Virus record (IMG/VR): IMGVR_UViG_3300005664_000056
Span: 1 to 28,301 of that record
Length of the DNA: 28,301 nt
Origin: a virus
Strand: one strand, 5' to 3'
This document shows, one piece after another, positions 1 through 28,301 of the stretch. The notes under the pieces are model-generated. The model saw nothing but the letters and a program-made list of their open reading frames with translations, made no database searches and was not told the DNA's origin. The position numbers were made by a program, and so were the translations under genes. The first letter of the stretch is position 1; the number at the start of each line of letters is the position of its first letter.

Positions 1-207
1 GGAGACATCATCTGCACACCTGGCGCCGGCTACTCATGGTTGATATCAGAAAACCCCGGCTACCTCACCAGCGATATTCTGCGTGGAGTTGCTGCTGAAT
101 TGGACAAGCTCAATGAAAGGTACCGCCGAAAGATGTGTGGCCCGTCCACCGAGGTGGTAGGCCGAGACTACGTTCCACCCACTGACCTTTCACAGGAGCC
201 GTTCTAA
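1..207 (+). CDS. C-terminal fragment of an unidentified protein
   Basis: The first reading frame is open from the window edge for 68 codons and ends with TAA at 205-207. The start lies outside the window. The fragment has no motif I recognise. It is mixed in composition, with a basic stretch (NERYRRKM) near the middle and an ending in DLSQEPF. The stop codon overlaps the ATG of the next gene (TAATG), so this gene heads or continues a translationally coupled series of small plus-strand genes. Its reality is inferred from the clean overlap and uninterrupted frame; the function is unknown. Confidence 0.7.
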   Translation, partial: GDIICTPGAGYSWLISENPGYLTSDILRGVAAELDKLNERYRRKMCGPSTEVVGRDYVPPTDLSQEPF

Positions 208-494
208 TGGAAGACAAAGTAATGAGCATGGCCGATGGCCTGGTCCGTATCCGGAAGTTCTCGGAAGAGTTCTATAAGGACTACCCCAAGACTCCCGATA
301 ACAAGCTGGCCCTCTCTAAGACGCTGCTGGTGGAGGCCTCCATCTGCTTCCTGTCTGACGCCTGTTACGGGGAAGCCACCGAGGAAGACGCTAAGCTCGC
401 ATTAGATCTGGCCCACAAATGTGCGATGCTCATGAACGACTTCAAGACCGAGATCCTGAAGAAGAAGCGGACTAGCACTAACTGGAGCAACTGA
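207..494 (+). CDS. small hypothetical helical protein
   Basis: A 95-residue protein that looks largely alpha-helical and of mixed charge, with a Lys-rich C-terminus (EILKKKRTS). No enzymatic motif is visible. Its ATG overlaps the upstream stop by one base and its TGA overlaps the next ATG (TGATG), so it is translated as the middle member of a coupled series. An AGGAG lies about ten bases upstream of the start. It does not match a family I know. Small acidic/basic helical proteins of this kind are common in phage early regions, but no function can be assigned. Confidence 0.75.
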   Translation: MEDKVMSMADGLVRIRKFSEEFYKDYPKTPDNKLALSKTLLVEASICFLSDACYGEATEEDAKLALDLAHKCAMLMNDFKTEILKKKRTSTNWSN

Positions 495-703
495 TGATCA
501 CCTACGAGGTCCTTGGGGAGACGATCACCGTCATTGGCCACCGCCATTTCCTGGTGAAGTCTCACTCCCATGAGGACTCGTGGTACGCCTGCGATGAGGA
601 TTCTTGCACATGTAGAGCCGCTGATTGTTACGTCGAGTGTCGTCACCTTAAAGCCATCAGGAGATTGTTGGGATGCCTAAGATCCACCGAACCCACCGCA
701 TGA
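494..703 (+). CDS. small SWIM-type zinc finger protein
   Basis: A 69-residue protein with a SWIM zinc-binding signature, C-x-C-x8-C-x-H (C38, C40, C49, H51), preceded by a short beta-rich segment. SWIM domains bind DNA or protein and occur in many bacterial and mobile-element proteins; here the domain makes up nearly the whole protein. The start is coupled to the upstream stop (TGATG). The 3' end overlaps the next gene, whose possible starts lie at 673, 700 or 703. The zinc-binding residues are seen directly. A DNA-binding or adaptor role is inferred from the family. Confidence 0.75.
   Translation: MITYEVLGETITVIGHRHFLVKSHSHEDSWYACDEDSCTCRAADCYVECRHLKAIRRLLGCLRSTEPTA
656..665 (+). promoter_or_regulatory. 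weak GGA-loop hairpin at RBS of the 673 gene
   Basis: ATC-AGGA-GAT places the Shine-Dalgarno GGA in a four-base loop closed by only three pairs. It is a weak member of the GGA-loop series described in the findings. Confidence 0.25.
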
Positions 704-900
704 TGTTCTCAGTAGCTGAAGAGCACACCGAGGTCTGTGTCCTCTGTGGACGCATTGACCGGTTCCCCGAGATCGAGAAGCCGTGCTCCGCCAGCCAAGC
801 CAAGCGGGAGGCCTACGACGAACGCATTAAGACCAAGACGCACACCAAGGCCATCTTCTCGTGTGTGGGACTGGCCAAAGAAAGGACGGGGAGACGCTAA
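673..900 (+). CDS. small Cys-containing basic protein
   Basis: A 75-residue basic protein with a CxxC pair (VCVLCG) and two further cysteines, which could form a small zinc site. The ATG at 673 has an AGGAG nine bases upstream and is preferred. ATGs at 700 and 703 in the same frame overlap the stop of the previous gene and are plausible alternatives giving 66 or 65 residues. The TAA overlaps the ATG of the next gene. The family is not recognised. Confidence 0.65.
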   Translation: MPKIHRTHRMMFSVAEEHTEVCVLCGRIDRFPEIEKPCSASQAKREAYDERIKTKTHTKAIFSCVGLAKERTGRR

Positions 901-1190
901 TGTCAGGAGACTATACCCAGGTCACGGAACCCACGACAGCAACACGGGCTACGCTCCGGGACCTTCTTCAGGCCCAAGTTGCCGCCCTAGAGCTCGCCCC
1001 TAAATGGCTCTGGGAGATCGAGTTCGCCCTACATATCTGGCCCATCCTGGAACGGTTCCACCGAGACCGAGACCCCACCGCCGAAGTCATCGTGTCGCTG
1101 ATCCGAGAAACCAACAACGTCAGTGCTGGCGTTCGTGTGATTACCGACTACCTAGGCCCCAACCGATCAAAGGACCCACCACCATGGTAA
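900..1190 (+). CDS. hypothetical helical protein
   Basis: A 96-residue protein starting at the ATG that overlaps the upstream TAA (TAATG), with GGGGAG eight bases before it. A longer version beginning at 861 is possible, but it lacks this signal and would overlap its neighbour. The middle (LAPKWLWEIEFALHIWPILERFHRD) is amphipathic and Trp-rich. No family is recognised. A short GTC-AGGA-GAC hairpin falls within codons 1-5, resembling the core of the csrA leader hairpin, but with only three pairs. Confidence 0.7.
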   Translation: MSGDYTQVTEPTTATRATLRDLLQAQVAALELAPKWLWEIEFALHIWPILERFHRDRDPTAEVIVSLIRETNNVSAGVRVITDYLGPNRSKDPPPW

Positions 1191-1345
1191 ATCCGTACGA
1201 TAGCTCGATCATCGAAGCCGAGCTGGTAAAGCCAGATAAGCCGAGACTCCCCTGGCATTACGCCCATCCCGTCATCTGGATGCTAGGTGCTCCAGCGATC
1301 TGGATGCTGATCATCATGGCCTGGGCGATCTGGGCTAGTTCCTAG
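1184..1345 (+). CDS. small single-pass membrane protein
   Basis: A 53-residue protein whose last 25 residues form a Trp/Ile/Met-rich hydrophobic segment (from about residue 29 to 51), preceded by a polar N-terminus with KPDKPRLPW. The ATG lies inside the last codons of the previous gene in another frame, which suggests coupling. The longer frame opening at 1004 is mostly a shadow of that gene. Small membrane proteins of this type can be holin-like or act in superinfection exclusion; neither can be argued here. The gene converges with the late block and its last four bases overlap the end of the 1342-3042 gene. Confidence 0.6.
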   Translation: MVNPYDSSIIEAELVKPDKPRLPWHYAHPVIWMLGAPAIWMLIIMAWAIWASS

Positions 1346-3042
1346 AGCCCACGCTTCTTCCGCATCTCGGCCTTGGCACGGAGGGTACCGGGGCGATCAC
1401 CAGGCTGATCTTTGAGCTGATCATTGGTGATCTGGCTGGTCCGTGCATTCACCGTCGGCTTCTGCTGCACGCCGAGCAGTCCAGCGGCCAATCCGTGTGG
1501 GTTCATGTAAGCAGAGATCACGTCTCCAGGGAGTCCGCCAGCAATATCTCCCAGGAATGGAGTGCTTTCAATCTGCCCGATCAGGCCGGGCTTATTAGCC
1601 TCTCGGATGAGTCGCTCCTTTGTGTCTTTTGGGAGACCATCCAACAACACTTCCTGCTCGGCCGGTGACTTACCCTGGAGGTCCTCCGGCTTAGGTGCTT
1701 CTGCGATCTTCTGGGCTGGAGTGCGGTTGTCGATAGGCTTGCCGTTGGCATCGGTACCATTAGCCTTAGCTAATCCCAGTCCGGCGATCTTCTCCCGGCT
1801 GGCATTGTTCGCTGTGGCCATCCGCTCTTGGGCAGCCAGCGTATCCTTCTGGGCAGCAATACGGGCCGCTCCCTGTTCCCGAGCTAGACCTAGACGTCCA
1901 TTCGCATCGGCCTTTAGGGCAGCCGACTGTGGGTCCTGCATGGCTAAGCGTTCGTCAAAGGTCAGGCGACCCTTCTGGATGCGTACCTTCTCAGCACGAC
2001 CCTCTTTACGGGCCTGTGCGTTCGCTAGGACGCCAGCAGATCGTTCCGACCGCTCGCTGGACTGTCGGCCTTCATAAGCCGCCTTGCGGGCTTCTAGGCC
2101 TCCCCGGCGAGCGTCGAAGGTCTCTCTGGCCTTCTGCTGCTCCGGGGTGTTATTGCCGATGTACTGCATCCCCATCTTGCCGGTAACGGGGTCGATCTCG
2201 CCAGTCTCCTTACCAGTGAAGCGGTAGCTGGCTCCTGAGTCCTTACCGAACTGTGGCTTCTGGCCCAGGTCCTTCATGGGGCCATCCGCAAAGGCCACTC
2301 GGCCATCCGCTCCCCTAACCGGTAGGGTTCCACCGAAGTTACCCAGCGTGTTCTCGGCCTTCATGCGGGCATCAAAGCCAGCTTGATTGGAAGCATAGCC
2401 ACCTAATGGTTGAGCGGCTGGAGGTGGTGCCGTCAGTCCGAGGCTACCAATCATGTTGGGAGGAGACGGCACACGGCCAATAGGCGACGGGTTAATATCC
2501 GGGCCGGTGGGGCTGGTGATCGGATGTTGGCCAGCTAGAAGAGCCTTGCTGAGAGGGCCTAACCCATCCTGACCCTGGGGTAAGAACCCACGATCAGGCA
2601 CGGTCCCCTGCGGAGTGCCACGATATGGATCAGTCGGGAAGAACTGGTTGCCCATCATACGGCCACCAAGCTCACCGTTCTGAGCCATCGCAATACGGCG
2701 GGCTTTCTCTTCCGGATCGTAGCCCTTGAACTCAGGGCGAACGGGAGTCACCGGCCCTAGTGGAGACGGGACGGTTCCCTGTGGCTGGAACGGAGATTGC
2801 GGTGCCGACTGAGCTTGCTGTTCTCGCTGGCCAATGTAATAGCCACCAGGAGACGGAGTGGTTGTTCTCTTTTGGGCGTTAGCATCTTTAGCGAACTGTT
2901 GTCCAAGAGGGTGCTCCATGGGAACACGCACTCCACCGTGACCGCCTGGCATTTCCTCGATCTGACGAGGCAGCACCCCGCCCCCCGGCTGTAGGCCACC
3001 AACGCTCTTCTTTTTAGGGGCGAGTCCCAGTTCAAAAGCCAT
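1342..3042 (-). CDS. large low-complexity virion-associated protein
   Basis: A 566-residue protein and the last gene of the minus-strand block. Residues 1 to about 270 are rich in Gly, Pro and Gln with repeated short turns and look disordered. A central part (roughly 300-440) is Ala/Arg/Glu-rich and helical (repeated ARK, ERS and RMA-type segments). The C-terminus returns to disorder and ends in KAEMRKKRGL. Its size and position fit an internal virion or tail-end structural protein, but no family is recognised. Because csrA on the opposite strand separates it from the other late genes, it probably has its own promoter near 3090. The SD lies in a GGA-loop hairpin. It ends in TAG. Confidence 0.75.
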   Translation of the reverse strand: MAFELGLAPKKKSVGGLQPGGGVLPRQIEEMPGGHGGVRVPMEHPLGQQFAKDANAQKRTTTPSPGGYYIGQREQQAQSAPQSPFQPQGTVPSPLGPVTPVRPEFKGYDPEEKARRIAMAQNGELGGRMMGNQFFPTDPYRGTPQGTVPDRGFLPQGQDGLGPLSKALLAGQHPITSPTGPDINPSPIGRVPSPPNMIGSLGLTAPPPAAQPLGGYASNQAGFDARMKAENTLGNFGGTLPVRGADGRVAFADGPMKDLGQKPQFGKDSGASYRFTGKETGEIDPVTGKMGMQYIGNNTPEQQKARETFDARRGGLEARKAAYEGRQSSERSERSAGVLANAQARKEGRAEKVRIQKGRLTFDERLAMQDPQSAALKADANGRLGLAREQGAARIAAQKDTLAAQERMATANNASREKIAGLGLAKANGTDANGKPIDNRTPAQKIAEAPKPEDLQGKSPAEQEVLLDGLPKDTKERLIREANKPGLIGQIESTPFLGDIAGGLPGDVISAYMNPHGLAAGLLGVQQKPTVNARTSQITNDQLKDQPGDRPGTLRAKAEMRKKRGL

Positions 3043-3048
3043 CTGTCA

Positions 3049-3062
3049 GGCCCTCCATGGCC
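3049..3062 (-). promoter_or_regulatory. GGA-loop hairpin at RBS of the 3042 gene
   Basis: On the minus strand GGCC-ATGGAG-GGCC forms a four-pair GC stem with the Shine-Dalgarno GGAG in the loop, six bases before the ATG at 3042. The loop contains ATGGA, the ANGGA core of CsrA sites. Confidence 0.45.
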
Positions 3063-3075
3063 ATTAACTAAAAGT

Positions 3076-3102
3076 CAAGTGTGAACCAAATCATACCACT
3101 TG
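3076..3102 (-). promoter_or_regulatory. candidate extended -10 promoter inside an inverted repeat
   Basis: The minus strand carries TGGTATGAT (3090-3098), a good extended -10 element, upstream of the 3042 gene. It lies between the inverted arms CAAGTG (3076-3081) and CACTTG (3097-3102), 15 bases apart, which could form an operator. No convincing -35 is seen. Placement between two divergent genes supports a promoter region. Confidence 0.35.
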
Positions 3103-3137
3103 GGCACATGTAATGCTTATGCAACCTCTACCCAAAA

Positions 3138-3152
3138 CGGCCTGACAGGCCG
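3138..3152 (+). repeat. CGGCCT-N3-AGGCCG leader hairpin, copy A (csrA leader)
   Basis: CGGCCTGACAGGCCG forms a six-pair stem with a three-base loop, preceded by AAAA and followed by AATTCCCC. The hairpin ends 49 bases before the csrA start. Near-identical hairpins with the same flanks lie at 25190-25205 (+) and 15785-15800 (-), each in a gene leader. Confidence 0.7.
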
Positions 3153-3183
3153 AATTCCCCCATACCGGGTGGTCGTCATCCAA

Positions 3184-3199
3184 TAAGTCAGGAGACTTA
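3184..3199 (+). promoter_or_regulatory. perfect GGA-loop hairpin at the csrA RBS (candidate autoregulatory site)
   Basis: TAAGTC-AGGA-GACTTA is a perfect six-pair hairpin whose four-base loop is the Shine-Dalgarno core, two bases before the csrA ATG. This matches the known layout of CsrA sites, with GGA in an apical loop overlapping the RBS. Autoregulation of csrA is inferred. Confidence 0.65.
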
Positions 3200-3201
3200 C
3201 G

Positions 3202-3408
3202 ATGCTGTGCCTTAGCCGAAAAGTTAGTGAGCGGATCATTATTGACGGACGGATTGCGATTGAGATCCTAGCGATCACATCAGGCGGTCGAGTCCGGGTT
3301 GGCATCTCGGCCCCGCTGGATATTCCGATAGAGCGAGAGGAGCTTCTTGACCGGGACCGCGACACATTGTCCGATCCAGACCATCTTGGCTTGCAGACGT
3401 GCTCCTAG
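3202..3408 (+). CDS. csrA: CsrA/RsmA-family RNA-binding translational regulator
   Basis: A 68-residue protein that follows the CsrA fold end to end: N-terminal MLCLSRKVSERIIIDG, central IAIEILAIT, then RVRVGISAPLDIPIEREEL. Residues that contact RNA in characterised CsrA proteins are present (L4, R6, and R45, which is equivalent to E. coli R44). The tail after about residue 50 (RDRDTLSDPD...) is phage-specific. CsrA dimers bind GGA in hairpin loops and block or promote translation. The gene stands alone on the plus strand inside the minus-strand late block, with a structured leader holding a recurrent hairpin and an RBS hairpin of CsrA type. Its 3' end overlaps the end of the convergent 3280-3684 gene by 129 bases. 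It ends in TAG. Confidence 0.92.
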   Translation: MLCLSRKVSERIIIDGRIAIEILAITSGGRVRVGISAPLDIPIEREELLDRDRDTLSDPDHLGLQTCS

Positions 3409-3684
3409 GGTGTTGAGGGATTGCTCGCGTTCGATACAAGATCGGCAGTCCTTTTTACGAAGGAACCACGCCCATCGTTCCTTGTTGATGCCAATGACTT
3501 GTAGGCAAACATCCACCCAGCATCCGAGTTCCCACCAGCGGGGATAGGCTTTGCATAACCCTGGAACAATGCCATTACCCATAGGCACCCACGGGCCTTT
3601 ATTGAAACACCCCGGACGGACGCAGCAGAAGTGCTGTCGGCCGTCTCGTGGCAATTCAGAAGTTGGTTGCAGGTCGCATCTCAT
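3280..3684 (-). CDS. small Cys/Trp-rich protein after the tail genes
   Basis: A 134-residue protein starting at the ATG at 3684, which overlaps the upstream TGA (ATGA); an in-frame ATG at 3723 has no RBS. It is rich in Cys and Trp (CCVRPGC, YPRWWELGCWVDVC, KKDCRSC), suggesting metal sites or disulfides. A CxxC followed by R...LN near residue 95 recalls small zinc-binding proteins found beside tail genes in some phages. The last 43 codons are antisense to csrA, which is unusual because csrA is constrained there. No function is assigned. Confidence 0.65.
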   Translation of the reverse strand: MRCDLQPTSELPRDGRQHFCCVRPGCFNKGPWVPMGNGIVPGLCKAYPRWWELGCWVDVCLQVIGINKERWAWFLRKKDCRSCIEREQSLNTLGARLQAKMVWIGQCVAVPVKKLLSLYRNIQRGRDANPDSTA

Positions 3685-4280
3685 AGGGCAGTAACCAGCA
3701 TGGTTGAGGCGGAGTTGGAGCATCCGGCAGTACCAATGCCACCGCAGTTAGAAGCTGACTTTGTGGCCAATGACTCGCCGCTATACGCACCGCAGTCTGG
3801 CGAAGTGCCGCCTAGGCTGTTGACCCAAAACAGAGTGGCGTTGCTACAGTGCCCAGTTATGGAGCCTTGAGCGGTATAAGTTCCGCCGTTGCCGTCGATG
3901 TAAAACTGAATCGTAAGTGTTCCGCTACTAAACCCCCCGCACGTCACAGCCACCGCAGCGTGGGTTGTTTGCCAAATGCAACGCTGCTGCCCGCCATCGT
4001 CGATGCTGAGAGGGTCAAGAACGTATGTGAGGTCAAGGCTGCTACAGCTAGTGCATGTTCCACCGTCAGCAATTCCGCTCACATCGAGTTGAAACTGCCG
4101 CGTAAAATCCATGTCAGGATCGCAATAAGTGCAGTCACCGCCTCCGCAACAGCCACACCCTGGCCACCACCCGAACCCCGACCCCAACAGAATAATCCCG
4201 CACTCAGGGTGCAACGTGGACAAACATCCGACAGCTAACCACAGCAAGTAGAATCGAATTACGGGAACGACGTAGTTCAT
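3681..4280 (-). CDS. Cys-rich tail-region protein with hydrophobic N-terminus
   Basis: A 199-residue protein starting at the ATG overlapping the upstream TAA (TAATG); a start at 4295 is less likely. Residues 1 to about 35 are hydrophobic (YVVPVIRFYLLWLAVGC) and could be a signal or membrane segment. Then come a Cys/Gly knot (CGCCGGGDCTYC) and a beta-rich domain with paired cysteines (GGTCTSCSSLDLTYVLD ... CIW). The layout of a Cys cluster, a 'V.G....CTSC..L..TYVL' block and C-x-W resembles a family I associate with tail regions of Planctomycetota prophages (recollection). It is coupled to genes on both sides and is likely a minor tail or adsorption component. Confidence 0.7.
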   Translation of the reverse strand: MNYVVPVIRFYLLWLAVGCLSTLHPECGIILLGSGFGWWPGCGCCGGGDCTYCDPDMDFTRQFQLDVSGIADGGTCTSCSSLDLTYVLDPLSIDDGGQQRCIWQTTHAAVAVTCGGFSSGTLTIQFYIDGNGGTYTAQGSITGHCSNATLFWVNSLGGTSPDCGAYSGESLATKSASNCGGIGTAGCSNSASTMLVTAL

Positions 4281-4918
4281 TAGCAGGCCACCCACATGAG
4301 GATTGGGATACCGTTCCCTTGTGAAACCCCACAGTAGTTGTTGCTTAGTCCGGTAAGGGCTGTGGCACGATTAACGACTCCCGTGATGTTCATCGTGCTG
4401 TTGGTTTGGTAGGTGGTGCCAACATACACACTGACGGTGCAGGTTGATCCGACCGAAACGCTGGCGTCGTCTATCGTCCCGATCACAATAGGCGATCCGA
4501 CCCACCGAGCAATCGTGACGCTAGCCCCGGCAGCAGTGGTGTTGCCGCCCAGAATCTCAAAGCCATAGTAGTTCTTTGAGAGCGTGTGCTGGTTGTGCTT
4601 TGGCCCCCACACCTCTTTGATAGCAGGAGTCCCCGTGTCGTACCGCACGTAGTTAGGTTGGGCCAAGTCAGTGGCCAGGCCCTCATCCGAGGTGCCCAGG
4701 CCAATCGCAAAGGGGCCAGTAACCAGATACCCGTTCCAGTTGAAGTCGGTGTCGGCAGCGTTGGGCTTCCTGACCGTGTAGAGCATCTCATTGTTGGAGG
4801 CCGTCACGGTAGTGATCAGCACCACGGAGAACGGGGGAATCACGGCACCACTGGCGTTCTTCACCCGCAGCGGCCACCGGTCCCGTACCATTTGCCAGCG
4901 TTGGTCTAGTGGATTCAT
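4280..4918 (-). CDS. beta-rich minor tail protein
   Basis: A 212-residue protein. The N-terminal half (VKNASGAVIPPFSVVLIT, then VRKPNAADTDFNWNGYLVTGP) is beta-rich and ends in a WGPK...HTL...YYGFEILGG block; a Thr/Ser-rich beta tail follows. The arrangement resembles small structural proteins seen next to tail hub genes in environmental phages, but no enzymatic residues are apparent. The start overlaps the upstream TGA (ATGA) and the stop overlaps the next ATG, so it is co-translated with the hub-like gene before it and the Cys-rich gene after it. A fibre-tip or baseplate accessory role is inferred from position. Confidence 0.7.
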   Translation of the reverse strand: MNPLDQRWQMVRDRWPLRVKNASGAVIPPFSVVLITTVTASNNEMLYTVRKPNAADTDFNWNGYLVTGPFAIGLGTSDEGLATDLAQPNYVRYDTGTPAIKEVWGPKHNQHTLSKNYYGFEILGGNTTAAGASVTIARWVGSPIVIGTIDDASVSVGSTCTVSVYVGTTYQTNSTMNITGVVNRATALTGLSNNYCGVSQGNGIPILMWVAC

Positions 4919-6456
4919 TGGGCCTCCAAGAGACGTTCAACGGCTTGCCGGCGACGGCGTTCATTCAAGCTCAGACTAGACGTGTCCCCTTCGTAGTTCT
5001 CATAAACCGATGTGCGGATACCTAGGGTGGGCAGGATGTCCCACCGGGCCTGAGCGATCTTGCCGTCTAGCGTACCTGCGACCATACCCATGTAGGTGAT
5101 CTCGGAGGAAGCCGCGTCCTGGTACTTCTGCCGGAAGATGTCCACGTACTTATCGGCCTCGGTGTTGGCTTGGGCCTCGGTGTTCACCGTCGGGGAGTAG
5201 GCCGCATATAGCTCGGGCCGCTTCAGGATCAGGGCCCCTCCCGCTCCACCGATATTCCCCGACCGCACGATATGCACAGCCTGCCCGCCCTCATCCTTAA
5301 CCTTGTAGGACGTGTTCAGGTAGAAGGCCGGCTCTGAGTACCTCCCACTGGAGTCCAGCTTGAAGACCGGGAAGTCCGTATGCACGATCTTCCGCTCGGG
5401 ATACCACTCATACCCACCCGTCCAGCGAGCATCTGTGGTGTTGTTGGGGAGGTCCGTGTAGGCGTAGTAGTCCCCACTCAGATACATCGGTAAAGGCCTA
5501 GAGAATCCTTCCAGGTCCTTCTCGCTGTCCAACAGGTAATCGTTCAGGATGTACTGATCCATCTTTGTAACGTTCACCGGGCAGTTCGGTACCTGCGTGG
5601 TGCCGTCAGCCTGGCCTGTCACCCGGAAGTCCCGGAAGTAGCCCTCATAGGCATTACTGCGTCTGGTTGTAGTAGTGATGCTCGGGAAGGAGAACGGCGA
5701 CTCGGCCCCCACGGAAGCGTAGGGCAGGGCCTCCCAGTTGGTGATCAGCTTTTGGTCCCCGTTGTCGTTCCGCATCACCGTCCGGAGTTGGAGCTTTGTC
5801 TGATACAGGCTATCGCCGCCATGGACTTCTACCCGTGAGGGGATCTCCTTGCGGTTGTAGAACCGGTACTTCGGTAGAATCTCCGACAGGCCCGTCGGGC
5901 TGCTTTGGCCGGTGCCTAGCGGCCAGATCTCCACCCCATTCGATATCGGATTAAGGACCACCTCACATGCCACATAGTCGCAAAGAGCCTGTAGTGCTAA
6001 ATCTGCTCGCTGATTGCTCCACGCTGCTCTTGGGAACACTCCTGCTGGCATCCTGGATGTATCTATTGTTTCAGAGAGAGCCGTACCTAACAGATTTGCC
6101 AGTTCTGCTGGCGATTTTTGCGTCGATGTATCGAGCGTCCCGTCTGGCTTACGACGGTTGTAGTCGCCTGATATGGTCCGAAACTTCCACTGATACCGCC
6201 GATCAAACCCCACCACCGCCCACAGGGGGGCCTTCTGATCGTAGTGCTTCCTGATGAAGGACTCACTGAGGACGCATCCCGAGAGCGACAGGGTGTTGCC
6301 AGTGCTCCCCCAAGTCAGGGTCTGCTGTCCCAGATCCAGATTATTCTGGGGACGGACGTAGAGCGTGAACGCCGACGGAGAGACTCCTCGGGTAAGCGAG
6401 AGCGTAAGTCCTCGGATACCAGACAGACTTCCAAAGATGATCTCGGCTTGGGCCAT
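4915..6456 (-). CDS. tail hub / baseplate-like structural protein
   Basis: A 513-residue protein. The N-terminal part (FTLYVRP, LTWGSTGNTLSLSGCVL, WAVVGFDRRYQWKF) is a beta domain. Residues about 110-180 (SPAELANLLGTAL... ALQALCDYVACEVVLNP.SNGVEIWPLG) have the helix-strand pattern typical of domain 2 of gp27/gpD-type tail hubs. The remainder is mixed beta and includes a helical segment near 435-455 (AQANTEADKYVDIFRQKYQ). The ATG is four bases after the upstream stop with no SD of its own, pointing to reinitiation. It is probably the tail hub that joins the tube to fibres. The assignment rests on pattern and position, not on a catalytic motif. Confidence 0.55.
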   Translation of the reverse strand: MAQAEIIFGSLSGIRGLTLSLTRGVSPSAFTLYVRPQNNLDLGQQTLTWGSTGNTLSLSGCVLSESFIRKHYDQKAPLWAVVGFDRRYQWKFRTISGDYNRRKPDGTLDTSTQKSPAELANLLGTALSETIDTSRMPAGVFPRAAWSNQRADLALQALCDYVACEVVLNPISNGVEIWPLGTGQSSPTGLSEILPKYRFYNRKEIPSRVEVHGGDSLYQTKLQLRTVMRNDNGDQKLITNWEALPYASVGAESPFSFPSITTTTRRSNAYEGYFRDFRVTGQADGTTQVPNCPVNVTKMDQYILNDYLLDSEKDLEGFSRPLPMYLSGDYYAYTDLPNNTTDARWTGGYEWYPERKIVHTDFPVFKLDSSGRYSEPAFYLNTSYKVKDEGGQAVHIVRSGNIGGAGGALILKRPELYAAYSPTVNTEAQANTEADKYVDIFRQKYQDAASSEITYMGMVAGTLDGKIAQARWDILPTLGIRTSVYENYEGDTSSLSLNERRRRQAVERLLEAQ

Positions 6457-6460
6457 TGGC

Positions 6461-7801
6461 TCATGAGACGGTGATCGTCTTATCCTTCGGGATAACGATG
6501 GTTACTTCCGATGGGAGGCAGCCATTCAGCTTGAAGACGGGCCCCGAGACCCGCCCTTGAGGGTCGATGAATTTAGCTCCGGCATACATCTGAATCGTGT
6601 TGGTGACGGTGACCGTGCCATTTCCTCTGGAGAGGTCGAATGTCGATCCAAGAAGCTTCAGTGTGGTGTAAGTCGTTACGCCGTTGGGATAGTGAGTCCC
6701 TCCGTAGATATTTGCTGTCGTCACAGTGCCGGACTTGTGGGTCCAGGACCCGCCGTTCTGATTTGCGGTTGTTATGGCTGAGTTTGTCTCTTGGGTTCCC
6801 CCGTTCAAGGTTACTGTCGTCAGAGTGCAGCCACTGCCGCAGATTGTGGACGCGGCGGATTGTGGCCCGTCACCCGTTATCAGCGTTGCAACTGTCGCAG
6901 TTTCTCCGCCGAAGAAACCAATCCCAATATCACCAGCGAGGTTCCTGACGGTATTTGAGGCGTGGCTCCCCTTGAACAATACACATGGGACTCCCTGCTC
7001 AATACGGCTCCCCTTGCCGAAGATGTTCAAGGCCACTTGGCCGGCACCAGCATCCCACTTAAAGCGACCGCTCCCAGGACCATCGCCCACCTCCAGGTTG
7101 GCAGTGGTGGTCACTGAGTTATCGTCAGTCGTGAAGTAGGTGGTGCGGTATTCTTTGTACGGCTTGGCAGAGTTGTCAGTGTTGTACTCGGCAAGACCGA
7201 CGTTCCCTGTGTAGGACTTGTACTTCGTGATCGTGGCGAACTGACAGGTGGTGGACCCCGAGGCGTAGGTGTTCAGCCCCCACCGCACATCAAAGCTGCC
7301 GGTGTCGAAGATAAGGACGTCGTTGTCGGCCAACTGGGTATTGCTATCCAGGTTATCCACCTGATCGAGGTGGTACTGGCTGGTGGGGACCGTGATGGAT
7401 GAGATAGCCGCCGTACCCGTACTGGTCGTGCCGTCCCCAGTTACTGTGATCGTGAATGGCTTGCCGGCCAAAGCACCTGAACCATTGGCCGTCAGGTCCA
7501 CTTGGCTGGCCGTGCTGTTAGTGGCTGTGAACTCTGAGAACTGTGGAATAAGGGCGGCACCACCATCCGCCACAGGGATGGTGCATGATGCCGTGGTGTC
7601 CGTGAAAGTCGTTCCCGTCAGAGCCTGGAAGATCGTGGTGGCCACCTGGGCCGTCGTAACCAAGGTTCCAATCGTCAGGATGAAATCGACGTTGTTGACC
7701 GTAAGCGTGTAGGTATCACCAGCCGTCCACGTATTAGCTACGGTGATGCGACTGACCTGTTTGCGGTTCAAACTGGCCCCGGTGTAACGGGAGGTAGTCA
7801 T
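6461..7801 (-). CDS. beta-repeat fibre-like structural protein
   Basis: A 446-residue protein rich in Thr, Ser, Gly and Asn with short beta repeats. The first 130 residues (ITVANTWTAGDTYTLTVNNVDFILTIG ... ALAGKPFTITVTGDG) form an Ig-like domain seen in phage and cell-surface proteins. The C-terminal half has regular NGGT/YGGT turns (TLNGGTQETNS, NQNGGSWTHKSG, NIYGGTHYPNG) typical of a beta-solenoid fibre. It was probably displayed on the tail or capsid. It starts with its own SD in a GGA-loop hairpin, and the following gene begins four bases after its stop. Confidence 0.65.
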   Translation of the reverse strand: MTTSRYTGASLNRKQVSRITVANTWTAGDTYTLTVNNVDFILTIGTLVTTAQVATTIFQALTGTTFTDTTASCTIPVADGGAALIPQFSEFTATNSTASQVDLTANGSGALAGKPFTITVTGDGTTSTGTAAISSITVPTSQYHLDQVDNLDSNTQLADNDVLIFDTGSFDVRWGLNTYASGSTTCQFATITKYKSYTGNVGLAEYNTDNSAKPYKEYRTTYFTTDDNSVTTTANLEVGDGPGSGRFKWDAGAGQVALNIFGKGSRIEQGVPCVLFKGSHASNTVRNLAGDIGIGFFGGETATVATLITGDGPQSAASTICGSGCTLTTVTLNGGTQETNSAITTANQNGGSWTHKSGTVTTANIYGGTHYPNGVTTYTTLKLLGSTFDLSRGNGTVTVTNTIQMYAGAKFIDPQGRVSGPVFKLNGCLPSEVTIVIPKDKTITVS

Positions 7802-7803
7802 TG

Positions 7804-7817
7804 GTGTTTCCTTACAC
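7804..7817 (-). promoter_or_regulatory. GGA-loop hairpin at RBS of the fibre-like gene
   Basis: Minus strand GTGT-AAGGAA-ACAC: four pairs with the SD in a six-base loop, two bases before the ATG at 7801. The loop contains AAGGA (ANGGA). Confidence 0.5.
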
Positions 7818-7823
7818 GCTTAG

Positions 7824-8537
7824 TTATTTGCTAGTCGGTAGTTCGTTGTACGAGCCAGGCAGAGCCGGGAACTCGTAGTGCCAGGTGGTCCGGAAGAACT
7901 TAATCCCGGTCCCCTGCTGCGTACCACTGGAACGCCGAATCGACCGTCTATGAGTGTACTCGAAGGGGCTGAAGATCGGCGGGGATGGTTGGGGGTACGA
8001 AGAGAACCCTACCGCACTCCCGGTCTGGGAGTAGGTGAGCAAAGACGCCGAAGAGATCGGTTCGATGTAGGCCCCATAGATCGTGTTGGAAGCCACCCAG
8101 ATCGGGCCACCCGTGCCCCGCACCTCCACTGACTCGTCCCAGGAAACCAGGTCATCCTCAGAGGCTGAATAAACGCCCTGGAGGGTAACGCTGAAGGTCC
8201 GTGTCGTGGCCAGTTGCTCGGGGCCACCGGATGGGAACGACTTGTTAACTACCCGGACCCCAGACAGGCACTCTCCCGTATTCCGTAGCTCGTGAGCCAG
8301 AACCCCGCCTACCGTATAGGTGAAGTCCTTGCCGTCCGTGTAAGCGTTGAATACTTCATTGGCGTGCTGGACGATGGTGGACGTGTCTGTGTAGATCAGC
8401 TCGCCCGAGATCTGCATGGTGCGGGTCTGGGTCAGGCTACGGTTACGCGGCGAGTACCGAGTGCGGTAATCGACCATCACGAGGTTGACCTCGTTGTCGG
8501 CATGAGCATACCCGCCATAGACCGCCACGGATGCCAT
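7824..8537 (-). CDS. tail protein, distal-tail-like
   Basis: A 237-residue beta-rich protein. The N-terminal MASVAVYGGYAHADNEVNLVMVDY and the later RTFSVTLQGVYSASEDDLVSWDESVEV look like a tail-associated beta-sandwich. The C-terminal third is Ser/Pro-rich (SSYPQPSPPIFSPF) and ends in RTTWHYEFPALP. The start overlaps the stop of the acidic gene before it (TAATG). Its position between the tail tube and the hub suits a distal tail or tail-completion protein. No definite family is recognised. Confidence 0.6.
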   Translation of the reverse strand: MASVAVYGGYAHADNEVNLVMVDYRTRYSPRNRSLTQTRTMQISGELIYTDTSTIVQHANEVFNAYTDGKDFTYTVGGVLAHELRNTGECLSGVRVVNKSFPSGGPEQLATTRTFSVTLQGVYSASEDDLVSWDESVEVRGTGGPIWVASNTIYGAYIEPISSASLLTYSQTGSAVGFSSYPQPSPPIFSPFEYTHRRSIRRSSGTQQGTGIKFFRTTWHYEFPALPGSYNELPTSK

Positions 8538-9214
8538 TAGAGCCTCTCGATTTCTAGGCGACGTTGCAGGTCACTGAGAGCACGGGCGTGATCCTTCAGG
8601 AAGTCGAACTGGGCCGTGTGTAGCTGGGTATTGGCTTCAGCGAATTGGTGCAGGCCATCTTCACCACCACCCGCATCAGAGCCACCATCTCCACCACTAA
8701 ACCCACCATCCGCTCCACCTGCCGCATTAAAGGCCTCGACCTGATTCCCAAAGGCCTCGATTCCACCATCGTCCTCACCGAGTCCCTCTAAGTCCGGTGC
8801 TGCTTCCTCCGTATGCGTTTCCGTAACGGGAATGTCCTCGGGAGGCACATCCTCGGAGAAGCCAACTGAATCGTCAGGACCTGCCTGCTCAGGCTCAAAG
8901 GGAATGTCAGGTTGAGAGCCGCCATCAGCCGGGGTCGTAGTATCAAGTTTAGGATCACCTCCCTCAGACCCAACCGGCTGTGGCGGCTCATCGGAATCGT
9001 CTGACTCCTTCGCTAGCTTACCTAGAGTGCTGACTGTGTTATCGAGATCACTAAGATCTTGTCCTTCATCATCGCCCTCAGGGAGCCCTTCCTCGGCGTC
9101 AGGTTGACCCGGGGCTTTCTCTTCAACAGGACCATTCGGACCCCATTCCGCAGCCTTATCGTAACCAGCGTCACTGTCTGGCCCCTTTGTCGGAATGTCA
9201 TCTTCTTGGTCCAT
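8537..9214 (-). CDS. strongly acidic disordered protein with C-terminal helix
   Basis: A 225-residue protein of which the first 185 or so are Asp/Glu/Gly/Pro-rich and almost certainly disordered (DDEGQDLSDLD, GGEDG...). The last 40 residues (QFAEANTQLHTAQFDFLKDHARALSDLQRRLEIERL) are predicted helical or coiled-coil. Acidic disordered proteins in this position, after the tail tube, can be assembly chaperones or tube-lumen proteins. A tape-measure protein would normally lie here. It starts four bases after the tube gene's stop without an SD, so translation is probably by reinitiation. The function is inferred from position only. Confidence 0.7.
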   Translation of the reverse strand: MDQEDDIPTKGPDSDAGYDKAAEWGPNGPVEEKAPGQPDAEEGLPEGDDEGQDLSDLDNTVSTLGKLAKESDDSDEPPQPVGSEGGDPKLDTTTPADGGSQPDIPFEPEQAGPDDSVGFSEDVPPEDIPVTETHTEEAAPDLEGLGEDDGGIEAFGNQVEAFNAAGGADGGFSGGDGGSDAGGGEDGLHQFAEANTQLHTAQFDFLKDHARALSDLQRRLEIERL

Positions 9215-9217
9215 GAT

Positions 9218-10165
9218 TTATGCCGGATTTGAGTCAATCGTGAGCTCAAGCTCCCTCGTGGAGCCTGTCATGCGGGAGACGTAGTTGCTAACCAGGTCGA
9301 TCTCTTCCTTGCCGGAGACCACGGGGCTCTGGTTCACTAACTGAAGGACCCCGAACGTCCAGGCAATGCTGACATTGCCATTAGTCGCGGTGATCACGTT
9401 GTTGCTCGTAGGAGACGAGGACAGGGCCACCGCATCTAGGGCAGCCGTAGCTGAGTCGTACGGATGTCGGGTCTGGAGGCTGACCTTGCGGTGCATCGGA
9501 TACAGGATCGACGGCTCCACGCTGTTCACATACCGAGGACGCACATAGTTGTCGAGCACAATCGTGAACTGCTTAGTCTCGTACGCAGTATTAGAGATCT
9601 TGATAGCAGACGCCGTGTCTTCGAACACCATCGGGTAGAAGCTGCCGTCGGCCAGGGAGATGCTGGCTGTGGGTCCCGATGGGTTCTTCTGGTAGGCCAG
9701 AGCAATGATCGAGAGCTGGAGGATCAAGAAGTTCGGGGGGCCACCGGGGCCATTCTGCGTGCCACGGACCACTGCCTTCGTCACATAGCAGGAGCTGAAC
9801 TCGAACGTCGCCGTTACCTTGTCAATCAGAATTGCGAACGGCAGGAGAGCGTTTCCGTTGGTGGCGAAGCTGTACGTAGTAGAGACGGCCGTCTTACCCA
9901 TGAAGTAAGGGGCCCAGGTAGCCATCTCAGCCGGACTGACGCCGAACGTGATGGTGCCTGAGTAGACGCTCGGTCCTTTACGGGCCCGCTCACCGTGCTC
10001 TGACCGGTCCCCTGTGATGACCATTGGGTGGACGACCGAGCCGATGTACTGCATCGACTCCCGGTAGAACGGGTACGAGATGATCGTGCCGGTTGTCCAG
10101 TTAGGGACGCCAGCCCCATCTTTCAGATACAGCCTAGCTTTGGCTCCTTGAGCTTCCGATGCCAT
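9218..10165 (-). CDS. major tail tube protein
   Basis: A 315-residue protein with the architecture of siphovirus/myovirus tail tube proteins: an N-terminal strand (ARLYLKDGAG), a loop with ...RARKGPSVYSGTITFGVSPAEMATWAPYFMGK (about residues 60-95), where the 'G.v.G.i.f..sP.e....l...mG' pattern is typical, then paired beta strands with ATFEFSSCYVTKAVVRG. The C-terminal half repeats beta elements. The ATG at 10165 is preferred over an upstream TTG at 10177 because GGAG lies six bases before it and the start is presented in a hairpin. Presence of this gene implies a tail with a tube. Confidence 0.7.
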   Translation of the reverse strand: MASEAQGAKARLYLKDGAGVPNWTTGTIISYPFYRESMQYIGSVVHPMVITGDRSEHGERARKGPSVYSGTITFGVSPAEMATWAPYFMGKTAVSTTYSFATNGNALLPFAILIDKVTATFEFSSCYVTKAVVRGTQNGPGGPPNFLILQLSIIALAYQKNPSGPTASISLADGSFYPMVFEDTASAIKISNTAYETKQFTIVLDNYVRPRYVNSVEPSILYPMHRKVSLQTRHPYDSATAALDAVALSSSPTSNNVITATNGNVSIAWTFGVLQLVNQSPVVSGKEEIDLVSNYVSRMTGSTRELELTIDSNPA

Positions 10166-10172
10166 CCATGGC
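10161..10172 (-). promoter_or_regulatory. GGA-loop hairpin containing the tail tube start codon
   Basis: Minus strand GCCA-TGGA-TGGC: four pairs, and the loop A is the first base of the ATG at 10165. The ATGGATG string resembles the ANGGAUG core of CsrA sites. A separate GGAG lies just upstream as the likely SD. Confidence 0.4.
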
Positions 10173-10181
10173 TCCAATCAT

Positions 10182-10655
10182 TTAATAACTCGTGGGTAGC
10201 TCGCGAACCCAGCTTACCACAACCAATTGTCGGATGATGTAATTCGGCCACTTGTTGGGGTTGGTCAGGGTCTTGCCGGGCATCACGATGCAGACGTGCT
10301 CCTTGGGAGCCGTGGCGTCTCCAATCGTCACCAGGACCCGCTGGTCAGCGAACCGCCTCCGGATCAGCTCGTACCACTGCATGACCTTATCGTCTGACAG
10401 GATCGAGTCATAGGACCGCATCTTCGCCAGCACGATTCCCACAATGTAACCAATGTCTGAGGTCCCTACGGTGCCGTCGTCGTACTGCTCTCCCATGTCG
10501 ATAATGGAGGCCCCACGATACGGATCTCCCGTCGGAGACAGCCAGTCCTCACGGATCGCTACCTCCGAGTCCACCAGCCCTTCCGGCTGAAGGTCCTTCA
10601 CGATGGCTTCGATGGCCACCATGATCTGACCTTTATGGGAGATGTAGCTAGCCAT
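10182..10655 (-). CDS. head-tail joining / tail terminator-like protein
   Basis: A 157-residue protein between the connector-like gene and the tail tube gene, the usual place for a neck or tail-terminator protein. It has an N-terminal helix (IMVAIEAIVKDLQPEGL), a central strand-helix (SDIGYIVGIVLAKMRSYDSIL) and a C-terminal beta part with HVCIVMPGK and YIIRQLVVVSWVREL, which fits the small alpha/beta fold of tail terminators. Its start overlaps the upstream TAA (TAATG). The assignment relies on size, order and predicted fold; no signature is diagnostic. Confidence 0.55.
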   Translation of the reverse strand: MASYISHKGQIMVAIEAIVKDLQPEGLVDSEVAIREDWLSPTGDPYRGASIIDMGEQYDDGTVGTSDIGYIVGIVLAKMRSYDSILSDDKVMQWYELIRRRFADQRVLVTIGDATAPKEHVCIVMPGKTLTNPNKWPNYIIRQLVVVSWVRELPTSY

Positions 10656-11851
10656 TAGGGCTGCGTCCCTCCGGTGGTCAGGTCCGCACTGGCGGCGATA
10701 CCTGCCAGGTTGTTCGGTTGGTAGGCCCGACCACCACGGTCTTCCGAGCGTTGATCAGCAGCCATAGCAAAGATCAGAGCCCGTTCATAACGAGCCTCTC
10801 TCTGCTCCTGGCCCTTCCGGTCTTGGGAAGCGAACTTCGCCTCACAGCACCGCAGAAAGGCACTCCGCATGGCACCCGGCTCAATGTCGATCCGAGAGCT
10901 GATACGGTAGCCCGAGCCAGATAGCGTGGTATCCGCGTCCTGCTCTAAGGTCAGAGACGTCGTAGATTCCACACTCCGAATCACCCGCTGCATGGTGTAA
11001 GGATTCACTCGGTTCTTGTCGATCTCCCCTTGGAGTGAGGTCGGGATGGACGTATCCCCGGTCTTCGTGAACCGCATCACGGCTCCCACCATATCCGAGG
11101 TGAAGCTCGTACTGGTGCCCGTGACGGTCGCAGACCCTGAGGTCGTAGCCACCGTTCCCACCGAGTACTCCAGCACCTTCAATGGCAGGGGCCAGCAGAG
11201 GGCATGGTACTGGTAAGTGCGGGCCGAGCTAGGAGACGGGGCAAAGTGGATAGCCATAGCACCCGCATACAGGTCACTGCGGTAGGCCGCATACATCAGA
11301 GGCTGGGCCGTGTTCCGCATGATCCGCTGCTCATGGAGGATATCCGAGGGCTCCACGCATTGCAGGAGCCGCCCAGGAGCGTTGAGGTCATGCACGTACA
11401 GAACCTCCCGGATGGTATCGGGAAGCTCGTACGTGTCGCGGGTGATGGTGTAGCTGGTACCGGAGGCGATATCAGCCGTTGGGCAGTCACCATCCCTGAG
11501 AATCACGACGGTGCTAGAGGTCCGGCTTTCAATGCTGTACCGGGCACCGGCAATGTATAGGGCGTACTTCGTCACATCCGATGGCCACGTCGAGCTAGTC
11601 AGCGTGAGCGTACGAGACGACGACGTGTAGGCAATCGTCCCCGATGTCTGGCTGGCTACCGTGGCAAACGAGAACGTGCGGTAGTAGTACCGCCAGCTTC
11701 GGCGTACCGGGATCTCCGAATACGCCTCCAAGACAGCATCCCACGCCAACCTGCGGCTCCGGGGTGAATAGTCCCCGGCCACAACTTGATCGAGGGTGTA
11801 GTCGATGGCGTCCCATACGGTTAGGTATGGGGTATTGCTAGTTAGGCTCAT
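10655..11851 (-). CDS. head-tail connector (adaptor) with inserted Ig-like domain
   Basis: A 398-residue protein. The N-terminus (TVWDAIDYTLDQVV...RRLAWDAVLEAYSEIPVRRSWRYYYRTF) is helical as in gp6/tubular-A-type adaptors that dock on the portal. It is followed by Ser/Thr-rich beta segments. A second Ser/Thr/Gly-rich beta insertion near 230-260 (VATTSGSATVTGTSTSFTSDMVG) is a common phage surface module. The C-terminus is helical again (MRSAFLRCCEAKFASQDRKGQEQREARYERALIFAMAAD). It has an SD in a GGA-loop hairpin. The connector role is inferred from helix pattern and gene order. Confidence 0.6.
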   Translation of the reverse strand: MSLTSNTPYLTVWDAIDYTLDQVVAGDYSPRSRRLAWDAVLEAYSEIPVRRSWRYYYRTFSFATVASQTSGTIAYTSSSRTLTLTSSTWPSDVTKYALYIAGARYSIESRTSSTVVILRDGDCPTADIASGTSYTITRDTYELPDTIREVLYVHDLNAPGRLLQCVEPSDILHEQRIMRNTAQPLMYAAYRSDLYAGAMAIHFAPSPSSARTYQYHALCWPLPLKVLEYSVGTVATTSGSATVTGTSTSFTSDMVGAVMRFTKTGDTSIPTSLQGEIDKNRVNPYTMQRVIRSVESTTSLTLEQDADTTLSGSGYRISSRIDIEPGAMRSAFLRCCEAKFASQDRKGQEQREARYERALIFAMAADQRSEDRGGRAYQPNNLAGIAASADLTTGGTQP

Positions 11852-11855
11852 GGAG

Positions 11856-11871
11856 GCTCCTTCCTTAGAGC
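11856..11871 (-). promoter_or_regulatory. GGA-loop hairpin at RBS of the connector gene
   Basis: Minus strand GCTCT-AAGGAA-GGAGC: four Watson-Crick pairs plus one G-U, loop AAGGAA (ANGGA). It lies four bases before the ATG at 11851. Confidence 0.45.
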
Positions 11872-11881
11872 GACTCCATTA

Positions 11882-12550
11882 TTAGGTCAGGACGGGGTGA
11901 CCATGCAGGCGGAAGATGAACTGGCCAGCCGTGTAAGCCGCAGCCGTGTCACCCGTGCCTGCGGTGAGGTAGAAGTAGTGATCAGCGGTAAGGCTTTGGA
12001 CCAAATTCTGGACCACAACACCTGCTACCGCATCGCCATTGTTAACACCGTAAGTCGTGCCACCGGCACCGTCATAGGCCAGTGACCCCGACGAATTGAC
12101 CACGATGTTCACGTCATTGTCACCACCGGTCGGGGTCTCTACGCAGATCTGCTCGATCTTGAAGATCACACCGTTCGTAGCAACCACGTTGCGACCAATG
12201 TAGGCATTGCCGCCCGCCGACAGGCCAATGACGTCATTGGCGGTAGCCACGCTCGCCAAGCCTTGGAGATCGACTTTAATCTCAGTGATGATAATACCGT
12301 TCTCGGTGTAGCGGTACGTGGCTGGGGCCACGCCCGTACCAATCGCACCGGCACCGTGTTCGGCGGTCACCGCCACGCCAGTTCGGCCAACTACACCGGT
12401 CATGAACTTACTAGCGTTCAGGGTCACGGCTTTCGACGCCTCGGCAGTTCCGAGAGTAGCCACGTTGTAGATGTTGAGGAACTCGGTCGCGGCCCCTTGA
12501 TTAGCAAGACCTTTAGCGAGGTGGCTGGTGAAATTACGAGAGAACGACAT
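11882..12550 (-). CDS. capsid-associated / decoration-like structural protein
   Basis: A 222-residue protein, Gly/Ala/Val/Thr-rich and mostly beta. The N-terminus (MSFSRNFTSHLAKGLANQGAATEFLNIYNVATLG) precedes several strand-turn repeats, and the C-terminus has the block LTADHYFYLTAGTGDTAAAYTAGQFIFRLHGHP. The composition is that of a virion surface or decoration protein. The ATG at 12550 is chosen because the SD and hairpin lie directly before it; the frame opens further upstream at 12586 without such a signal. It lies between the basic 12592-13329 gene and the connector. The exact role is unknown. Confidence 0.65.
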   Translation of the reverse strand: MSFSRNFTSHLAKGLANQGAATEFLNIYNVATLGTAEASKAVTLNASKFMTGVVGRTGVAVTAEHGAGAIGTGVAPATYRYTENGIIITEIKVDLQGLASVATANDVIGLSAGGNAYIGRNVVATNGVIFKIEQICVETPTGGDNDVNIVVNSSGSLAYDGAGGTTYGVNNGDAVAGVVVQNLVQSLTADHYFYLTAGTGDTAAAYTAGQFIFRLHGHPVLT

Positions 12551-12554
12551 GGGT

Positions 12555-12568
12555 CGGAATCCTTTCCG
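12555..12568 (-). promoter_or_regulatory. perfect GGA-loop hairpin at RBS of the 12550 gene
   Basis: Minus strand CGGAA-AGGA-TTCCG: a perfect five-pair stem with AGGA in a four-base loop, four bases before the ATG. The AAGGA core matches ANGGA. Confidence 0.6.
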
Positions 12569-12591
12569 GTGGTGACAGCAGCCCAAGCCGC

Positions 12592-13329
12592 TTAAACAGG
12601 CGACTTAACCTTGGCTGGCTTTGTCTTGCTGGGACCGTGCTTCGCCAAAACCATAGCTCGTAGCTCTGACTTTGACTTAGACTTCAGCTCCGGATTGGAT
12701 CGTACCATATCCACGGCCTTACGCCTAACCAGATCCGCTCCCATGGGGGTGCAGTTCTCGTCAGCTAATTCATCCCGTTCAGGCTCTCGGTGGTTGGTAC
12801 TGACCGCCCCATCGCAGGCCCAGCCCCGCTTCTCACAGAGATTCTTGATATAACTCCGGGCACCACCAAATGGCACTACCGCCTCGGGGTCCCCTACGAA
12901 CCGGGCCAGCTCGGGCATGTACTCGTCATTGGGTTTCAGGTTCACCCCTCGCTTGGCGAGCTGCTGCTTGACGTTGTTGATGTAGGTGTTGTTCTTTTTG
13001 CTACTGGGGTCTCCGAAGACTTCGTGCCAGGGCTTTCTTCCGGCCCAGAAGGTGTCGGTGGTTTGGAGTCCGGGAGGGGCTTGAAGACATAACATCGTCG
13101 CCCATCTATCACCACACTTCTTATCCTCCCTGCGGATTCGCACATAGATCGCCCCTCTCGTGACGTGGCCACCGCACTCCACGACTAGCTCCCCGCAGCG
13201 TGCCAGAACATCCGAGCTGACATTGGGGAACTCCTTGAGGATCTCCTCGGGCATTGGCGGGTACACCACCAAGTCCACATAGGGTCGCCAGTCTTCGTTG
13301 TCTTTGAGCCAGACATCTATCCGTTTCAT
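12592..13329 (-). CDS. hypothetical protein with basic C-terminus, downstream of portal
   Basis: A 245-residue protein. The N-terminal 110 residues are mixed alpha/beta (MKRIDVWLKDNEDWRPYVDLVVYPPMPEEIL...) with several cysteines. The C-terminal 50 residues are Lys-rich (KSKSKSELRAMVLAKHGPSKTKPAKVKSPV) and probably bind nucleic acid or the capsid interior. Its start overlaps the portal stop (ATGA), so it is translated together with the portal. It is not a family I recognise. Capsid or connector association is inferred from position. Confidence 0.65.
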   Translation of the reverse strand: MKRIDVWLKDNEDWRPYVDLVVYPPMPEEILKEFPNVSSDVLARCGELVVECGGHVTRGAIYVRIRREDKKCGDRWATMLCLQAPPGLQTTDTFWAGRKPWHEVFGDPSSKKNNTYINNVKQQLAKRGVNLKPNDEYMPELARFVGDPEAVVPFGGARSYIKNLCEKRGWACDGAVSTNHREPERDELADENCTPMGADLVRRKAVDMVRSNPELKSKSKSELRAMVLAKHGPSKTKPAKVKSPV

Positions 13330-15755
13330 GCGGCTTTTCCTGGTTTGGGTTTCGTAGCAGCCATCTTCTTAGCCGTATCTACCTTAGCCTTCGACTGCTC
13401 TTTGGTGGTGTCGATCTTAGTCTTAGCCTGGGCCTTGGCAACAGCCACCTGAGTGGCACCCTGCTCCCGCTGCATCGCCATTTGCTGCTGACCCATCTGG
13501 ATCTTCTGGGCACCCTCAGCAGTCTTCACAGCCATATCCACCTGACCCTGCTCTTGCTGCATCTGGATGTTCTGCTGATGCTCCTGCTGAGCCATCTGCA
13601 TTTCCATCTTCTTCTCTTGGATCTTGAGCTGCATCTCCACCATTTTCATCTGGAGTTCAGCCTCCATCTTCTTCAGCTCCATCGCCATTTCCTGCTGGCT
13701 CTGTTGCTGGTCCATCTGCATCTTCTGTTGGTCCATGGCTCCCTTCATCTGGAGCTCCTGCTGCTTTAGGGCAGCGGGATTAGCTTGGGCCTCGGATTGG
13801 AGTTTGACGGCCTCCGCTTGCACCTTCTGAAGTTCCGCCTGCTGCATCTGCGTTTGAAGCTGTGCTTCCGGGCTGTTCTCGTCCTTAGGCTGGAAGAAGA
13901 GACCATCCAAGTCCATATCATGCAGCTCCCCATACTTCTTGAGGAGACCGTTGATCGGCTCCCAGTCACCCGTCAGCTCAGCACGCTTGCTGGCCTCGGG
14001 CAGGAATCGACCCATGAGTTCGTTGAGATCCGCAATGTCTCGGTCTCGGTTCGGACGGCGGACAGAGCTGGCGGCCACCTCATAGTGCATCTGCCGCATC
14101 ACGCTCTCGGCATCGGCGTTCTCGATGTGCTCCTTCCAGAGCATGGCACCGGCCTGACCTAGGAGCGGCACAACGTCGGGAGCCTTTACAAACAGCCAGG
14201 TGAGCATGGCCTCAACACCAGCAACTCGGCTTTGCCAGCCCACAACCTTCTTTTGCATATATTCTGGGCGAGCACTAACAGCCGATTTTCTAGCTTCCGT
14301 CGTTGACGCTGTGCGGTCTTGGGTGCCGTCTTCGTTTTGGCCATAGACGAAAGGGGTCATCCCCATCCTTTTATCGAAGTTGTTACTCAGGATATCCAGA
14401 ACCTGCCAGGAGTCTCGGTTGACCTCTTTGTTCTCAATGATTTGGATCATCTTCTTGACGTCATCCACCGAGCCGGGAGGCAGGGCGAATACATCCAAGT
14501 CGGCCCCGTCATCGAGGACCTTCTTGATGTCGTCATAGTACTGACCCAGGACCGCGTACATCTGGCGGCTAGACTGCCAGGTACGGTTCACCAGCCATGA
14601 GACGATGGCGTTCATGGCCTTCAGCTCACCCAAGGCGGGGGCCAAGGGGGCTATGGGGTAGGCACTTTCCGGATCGTCGTAGAAACGAAGGACTTCAACG
14701 GGCCAGCGGTCATCGGTCCAGAGCGGGACCGGCCACTCGAAGGACTGCCGCACTTCCTCCGACGTCGCTCCATTGCGGATCTTGTCTGCTGGGCAGTTGA
14801 GTGGGTAAGGGCAGTCTGGGCAGATCGCCAGATATGCATAGTCACCGACGGTCTCCTCTAGTTGATTCTTGATAATGCTGGGCATCCCGGTCATACGGGC
14901 CCCGGTGCCGAGCTTACTCCAGACCTCATACCACACGATCAGGTCACTGGTCTTACCGGCCTTCCGGTCGGCACCACCGTCCCCTGAGCTACTAGCCAAC
15001 TCCGCATAGTGCCACGAGGACTCTAGGGTGGCCTTGTTCTTTAGGGAGCCGGGTGGCAGCTTGAACCGCCGCTCGACTTGCCAGTGGGCCTCCGTGTGGC
15101 GGAGAGCAATCCACTTGGCTTCCTGCATGGTCTTGAAATCAGGGTCGATGATCAGGTCACCAGGCGGCTTCCGGAAGCAACCAGTGAGCGTTCTCTCAGA
15201 GCCGGGCATCGAGTAGGGGGCCGGCCACATACAGCCCATGCCAGTGAGCATAGCGTCGAGAACAGCCAGTTCGTTATGACCTTCGAGTCCATTGCCAGGC
15301 ATTTCCCGAGGCGTGTAATTCAGCCACCCCGTCAGGAGCTGAGCCACTACCTTGTCCTTCGATGCCTCTTGGGCTGCCATCTGCATGACAACCTGATACA
15401 TCTGGGGATCTGGGAAGGCGTCCTGAGGAAGCTCTAAGATCTTCTTCGGGGTGACTGTCCGATGCGGGACATCCCACAAGAGGTTCGGGCCAAAGACAGC
15501 CACGAACTCAAAAGCCTTGTTGATGGTGACTCGGAACCGGGGAGCCTTCACGCCCCTCCAGAACTTCTTGGAGTAGAGCGGGTCCCACATGGCGGCAGCC
15601 GACTTCGAGTAGAACATCATGCACTCGTCGGCCACCTCCTTCCACTTCTTGCGGGGCTGAGACGTCAGGGCCATCTCGATCTTAGAAAGCCAGCCCGAGC
15701 ACAACGGACGTAGGAATTGGTAGTCCGTGTCTTCGATATCGCCTAGATCGAGCAT
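13326..15755 (-). CDS. portal protein with Met/Gln-rich C-terminal coiled coil
   Basis: An 809-residue protein, the longest in the window. Residues 1 to about 620 have the helical and beta layout of large podovirus/P22-like portals, with an N-terminal helical region (WKEVADECMMFYSKSAAAMWDPL), a wing region rich in Trp and Pro, and a helical stem (DRDIADLNELMGRFLPEASKRAELTG). Residues of about 630-809 form a long Gln/Met/Lys coiled coil (repeated QMQ, MQM, KKMEAEL) ending in a Lys/Ala-rich tail, which could reach into the capsid or tail channel. The start is inside a GGA-loop hairpin. Proximity to the large terminase supports the portal call. Confidence 0.82.
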   Translation of the reverse strand: MLDLGDIEDTDYQFLRPLCSGWLSKIEMALTSQPRKKWKEVADECMMFYSKSAAAMWDPLYSKKFWRGVKAPRFRVTINKAFEFVAVFGPNLLWDVPHRTVTPKKILELPQDAFPDPQMYQVVMQMAAQEASKDKVVAQLLTGWLNYTPREMPGNGLEGHNELAVLDAMLTGMGCMWPAPYSMPGSERTLTGCFRKPPGDLIIDPDFKTMQEAKWIALRHTEAHWQVERRFKLPPGSLKNKATLESSWHYAELASSSGDGGADRKAGKTSDLIVWYEVWSKLGTGARMTGMPSIIKNQLEETVGDYAYLAICPDCPYPLNCPADKIRNGATSEEVRQSFEWPVPLWTDDRWPVEVLRFYDDPESAYPIAPLAPALGELKAMNAIVSWLVNRTWQSSRQMYAVLGQYYDDIKKVLDDGADLDVFALPPGSVDDVKKMIQIIENKEVNRDSWQVLDILSNNFDKRMGMTPFVYGQNEDGTQDRTASTTEARKSAVSARPEYMQKKVVGWQSRVAGVEAMLTWLFVKAPDVVPLLGQAGAMLWKEHIENADAESVMRQMHYEVAASSVRRPNRDRDIADLNELMGRFLPEASKRAELTGDWEPINGLLKKYGELHDMDLDGLFFQPKDENSPEAQLQTQMQQAELQKVQAEAVKLQSEAQANPAALKQQELQMKGAMDQQKMQMDQQQSQQEMAMELKKMEAELQMKMVEMQLKIQEKKMEMQMAQQEHQQNIQMQQEQGQVDMAVKTAEGAQKIQMGQQQMAMQREQGATQVAVAKAQAKTKIDTTKEQSKAKVDTAKKMAATKPKPGKAA

Positions 15756-15763
15756 CCTTGCTC
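15750..15763 (-). promoter_or_regulatory. GGA-loop hairpin containing the portal start codon
   Basis: Minus strand GAGCA-AGGA-TGCTC: a perfect five-pair stem; the last loop base is the A of the ATG at 15755. The string CAAGGATG equals the CARGGAUG centre of the CsrA consensus. The likely SD, AGGGGG, lies just upstream of the hairpin. Confidence 0.6.
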
Positions 15764-15784
15764 ACCCCCTAAAAGAAGTACATT

Positions 15785-15800
15785 CGGCCTGCGTAGGCCG
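15785..15800 (-). repeat. CGGCCT-N4-AGGCCG leader hairpin, copy C (portal leader)
   Basis: On the minus strand CGGCCTACGCAGGCCG, preceded by AAAA and followed by AAT, has the same stem and flanks as the csrA and 25242 leaders. It lies between the stop of the upstream gene (15808) and the portal start, 29 bases before the ATG. Confidence 0.65.
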
Positions 15801-15807
15801 TTTTGAC

Positions 15808-16272
15808 CTAGACTTCAACAGTGGCCTTCTTCTTGGCCTTGCCTAGTTTCTCCTCGATGAGGATGGCTCGCTCTTCCGCCTTCTTAGCAAAGGCCTTAGC
15901 GGCATCCTTCGCCTTCTGTTCGGCTTCGATCAGGGCGTTCTCCCGTTTAGCCAACTCCGCTTCATGCACTTCATAGGCATCAGCCGGGGCCTCACGGGGA
16001 AAGCTCCACGAACCGCTGTTCTTGGTGGTCTCGTTGGGCTTGTCGTGAATCCAGTGGGTAGTGTGGTGACAGCCCGCCTTGTGCTGGAGCATCCCATTGA
16101 ACGGGTAGACAGTGACCTTAATGCGGCCAGGTCCTTCTACCTCCGATACGATAGCGGGAGCGGCGTTCCGCTTGTCCCCATAGGCGTGGTAGATAACGCC
16201 ATCACTGACTTTCGGGGTCGGCTGGAGCCTCTGTCGCTGTTCCGCTAACTGGTTCCACACTTCGCTGCTCAT
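15808..16272 (-). CDS. hypothetical protein between large terminase and portal
   Basis: A 154-residue protein. The first 90 residues are beta-rich and include VYPFNGMLQHKAGCHHTTHW, with a Cys-His-His cluster that might bind metal. The last 55 residues (EAELAKRENALIEAEQKAKDAAKAFAKKAEERAILIEEKLGKAKKKA) form a clear coiled coil. The start at 16272 has an SD (AGGAAAGGA) and a hairpin; an opening at 16305 does not. Small proteins of this layout often lie between terminase and portal in environmental phages. It ends in TAG. Confidence 0.7.
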   Translation of the reverse strand: MSSEVWNQLAEQRQRLQPTPKVSDGVIYHAYGDKRNAAPAIVSEVEGPGRIKVTVYPFNGMLQHKAGCHHTTHWIHDKPNETTKNSGSWSFPREAPADAYEVHEAELAKRENALIEAEQKAKDAAKAFAKKAEERAILIEEKLGKAKKKATVEV

Positions 16273-16273
16273 C

Positions 16274-16292
16274 GGATTCCTTTCCTGAAACC
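16274..16292 (-). promoter_or_regulatory. imperfect GGA-loop hairpin at RBS of the 16272 gene
   Basis: Minus strand GGTTTC-AGGAAAG-GAATCC: five of six positions pair, with one T-T mismatch, and the SD lies in a seven-base loop. Confidence 0.3.
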
Positions 16293-16365
16293 TCGTATCC
16301 TTCACTCATGGCGTAAATGATGAAGGGTGTTAAAAACTGAAAGTCTTCTTCTAGCCAGATTGCAC

Positions 16366-18132
16366 TCATACTGACTGTCCCGGCCCCATGTTCACGTAAC
16401 CGTCGGTCTCTTTCTCTAGCTCAGCCTTAAGCTGCTTGGCAGCGTGGTAGGCCAGGCTCCCCGTACTGCGATAGCTATCCGGTGGAATATAAGCTATCCC
16501 GTCACGGAACCGACCATAAATATACTCGCTCAGGTACTCAACAGCCATTACGCAGTCGTACAGCCGCTCAGCCTGACCGTCATCCGTGGGCACCGGATTC
16601 CCTTCCGGGTCCTTCACCACTGCCTTCCGGAAGGCCCGGATCTCTTTCATGGTGGACGGGCAGCGGTAGGAGAACATCAGCCGGGGCCAGCCATTCTCGG
16701 TTGGCTCCATGAGATCCCGAACCGTTCTCCGTCGCAGGGCCTTATCGTTACAGCCCCGCATGAACCCACTATTCGTGGTTCTGCTAATGAGCCCCCTAGT
16801 CCTAAACTCTCGCTCGTAGGCTGCGAAGACGGTGACGTCCGAGGCTACGGTAGTCTGCCGGCCGATCATCTGATCCATGATGAAGGCTTCGAAGCGGAAC
16901 CCACCTACCCGATCCTTGACGGCATCAGCCAGCATGGCGGGGGTGTACTTCCGGACGATGATCTCTTCTTCAATGATCAGGCGGTTCCCTAGGTCGAGCT
17001 CCTCGGGAGGCGGCACCACCCCAATCAGGCAGGCTGTCCGGGTATGGCTGGGGTCGATGACTAGGTACCGGGTCCAGTGCGGGGGGAACCGGGTCGGGTC
17101 ATTGGTCAGCATGTTGCAGAGCGTCTGGTGCGGATTCTCTGGCTTCTCGACTTGCTTAGGCCGGACCTCGTGGATCGCTGCCCCGAAGTTGTACATCTGC
17201 CGGCCGCTGATGAACGAACTGATATCGCCCTGGTTACGGTGGGCCTCGTCATCGTCATCGTCCATACGGGCCAGCATCTGCTGGATACCCTTACGGTCGG
17301 AGTAGGGATTGTCGGAGCCAATGAGCCGGAAGACTTCGATAGGCTTCTCGGGGTTGTCCTTCTCCCGCTCCGCCCGGTCGAGCGTCTTGATCAGGGCCTC
17401 GTTCGCTACCTGGGGCCACACGGACCACAGGAACCAGCCGCACGTTGTCGCGAGACGGTCCTGCCATTCCTTTAAGAACGAGCTCTTCTCAATGTCTTCG
17501 TCTATCCAGATCCCGTCTACCGCATCACCCTTCTTCGGGGCGTCGCCGGTACTCGGATAGGCACAAATCGTCACCCCATTCTTGAGACGGACTGACCGGA
17601 AGACGTGGCCCGCCGCACTCTCCATGTGCCAGGAGCCGGGCTCGATCATGTGCTCCCCAAAGAGAGGCGGTGATAGCTCACTGTCGTTGTATCGCTCCCG
17701 GTCATAGTTCGGGTTATAGGCCCGCCACTTGTGAGTCTGGAGGTCCTGGATGATCCGGAAGTTGGCACCGTCCCCGAGGCCAGGAGAGAATAGGCGGTGA
17801 TAGAGGGTTTGGCCAATGTGATTGACGTCATACCCAATCACCCAATACAGACCAGGGTTGCGTTTAGATGGGGCACGGAAGCGGAGCGGGATCTTAGTTC
17901 CGTCTTGACGGGTAATAGGGATGCCAAGAATGCGGCTTCCCAGCTCTAAAACCACACTCAACGTTTTTCCTGACCGCTTCCCACCAATTGTGAGGACTTC
18001 AGACGCCGGAGATTCGTGTACGGGGAGCTGGAACTCAGTAGGACGGTAGACCTCCAGTGGATGCTTCTCGTACTGTTCCAGGGCATGGATGCCCTTTTGG
18101 ATATCAGCGAGTTGGTGCTTAAGGTTGGCCAT
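16366..18132 (-). CDS. terL: terminase large subunit (packaging ATPase and nuclease)
   Basis: A 588-residue protein. Walker A is GGKRSGKT (residues 50-57). Walker B is IWIDED (about 208-213), with D211 and the catalytic E212. The nuclease domain begins near residue 355 with LVIDPSHT (D360), continues with AFIMDQ (D420), and ends with a third acidic site in RLYDCVMAVEYL near 560. It powers DNA translocation through the portal and cuts the concatemer. Its start overlaps the small-terminase stop (TAATG). The length is normal for the family and all expected motifs are present, so it should be active. Confidence 0.95.
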   Translation of the reverse strand: MANLKHQLADIQKGIHALEQYEKHPLEVYRPTEFQLPVHESPASEVLTIGGKRSGKTLSVVLELGSRILGIPITRQDGTKIPLRFRAPSKRNPGLYWVIGYDVNHIGQTLYHRLFSPGLGDGANFRIIQDLQTHKWRAYNPNYDRERYNDSELSPPLFGEHMIEPGSWHMESAAGHVFRSVRLKNGVTICAYPSTGDAPKKGDAVDGIWIDEDIEKSSFLKEWQDRLATTCGWFLWSVWPQVANEALIKTLDRAEREKDNPEKPIEVFRLIGSDNPYSDRKGIQQMLARMDDDDDEAHRNQGDISSFISGRQMYNFGAAIHEVRPKQVEKPENPHQTLCNMLTNDPTRFPPHWTRYLVIDPSHTRTACLIGVVPPPEELDLGNRLIIEEEIIVRKYTPAMLADAVKDRVGGFRFEAFIMDQMIGRQTTVASDVTVFAAYEREFRTRGLISRTTNSGFMRGCNDKALRRRTVRDLMEPTENGWPRLMFSYRCPSTMKEIRAFRKAVVKDPEGNPVPTDDGQAERLYDCVMAVEYLSEYIYGRFRDGIAYIPPDSYRSTGSLAYHAAKQLKAELEKETDGYVNMGPGQSV

Positions 18133-18674
18133 TACTCTAAGTTCTGGGCCGAGCCCGTGATGGTGCGGATAGCTTCCTTCTTGGCGTCTGGTGTTTCCAT
18201 CTTCGCCATGATGGCTGCCATCTTCAGGGTGAGTCGGGCCTCGATCTCCGCCTTCGTGAGGTTGTTCCAGTCCTGCTCCACCTGAGTGCTCTCCACCTTA
18301 GCGTGGATACTCATGAGCTTAGCCACGAATGAGAGGGCCTGGGACTTCTTGCCGGTAGCGGCGAGGTCCTTCACCCACTGAGAGAGATCCTTGCAGAGCG
18401 GCTCCACTCCCCCGTACTCGTCGTAGAACCCATCCACGATCTGAGCCAACGGCTCTAGCGTCTTGCCGTTGCCGTACTTAGCAATGACTTGGGCTACCTT
18501 CTGGCCAGCCATCGCCACCTTCTGGTCGTAGATGGCCATCGACGCTTCGAGGGGCAGGCACTTATTGCACCGCAGGTCTAACGGCAGGCTGTTGTAGCAA
18601 CTAGCCGGGAGCCAGGTCTTGCACTGCGGACAAAAGAGCTGCTTCTCTTCTGGGTTTACTTGGGAATCGCCCAT
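18132..18674 (-). CDS. terS: probable terminase small subunit with N-terminal zinc ribbon
   Basis: A 180-residue protein directly upstream of, and overlapping, the large terminase gene. Residues 15-39 carry CPQC...CNKC in a 'CxxCxxWxPxxxxYxx...RCNxC' zinc ribbon. The rest is helical (Ala/Lys-rich), as expected of a small terminase oligomerisation core. The zinc ribbon closely resembles that of the phage's HNH endonuclease at 21154-21753. The TerS call rests on position and helical content, since no standard helix-turn-helix is obvious. The SD is in a GGA-loop hairpin just before the ATG. Confidence 0.6.
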   Translation of the reverse strand: MGDSQVNPEEKQLFCPQCKTWLPASCYNSLPLDLRCNKCLPLEASMAIYDQKVAMAGQKVAQVIAKYGNGKTLEPLAQIVDGFYDEYGGVEPLCKDLSQWVKDLAATGKKSQALSFVAKLMSIHAKVESTQVEQDWNNLTKAEIEARLTLKMAAIMAKMETPDAKKEAIRTITGSAQNLE

Positions 18675-20326
18675 ACATCTCCAGATGCTCTGAGTTTGTA
18701 ACCGTTGTTCTCAGCGAACTCATCGACCATCCGACGGAGCTTAGGAGTCTCATACCCCAGTCCCGCCAGCAAGCCGCCTTCCGTGATGTGCTTGAACCAG
18801 GTCTCCAGCTTCTCTTCCGTCAGAGACCGCTCGATAAACACCAAGTCCAGGTGATGCTGGTCTTCAGGATAAGGGAACTTTCTGCCAGACAGGTCGGCCA
18901 TTACCCGTCCTGATTCTAGCTCGTGCTGAAAGCTCTTCGCAAACTGCTCGGCCGGCTCGGTGCTGAACTGGTAGGTCAGCGTAGAGTCGAGGGCGTACAG
19001 GTGCGATCCTTCCGGGAGTCCTTCCAGGATGGCGGCAGCCGATTGACCGGAGCCGGCGTGAGCTACGGCCACTTCAATGGGCCCATCGTTCTTCTCAACC
19101 AGCCAGTTCGTGAGGGCGGCGATGTTGTCGATGGACTCGTTGCTGATTTCGGTAGGGATAGCAGCTACCTTATAGCCACCGACAATACGGTGCTTGAGGG
19201 CGTGGCCGTTCTGCTTCTCTAGGGCGATAGCCACTGAGTTCTCAACACCAGCCATCTCGGCGTGGGTATTCACCAAGGGCGGAGTGCCATTAGTCACTAT
19301 CGGCTCGTTGTCGAGCTTGACGTCGGCATACTGACTGCCGGTTTCCTTTTCTCGTTCCATGAGGACGCGAGCTTCTTCCAGATCTTCCGGGGAGAGATAG
19401 ACCTCATTCTGATCGTGACGCAGGGTCTGGCCCCGCCGACCGATATGGTCAGGTAGATTGCTGGTGTAGTCCACAATTCGCTTCTCGTCTTGGATTGACG
19501 TGTTGCAGTTCAGGGCCTCTCGCATCTCTTCGGCCACAATCTCCAGAGTAGCCACCCGGGGCTTACCAACCCGCTTTGGCTTGTTGTGCAGAGCCCAGGA
19601 GTTGCAAGCAGCGAAGCAGACGTCGTAACCCTTCTTGATCTTCCAGTACACGCTCAGGTTGCGGGTGGCGAAGCAGTCTTCTGTTCCCCGCTTCTCACAC
19701 TTGTCCTTGTCGTGCTCGTAGTCGAAGAACGGCTTAGGGGGGCCATCGAAGATGTTCGTGGTGAATAGGCAGCAACCCGTAGGCAGCGACGACATCGGGT
19801 GAATGCCAGCCAGCTTCTCAGCCTCACGGCGAGTCAGCATCTCTTGCTTCCAGCCCGAGTCCAGGCCGTTCGTCTCTACGTTGGTCCACTGGAAGAGATA
19901 CGGCACCTCACCACCATCACTGATGCCAGGACGGTTGATCGGGTGCGGGGGAGGACCGCAGTAGGGAGCCGCAATGACAGTCGGGATGCCCTGCTTCAGC
20001 CGGTCAAAGGCGAAGGTGAAGGCCTCGTCCAAGAACAGCTTGGCAGAGGGGTCCTTGCCGTAGTAGGCATCTGGCTCGTTGTCCGAGTCCAGCATCAGCA
20101 GCATATCGCAGCCGGCTTCCTTGGCCTCACGTACGGCCAGATTCCTGGTCATATACACCGGGGTATCCGAGTAGATTCCCACTACCACCGTCTCGACCCG
20201 TGGGTCATTGAGCAGTCGGTTGTAGGCCTTACCCCACCAGACCATGAGTTCAGGGATGACCGAAGACACTCCGCCGTTACCACCGTACGCATAGATGGCA
20301 ACTGCGATCCGTACCGTGCTTTTCAT
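18656..20326 (-). CDS. glycosyltransferase fused to a Rossmann methyltransferase-like domain
   Basis: A 556-residue protein with two domains. Residues 1-260 form a GT-A type glycosyltransferase: strands up to the DSD motif (MLMLDSDNEPD, D80-D82), the metal and nucleotide-sugar binding site, and a Cys-rich middle. Residues about 385-556 resemble a class I methyltransferase: VAVAHAGSGQSAAAILEGLPEGS, then LYALDS, then LDLVFIERSLTEEKLETWFKHITEGGLLAGLGY, as in Methyltransf_24 proteins, though the usual DG(D/N)H is replaced by ERS. It could glycosylate a virion or host surface component. It lies between the capsid terminator and the terminase genes and overlaps terS. Confidence 0.72.
   Translation of the reverse strand: MKSTVRIAVAIYAYGGNGGVSSVIPELMVWWGKAYNRLLNDPRVETVVVGIYSDTPVYMTRNLAVREAKEAGCDMLLMLDSDNEPDAYYGKDPSAKLFLDEAFTFAFDRLKQGIPTVIAAPYCGPPPHPINRPGISDGGEVPYLFQWTNVETNGLDSGWKQEMLTRREAEKLAGIHPMSSLPTGCCLFTTNIFDGPPKPFFDYEHDKDKCEKRGTEDCFATRNLSVYWKIKKGYDVCFAACNSWALHNKPKRVGKPRVATLEIVAEEMREALNCNTSIQDEKRIVDYTSNLPDHIGRRGQTLRHDQNEVYLSPEDLEEARVLMEREKETGSQYADVKLDNEPIVTNGTPPLVNTHAEMAGVENSVAIALEKQNGHALKHRIVGGYKVAAIPTEISNESIDNIAALTNWLVEKNDGPIEVAVAHAGSGQSAAAILEGLPEGSHLYALDSTLTYQFSTEPAEQFAKSFQHELESGRVMADLSGRKFPYPEDQHHLDLVFIERSLTEEKLETWFKHITEGGLLAGLGYETPKLRRMVDEFAENNGYKLRASGDVWAIPK
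18676..18687 (-). promoter_or_regulatory. GGA-loop hairpin at RBS of the small terminase gene
   Basis: Minus strand CATC-TGGA-GATG: four pairs, loop TGGA with the SD core, one base before the ATG at 18674. Confidence 0.45.
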
Positions 20327-20334
20327 TGTTTCCT

Positions 20335-20375
20335 CAAAATAAAAGCCCCCTCGGTGTACGGAGCACCGAGGGGGC
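20335..20375 (-). terminator. strong intrinsic terminator after the capsid genes
   Basis: On the minus strand arms GCCCCCTCGGTG and CACCGAGGGGGC form a perfect twelve-pair stem with a seven-base loop, followed by CTTTTATTTT. It lies between the 20477 gene and the glycosyltransferase, only eight bases from the next start, so it likely lowers transcription of the downstream packaging genes relative to the capsid genes. Confidence 0.8.
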
Positions 20376-20383
20376 CGAACCCC

Positions 20384-20459
20384 AGATGGTTTCCCATCTC
20401 ACCCGCTGCTCAGGAGAAAACAGCGGGTTTCTTGCTCTGGTTGCGTCTCCGTAAAACGC
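20384..20459 (-). other. three further hairpins upstream of the terminator
   Basis: Reading the minus strand after the 20477 stop: GCGTTT-TACGG-AGACGC (20443-20459, one G-U), then a perfect eight-pair stem ACCCGCTG/CAGCGGGT with a twelve-base loop (20401-20428), then AGATGG-GAAA-CCATCT with a GNRA tetraloop (20384-20399). On the plus strand the eight-pair stem is followed by TTCTTGCT and has CAGGAG in its loop, so it may act as a weak terminator there. No gene fits in this 150-base gap. A structured RNA or a 3' stability element is possible. Confidence 0.55.
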
Positions 20460-20476
20460 TCCCAGTTATTAGCTGA

Positions 20477-21103
20477 TTACCAAGGAAGGTCGAGGTAGAC
20501 GAGTACGTTCGCTGCCGTGGTGGCAGTCGTGCTCATCGCCACGCCCAGCCGGTTCAAAGCCGCACTCATGCAGTAGGTCGCATTGCTCGTCGAGATGATC
20601 GACGTGATGCGGCCCGCCGTGGTGGCTTGGCTCGTGGCCGCCGTAATGGCGATCACATAGTCATCCTTCACCAAGGCATTAGCATCGAGCGACTTCTTCA
20701 CCAAGCACGGACCCTTCACGACCAACCAGAAGTAGTCGTTAGTGGCCACGCCCGTGGACGGCAGGAACTCATCGACGATGCCAGCAACTACGCCGGAATC
20801 GAGCGACACGTAGCCATCCACTTCTTTACCTTCCATATTCGTCTTCCACACGCACGCCCGGCCCGGAAGCAGGGAGATTGCACTGGAGTTGCGAACCAGG
20901 ATGCACTCGACGTTGCCACCCGAGCGGGGGCCGAGGACAGTCGTGTTGCCAGTCAGGGTGCTGGAATAATCCAGATCCTTGAAGGCCTTGCGAATGCCAC
21001 GGATCGCCGTGCTGGTCGTCGAGCTCGTGTCTGCCGTCCGGTTAGGGCCGGTCAGGTAAGTCTTCCCACGTTGGGGAAGGGAAACAACATTGTCAGCGGC
21101 CAT
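20477..21103 (-). CDS. capsid-associated structural protein (decoration-like)
   Basis: A 208-residue beta-rich protein. After a polar N-terminus (RGKTYLTGPNRTADTSSTTSTAIRG) come strand-turn segments such as ECILVRNSSAISLLPGRACVWK and NDYFWLVVKGPCLVKKS, then an Ala/Thr-rich end. It is two genes after the major capsid, separated only by an HNH gene, and before a strong terminator. This fits a capsid decoration or cement protein. Its leader has GAGGAA as SD without the GGA-loop hairpin found elsewhere. Confidence 0.6.
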   Translation of the reverse strand: MAADNVVSLPQRGKTYLTGPNRTADTSSTTSTAIRGIRKAFKDLDYSSTLTGNTTVLGPRSGGNVECILVRNSSAISLLPGRACVWKTNMEGKEVDGYVSLDSGVVAGIVDEFLPSTGVATNDYFWLVVKGPCLVKKSLDANALVKDDYVIAITAATSQATTAGRITSIISTSNATYCMSAALNRLGVAMSTTATTAANVLVYLDLPW

Positions 21104-21153
21104 ATTTAAGTTCCTCGCCCGGCAGTGGGTTTTTGCCCTTTACCGGCTCTGAG

Positions 21154-21753
21154 TCAAAGTCCTGATTGAATGGGGTTCTTAACCAACGGGCCGTTTAATA
21201 TCCGTGAGGCCCACACCATCATTTCTTCATCGGACATCACACTCTTCATCCAATTAGCTGCCTTACAAACCAGCCGCACATTGGACTCCGTGTAACCAAT
21301 CGCATTGTCTATGCGGTCGATTGTCACGTTCGTGTAAACGCCCTTCCCTTGGCCTTGGATGTGTGTCATCGGAATCCCGGTTATTGCACACTTACCGTCC
21401 TGCTCTCTCCACCTACGCATGAGCAGCTCGTGTGTCACCTCTGATTCCGCAGCCATCAACCTCCGCCTCACGGTGTTTCTTCGCTGGCCAGACGTGGCTT
21501 TATGGGCCCGCCAAAGACATCGAAGATAAGCATCCGTGTTTTCAGTTTTGTAAGTTCTGGTTCTCTTCGTGTTGCATGAGTTGCATCTAGTTTCTCTGCC
21601 ATTTGCTGTGTGCCTGGCTGGATAAAAGTTCTCCAGTGGGACCCACAGATGACAGCTAGAGCACTCTTGCTTTCCGTCGATCACCAGCTTCTTTGGCCTA
21701 CCGGCTTTTTTGCCGTTAGGCACATACGATAATTCACTACTGCTTGTACCCAT
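21154..21753 (-). CDS. HNH homing-type endonuclease
   Basis: A 199-residue protein. It opens with an AT-hook-like KAGRPKKL (about 16-23), continues with a zinc ribbon CSSCHLWVPLENFYP...RCNSC (about 31-60), and has a C-terminal HNH-type region: DGKCAITGIPMTH, then NVTIDRIDNAIGYTESNVRLVCKAANWMKS. Free-standing HNH endonucleases insert beside conserved phage genes and cut alleles lacking the insert. Here the gene sits between the major capsid and its partner. The ATG at 21753 is preferred over an opening at 21804 because of the strong AGGAGG, itself in a hairpin. Confidence 0.85.
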   Translation of the reverse strand: MGTSSSELSYVPNGKKAGRPKKLVIDGKQECSSCHLWVPLENFYPARHTANGRETRCNSCNTKRTRTYKTENTDAYLRCLWRAHKATSGQRRNTVRRRLMAAESEVTHELLMRRWREQDGKCAITGIPMTHIQGQGKGVYTNVTIDRIDNAIGYTESNVRLVCKAANWMKSVMSDEEMMVWASRILNGPLVKNPIQSGL

Positions 21754-21755
21754 AA

Positions 21756-21769
21756 AACCTCCTGAGGTT
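21756..21769 (-). promoter_or_regulatory. hairpin presenting the AGGAGG of the HNH gene
   Basis: Minus strand AACCT-CAGG-AGGTT: five pairs, or four pairs with loop TCAGGA. The SD spans loop and stem, two bases before the ATG at 21753. Confidence 0.45.
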
Positions 21770-21816
21770 GCGACAAGTGTATTCCACAAGTCGTTAGCCA
21801 GCAAGAGGATATCGTG

Positions 21817-22929
21817 TCAAGCATAATTTTTGAGTTTGGCCAAAAACTTAGGACTTAAACTGCACTGGCCGTAGAATCCCGAGGCCCACAGAGCGGCAAA
21901 GCCAGCCCGAGGATCTTCGGTGGGTCCACGCATCCAGAACAGTTCCGGCATCCAGGAGGCGATCTCCACGGTGCTGGTGTTGACCATGTAGCCGGTGTTG
22001 GCCGGGCAATCGAAGTCCGCACTGATCGTGCAACCGTCTTGGTTCAACACGTTGCCGGCGAAGCCCAGGTCATTGGCCGTCTTGGCGGGAACCGAGATTC
22101 GGCGGATGGCCTCTTCGTGGTTCTTGTAGGCCTGGAACAGGTTGGGAGCCAGGGAGCAGATCTCGGGCATTCCATCGTCGCCACCTTGGATGGTGAGCCA
22201 GGTGATGGTCTGACCGATCACACGCCAGCAGTTGTCCTCGAACGTGGTGGAGCCGGTGCCCCAGCCCGTGCTGGACCAGTTCACCAGTTTCGGTGAGAAG
22301 TAATCGTATTCCACATCGCCCTGTCCATCCGGCCAGTCGTTGGCCAGCGTGGCATTGGGGGAAGTCGTGAGGTTGGCACTCCACGTTCCGCCTTGATTGG
22401 CGAGAGCCGTCGAGAGACCCGCATAGGTCGTGCTCGGTTCAGCGATGCGGTCACCAGCAGCAGGAGCCGTTCGCTCCGTGAGGCAGGTTTCCAAACCATA
22501 GATGGCGTTCTCACGGCCAGCGGTGCCACCCGCCTTGTACACTTCCGAAGCCAGACCGTTCTGGAGCTTCTTCATGATGCGGCCTTGCTTGGTCTTGAAC
22601 AGATTGATGAGGGCTTCCTCACCGCTATTCATCGCCTTCTGCTTCATGGTGATCGAGTCCGAGACTTGATAACCCGAAACAGGGAGCACCGCCTGTTGGA
22701 AGGCTTGGTGGTTCGAGAAGTCGATCATCGAGCCATCGCCGTGCTGGTGCATGGTGGGCTGCGAGAATTCGATCTGCCAGCGGAATTCATAGCCGCTGTT
22801 GTTGTAGGTGATCCGGCCCTTCTTCTTGAGCATCGCCAAGAAGAGACGACGGCGGATCGTCATATCCGAAGCACCCTTCATGTAGGCGGGCTTCGTGGTA
22901 TTGATTACGCCAATCCATTCGTCAGACAT
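21817..22929 (-). CDS. major capsid protein
   Basis: A 370-residue protein immediately after the scaffold gene. The N-terminus (IGVINTTKPAYMKGASDMTIRRRLFLAMLKKKGRI) is helical. The middle (VLPVSGYQVSDSITMKQKAMNSGEEALINLFKTKQGRIMKKLQNGLASEVYKAGG) has the long spine-helix pattern of HK97-fold capsid proteins. Trp/Thr-rich strands follow (TGWGTGSTTFEDNCWRVIGQTITWLTIQGG), and then CSLAPNLFQAYKNHEEAIRRI. The order scaffold then capsid, and the size, support the call. The leader has three hairpins, one with the SD in its loop. Confidence 0.82.
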   Translation of the reverse strand: MSDEWIGVINTTKPAYMKGASDMTIRRRLFLAMLKKKGRITYNNSGYEFRWQIEFSQPTMHQHGDGSMIDFSNHQAFQQAVLPVSGYQVSDSITMKQKAMNSGEEALINLFKTKQGRIMKKLQNGLASEVYKAGGTAGRENAIYGLETCLTERTAPAAGDRIAEPSTTYAGLSTALANQGGTWSANLTTSPNATLANDWPDGQGDVEYDYFSPKLVNWSSTGWGTGSTTFEDNCWRVIGQTITWLTIQGGDDGMPEICSLAPNLFQAYKNHEEAIRRISVPAKTANDLGFAGNVLNQDGCTISADFDCPANTGYMVNTSTVEIASWMPELFWMRGPTEDPRAGFAALWASGFYGQCSLSPKFLAKLKNYA

Positions 22930-22930
22930 C

Positions 22931-22948
22931 TTTAGCTTCCTTGCTAAA
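22931..22948 (-). promoter_or_regulatory. perfect GGA-loop hairpin at the major capsid RBS
   Basis: Minus strand TTTAGC-AAGGAA-GCTAAA: a perfect six-pair stem with the whole SD in a six-base loop, one base before the ATG at 22929. CAAGGA matches the centre of the CsrA consensus. Confidence 0.65.
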
Positions 22949-22973
22949 AGCCAGTCACAGGGCAGGCCGCCAG

Positions 22974-23034
22974 GTCAGCAAATCTCTGACGCTAGAAGGG
23001 CGTGATGCCTATTCACTGGGTGTATCCATACACC
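22974..23034 (-). promoter_or_regulatory. two further hairpins in the major capsid leader
   Basis: Minus strand GGTGTA-TGGA-TACACC (23019-23034) is a perfect six-pair hairpin with TGGA in the loop (ATGGA with the closing base), starting at the scaffold stop codon. GTCAG-AGATTTG-CTGAC (22974-22990) follows. The first could be a second CsrA-type site, 87 bases from the one at the RBS. Confidence 0.45.
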
Positions 23035-23474
23035 TACGCTGCCGCACCGGTCTTATGCTTGCGGAAAGCGTTGGTAAACATGTTCTCTAACTCGCCCTCA
23101 TTGCTGGGGACGAAGCCACTCCCGTCGTCGGTGTAGCTGCCTTGATTGGCTGAGGGGCTGGCCTTCCGCCGCATCTCATCAATGAAGGACTCTTGTTTTG
23201 ATTTGGGGGCCGCAGAGGGAGGGGCGTCCGTGCCCTTGATGAACTTTCCATGCTCATCCCTCGCACGACCTGCATCGGTTGGCGTAACAACCGGTGTTGG
23301 ACTGGTAGGCTGCGTGTTCACGCCTGATAACTTCAAGGCGTAAGCCGCTAGCTTCTGGGGGTCGTTTATACCCTGTTGGCGGAGTTCCGCAACAGTCTGC
23401 CGAAACTTCTCGCCGTCAGCCGTCAGTCGGCCATCGGGTTGATAGAGCCAAGCTTTGTGCTCGTCCGAGAACTT
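23034..23474 (-). CDS. scaffold C-terminal part, in frame beyond an amber codon
   Basis: After the TAG at 23475-23477 the same frame stays open for 146 codons to a second TAG. It begins KFSDEHKAWLYQPDGRLTADG and runs through EKFRQTVAELRQQGINDPQKLAAYALKLSG into a polar linker and a helical, basic end (MFTNAFRKHKTG). It reads as a normal scaffold C-terminus, whose basic helix usually contacts the capsid protein. No ATG with an SD is present in this frame near the amber; a TTG at 23336 lacks an RBS. Separate translation therefore looks unlikely. Confidence 0.55.
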   Translation of the reverse strand, partial: KFSDEHKAWLYQPDGRLTADGEKFRQTVAELRQQGINDPQKLAAYALKLSGVNTQPTSPTPVVTPTDAGRARDEHGKFIKGTDAPPSAAPKSKQESFIDEMRRKASPSANQGSYTDDGSGFVPSNEGELENMFTNAFRKHKTGAAA

Positions 23475-24167
23475 CTACTCGAAGGACTGGGCCTGGGTCT
23501 GTTGTTCGTAGGATTGGAACTGACTCTGGATCTTCTCTTCCAGCATTCGCTGGAACTGCCGCTCCAAGACGGGGCTGATGCCCTTGTAGATGTTCTGGTA
23601 GAAGTTCCCTTCGAACAGCTTCTGCATCTGTTCGCGTTGGGCAACGTGGGCCTGGTTCAGATCGTTGAGAACCGGCAGGGCCATGGCTTCGAAGCCGGGC
23701 TTGGCCTGATAGAGGCCGTTGTCACCCAGTTCTACAATGCCCTGATTGATCAGGAACTTCGCTTGTTCGTTAATCTGTGGTGCTTGCCACAAGGAGTTGA
23801 AATGGGAGTCGGGATCGAATTCGTCACTGGCCTCCTCGCTGGCTACATCATCGGAGCTACGATTGCCACGATTGGCACCGCCATCCTTTGTGCCACTTAC
23901 AAGCGATGAGCGGCCAAGGTCAGCGTAGGCCCGGTCTTGCATGTACCGGTCGAGGAGGGCTTCCGCAAAGGAGCTCTCGTCCTCGATCCCATCGAGTGGG
24001 AGTCCGGCTGCTTGGGCTCGGGCATACAGCCCGCTACCAGAGAATGAGGAGTGTTGCTCGGGAGCAGCTTGTTCTGGGGCTGCTTCAGGTGTGGCCTCAG
24101 CCACGGGAGATTCCGGTTCCGCTTCCGGAGTAGGGACGCCACCAAAGATGTCTTCGAGCTCAGGCAT
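23475..24167 (-). CDS. capsid scaffold protein, N-terminal part ending at amber
   Basis: A 230-residue protein and the first gene of the late block. The N-terminus is Pro/Glu/Ala-rich and disordered (TPEAEPESPVAEATPEAAPEQ). The second half is helical (LVEL..., QAHVAQREQMQKLFEGNFYQNIYKGISPVLERQFQRMLEEKIQSQFQSYEQQTQAQSFE), typical of scaffolds. It lies immediately before the major capsid gene. The frame continues beyond the TAG for a further 146 codons (see next feature). The start has a GGA-loop hairpin directly before it and a consensus-like promoter upstream. Confidence 0.75.
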   Translation of the reverse strand: MPELEDIFGGVPTPEAEPESPVAEATPEAAPEQAAPEQHSSFSGSGLYARAQAAGLPLDGIEDESSFAEALLDRYMQDRAYADLGRSSLVSGTKDGGANRGNRSSDDVASEEASDEFDPDSHFNSLWQAPQINEQAKFLINQGIVELGDNGLYQAKPGFEAMALPVLNDLNQAHVAQREQMQKLFEGNFYQNIYKGISPVLERQFQRMLEEKIQSQFQSYEQQTQAQSFE

Positions 24168-24181
24168 AGGATTCCGTTCCT
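24168..24181 (-). promoter_or_regulatory. GGA-loop hairpin at RBS of the scaffold gene
   Basis: Minus strand AGGA-ACGGAA-TCCT: four pairs with ACGGA (ANGGA) in the loop, directly adjoining the ATG at 24167. The SD-like AGGA also forms the 5' arm. Confidence 0.4.
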
Positions 24182-24203
24182 GGAGATATAGGGGGTTGAG
24201 CTA

Positions 24204-24232
24204 TTAGTACCACTGATACAGAGACCTGTCAA
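24204..24232 (-). promoter_or_regulatory. candidate sigma70-type promoter of the late block
   Basis: The minus strand has a perfect TTGACA (24227-24232), a 17-base spacer and TACTAA (24204-24209) as -10. The start of transcription would be about 30 bases before the scaffold ATG. The -10 matches only half of the consensus, but the -35 and spacing are ideal. Confidence 0.45.
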
Positions 24233-24236
24233 ACTA

Positions 24237-24247
24237 CACAAGGAGTG
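24237..24247 (+). promoter_or_regulatory. weak GGA-loop hairpin at RBS of the 24252 gene
   Basis: CAC-AAGGA-GTG closes the SD in a five-base loop with only three pairs. The surrounding ACACAAGGAGTG resembles the CsrA consensus in sequence. Confidence 0.3.
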
Positions 24248-24251
24248 ATGA

Positions 24252-24479
24252 ATGAAGAAAGATGAGATCACGGCGTTCTGCTACAACCCGAACAACGGGG
24301 TCGCCAACGACACGCAGTACACCTTCAAGTCATCGGACGTCAGGGGCATTACAATGGCTCCCGATGGAACGACCTACGCCAACCTGCGTGGGTTCCGTCA
24401 GGCCCGCATCCGGGTCAACGACTACTTCAACCTCAAGGAAGAGAAGTTCCCATGGACCAAGGCACCCAGTCCAAAGTAA
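24252..24479 (+). CDS. small hypothetical protein
   Basis: A 75-residue basic protein, first gene of the right-hand plus-strand block, divergent from the scaffold gene. It has mixed beta/turn content (DTQYTFKSSDVRGITMAPDGTTYANLRGFRQARIRVNDYF) and no motif I know. An AAGGAG lies seven bases before the ATG. The next gene starts inside its last nine codons in another frame, so the two are probably translated together. Confidence 0.75.
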   Translation: MKKDEITAFCYNPNNGVANDTQYTFKSSDVRGITMAPDGTTYANLRGFRQARIRVNDYFNLKEEKFPWTKAPSPK

Positions 24480-24796
24480 AGTCCGTCGTTCAGTCCCTAC
24501 TGAAGACCGCCGCTCGGGCCCATCTCTGGCACCTAGGTACCAAGTCCTACGCCCAGCACGTCGCTCTCGGAGAACTCTATGAGTACCTCCACGATGCGGC
24601 CGACAAGCTGGCCGAGTCTTCAATGGGAGACGGCCTGACTATGGATGAGCCCAGTATCCCCACGGTTCTTAAGGAACTAGACGGGATCTGTAAGGAGTTG
24701 CGGTCCATCCCTGGCGAGCCGTGGCTCCAGAACATCGCCCAAGAGATTGACGGGGCGATCTATAAGTACCAGTACAAGTTGCGAAACCTGTCTTAA
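24452..24796 (+). CDS. ferritin-like phage protein (DUF5856-type)
   Basis: A 114-residue all-helical protein. The N-terminal helix pair contains RAHLWHLGTKSYAQHVALGELYEYLHDAADKLAES, where the 'H.WH..T.S...H.ALG..Y..L....D...E' spacing is that of the small Dps/ferritin-like family found in many phages. The end, WLQNIAQEIDGAIYKYQYKLRNLS, is also typical. The family may bind metal and its role in phages is unclear. It overlaps the preceding gene by 28 bases, with GGAAGAG upstream of its ATG. Confidence 0.65.
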   Translation: MDQGTQSKVKSVVQSLLKTAARAHLWHLGTKSYAQHVALGELYEYLHDAADKLAESSMGDGLTMDEPSIPTVLKELDGICKELRSIPGEPWLQNIAQEIDGAIYKYQYKLRNLS

Positions 24797-24804
24797 GGAG
24801 ATAG
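24788..24804 (+). promoter_or_regulatory. hairpin presenting the SD of the 24807 gene
   Basis: CTGTCT-TAAGG-AGATAG: six pairs including one G-U, with AAGG of the SD in the loop. Opening the innermost pair exposes AAGGA fully. It lies two bases before the ATG. Confidence 0.4.
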
Positions 24805-24806
24805 CC

Positions 24807-25085
24807 ATGAACCGTCGGGAGATGATCGGAGCGGTGGCCGGTTTGATCGGCTACTCCCAGGCCGGGTCCAGCCAGCCCGAGAAAGTCTGGGGAGACAAAC
24901 TCCTGAATTACGCAGATGTTGGCCAGGCCACGATGACAGAACCGGGCAAAGGTCCGGTTCATTACTGGTTTGAGGTAAATGGCAGGTGGGTTGAGGTGGA
25001 TATGCGAACCTACTACGGCTATATGGCAGCCAACGTGTTTCCTGAAAGATTCAAGTGCGGCAAGTACTTCACTTACTACAGTTGA
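24807..25085 (+). CDS. small protein with a twin-arginine-like N-terminus
   Basis: A 92-residue protein starting MNRREMIGAVAGLIGYSQA, which looks like a Tat signal peptide: a twin arginine, a modest hydrophobic stretch and a small-residue end. The rest (VHYWFEVNGRWVEVDMRTYYGYMAANVFPERF) is rich in Tyr and Trp. If the signal is real, the product acts outside the cytoplasm. The ATG at 24807 has AAGGAG six bases before it; an opening at 24747 is inside the previous gene. No family is recognised. Confidence 0.7.
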   Translation: MNRREMIGAVAGLIGYSQAGSSQPEKVWGDKLLNYADVGQATMTEPGKGPVHYWFEVNGRWVEVDMRTYYGYMAANVFPERFKCGKYFTYYS

Positions 25086-25101
25086 ATGCAGCAGTGAGCC
25101 C

Positions 25102-25175
25102 TGCCGGAGGAGGCGTGTATCGCCGGCAATCGCTAGCCTTTGTGACCGCGTGCCATCAGGCGGATATCTGGTGGC
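25102..25175 (+). other. structured gap: nested hairpin and terminator-like stem with GGA in unpaired segments
   Basis: Between 25086 and 25241 I see no gene. TGCC-GGAGGA-GGCG-TGTAT-CGCC-GGCA (25102-25128) forms a stem with GGAGGA as a bulge. GCCATCAG and CTGGTGGC (25152-25175) form an eight-pair stem with one G-U and loop GCGGATAT, followed by CCTTTAAT, a weak terminator tract. GGA is unpaired in both, as in CsrA-binding RNAs. Confidence 0.4.
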
Positions 25176-25189
25176 CCTTTAATACAAAT

Positions 25190-25205
25190 CGGCCTGTGTA
25201 GGCCG
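25190..25205 (+). repeat. CGGCCT-N4-AGGCCG leader hairpin, copy B (25242 leader)
   Basis: CGGCCTGTGTAGGCCG, followed by AATTCCCC and then GGGTGG. This leader matches the csrA leader over most of its length: stem, AATTCCCC, GGGTGG, and AGGAG with ACTTA before the ATG. The hairpin ends 36 bases before the ATG at 25242. Confidence 0.7.
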
Positions 25206-25223
25206 AATTCCCCTCAAATGGGT

Positions 25224-25240
25224 GGGTGATAGGAGCACTT
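25224..25240 (+). promoter_or_regulatory. GGA-loop hairpin at RBS of the 25242 gene
   Basis: GGGTG-ATAGGAG-CACTT: three Watson-Crick pairs and two G-U, with the SD in a seven-base loop, one base before the ATG. Confidence 0.35.
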
Positions 25241-25241
25241 A

Positions 25242-25748
25242 ATGAAGGTCAGGCTGACCCCGGTGACGCTTAAGCGTGCCAAGGAGTTTGTTGATTCGCA
25301 CCATCGCCATAACCAATCGCCCGTTGGGTGGAAGTTTGGGGTAGGGATCGAGCGGTTCTACCACAATAAGATCGACATCGGCTGTGCTGGTGGGCCCACT
25401 TGGGAAGAAGGGTGGGAGCTTTGTGGCGTGGCGATAGCCGGTCGATGCGTGGCCCGTGAGTTGGATAAGATCGGGACCAACATTGAGATAACCAGGGTCT
25501 GCGTGCTCGAAGAACGCAACGGCAACAGCATCCTGTATGGGGCCATATTGCGGGCCTGCCAATCACTGGGATACACCAAGGCCTACACCTACACTCTCCA
25601 AGAAGAGTCGGGCTCCAGTCTTAAGGCGGTGGGTTTCCAGGTTGATGAAATCCTTCCGGCCAGGGAAACCTGGTCGTGCCCATCCCGCCCAAGGCTTTCA
25701 ATCAAACGACCAGAAGGACCCAAGGTTCGGTGGGTCAAAAACCTATGA
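25242..25748 (+). CDS. XF1762-like GNAT-fold acetyltransferase
   Basis: A 168-residue protein with the features of the XF1762-like family: FVDSHHRHNQSPVGWKFGVGIE near the N-terminus, LCGVAIAGRCVARELDK, an EITRVCVLEERNGNSILYGAILRACQSLGYTKAYTYT core, and EESGSSLKAVGFQVD. These correspond to the acyl-CoA binding and C-terminal GNAT elements. Such genes are common in phages and their substrate is unknown. The family's N-terminal half here has a short insertion (NKIDIGCAGGPTWEEGWE). The stop overlaps the next ATG (ATGA). Confidence 0.75.
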   Translation: MKVRLTPVTLKRAKEFVDSHHRHNQSPVGWKFGVGIERFYHNKIDIGCAGGPTWEEGWELCGVAIAGRCVARELDKIGTNIEITRVCVLEERNGNSILYGAILRACQSLGYTKAYTYTLQEESGSSLKAVGFQVDEILPARETWSCPSRPRLSIKRPEGPKVRWVKNL

Positions 25749-26614
25749 CTAAGGCTCGGTTTAAGCCCAAGGTGGGATACGTTCCCTCGGTGTACGTCTA
25801 TACGATGCGGACCCCGCACAGTCTGTGCTTCCGGGATATGGAGCTACGGGCCAAGAGCTACCTGACGATGCTCCGCTTTAATAAGCACCCCGTAAAAGAA
25901 GCCAAAGAGGTGAAGCGGTTTCGGGAGGCCCTGTCCCTGAAAGCGGCACGGCGTTCGATCTTGGACCGGGAGGTAGGCGGGGACCTACTGAAGAACATTA
26001 TGCAGCCAGGGGACTATCTGATTGTGAATTCCCTGACAGATGCGTTCATGAAGGAGGAGGACCTGGTGACGGTGATGAACCGGTTCCAGGAGCGGGAGCA
26101 GCACCTACACGTGTTGGACTTCTATGGTGCAGCAGTAGATTGCAGCAGCCCCTCGGGCCAGATCCTCCTCGGTAATATGCGGATGATCCATCAATACAAT
26201 CGGGACTATCGGCGGAAGGTCACGGACAGCGTGCGGACGCGGGCACGGGCAATAACGCGGCTCGCGGGCGGGCGGACGCCTTTCTTCTGTGAGGCCATCG
26301 AGAGTCATGGAGAGATCCGTCTGATCCTCAAGAGCTGGGCCATCCCCGCCGCCGAAGTCATTGGGAAGTACCGGCACAGCGACAACCCCAGTGAGCGGGT
26401 GAAGTACCCGGTCATTGCGGGCCAGCTAACCAAGGCAGGGCTCGGGGCGGGGTGGAAGAAGGACCCGAAGAGCCTGGACGAGCTGTACCACTTCTGGCGT
26501 GCCTGGGTGGCTGCCGGGAGGCCTGACGTCAATACACTGAAGTTCCCCGACTTTATTTACGAGTACCGCTCCCTCATGGCCCGAGGCCTAGTCAATGAAA
26601 ACAATCACGTTTGA
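25745..26614 (+). CDS. degenerate serine-recombinase-fold protein
   Basis: A 289-residue protein. The block LLKNIMQPGDYLIVNSLTDAFMKEEDLVTVMNRFQEREQHLHVLDFYGAAVDCSSPSGQILLGNMRMIHQYNRDYRRKVTDSVRTRARA matches the resolvase/invertase core: 'GD.lvv..lDR..R...dl', then 'vDt.tp.G.l....a...e..r....e..r...'. Catalytic positions are altered: the D-R-x-x-R element reads D-A-F-M-K, and the N-terminal Y-x-R-x-S reads Y-T-M-R-T. It is therefore probably not a recombinase in the usual sense. It overlaps its neighbours by 4 and 20 bases. The C-terminus (about 205-289) is unfamiliar, possibly DNA-binding. Confidence 0.6.
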   Translation: MTKARFKPKVGYVPSVYVYTMRTPHSLCFRDMELRAKSYLTMLRFNKHPVKEAKEVKRFREALSLKAARRSILDREVGGDLLKNIMQPGDYLIVNSLTDAFMKEEDLVTVMNRFQEREQHLHVLDFYGAAVDCSSPSGQILLGNMRMIHQYNRDYRRKVTDSVRTRARAITRLAGGRTPFFCEAIESHGEIRLILKSWAIPAAEVIGKYRHSDNPSERVKYPVIAGQLTKAGLGAGWKKDPKSLDELYHFWRAWVAAGRPDVNTLKFPDFIYEYRSLMARGLVNENNHV

Positions 26615-27263
26615 GGTCGATGACAAGAAGCACAACCTGTTCATCCTGGACGACTACCTCAGCATGGACTGTGCCAAGAACATCATTACGGGCAAGAGCT
26701 ACCCATTCCCGGAGTGGTTTGGCAAGCAGCACCAGCAGCCCAAGGTGGTGATCGACATTGGCGGCCACGTCGGGGAGTTCGCTGCCATGGCCCGCATTAA
26801 CTGGCCCAAAGCAGAGATCCACGTCTTCGAGCCCAACCCGGAAGTCATCCCGGTCCTTAAGCTGAACGCCGAGATCTACGACTTCAAGATCTACCAGATG
26901 GCAGTCTCGGATAAGGGCGGCACCACCGATCTGTGCATTAGTGGGTACGGATCTGTGGCCAACTCCATTGTGGATCGGCCCAACCAGACCGGGGAGAAAG
27001 TCACGGTCAACGTGGCGGACGCCAAGGACCTGATGCGGCTGAAGCCCAACGTCCTGAAGGTGGATGCCGAGGGAGTGGAGGTGCAGATCCTCGGGCGGAT
27101 GGACCTACCTAGCATCGAGCTGATCTACCTAGAGTTCCACTCCGAGGGGGACCGCCTGACCATCGAGCAGATGCTGCGTCCCACCCATTCCCTATTCCAC
27201 GCCAACATTGGCCACAAAGACCAAGGAGAACTGATGTATGTCCGCAGAAAGACCAACCTGTAA
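26595..27263 (+). CDS. FkbM-family SAM-dependent methyltransferase
   Basis: A 222-residue protein. Motif I is VVIDIGGHVGEF (51-62), followed by the acidic FEPNPE (78-83) that holds the SAM ribose. The FkbM signature VLKVDAEGVEVQILGRM and the strand IELIYLEFH follow (about 153-180). FkbM enzymes O-methylate sugars or other metabolites. It starts inside the end of the recombinase-like gene, so the three genes from 25242 form one translational unit. A role in modifying a glycan or phage surface is inferred, and the fused glycosyltransferase at 18656 might supply the substrate. Confidence 0.85.
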   Translation: MKTITFEVDDKKHNLFILDDYLSMDCAKNIITGKSYPFPEWFGKQHQQPKVVIDIGGHVGEFAAMARINWPKAEIHVFEPNPEVIPVLKLNAEIYDFKIYQMAVSDKGGTTDLCISGYGSVANSIVDRPNQTGEKVTVNVADAKDLMRLKPNVLKVDAEGVEVQILGRMDLPSIELIYLEFHSEGDRLTIEQMLRPTHSLFHANIGHKDQGELMYVRRKTNL

Positions 27264-27504
27264 GAGCTGTATCTATTGGGATGGCGGATACTGCCGCAGC
27301 CAGTCGCCGAAGCAGAAGGACGGAGAGGCGGCCTGGCCGTACTCCCAGCCAACTGATTGGTGTGGCGAGCACCAGGACTTCATCAAGTGGATGCACGGCT
27401 TAAAAGAAGTCAACTTACTCACAGGCGGAAAGGCTTTGGTGCAAACATGCGAGTCCGGTTCGTCGGCGGCCCCTGGCACAATCGACTCCAAGACACCGAC
27501 CTAG
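27238..27504 (+). CDS. small Cys-rich protein
   Basis: An 88-residue protein with CKSCIYWDGGYCRS and, further on, DWCGEHQDF: a CxxC...C...C pattern typical of small zinc-binding proteins in phage accessory regions. The second half is Gly/Ser/Thr-rich and low in signal. The ATG at 27238 has AAGGAG nine bases upstream and lies inside the end of the methyltransferase gene. No function is known. Confidence 0.7.
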   Translation: MSAERPTCKSCIYWDGGYCRSQSPKQKDGEAAWPYSQPTDWCGEHQDFIKWMHGLKEVNLLTGGKALVQTCESGSSAAPGTIDSKTPT

Positions 27505-27710
27505 GCCCGGTCTGGCAAGTGATGAGAGAGGGTAAGGGCGGAGCCGGAAACCGGGAGAAGTACCACCTCCACCGGTTCCGCACCTCACGCGGCACCCGCT
27601 ACGTCCAATACATCCACGAGAGCTTACTAGCCAACAACGGCAAACCCGACCCCTGTGCTTACAAGGAGCGATTCAAGAAATGGAACTTGTCTATCTCATC
27701 TTTGCCCTGA
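27447..27710 (+). CDS. small protein with 'VRFVGGPW' motif
   Basis: An 87-residue basic protein starting MRVRFVGGPWHNRLQD, a beginning shared by many small phage proteins of unknown function. The middle (KYHLHRFRTSRGTRYVQYIH) is basic and beta-rich. The frame is open from 27357, but the ATG at 27447 fits the family start. It overlaps the Cys-rich gene before it by 58 bases in a different frame. Confidence 0.6.
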   Translation: MRVRFVGGPWHNRLQDTDLGPVWQVMREGKGGAGNREKYHLHRFRTSRGTRYVQYIHESLLANNGKPDPCAYKERFKKWNLSISSLP

Positions 27711-27766
27711 AGGCAGCCGCCATCATCTACACCTTTGCCCACGCCCCATGGGATAAGAAGCGTTAG
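27680..27766 (+). CDS. possible 28-residue membrane miniprotein
   Basis: ATG at 27680 to TAG at 27764-27766 encodes MELVYLIFALKAAAIIYTFA followed by HAPWDKKR: one hydrophobic helix with a basic end. AAGGAG lies 11 bases before the ATG. It overlaps the end of the previous gene. Too short to be sure. Confidence 0.4.
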   Translation: MELVYLIFALKAAAIIYTFAHAPWDKKR

Positions 27767-27966
27767 GGCTTCCTCGGGTCGCCGGGGTTCTTGCAGTACT
27801 CCCATACCGCCAACCTGATCAGCTCCGATATCGTCATCTCCGCGTCATCCGGGAACTCCCGCATCCACTTCAGCTTCTCCTCGATGACCTCCTTCACATG
27901 CGGACTGAACCGCACCTTATAGATCAGAGTACGCTGGGAACCGGCCGGCTGCTTCTTGAACGCCAT
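27763..27966 (-). CDS. ribbon-helix-helix-like protein
   Basis: A 67-residue protein starting at the ATG at 27966 (an opening at 28095 has no RBS and an unlikely sequence). The pattern TLIYKVRFSPHVKEVIEEKLKWMREF...MTISELIRLAVWEY has a strand followed by two helices with 'SELIR.AV.EY', as in Arc/CopG repressors. These bind DNA as dimers through the strand. It is transcribed away from the next gene, and paired TGTGGTCTA repeats lie in the gap upstream. It may be a repressor for this region. Confidence 0.6.
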   Translation of the reverse strand: MAFKKQPAGSQRTLIYKVRFSPHVKEVIEEKLKWMREFPDDAEMTISELIRLAVWEYCKNPGDPRKP

Positions 27967-27969
27967 ACA

Positions 27970-27982
27970 AACGCTCCACGTT
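27970..27982 (-). promoter_or_regulatory. GGA-loop hairpin at RBS of the ribbon-helix-helix gene
   Basis: Minus strand AACG-TGGAG-CGTT: four pairs with the SD GGAG in a five-base loop, three bases before the ATG at 27966. Confidence 0.4.
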
Positions 27983-28012
27983 AGACCACAAATGACCTTA
28001 CGGTAGACCACA
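27982..28012 (-). promoter_or_regulatory. direct repeats TGTGGTCTA, candidate operator
   Basis: Two identical nonamers (minus strand TGTGGTCTA; plus TAGACCACA at 27982-27990 and 28004-28012) lie 22 bases apart, about two helical turns, between the two divergent genes. This suits cooperative binding of a ribbon-helix-helix dimer. Confidence 0.4.
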
Positions 28013-28108
28013 CCAGTGTACCATCGAGTATCAGAAACGCGATTGGTGTGCCGTGGCTGACCGCTTATTCCCCGCCCTGTAACGCCCCTTTCCATGGAGA
28101 ATCCCTAC

Positions 28109-28279
28109 ATGACCTTTGAGACCCTATTAGCAGAACTACGTGCTGGGAACGTCCCTAACGCCACCCAGAACGAGATCCTCTTAGCCCTGGTAGAAGCCAT
28201 TAAAGGCCTACAGGACGGGTACGACTACCACGAGAGAGAGCTGCAATTAGGCCGCAAGATAGGAGCCGTAAAGCGTTAG
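28109..28279 (+). CDS. small hypothetical helical protein
   Basis: A 56-residue helical protein (TFETLLAELRAGNVPNATQNEILLALVEAIKGLQDGYDYHERELQ). Start at 28109 is chosen because ATGGAG lies upstream at a normal distance; the in-frame ATG at 28094 would add five residues. It ends in TAG. No family is recognised. The remaining bases to the window end show nothing. Confidence 0.6.
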   Translation: MTFETLLAELRAGNVPNATQNEILLALVEAIKGLQDGYDYHERELQLGRKIGAVKR

Positions 28280-28301
28280 CCTGTCTGGACTTACATTACC
28301 C

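Follow-up and report, generated by a model that had tools for sequence, protein, structure and literature searches.

The window analysed here, the whole 28,301-nt stretch at positions 1 to 28,301 of the IMG/VR virus record IMGVR_UViG_3300005664_000056, carries virion genes, including those for the major capsid and a portal-like protein, and a short gene for a protein of the CsrA/RsmA family. The encoded protein passes the curated cut-off of PF02599, and its RNA-contacting residues L4, R6, and R44 are invariant in an alignment with Escherichia coli CsrA and 3 other phage CsrA proteins. These results demonstrate that the protein belongs to the CsrA/RsmA family and keeps the RNA-contact residues, while dimerisation and binding to GGA hairpins are inferred. 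We used 2 syntenic phages with csrA, G009 and G011, as the source of orthologous leaders; together with the window they form the clade referred to below, and csrA is encoded in all 3 clade members with long contigs. A tblastn search of the phage collection with the window CsrA and the terminase-like protein gave no match.

The window has 37 candidate starts, 27 of them with a GGA at −15 to +1. Hairpins around these GGAs were scored by a loose criterion (loop of 4 to 7 nt, stem of at least 4 pairs) and in a strict CsrA register, with 2 nt 5′ and 1 nt 3′ of the GGA enclosed by at least 4 pairs (hexaloop NNGGAN). The original prediction, made from the sequence alone, had placed GGA-in-loop hairpins at 15 starts; all 15 could be read, 14 of them with at least 4 pairs and a loop of 4 to 7 nt, and the version at 16272, said to contain 1 mismatch, held as a shorter hairpin. 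The GGA in the hairpins was always the Shine-Dalgarno (SD) core or lay at or across the start codon. Canonical hexaloops NNGGAN on a ribosome-binding site (RBS) or start-codon GGA, closed by 4 to 7 pairs, were found at 9 genes (3042, 3202 [csrA], 7801, 11851, 12550, 15755, 18674, 22929, and 24167). In the strict register the hairpins at 10165 and 16272 stop at 3 pairs, yet both are kept in the relatives (Table 1).

Table 1. The csrA gene and GGA hairpins at gene starts in the window, with counterparts in related phages.
Feature	Position	Strand	Remarks
csrA gene, 68 aa	3202..3408	+	Pfam PF02599, 57.1 bits (cut-off 27); L4, R6, R44-equivalent kept
csrA leader, putative operator UAAGU-CAGGAG-ACUUA	3184..3199	+	canonical hexaloop, 5 pairs; no canonical counterpart in G009/G011
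Gene 3042 leader, putative operator GGCC-AUGGAG-GGCC	3049..3062	-	canonical; G011 positional counterpart GUGG-AAGGAA-CCAC
Gene 7801 leader, putative operator GUGU-AAGGAA-ACAC	7804..7817	-	canonical; G011 ortholog ACGCC-AAGGAU-GGUGU
Gene 10165, 3-pair hexaloop across start, GCC-AUGGAU-GGC	10161..10172	-	G009 ortholog GAGC-AAGGAU-GCUC
Gene 11851 leader, putative operator GCUCU-AAGGAA-GGAGC	11856..11871	-	canonical; G009 ortholog CAGCC-AUGGAG-GGCUG
Gene 12550 leader, putative operator CGGA-AAGGAU-UCCG	12555..12568	-	canonical; 3-pair versions in G009, G011
Portal-like gene 15755, putative operator across start codon, UGAGC-AAGGAU-GCUCG	15749..15764	-	canonical; G011 identical; G009 AGGC-AAGGAC-GCCU; L048 GACA-ACGGAG-UGUC
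Gene 16272, 3-pair hexaloop GGA-AAGGAA-UCC	16274..16285	-	kept as GGA-AAGGAU-UCC, GGA-AAGGAU-UUC in G009, G011
Gene 18674 leader, putative operator GCAU-CUGGAG-AUGU	18675..18688	-	canonical; none seen in G009/G011
Gene 21753 (HNH-like), non-canonical GGA loop AACC-UCAGGA-GGUU	21756..21769	-	loose criterion only, not beyond chance
Major capsid gene 22929 leader, putative operator UUUUAGC-AAGGAA-GCUAAAG	22930..22949	-	canonical; CUUUUC-AAGGAU-GAAAAG in G009 and G011; GUAAGG-AAGGAG-CCUUGU in L048
Gene 24167 leader, putative operator AGGA-ACGGAA-UCCU	24168..24181	-	canonical; G009 UUCGC-AGGGAA-GCGAA
Gene 24807, non-canonical GGA loop upstream	24788..24804	+	loose criterion only
Gene 25242, non-canonical GGA loop upstream	25223..25241	+	loose criterion only
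Gene 27966, non-canonical GGA loop AACG-UGGAG-CGUU	27970..27982	-	loose criterion only

The counts were compared against null models in which the flanks were dinucleotide-shuffled or the 5′ and 3′ arms were swapped between genes. By the loose criterion, 16 hairpins were observed compared to 6.1 ± 2.1 in shuffled flanks (0 of 2000 shuffles as high). In the strict register, the 9 observed compare with 1.33 expected from shuffles (0 of 3000 as high) and 1.07 from arm swaps (0 of 20,000 as high). Shuffling, which had been named as a check along with the original prediction, and arm swapping thus both fall short of the observed frequency. The excess over chance sits almost wholly in the hexaloop register; non-canonical loops (21753, 24807, 25242, 27966, and also 25676) occur in about the number expected by chance, with no excess. 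The original observation is thereby confirmed, in a sharper form than first given, with 4 of the 15 proposed cases at chance level. The hairpin does not mark every independently initiated gene; 20326, 21103, and 24252 are without it. Genes coupled to the preceding one (3684, 4280, 4918, 6456, 8537, 9214, 10655, 13329, and 18132) had been said to lack the hairpin, and it is absent in all 9. This absence is automatic in 6 of them because there is no GGA near the start; in 4918, 10655, and 13329 a GGA is present but not in a hairpin.

Comparison with the relatives revealed that the structure is kept rather than the bases, as had been claimed. Orthologous leaders in G009 and G011 retain the hexaloop with both stem arms rewritten, and such compensatory changes, a second of the three checks attached to the original prediction, of which neither one run refuted it, were found at the capsid and portal genes and at 7801, 11851, 24167, and 10165. 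The same pattern appears between G009 and G011 at the ortholog of 21103 and at a gene of about 3.5 kb. This last gene, whose function is unknown, and one that is HNH-like extend the relatives' hairpin set outside the virion block. When starts were picked blind to structure, canonical leaders accounted for 25 of 168 in the clade, whereas the other csrA+ phages had 12 in 513 (P = 2e-8). A register table for the clade leaders peaked at the CsrA register. The first loop position was A in 21 of the 25 canonical leaders compared to 53 of 143 non-hairpin leaders, and an SD-like G as the last loop base was rarer (8/25 against 83/143). The clade leaders match the published CsrA/RsmE element, an ANGGAN hexaloop on a short stem defined by CsrA SELEX and RsmE NMR (PMC7652899), and an AAGGAU hairpin, the same loop type as in the phage leaders, is bound by RsmA (PMC4066749).

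The pattern is not a general trait of csrA+ phages: 24 other csrA+ loci gave 10 canonical leaders in 290 against 7.5 expected, and PTXU04, phi297, PA8, and Vibrio 219E41.2 were flat, the operator set of the window being absent from them. Nor is it a trait of the likely host, as far as the one planctomycete MAG tested is concerned (1/73), or of the whole phage family. G012, G013, L047, L051, and L053-L055 are without it, though L048 has it, and no such leaders were found in G012 and G013 even though both encode csrA.

Together, these results make it likely that the phage CsrA has a regulon in which the virion genes and csrA itself are repressed through RBS occlusion, with binding, ligand, and sign of regulation inferred. 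The operators, their enrichment, loop preference, and compensatory conservation, and the encoded CsrA are shown; that CsrA binds, that the main ligand is the phage rather than the host protein, that the effect is repression, and that it is released by titration are inferences. The operators are placed on genes with their own RBS, chiefly at the heads of virion-gene blocks (capsid, portal, and neighbours), as ANGGAN-type hexaloop hairpins whose GGA is the SD core or spans the start codon. In the proposed mechanism, CsrA dimers would occupy the loop and thereby keep the 30S subunit off the mRNA, and downstream genes, mostly without a GGA of their own, would be controlled through translational coupling. 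The same operator on csrA would make CsrA self-limiting, and virion translation would start once late mRNAs, multiplied by replication, exceed the CsrA dimers. The earlier proposal that CsrA controls the virion genes as a set is thus supported, with ligand and direction inferred, for about 11 well-supported targets in the window rather than 15, on which there are no binding or expression data, and for genes outside the virion block in the relatives. Counting against the regulon, the predicted minimum-energy fold of the 50-nt leader fragment is the hairpin in only about half of cases, and the csrA leader hairpin has no conserved canonical form in G009 or G011. G012 and G013, with csrA but without such leaders, and L048, whose leaders lie on a fragment where no csrA was seen, also speak against it. 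So does the lack of a sponge: no CsrB/RsmZ-type RNA was detected by Rfam in the pieces searched, and there was no dense intergenic cluster of canonical hexaloops.

Of the rival readings, the one with most in its favour, though unlikely, is that the operators serve chiefly as targets of host CsrA, so that the phage reads host physiology and its own copy adds dosage or acts elsewhere. Binding specificity is broadly shared among CsrA proteins, the capsid protein has a single cellular relative, found in a Planctomycetaceae MAG that carries six csrA genes, and L048 has the leaders with no csrA seen, although it is a fragment. Against this reading, every long-contig clade member encodes csrA and that of the window carries an operator; the host identity is unproven, and the leaders of that MAG are themselves unenriched. 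A capsid search of 294 genomes of the planctomycete phylum matched only this already-known MAG. Chance is all but excluded as an explanation. G-U pairs and variable loops do make GGA hairpins common, the loose criterion alone yielding about 6 in 27, and the four non-canonical loops are consistent with chance; for the canonical set, however, it is ruled out by the arm-swap, shuffle, and register controls, by the contrast with other csrA+ phages, and by the compensatory changes.

It is very unlikely that the hairpins act independently of CsrA, presenting or partly masking the SD to set expression level. Structure at the SD or start codon affects initiation in any gene, and the GGA is always located there, but such tuning needs neither exactly 2 + 1 bases round the GGA, nor A at the first loop position, nor a last base unlike the SD, and related phages and other csrA+ phages manage without the hairpins. 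Activation by CsrA, through mRNA protection or the opening of weak structure, is slightly less likely still: mRNA stabilisation and the opening of an SD hairpin (ymdA) are known, but the GGA here forms the SD core or spans the start codon, where the usual outcome is ribosome exclusion (PMC7652899).

Beyond the repression regulon favoured here, a bolder reading, which could as readily prove wrong as right, is that a DNA phage lineage took over a global translational regulator from bacteria and reorganised the expression of its own genes around that protein. As part of the same evenly balanced conjecture, CsrA would be a RegA-like master switch on virion genes and others elsewhere in the genome, every one bearing a CsrA operator at its RBS, with virion synthesis timed by titration at translation and released by transcript number, not solely by late promoters. 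The likely targets of a phage CsrA can be read here as compensatorily kept operators on virion genes of the phage itself, which gives such a protein a directly testable function and supplies a naturally occurring set of CsrA sites on which specificity can be studied.

The proposed system shares with the bacterial Csr/Rsm regulons (CsrA, RsmA, RsmE) the protein family, the ANGGAN hexaloop with short stem, and sites over the RBS (PMC7652899), but it is phage-encoded, aimed at the phage's own virion genes, and without a detected CsrB-type sponge. Phage-borne csrA genes are already known, in 30 phages (PMC7366521), as PTXU04_00028 (PMC11879866), and in PMC8450108, and knockdown in PTXU04 gives smaller plaques; the published proposals, unlike ours, concern host processes such as CRISPR-Cas. 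The original prediction knew of no phage with this layout, and we found no CsrA self-regulon of a phage described in the open-access literature searched. CsrT of Legionella integrative conjugative elements is also a CsrA-type regulator carried by a mobile element, and work cited in PMC7366521 suggests that it controls its own element, although that element is conjugative and not a phage. RegA of T4 is a parallel in mode of working: it is a small phage protein whose competition with the ribosome for initiation regions represses about 30 phage mRNAs (PMC3014915). RegA-type identity is rejected, as the window protein is a CsrA and its operators are hairpins; RegA is an unrelated protein that recognises A+U-rich unstructured sites rather than structured hexaloops and targets non-late transcripts. 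The phage CsrA would stand beside T4 RegA as a second example of a phage-wide translational regulator.

Reading and scoring the leaders of the window revealed a recurring element in which two bases, GGA and one further base form a loop closed by 4-7 pairs (the CsrA register), with the GGA at the ribosome-binding site or start codon. Gene starts were our own calls, made without annotated starts, and the 27 starts with a GGA in reach served as denominator. Nine such hairpins were observed, compared with 1.07 expected when 5′ and 3′ arms were swapped between genes and 1.33 with shuffled flanks, and GGA loops outside this register were about as numerous as expected by chance. The looser criterion of the original prediction, GGA in a loop of four to seven bases closed by at least four pairs, is also significant (16 observed versus 6.1 ± 2.1 expected) and was not refuted by the shuffled leaders, but it is narrowed to the exact CsrA register. 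Approximately half of the hairpins differ from the minimum-energy fold of the short leader fragment.

These features fit known CsrA chemistry. Most ligands recovered by SELEX with CsrA form hairpins that have a loop of six bases and at most 4 contiguous pairs, RsmE structures contain an ANGGAN hexaloop, and extra loop bases reduce affinity (PMC7652899). RsmA binds a hairpin with the loop AAGGAU, and R44A nearly abolishes binding (PMC4066749); the window CsrA retains L4, R6, and the R44 equivalent.

Genes of the window, their leader hairpins (stem-loop-stem) and the stems at corresponding starts in related phages
Gene	Coordinates	Assignment	Window	G009	G011	L048
3042			GGCC-AUGGAG-GGCC		GUGG/CCAC (paired by position beside csrA)
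3202	3202-3408	CsrA (Pfam PF02599, 57.1 bits versus cut-off 27)	UAAGU-CAGGAG-ACUUA
7801			GUGU-AAGGAA-ACAC		ACGCC/GGUGU
10165			GCC/GGC	GAGC/GCUC
11851			GCUCU-AAGGAA-GGAGC	CAGCC/GGCUG
12550			CGGA-AAGGAU-UCCG
15755	13326-15755	portal-like (weak matches to phrog_332 and SU10_portal)	UGAGC-AAGGAU-GCUCG	AGGC/GCCU	UGAGC/GCUCG	GACA/UGUC
	16366-18132	probable large terminase (position and size only, no family match)
18674			GCAU-CUGGAG-AUGU
21103 ortholog			none	GAGAA/UUCUC	GGAA/UUCC
22929	21817-22929	major capsid (PHROG 9953 'major head protein')	UUUUAGC-AAGGAA-GCUAAAG	CUUUUC/GAAAAG	CUUUUC/GAAAAG	GUAAGG/CCUUGU
24167			AGGA-ACGGAA-UCCU	UUCGC/GCGAA
~3.5-kb gene, outside window region		proteins 53% identical		GAUUCC/GGAAUC	CUUC/GAAG

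The 28.3-kb record apparently derives from a tailed phage, and its genes are mostly unnamed. Adjoining the capsid gene is an HNH/endonuclease VII-like gene (21154-21753, minus strand) without ortholog in the relatives, probably a mobile endonuclease. At ~20337-20375 (minus strand), a short distance upstream of the 20326 gene start, a GC-rich inverted repeat that precedes a run of T resembles a terminator. A separate hairpin, CGGCCT-N3..4-AGGCCGAAT, recurs upstream of csrA (3138-3155, plus), gene 25242 (25190-25208, plus) and the portal-like gene (15800-15785, minus), always on the gene's strand; no copy was observed ahead of genes of G009 or G011. It could be a promoter, operator or terminator element.

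Capsid-protein scans located two syntenic csrA-bearing relatives, G009 (IMGVR_UViG_3300020202_000068; capsid 81% identical to the window) and G011 (IMGVR_UViG_3300019458_000006; 76%); a third record, G010, whose hairpins match those of G011, was given no separate count. At orthologous starts the loop is retained and both stem sides are rewritten. The substitutions at these homologous positions are compensatory, as the original prediction had called for in related phages. The csrA leader hairpin occurs only in the window among the compared phages. The G009 portal ORF (G009:C1:52874-56383, minus strand, equal to L031:14874-18383) may contain an intein, since it encodes 1169 residues versus 809 in the window and matches thymidylate synthase, ribonucleotide reductase and endonuclease PHROGs.

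For unbiased counts across phages, starts were picked on Shine-Dalgarno strength only, blind to structure. Canonical hairpins preceded 5/26 leaders in the window, 11/77 in G009, 9/65 in G011 and 4/13 in L048, a fragment without csrA seen. Among other csrA-bearing phages the counts were 0/56 (G012), 0/38 (G013), 1/35 (PTXU04), 1/29 (phi297), 0/28 (Vibrio 219E41.2) and 0/37 (PA8), with 1/73 in a planctomycete MAG. Another 24 csrA-bearing viral loci gave 10/290 versus 7.5 expected. The window, G009 and G011 together differ from the csrA-bearing controls (25/168 versus 12/513; Fisher P = 2e-8). Tabulating the registers on pooled data gave 25 for the CsrA register, 15 and 12 for the two registers sharing its symmetry axis, and 0-7 for all others. 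The single PTXU04 hairpin, ACGCC-ACGGAU-GGCGU, precedes PTXU04_00036 (L064:35189-35869, minus strand), beside the putative DNA polymerase gene; csrA knockdown gives a phenotype in this phage.

A Shine-Dalgarno sequence would itself partly favour A at loop position 1, so leaders without a hairpin, taken from the same phages, served as the comparison. Position 1 was A in 21/25 hairpin sites versus 53/143 such leaders, and position 6, where Shine-Dalgarno pairing would favour G, was G in 8/25 versus 83/143. Because A is favoured at the one and G avoided at the other, we infer, from sequence alone, that the loops are probably adapted to both CsrA and the ribosome.

The leaders are present in the window, G009, G011 and L048, and G012 and G013 carry csrA without them. 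The capsid tree places L048 (capsid 60% identical) on a separate branch outside the window clade, and its leaders could reflect either loss elsewhere or independent gain. In the more distant relatives L015, L016 (G005, G004) and L057 (G017), longer open frames encode weak CsrA-like domains that score under the Pfam cut-off. The sole cellular relative of the capsid protein (61%) comes from a Planctomycetaceae MAG (L055, JAAYDI010000075.1; G018) in which six csrA genes are present, a hint that the family might infect Planctomycetota.

CsrA and the 30S subunit would be mutually exclusive where GGA is the Shine-Dalgarno core or spans the start codon, and therefore repression is the likeliest effect, although binding, the identity of the ligand CsrA, sign and timing are not shown. 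Coupled downstream genes, most without their own GGA, would follow repression of the upstream gene. The window phage csrA probably represses itself as well, with binding and sign again not shown. Release may occur by titration as late mRNA accumulates, which is our inference; neither an Rfam search of part of the sequence nor a look for dense intergenic clusters of canonical hexaloops revealed a sponge RNA.

Phage csrA genes have been catalogued and an action on the host proposed (PMC7366521; PMC8450108), and csrA knockdown in PTXU04 reduces plaque size (PMC11879866). The open-access literature searched, most subscription journals and preprints being outside that scope, yielded no description of a phage whose virion genes carry a set of CsrA operators. 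T4 RegA, whose sites are unstructured, is the known phage-wide translational repressor (PMC3014915).

What the first reader, a model, noticed from the sequence alone, without database searches (positions are those of the whole stretch)
3202..3408. Phage-encoded CsrA standing alone inside the late block
A full-length CsrA homologue with the RNA-contact residues conserved lies on the opposite strand to the surrounding tail genes, with its own structured leader. A global host regulator carried by a phage could reprogramme host translation, virion gene timing, or both.
Basis: partly seen in the sequence, partly recalled or inferred. Interest (0 to 1): 0.75.

Follow-up and report, generated by a model that had tools for sequence, protein, structure and literature searches.

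The report
Phage CsrA with virion-gene operators
This uncultured phage carries its own copy of the bacterial RNA-binding regulator CsrA, and the start sites of many of its virion genes sit in the exact RNA hairpin that CsrA proteins bind, so the phage probably uses CsrA to control when its own particles are made.

Summary
In detail: window 3202-3408 (+) encodes a complete CsrA (57 bits, Pfam cut-off 27) between leftward late genes, with its Shine-Dalgarno in the loop of a 6-bp hairpin. Phage csrA genes as such are known; their role in print is open. csrA sits in the same slot in both relatives whose contig covers it, so it is not a recent insertion. New here: the RBS of the major capsid, portal and several other virion genes lies in a hairpin with hexaloop ANGGAN, the published high-affinity CsrA/RsmE site. 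In window+G001+G003, 22 of 87 ANGGAN at gene starts are such hairpins, against 34 of 1363 elsewhere (p=4e-14; flank-shuffle expectation 1.06); loops starting with C, G or T give 2 of 138. The sites recur at orthologous genes with changed but still paired stems, were found again in a contig used only afterwards (5 of 11, expectation 0.15), and are absent from 28 orthologous outgroup leaders. Best reading: a phage-owned Csr regulon that represses virion-gene translation. Not shown: RNA binding, direction of effect, and whether phage or host CsrA is the effector (a Planctomycetaceae MAG with a related phage contig has six CsrA matches). Most other csrA-bearing phages tested lack the pattern.

The parts
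3202..3408 (+). csrA, 68 aa
   Evidence: Pfam CsrA 57.1 bits; PHROG 9500; RsmE 2JPP; same slot in G001 and G003
3184..3199 (+). hairpin uaaguc-AGGA-gacuua holding the csrA Shine-Dalgarno; candidate autoregulatory site (loop CAGGAG if read as hexaloop, so not the full ANGGAN consensus)
   Evidence: G001 csrA has ggaca-GGGAGG-ugucc at its SD, G003 none
22930..22949 (-). operator hairpin uuuuagc-AAGGAA-gcuaaag at the major capsid gene (21817-22929)
   Evidence: cuuuuc-AAGGAU-gaaaag in G001-G003, cgc-AAGGAU-gcg in L163
15749..15764 (-). operator hairpin ugagc-AAGGAU-gcucg over the portal start codon (13326-15755)
   Evidence: pairs kept in 6 of 6 sequences, several pair types
11856..11871 (-). operator hairpin gcucu-AAGGAA-ggagc at ORF 10655-11851
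   Evidence: G001 and L163 orthologs; not at the start chosen in G003
12555..12568 (-). operator hairpin cgga-AAGGAU-uccg at ORF 11882-12550 (ATG at 12550, not the TTG listed)
7804..7817 (-). operator hairpin gugu-AAGGAA-acac at ORF 6461-7801
   Evidence: G003 ortholog acgcc-AAGGAU-ggugu
24168..24181 (-). operator hairpin agga-ACGGAA-uccu at ORF 23475-24167
   Evidence: G001 and L163 orthologs; not the minimum-energy fold of its leader
3049..3062 (-). hairpin ggcc-AUGGAG-ggcc at ORF 1342-3042, the gene divergent from csrA
   Evidence: positional equivalent in G003 has gugg-AAGGAA-ccac
16274..16285 (-). short (3 bp) hairpin gga-AAGGAA-ucc at ORF 15808-16272
   Evidence: coordinates worked out; similar in G001, G003, L163, L164
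10161..10172 (-). short (3 bp) hairpin gcc-AUGGAU-ggc at ORF 9218-10165; weak candidate
   Evidence: coordinates worked out from it; G001 ortholog gagc-AAGGAU-gcuc
3280..3723 (-). late ORF convergent with csrA; its 3' 129 nt run antisense through csrA
   Evidence: G001 homolog 33-36% that overlaps csrA by only 4 nt
3138..3152 (-). terminator-like hairpin CGGCCTGTCAGGCCG-TTTT for leftward transcripts, beyond csrA
   Evidence: 1 found, 0.9 expected by chance

Best explanation
The gene is a phage CsrA that works as translational regulator of the phage's own virion genes. Shown: an intact CsrA domain; csrA in a conserved slot; hairpins with the published high-affinity CsrA/RsmE loop (ANGGAN on a stem) at the Shine-Dalgarno or start codon of major capsid, portal and several other late genes, kept at orthologous genes while the stems change in a paired way. 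Inferred: a CsrA dimer binds these hairpins, blocks ribosome loading and so holds back and coordinates virion-protein synthesis; csrA limits itself through the hairpin at its own SD; leftward late transcription, which in the window runs antisense through csrA, helps to switch csrA off and release the block. The phage protein is taken as the main effector because csrA stands in the late block of the operator-bearing genomes whose slot is visible; host CsrA may act too.
For: CsrA identity. Slot. Enrichment in window+G001+G003: 22 of 87 start-associated ANGGAN sites are hairpins of 4 bp or more, 34 of 1363 elsewhere, OR 13.2, p 3.9e-14, flank-shuffle expectation 1.06; 2 of 138 for loops starting C/G/T; 0 or 1 for each of 12 control loops. 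First loop base A 22/92, C 2/59, G 0/52, T 0/37; hexaloops shifted by one base not enriched. [quoted passage not shown] Ortholog test: where the window has an operator, 7 of 9 G001/G003 orthologs have one (3 bp or more), 0 of 28 in nine outgroup sequences; where it has none, 3 of 22 and 0 of 39. Contig L163, found after the pattern was defined: 5 of 11, expectation 0.15, p 9e-5, hairpins before orthologs of seven genes that bear one in window, G001 or G003. Paired stem changes in MCP, portal, w11882, w10655, w20477, w23475, w6461. Host MAG pieces: 1 of 13.
Against: No binding or expression data. csrA alone does not predict the pattern: G005, G013 and G015 (same family, csrA elsewhere or unplaced), 13 further csrA-bearing viral records apart from G029, and six named csrA phages show 0-2 sites each. 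The slot is visible in only three genomes; G002, G014 and L163 are fragments in which csrA was not found. The related host MAG has six CsrA matches that could serve the operators. Hairpins are weak: z from -2.5 to +0.5, and in some leaders another fold is the minimum. csrA's own hairpin has C, not A, at loop position 1, and G003 csrA has none. The stem tallies were made on sequences that have a stem.
Confidence: 0.65

Rival explanations
1. The operators answer to the host's CsrA proteins; the phage reads host physiology through them, and phage csrA is a minor booster or serves another end.
For: A phage contig with a 61% MCP relative is in a Planctomycetaceae MAG with six CsrA matches and one FliW.
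Against: Phages of the same family, presumably with similar hosts, lack the operators (0 of 28 leaders), including the phage contig in that MAG; host MAG pieces show 1 of 13.
Confidence: 0.22
2. The hairpins are bound or cut by another factor that sees GGA in a loop, such as a RegB-like endoribonuclease or an unknown phage protein; csrA is coincidental.
For: T4 RegB cuts GGAG in ribosome-binding sites (recalled).
Against: Demand for A two bases before GGA and exact hexaloop register is the Csr/Rsm signature. No search for RegB was made.
Confidence: 0.08
3. csrA is a passenger or host-reprogramming gene: the protein alters host translation (motility, metabolism) and the late-gene hairpins have an unrelated role.
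For: csrA is kept in 7 of 7 relatives of 65 kb or more, also where virion-gene operators are absent; other phages' csrA are described as moron genes (JC1, PMC9144972, passages).
Against: Does not account for CsrA-type sites at virion genes in the window lineage.
Confidence: 0.15
4. The hairpin pattern is a chance product of AAGGA Shine-Dalgarno sequences and GC-rich flanks.
For: AAGGA is also a good SD; stems are short.
Against: Flank shuffles expect 1.06 against 22; other SD contexts are not enriched; out-of-sample recurrence at the same genes.
Confidence: 0.02

Closest known systems
CsrA/RsmA/RsmE family with RBS-overlapping A(N)GGA hairpins (RsmE-hcnA, 2JPP; Duss 2014 PMC4005645)
   Same: Protein family, loop consensus, position at the RBS
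   Different: Gene and targets are both in a phage; many targets are virion genes; no Csr sponge RNA of Rfam found in window or G001 pieces (G003 not searched)
csrA alleles of phages (30 of 2517 genomes, Sobrero and Valverde 2020 PMC7366521; JC1/Bcep22-like PMC9144972)
   Same: CsrA-like gene carried by a phage, in Lessieviruses beside the capsid gene
   Different: Function unassigned there; BcepMigl shows 0 of 3 operator hairpins, F116 1 of 7, VvAW1 0 of 16, Vibrio 219E41.1 1 of 20, AUS531phi 2 of 13
Phage translational repressors such as T4 RegA, T4 gp32, MS2 coat protein (recalled)
   Same: Phage protein that would hold back translation of phage mRNAs at the RBS
   Different: Different protein families; here a bacterial global regulator has been taken over and many cistrons carry a matching hairpin
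FliW-CsrA-flagellin switch of Bacillus (recalled; PMC6529632 seen in a search listing only)
   Same: CsrA holds back a major structural protein
   Different: No FliW in seven viral records searched; what releases the block is unknown

Membership tests
CsrA protein family | Score over Pfam PF02599 cut-off across the domain | tested here: met
   57.1 bits against 27, profile 1-50 of 53
CsrA protein family | RNA-contact residues | tested here: inconclusive
   R44 and R31 equivalents kept; T5 to S and Q29 to R; one residue inserted in a loop
CsrA protein family | Domain-swapped dimer binding GGA RNA | not testable with these tools
   needs biochemistry
Csr/Rsm regulon (targets) | ANGGAX hexaloop directly on a stem at the RBS | tested here: met
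   consensus from PMC4005645
Csr/Rsm regulon (targets) | Sponge sRNA of CsrB/RsmZ type (common, not required) | tested here: not met
   no Rfam match but a tRNA in window and G001 pieces; Rfam covers known families only
Csr/Rsm regulon (targets) | FliW antagonist encoded alongside (some lineages only) | tested here: not met
   0 of 7 viral records; the MAG has one
Autoregulated csrA | CsrA site at its own RBS | tested here: inconclusive
   hairpin with SD in loop in window and G001, not in G003

The most novel reading that the evidence does not exclude
A lineage of uncultured phages, probably of Planctomycetota, has turned the bacterial CsrA into its own late-gene governor: one small protein, encoded against the grain of the late operon, sets the translation of capsid, portal and several other virion genes through matching hairpin operators at their starts, and late antisense transcription through csrA lifts the block.
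Probability: 0.4. Interest if true: 0.88.

Novelty: new variant of a known kind. Interest (0 to 1): 0.8.

Why it matters
Phage csrA genes have been listed since 2020 with a call for loss-of-function tests (PMC7366521, passages). This window gives a concrete, testable answer for one lineage: named target sites, a consensus that matches structural work, and ortholog leaders that serve as natural mutants. If right, it is a phage regulon run by a bacterial global RNA-binding protein at the level of translation. In my searches of the held library I saw no report of such a regulon.

Tried and rejected
Phylogeny of CsrA: with 54 columns the tree has one well supported inner branch and places neither phage nor host rows. 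An earlier tree was wrong because minus-strand loci had not been reversed, and is discarded. Generality: 14 of the 15 csrA-bearing viral records (in whole or part), six named csrA phages and nine family members were tested; a weak signal remains in jumbo record G029 (7 of 94, p 0.0025 over 200 kb; only 3 of 60, p 0.087, in the part fetched second) and in fragment G014 (3 of 9 in one piece, 2 of 11 in an overlapping piece). Folding energy as proof of structure: not informative. Sigma-70 promoter for csrA: none found. An equivalent leftward terminator beyond csrA was not found in G001 or G003, so the antisense switch is supported only in the window. Named relatives: no match to this CsrA or MCP in the phage collection at the default limit.

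Dropped rows: G007, G008 and G017 (weak CsrA, below cut-off) left out of the tree; L040, L042, L053, L055, L056, L059, L061, L062 not in the final tree; G002 left out of the enrichment counts as a near copy of G003 in the late genes. Orthologs whose match began after residue 40, or with no start codon within 15 codons, were dropped. The flanking ORF w1342 has no sequence match in G001 or G003; its equivalence is by position and look.

Full report
What is there. The window is the whole of a 28,301-base virus record. ORF 3202-3408 (+) encodes a 68-aa CsrA: Pfam CsrA 57.1 bits against a cut-off of 27, PHROG 9500 'CsrA-like regulator', RsmE 2JPP E 3.5e-9. Arg44 and Arg31 equivalents are kept, Thr5 is Ser and Gln29 is Arg. 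The surrounding late genes (major head protein by PHROG 9953, portal/adaptor-like by PHROG 332 and a sub-threshold SU10 portal match) run leftward. csrA runs rightward, divergent from ORF 1342-3042 and convergent with ORF 3280-3723, whose last 129 nt are antisense to csrA.

Is it a stray gene? No. Relatives were found through the capsid protein: G001 (77,276 bp, 81%), G002 (46,712 bp) and G003 (70,638 bp, both 76%). G001 and G003 carry csrA on the + strand at the same place; G002 starts inside the ortholog of ORF 4915-6456, so its slot is not on the record. Of related records of 65 kb or more, 7 of 7 (G001, G003, G005, G013, G015, G039, G040) have CsrA over the cut-off. In G005 it is outside the late block; I did not place it relative to the late block in G013, G015, G039 and G040. 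A capsid relative (61%) is on a contig of a Planctomycetaceae MAG, which suggests the host phylum; no named phage has a similar capsid.

The finding beyond the gene. Reading the leaders of the window's ORFs showed csrA's SD in a hairpin loop, and the same design with loop AAGGAA or AAGGAU at late genes. Duss 2014 (PMC4005645, passages only) defines the high-affinity CsrA/RsmE site as a hexaloop ANGGAX directly on a stem, and says a high-affinity motif often overlaps the RBS. I had used that loop from memory before reading it. In window, G001 and G003 together, 22 of 87 ANGGAN sites at gene ATGs have stems of at least 4 bp (at most one G-U), against 34 of 1363 elsewhere: OR 13.2, p 3.9e-14; shuffling the flanks of the same sites gives 1.06. 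The same count for loops that begin with C, G or T is 2 of 138 against 79 of 5336, and none of 12 control loops is enriched. A slightly different start rule gives 22 of 92. Base 1 of the loop: A 22/92, C 2/59, G 0/52, T 0/37; hexaloops with GGA shifted by a base are not enriched. Of the other loops tried, the AGGA tetraloop (12/110) and the 8-base .A.GGA.. loop (12/94) also score, in my reading because they are partly the same hairpins read differently. Single genomes: window 7 of 16, G001 8 of 48, G003 7 of 28. The starts come from a simple ORF caller, not curated annotation.

Orthologs. With start codons projected from the window, orthologs of window genes that bear an operator (4 bp or more) have one of at least 3 bp in 7 of 9 cases in G001 and G003 (6 of 9 at 4 bp) and in 0 of 28 cases in nine outgroup sequences; genes without one in the window: 3 of 22 and 0 of 39. 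In G014, a 24.6-kb fragment, it is 2 of 3 and 1 of 3. Stems differ between orthologs but stay paired: MCP uagc/gcua, uuuc/gaaa, cgc/gcg, aagg/ccuu; portal gagc/gcuc, aggc/gccu, cggc/gccg, gaca/uguc with all four pairs formed in 6 of 6 sequences. The choice of sequences required a stem, so the counts there lean towards pairing; one search does not have that bias.

Test on new data. A later scan with the portal alignment brought L163 (19,752-bp record, MCP 79%), not used to define the pattern: 5 of 11 start-associated ANGGAN sites are hairpins (expectation 0.15, p 9e-5), and counting 3-bp stems they precede orthologs of ORFs 23475, 21817, 20477, 15808, 13326, 11882 and 10655, each of which bears one in window, G001 or G003. 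Its csrA slot is off the contig. A 6-kb contig of the same scan, L164, gave 0 of 3 by the automatic rule, though hairpins before its portal and ORF-15808 orthologs were listed when all starts were shown.

Where it is not. G013 0/17, G015 0/13, G005 0/17, G007 0/12; the 13 csrA-bearing records fetched besides G029 have 0 or 1 site each, G004 2 of 20; the host MAG pieces have 1/13. Named csrA phages: F116 1/7, Vibrio 219E41.1 1/20, VvAW1 0/16, AUS531phi 2/13, BcepMigl 0/3, PhiXhv-12 1/20. So carrying csrA does not entail this regulon; it marks one lineage. Jumbo record G029 with two csrA genes has a weak signal (7/94).

Mechanism. Inferred: CsrA dimers bind the RBS hairpins and block initiation, as in bacterial targets. 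The csrA hairpin (loop base C) would be a weaker site, so that CsrA limits itself only when plentiful; G001 has a comparable hairpin (ACAGGGAGGUGU), G003 none. What lifts repression is unknown: no FliW in seven viral records, no known sponge RNA in window or G001. In the window a terminator-like hairpin for leftward transcripts lies beyond csrA (3138-3152, chance 0.9), so late transcription would cross csrA in antisense; G001 and G003 show no such terminator. Hairpins fold weakly (z -2.5 to +0.5), which fits binding-dependent rather than constitutive masking but is no proof.

Against. No wet data; three genomes with a visible slot; host CsrA cannot be excluded (six matches in the MAG). The tree of CsrA is unresolved.

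Known work. Phage csrA: 30 of 2517 phage genomes, role to be tested (PMC7366521, passages); JC1 csrA next to the capsid gene, one peptide in virions (PMC9144972, passages). Searches for a phage CsrA regulon returned nothing of the kind (seen as search listings).

Noticed in passing
window 21154-21804 (-): ORF with paired CxxC motifs (nuclease-like by eye; no Pfam hit) lies between MCP and ORF 20477-21103. tblastn finds no homolog in G001 or G003, only a weak G005 match. In the window ORF 20477 lacks the operator that its G001, G003 and L163 orthologs have.
   Followed up: partly
window 3280-3408: The convergent late ORF runs 129 nt antisense into csrA; the G001 homolog overlaps by 4 nt and the G003 positional equivalent not at all, as if a stop had been lost.
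   Followed up: partly
G029 (L116-L118, L142-L148): 204-kb record with two csrA genes and a weak excess of ANGGAN hairpins at starts (7 of 94, p 0.0025).
   Followed up: partly
L031:15074-18583 (-) in G001 and L033:7692-11252 (-) in G003: Proteins of 1170 and 1187 aa with no Pfam match (PHROG tested for G001 only, none); both have an ANGGAN hairpin at the start.
   Followed up: partly
L032:3200-10354 (G001): Cluster resembling COOH-NH2 ligase, amidoligase and glutamine-fructose-6-phosphate aminotransferase of phages.
   Followed up: no
G021 (Planctomycetaceae MAG): Six CsrA matches and one FliW; one csrA (C2:59627-59782) lies about 250 bases from fliW.
   Followed up: no
window 26595-27263 (+) and 25676-26614 (+): FkbM-type methyltransferase, and a protein with a partial resolvase-domain match, near the right end.
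   Followed up: no

Follow-up and report, generated by a model that had tools for sequence, protein, structure and literature searches.

Introduction

Amber (TAG) alleles of essential phage genes are known mainly from laboratory mutants on suppressor hosts. In the phages that use code 15, which include crAss-like phages and phAss-1, TAG is read as glutamine; in phAss-1, 41 ORFs contain TAG and the genome encodes three suppressor tRNAs (PMC10607447). The scaffolding protein of P22 (gp8) has a C-terminal portion that forms a helix-loop-helix and a coat-binding domain that forms a helix-turn-helix (PMC3185693, PMC12005531).

Here we analyse a putative head scaffold gene containing a single in-frame TAG, in a window that comprises an entire linear viral record of 28,301 bases. 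The gene resembles ordinary amber alleles in carrying one change from a sense codon to TAG, with the gene and the other comparable genes otherwise intact, but unlike the laboratory alleles it is known only from a metagenomic consensus. As in code 15 phages, a structural gene contains TAG within its reading frame, here at a position where three of nine relatives encode glutamine, but the window differs from those phages in that there is just one such codon, TAG also serves as a terminator, and no suppressor tRNA was seen in the window or in ten relatives’ records. Like P22 gp8, the putative scaffold precedes the capsid gene and is predicted, at low confidence, to be mostly helical, with a poorly ordered N-terminal tail and a recurring helical C-terminal tail, which by analogy with P22 may bind the coat protein. 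Unlike gp8, it shows no detectable sequence relationship with any named family or any scaffold of solved structure, and contains an internal TAG.

The interruption most probably stems from one isolated base change that created a nonsense codon within an ordinary, single-product scaffold gene, representing either a recent and probably defective allele or an error in the metagenome consensus.

Results

A single amber codon divides a putative scaffold gene

The reading frame bears out the initial annotation, which had described 230 codons running to a TAG at 23475-23477, another 146 in frame to a second TAG, and the context GAG TAG AAG; the strand, which it left unstated, is the minus strand (Table 1). 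Past the internal TAG, the 146 codons contain neither a second stop nor a change of frame, such that the change, if real, would be recent given the lack of any further lesion. The G+C content at third codon positions is similar in the first (0.66) and second (0.65) parts.

Table 1. Coordinates of the interrupted gene and of the neighbouring head genes in the window.
Feature	Coordinates	Strand	Details
Putative scaffold gene	23034..24167	-	Single in-frame TAG at codon 231; terminal TAG 23034-23036
Scaffold gene, first part	23475..24167	-	ATG at 24167, 230 codons, then TAG
Internal TAG	23475..23477	-	Context GAG TAG AAG; sense codon in relatives
Scaffold gene, second part	23037..23474	-	146 codons, no near start; homologous to second half of relatives’ continuous protein
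Major head (capsid) protein gene	21817..22929	-	Next after scaffold; intact; phrog_9953, E 5.7e-22
Likely portal gene	15755-13326		Head-tail adaptor match phrog_332, E 4.5e-7

The second part was described at the outset as lacking a start preceded by a Shine-Dalgarno sequence, and this holds: ATG, GTG and TTG are absent in frame from the first 46 codons past the internal TAG, the earliest being a TTG at codon 278, followed by a GTG at codon 283 and an ATG at codon 332, and no clear Shine-Dalgarno sequence was evident by eye in the 20 bases before each of these starts. A CTG is present in frame at codon 248. Re-initiation past the TAG is therefore unlikely, with the nearest of these starts 47 codons on.

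The gene probably encodes the phage head scaffold, judging from its position directly upstream of the major capsid gene, which is the same in the window and in all nine relatives, and from a mostly helical, low-confidence structure prediction. Searches of PHROGs, Pfam and PDB sequences matched no named scaffold family or solved structure, and one of eight members searched matched phrog_17946, for which no function is given. Elsewhere in the window, the likely portal gene also has a Pfam SU10_portal match below the cut-off, and the plus strand carries Resolvase-like and FkbM-methyltransferase-like genes.

Relatives encode the scaffold as one uninterrupted protein

The 146 codons past the TAG, searched alone, match two related loci (L009, E 6e-42; L008, E 7e-31) and are collinear with the second half of a continuous protein, so the scaffold-like continuation pointed out in the initial annotation is not a chance resemblance. 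Three contigs encode capsid proteins 81% or 76% identical to that of the window, two of which are identical over their shared stretch, and in both of the distinct contigs a single open frame precedes the capsid gene and matches the interrupted gene on either side of its TAG. The family was widened through a portal profile search and a broader capsid profile search, giving nine distinct relatives (L002, L003, L107, L110, L112, L113, L114, L121 and L123; L004 is an identical copy of L003), with L108 left out as a 6 kb contig without the scaffold stretch and L109 as the same contig as L121. The scaffold homologue directly upstream of the major capsid gene is uninterrupted in every one of the nine, and the relatives’ proteins end where the scaffold’s own terminal TAG lies. 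Their scaffolds are 26-46% identical to that of the window, which is too distant for a test of recent selection.

Hence the comparison with related phages proposed in the initial annotation finds the internal TAG in 0/9 relatives, all of which carry a sense codon. As the relatives are intact, a stop that arose by chance mutation, or else an error in the sequence, is favoured over a gene designed to make two products. One sense codon would then appear as TAG in this contig, in what is otherwise an ordinary head-scaffold gene. Were this a real allele, the conserved part after the TAG would be lost, and head assembly would probably fail unless the codon were suppressed; were it an error, the TAG would sit only in the metagenome consensus. 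A point mutation from a sense codon to amber and an error in the sequence were both among the options first listed, and either fits the sense codon of the intact relatives, the single lesion and the lack of damage to any other compared gene.

The codon facing the TAG was counted from the conserved stretch after it, in an eight-row alignment built with glutamine substituted at the TAG. It is CAG in L002 and L113, CAA in L003, GAC in L107, AAC in L110, GGT in L112 and ACT in L114, and also AAC in L121 and L123, which were placed by motif. The relatives therefore have Gln, Asn, Asp, Gly or Thr at this site. The window protein has four more residues than its relatives near the TAG, and MAFFT places this gap a few residues before the TAG when glutamine is read there, but at the TAG itself when it is read as X; which codon exactly faces the TAG thus depends on anchoring the alignment on the sequence to its right. 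The first placement is favoured by the motifs KF....AWLY after the TAG and QS(F/Y)E before it in L002, and under both placements the relatives have no stop at the site. The DNA around the TAG closely matches that of the nearest relative by capsid (CAG ... GAG, then AAG TTC ... GAC).

An intron or intein at the TAG was rejected, as these four extra residues are all that the window protein adds where its two parts meet along the relatives’ sequence; nor did Rfam, at gathering scores, match anything in the window.

Several searches looked for further copies. The scaffold protein alone had no match among viral contigs; phage records had none to the scaffold and capsid DNA, or to the scaffold, capsid and portal proteins; plasmids had none to the capsid; and bacterial and archaeal genome contigs had none to the capsid and terminase profiles. 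An exact-match search with the DNA flanking the codon, allowing C or T at one place, retrieved zero near-identical sister contigs, in a search that very near records may escape.

Conservation and predicted structure argue against a two-product gene

Pooled over seven relatives, identity to the window protein is 0.29 in the part preceding the TAG and 0.37 in the part following it, the latter comprising 0.45 over residues 232-280, 0.25 over the linker (281-320) and 0.36 over the tail (321-377). When nine relatives are pooled and the TAG is read as X, identity is 0.29 before and 0.35 after, with 0.42 over 232-280 and 0.34 over the tail. The part after the TAG thus appears somewhat better conserved than the part before it, the difference being modest. 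The better of two structure models, itself weak as a whole (mean pLDDT 62.9, pTM 0.25), predicts helices at 64-94, 160-185, 189-236 and 357-377, with a low-confidence tail.

These data bear on programmed readthrough of the TAG, one of the options listed at the outset, which would yield two scaffolds at a set ratio, a short one of 230 aa and a long one. The codon is directly followed by a purine, a context that favours suppression in Escherichia coli, and no restart codon is near. The first and weaker model, based on four sequences (mean pLDDT 54.5), would permit a border, since its helix is broken at 224-228 and its residues 216-232 fall below 50; yet in the better model residue 231 is inside the helix at 189-236, and the blocks at 231-280 have pLDDT of 83-88, equal to those at 131-180. 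A short form would also be deprived of the better conserved part, and would be expected to lose function. With TAG lacking from all the relatives, and nested folds of 80 and 120 bases of RNA 3′ of the TAG resembling those of shuffled sequences (z -0.37 and -0.75), programmed readthrough is very improbable.

General recoding of TAG is very unlikely in the window

A genome-wide reading of TAG as an amino acid by the phage or its host, as in code 15, would accord with the glutamine opposite the TAG in some relatives. However, the 31 gene pieces surveyed contain 377 glutamine codons (256 CAG and 121 CAA) against one internal TAG, and TAG terminates six of 37 listed ORFs of our own selection, one being the scaffold gene itself, where the terminal TAG coincides with the end of the relatives’ protein. 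Moreover, a relative’s open frame could be aligned in the proper frame to 26 of the 37 ORFs, and the scaffold gene is the only one of these interrupted by a stop. The other 11, such as those at 1342-3042 (566 aa) and 8537-9214, had no relative’s row. Recoding of this kind is extremely unlikely, in agreement with the initial annotation, which had judged it unlikely because other genes end in TAG.

Some aligned rows did cross stops, each outside the bounds of a gene: at the gene’s own terminator for 18656-20326, and before the start for 12592-13329 and 26595-27263. At 27357-27710 a TGA was crossed before the start, and the homologous part begins further on. A decayed phage was ruled out, as the 25 other comparable genes are free of internal stops.

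A more specific alternative is that a real TAG is decoded by a CUA tRNA of the host, or of an unsequenced part of the phage, such that enough full-length scaffold is made. The variability of this position among relatives means that many inserted residues might be tolerated. The frame is fully kept beyond the TAG, and readthrough of the terminal TAG would append just six residues. Yet the 28.3 kb window is devoid of tRNA genes, and four of ten relatives’ records (L123’s not among them) have one tRNA each, namely Arg (tct), Pro (cgg) and His (gtg; two records of the same phage), none being a CUA-anticodon suppressor. The initial annotation’s suggestion of a host or phage amber suppressor was thus left without a tRNA in these records, while retaining some plausibility because six relatives’ records span 69-77 kb, so tRNA genes may be missing from the shorter window. 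Furthermore, certain recoded phages are noted to have no suppressor tRNA of their own, although the recoding phage in the same source uses TAG in 41 ORFs (PMC10607447), and the census of glutamine codons and terminators given above likewise counts against suppression here. Suppression is consequently an unlikely account. Less likely still is a TAG fixed in this population, alone among its relatives, and decoded by a suppressor, which would limit head assembly to suppressing hosts or times; were that so, head assembly in this phage would be tied to amber suppression by the host, a natural dependency.

We instead favour an isolated nonsense change or a consensus error, and infer that the TAG is neither a maintained recoding device nor under selection. 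A lone internal stop in one metagenomic contig needs both relatives and reads before a claim of recoding is made.

Lone stops are uncommon in viral contigs

The frequency of such interruptions was estimated in a P-SSP7-like family, in which 346 gene instances (134,173 codons, 80 loci) contained 0 lone in-frame stops, counting inside aligned pieces only; these loci are the best 80 of 583 that matched, and as close relatives perhaps include fewer broken copies. The implied bound is about 2e-5 lone stops per codon, or fewer than about 0.2 expected per 8,560 codons, the number counted in the window. By the rule of three, lone stops would be uncommon in the genes of other viral contigs, affecting at most about 1% of them. 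Given this control, neither errors nor nonsense alleles are frequent, and the TAG may have a special cause, of which suppression would be one. The TAG was, however, picked from a scan for oddities, and its rarity alone therefore says little about function.

In the scaffold phage’s own family, 109 gene instances (34,926 codons), drawn from loci that overlap in part because they lie on the same contigs, yielded a flagged stop only in one contig’s resolvase. Seen twice, via L008 and via L022, it lies 18 positions inside the edge of the alignment and just before the relative’s own open frame. A literature search, judged by titles and the openings of abstracts, found no report of a scaffold gene with a single internal amber codon, though such reports may exist.

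The P-SSP7-like control contained genes interrupted in other ways, by two group I introns and one frame change. Its own listing gave frame changes in gp10 (L039) and gp12 (L046), but overlooked L033, where gp10 is interrupted by an insert containing stops. Group I introns account for both gp10 interruptions, in L033 and in L039, and are located in the major capsid genes of these phages (L033 5099-5328 and L039 1326-1553; RF00028, E 7.9e-25 and 2.4e-28). Positions 4655-4708 of the L033 locus match the Glutamine-II riboswitch. The gp12 tail gene homologue at L046 2487-5506 shifts frame midway, with a gap of about 35 bases, which may be a frameshift, an error or a split gene.

Other elements in the window and its relatives

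The minus strand of the window carries an endonuclease VII/HNH-like ORF at 21154-21804 (phrog_1035, E 1.2e-26). It separates the capsid gene from the gene that follows and, past the capsid TGA, lies in the capsid reading frame. In all seven mapped relatives these two genes are about 60-120 bases apart, with no endonuclease ORF between them. This is probably a mobile endonuclease gene.

Insertions were also seen among the relatives’ packaging and portal genes. The terminase genes of L009 (~12448-12912) and L113 (~7199-7687) have in-frame inserts at the GGKRSGK motif that resemble small inteins; that of L113 has a weak Pfam Intein_splicing match (E 0.0025, below the cut-off), and that of L009 has none. 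The portal genes of L008 (~15620-16640) and L108 (~3274-4293) are interrupted ahead of a conserved cysteine by roughly 340 inserted codons; in L008 this insert is in frame, contains a LAGLIDADG_3 domain (E 3.8e-15) and appears intein-like.
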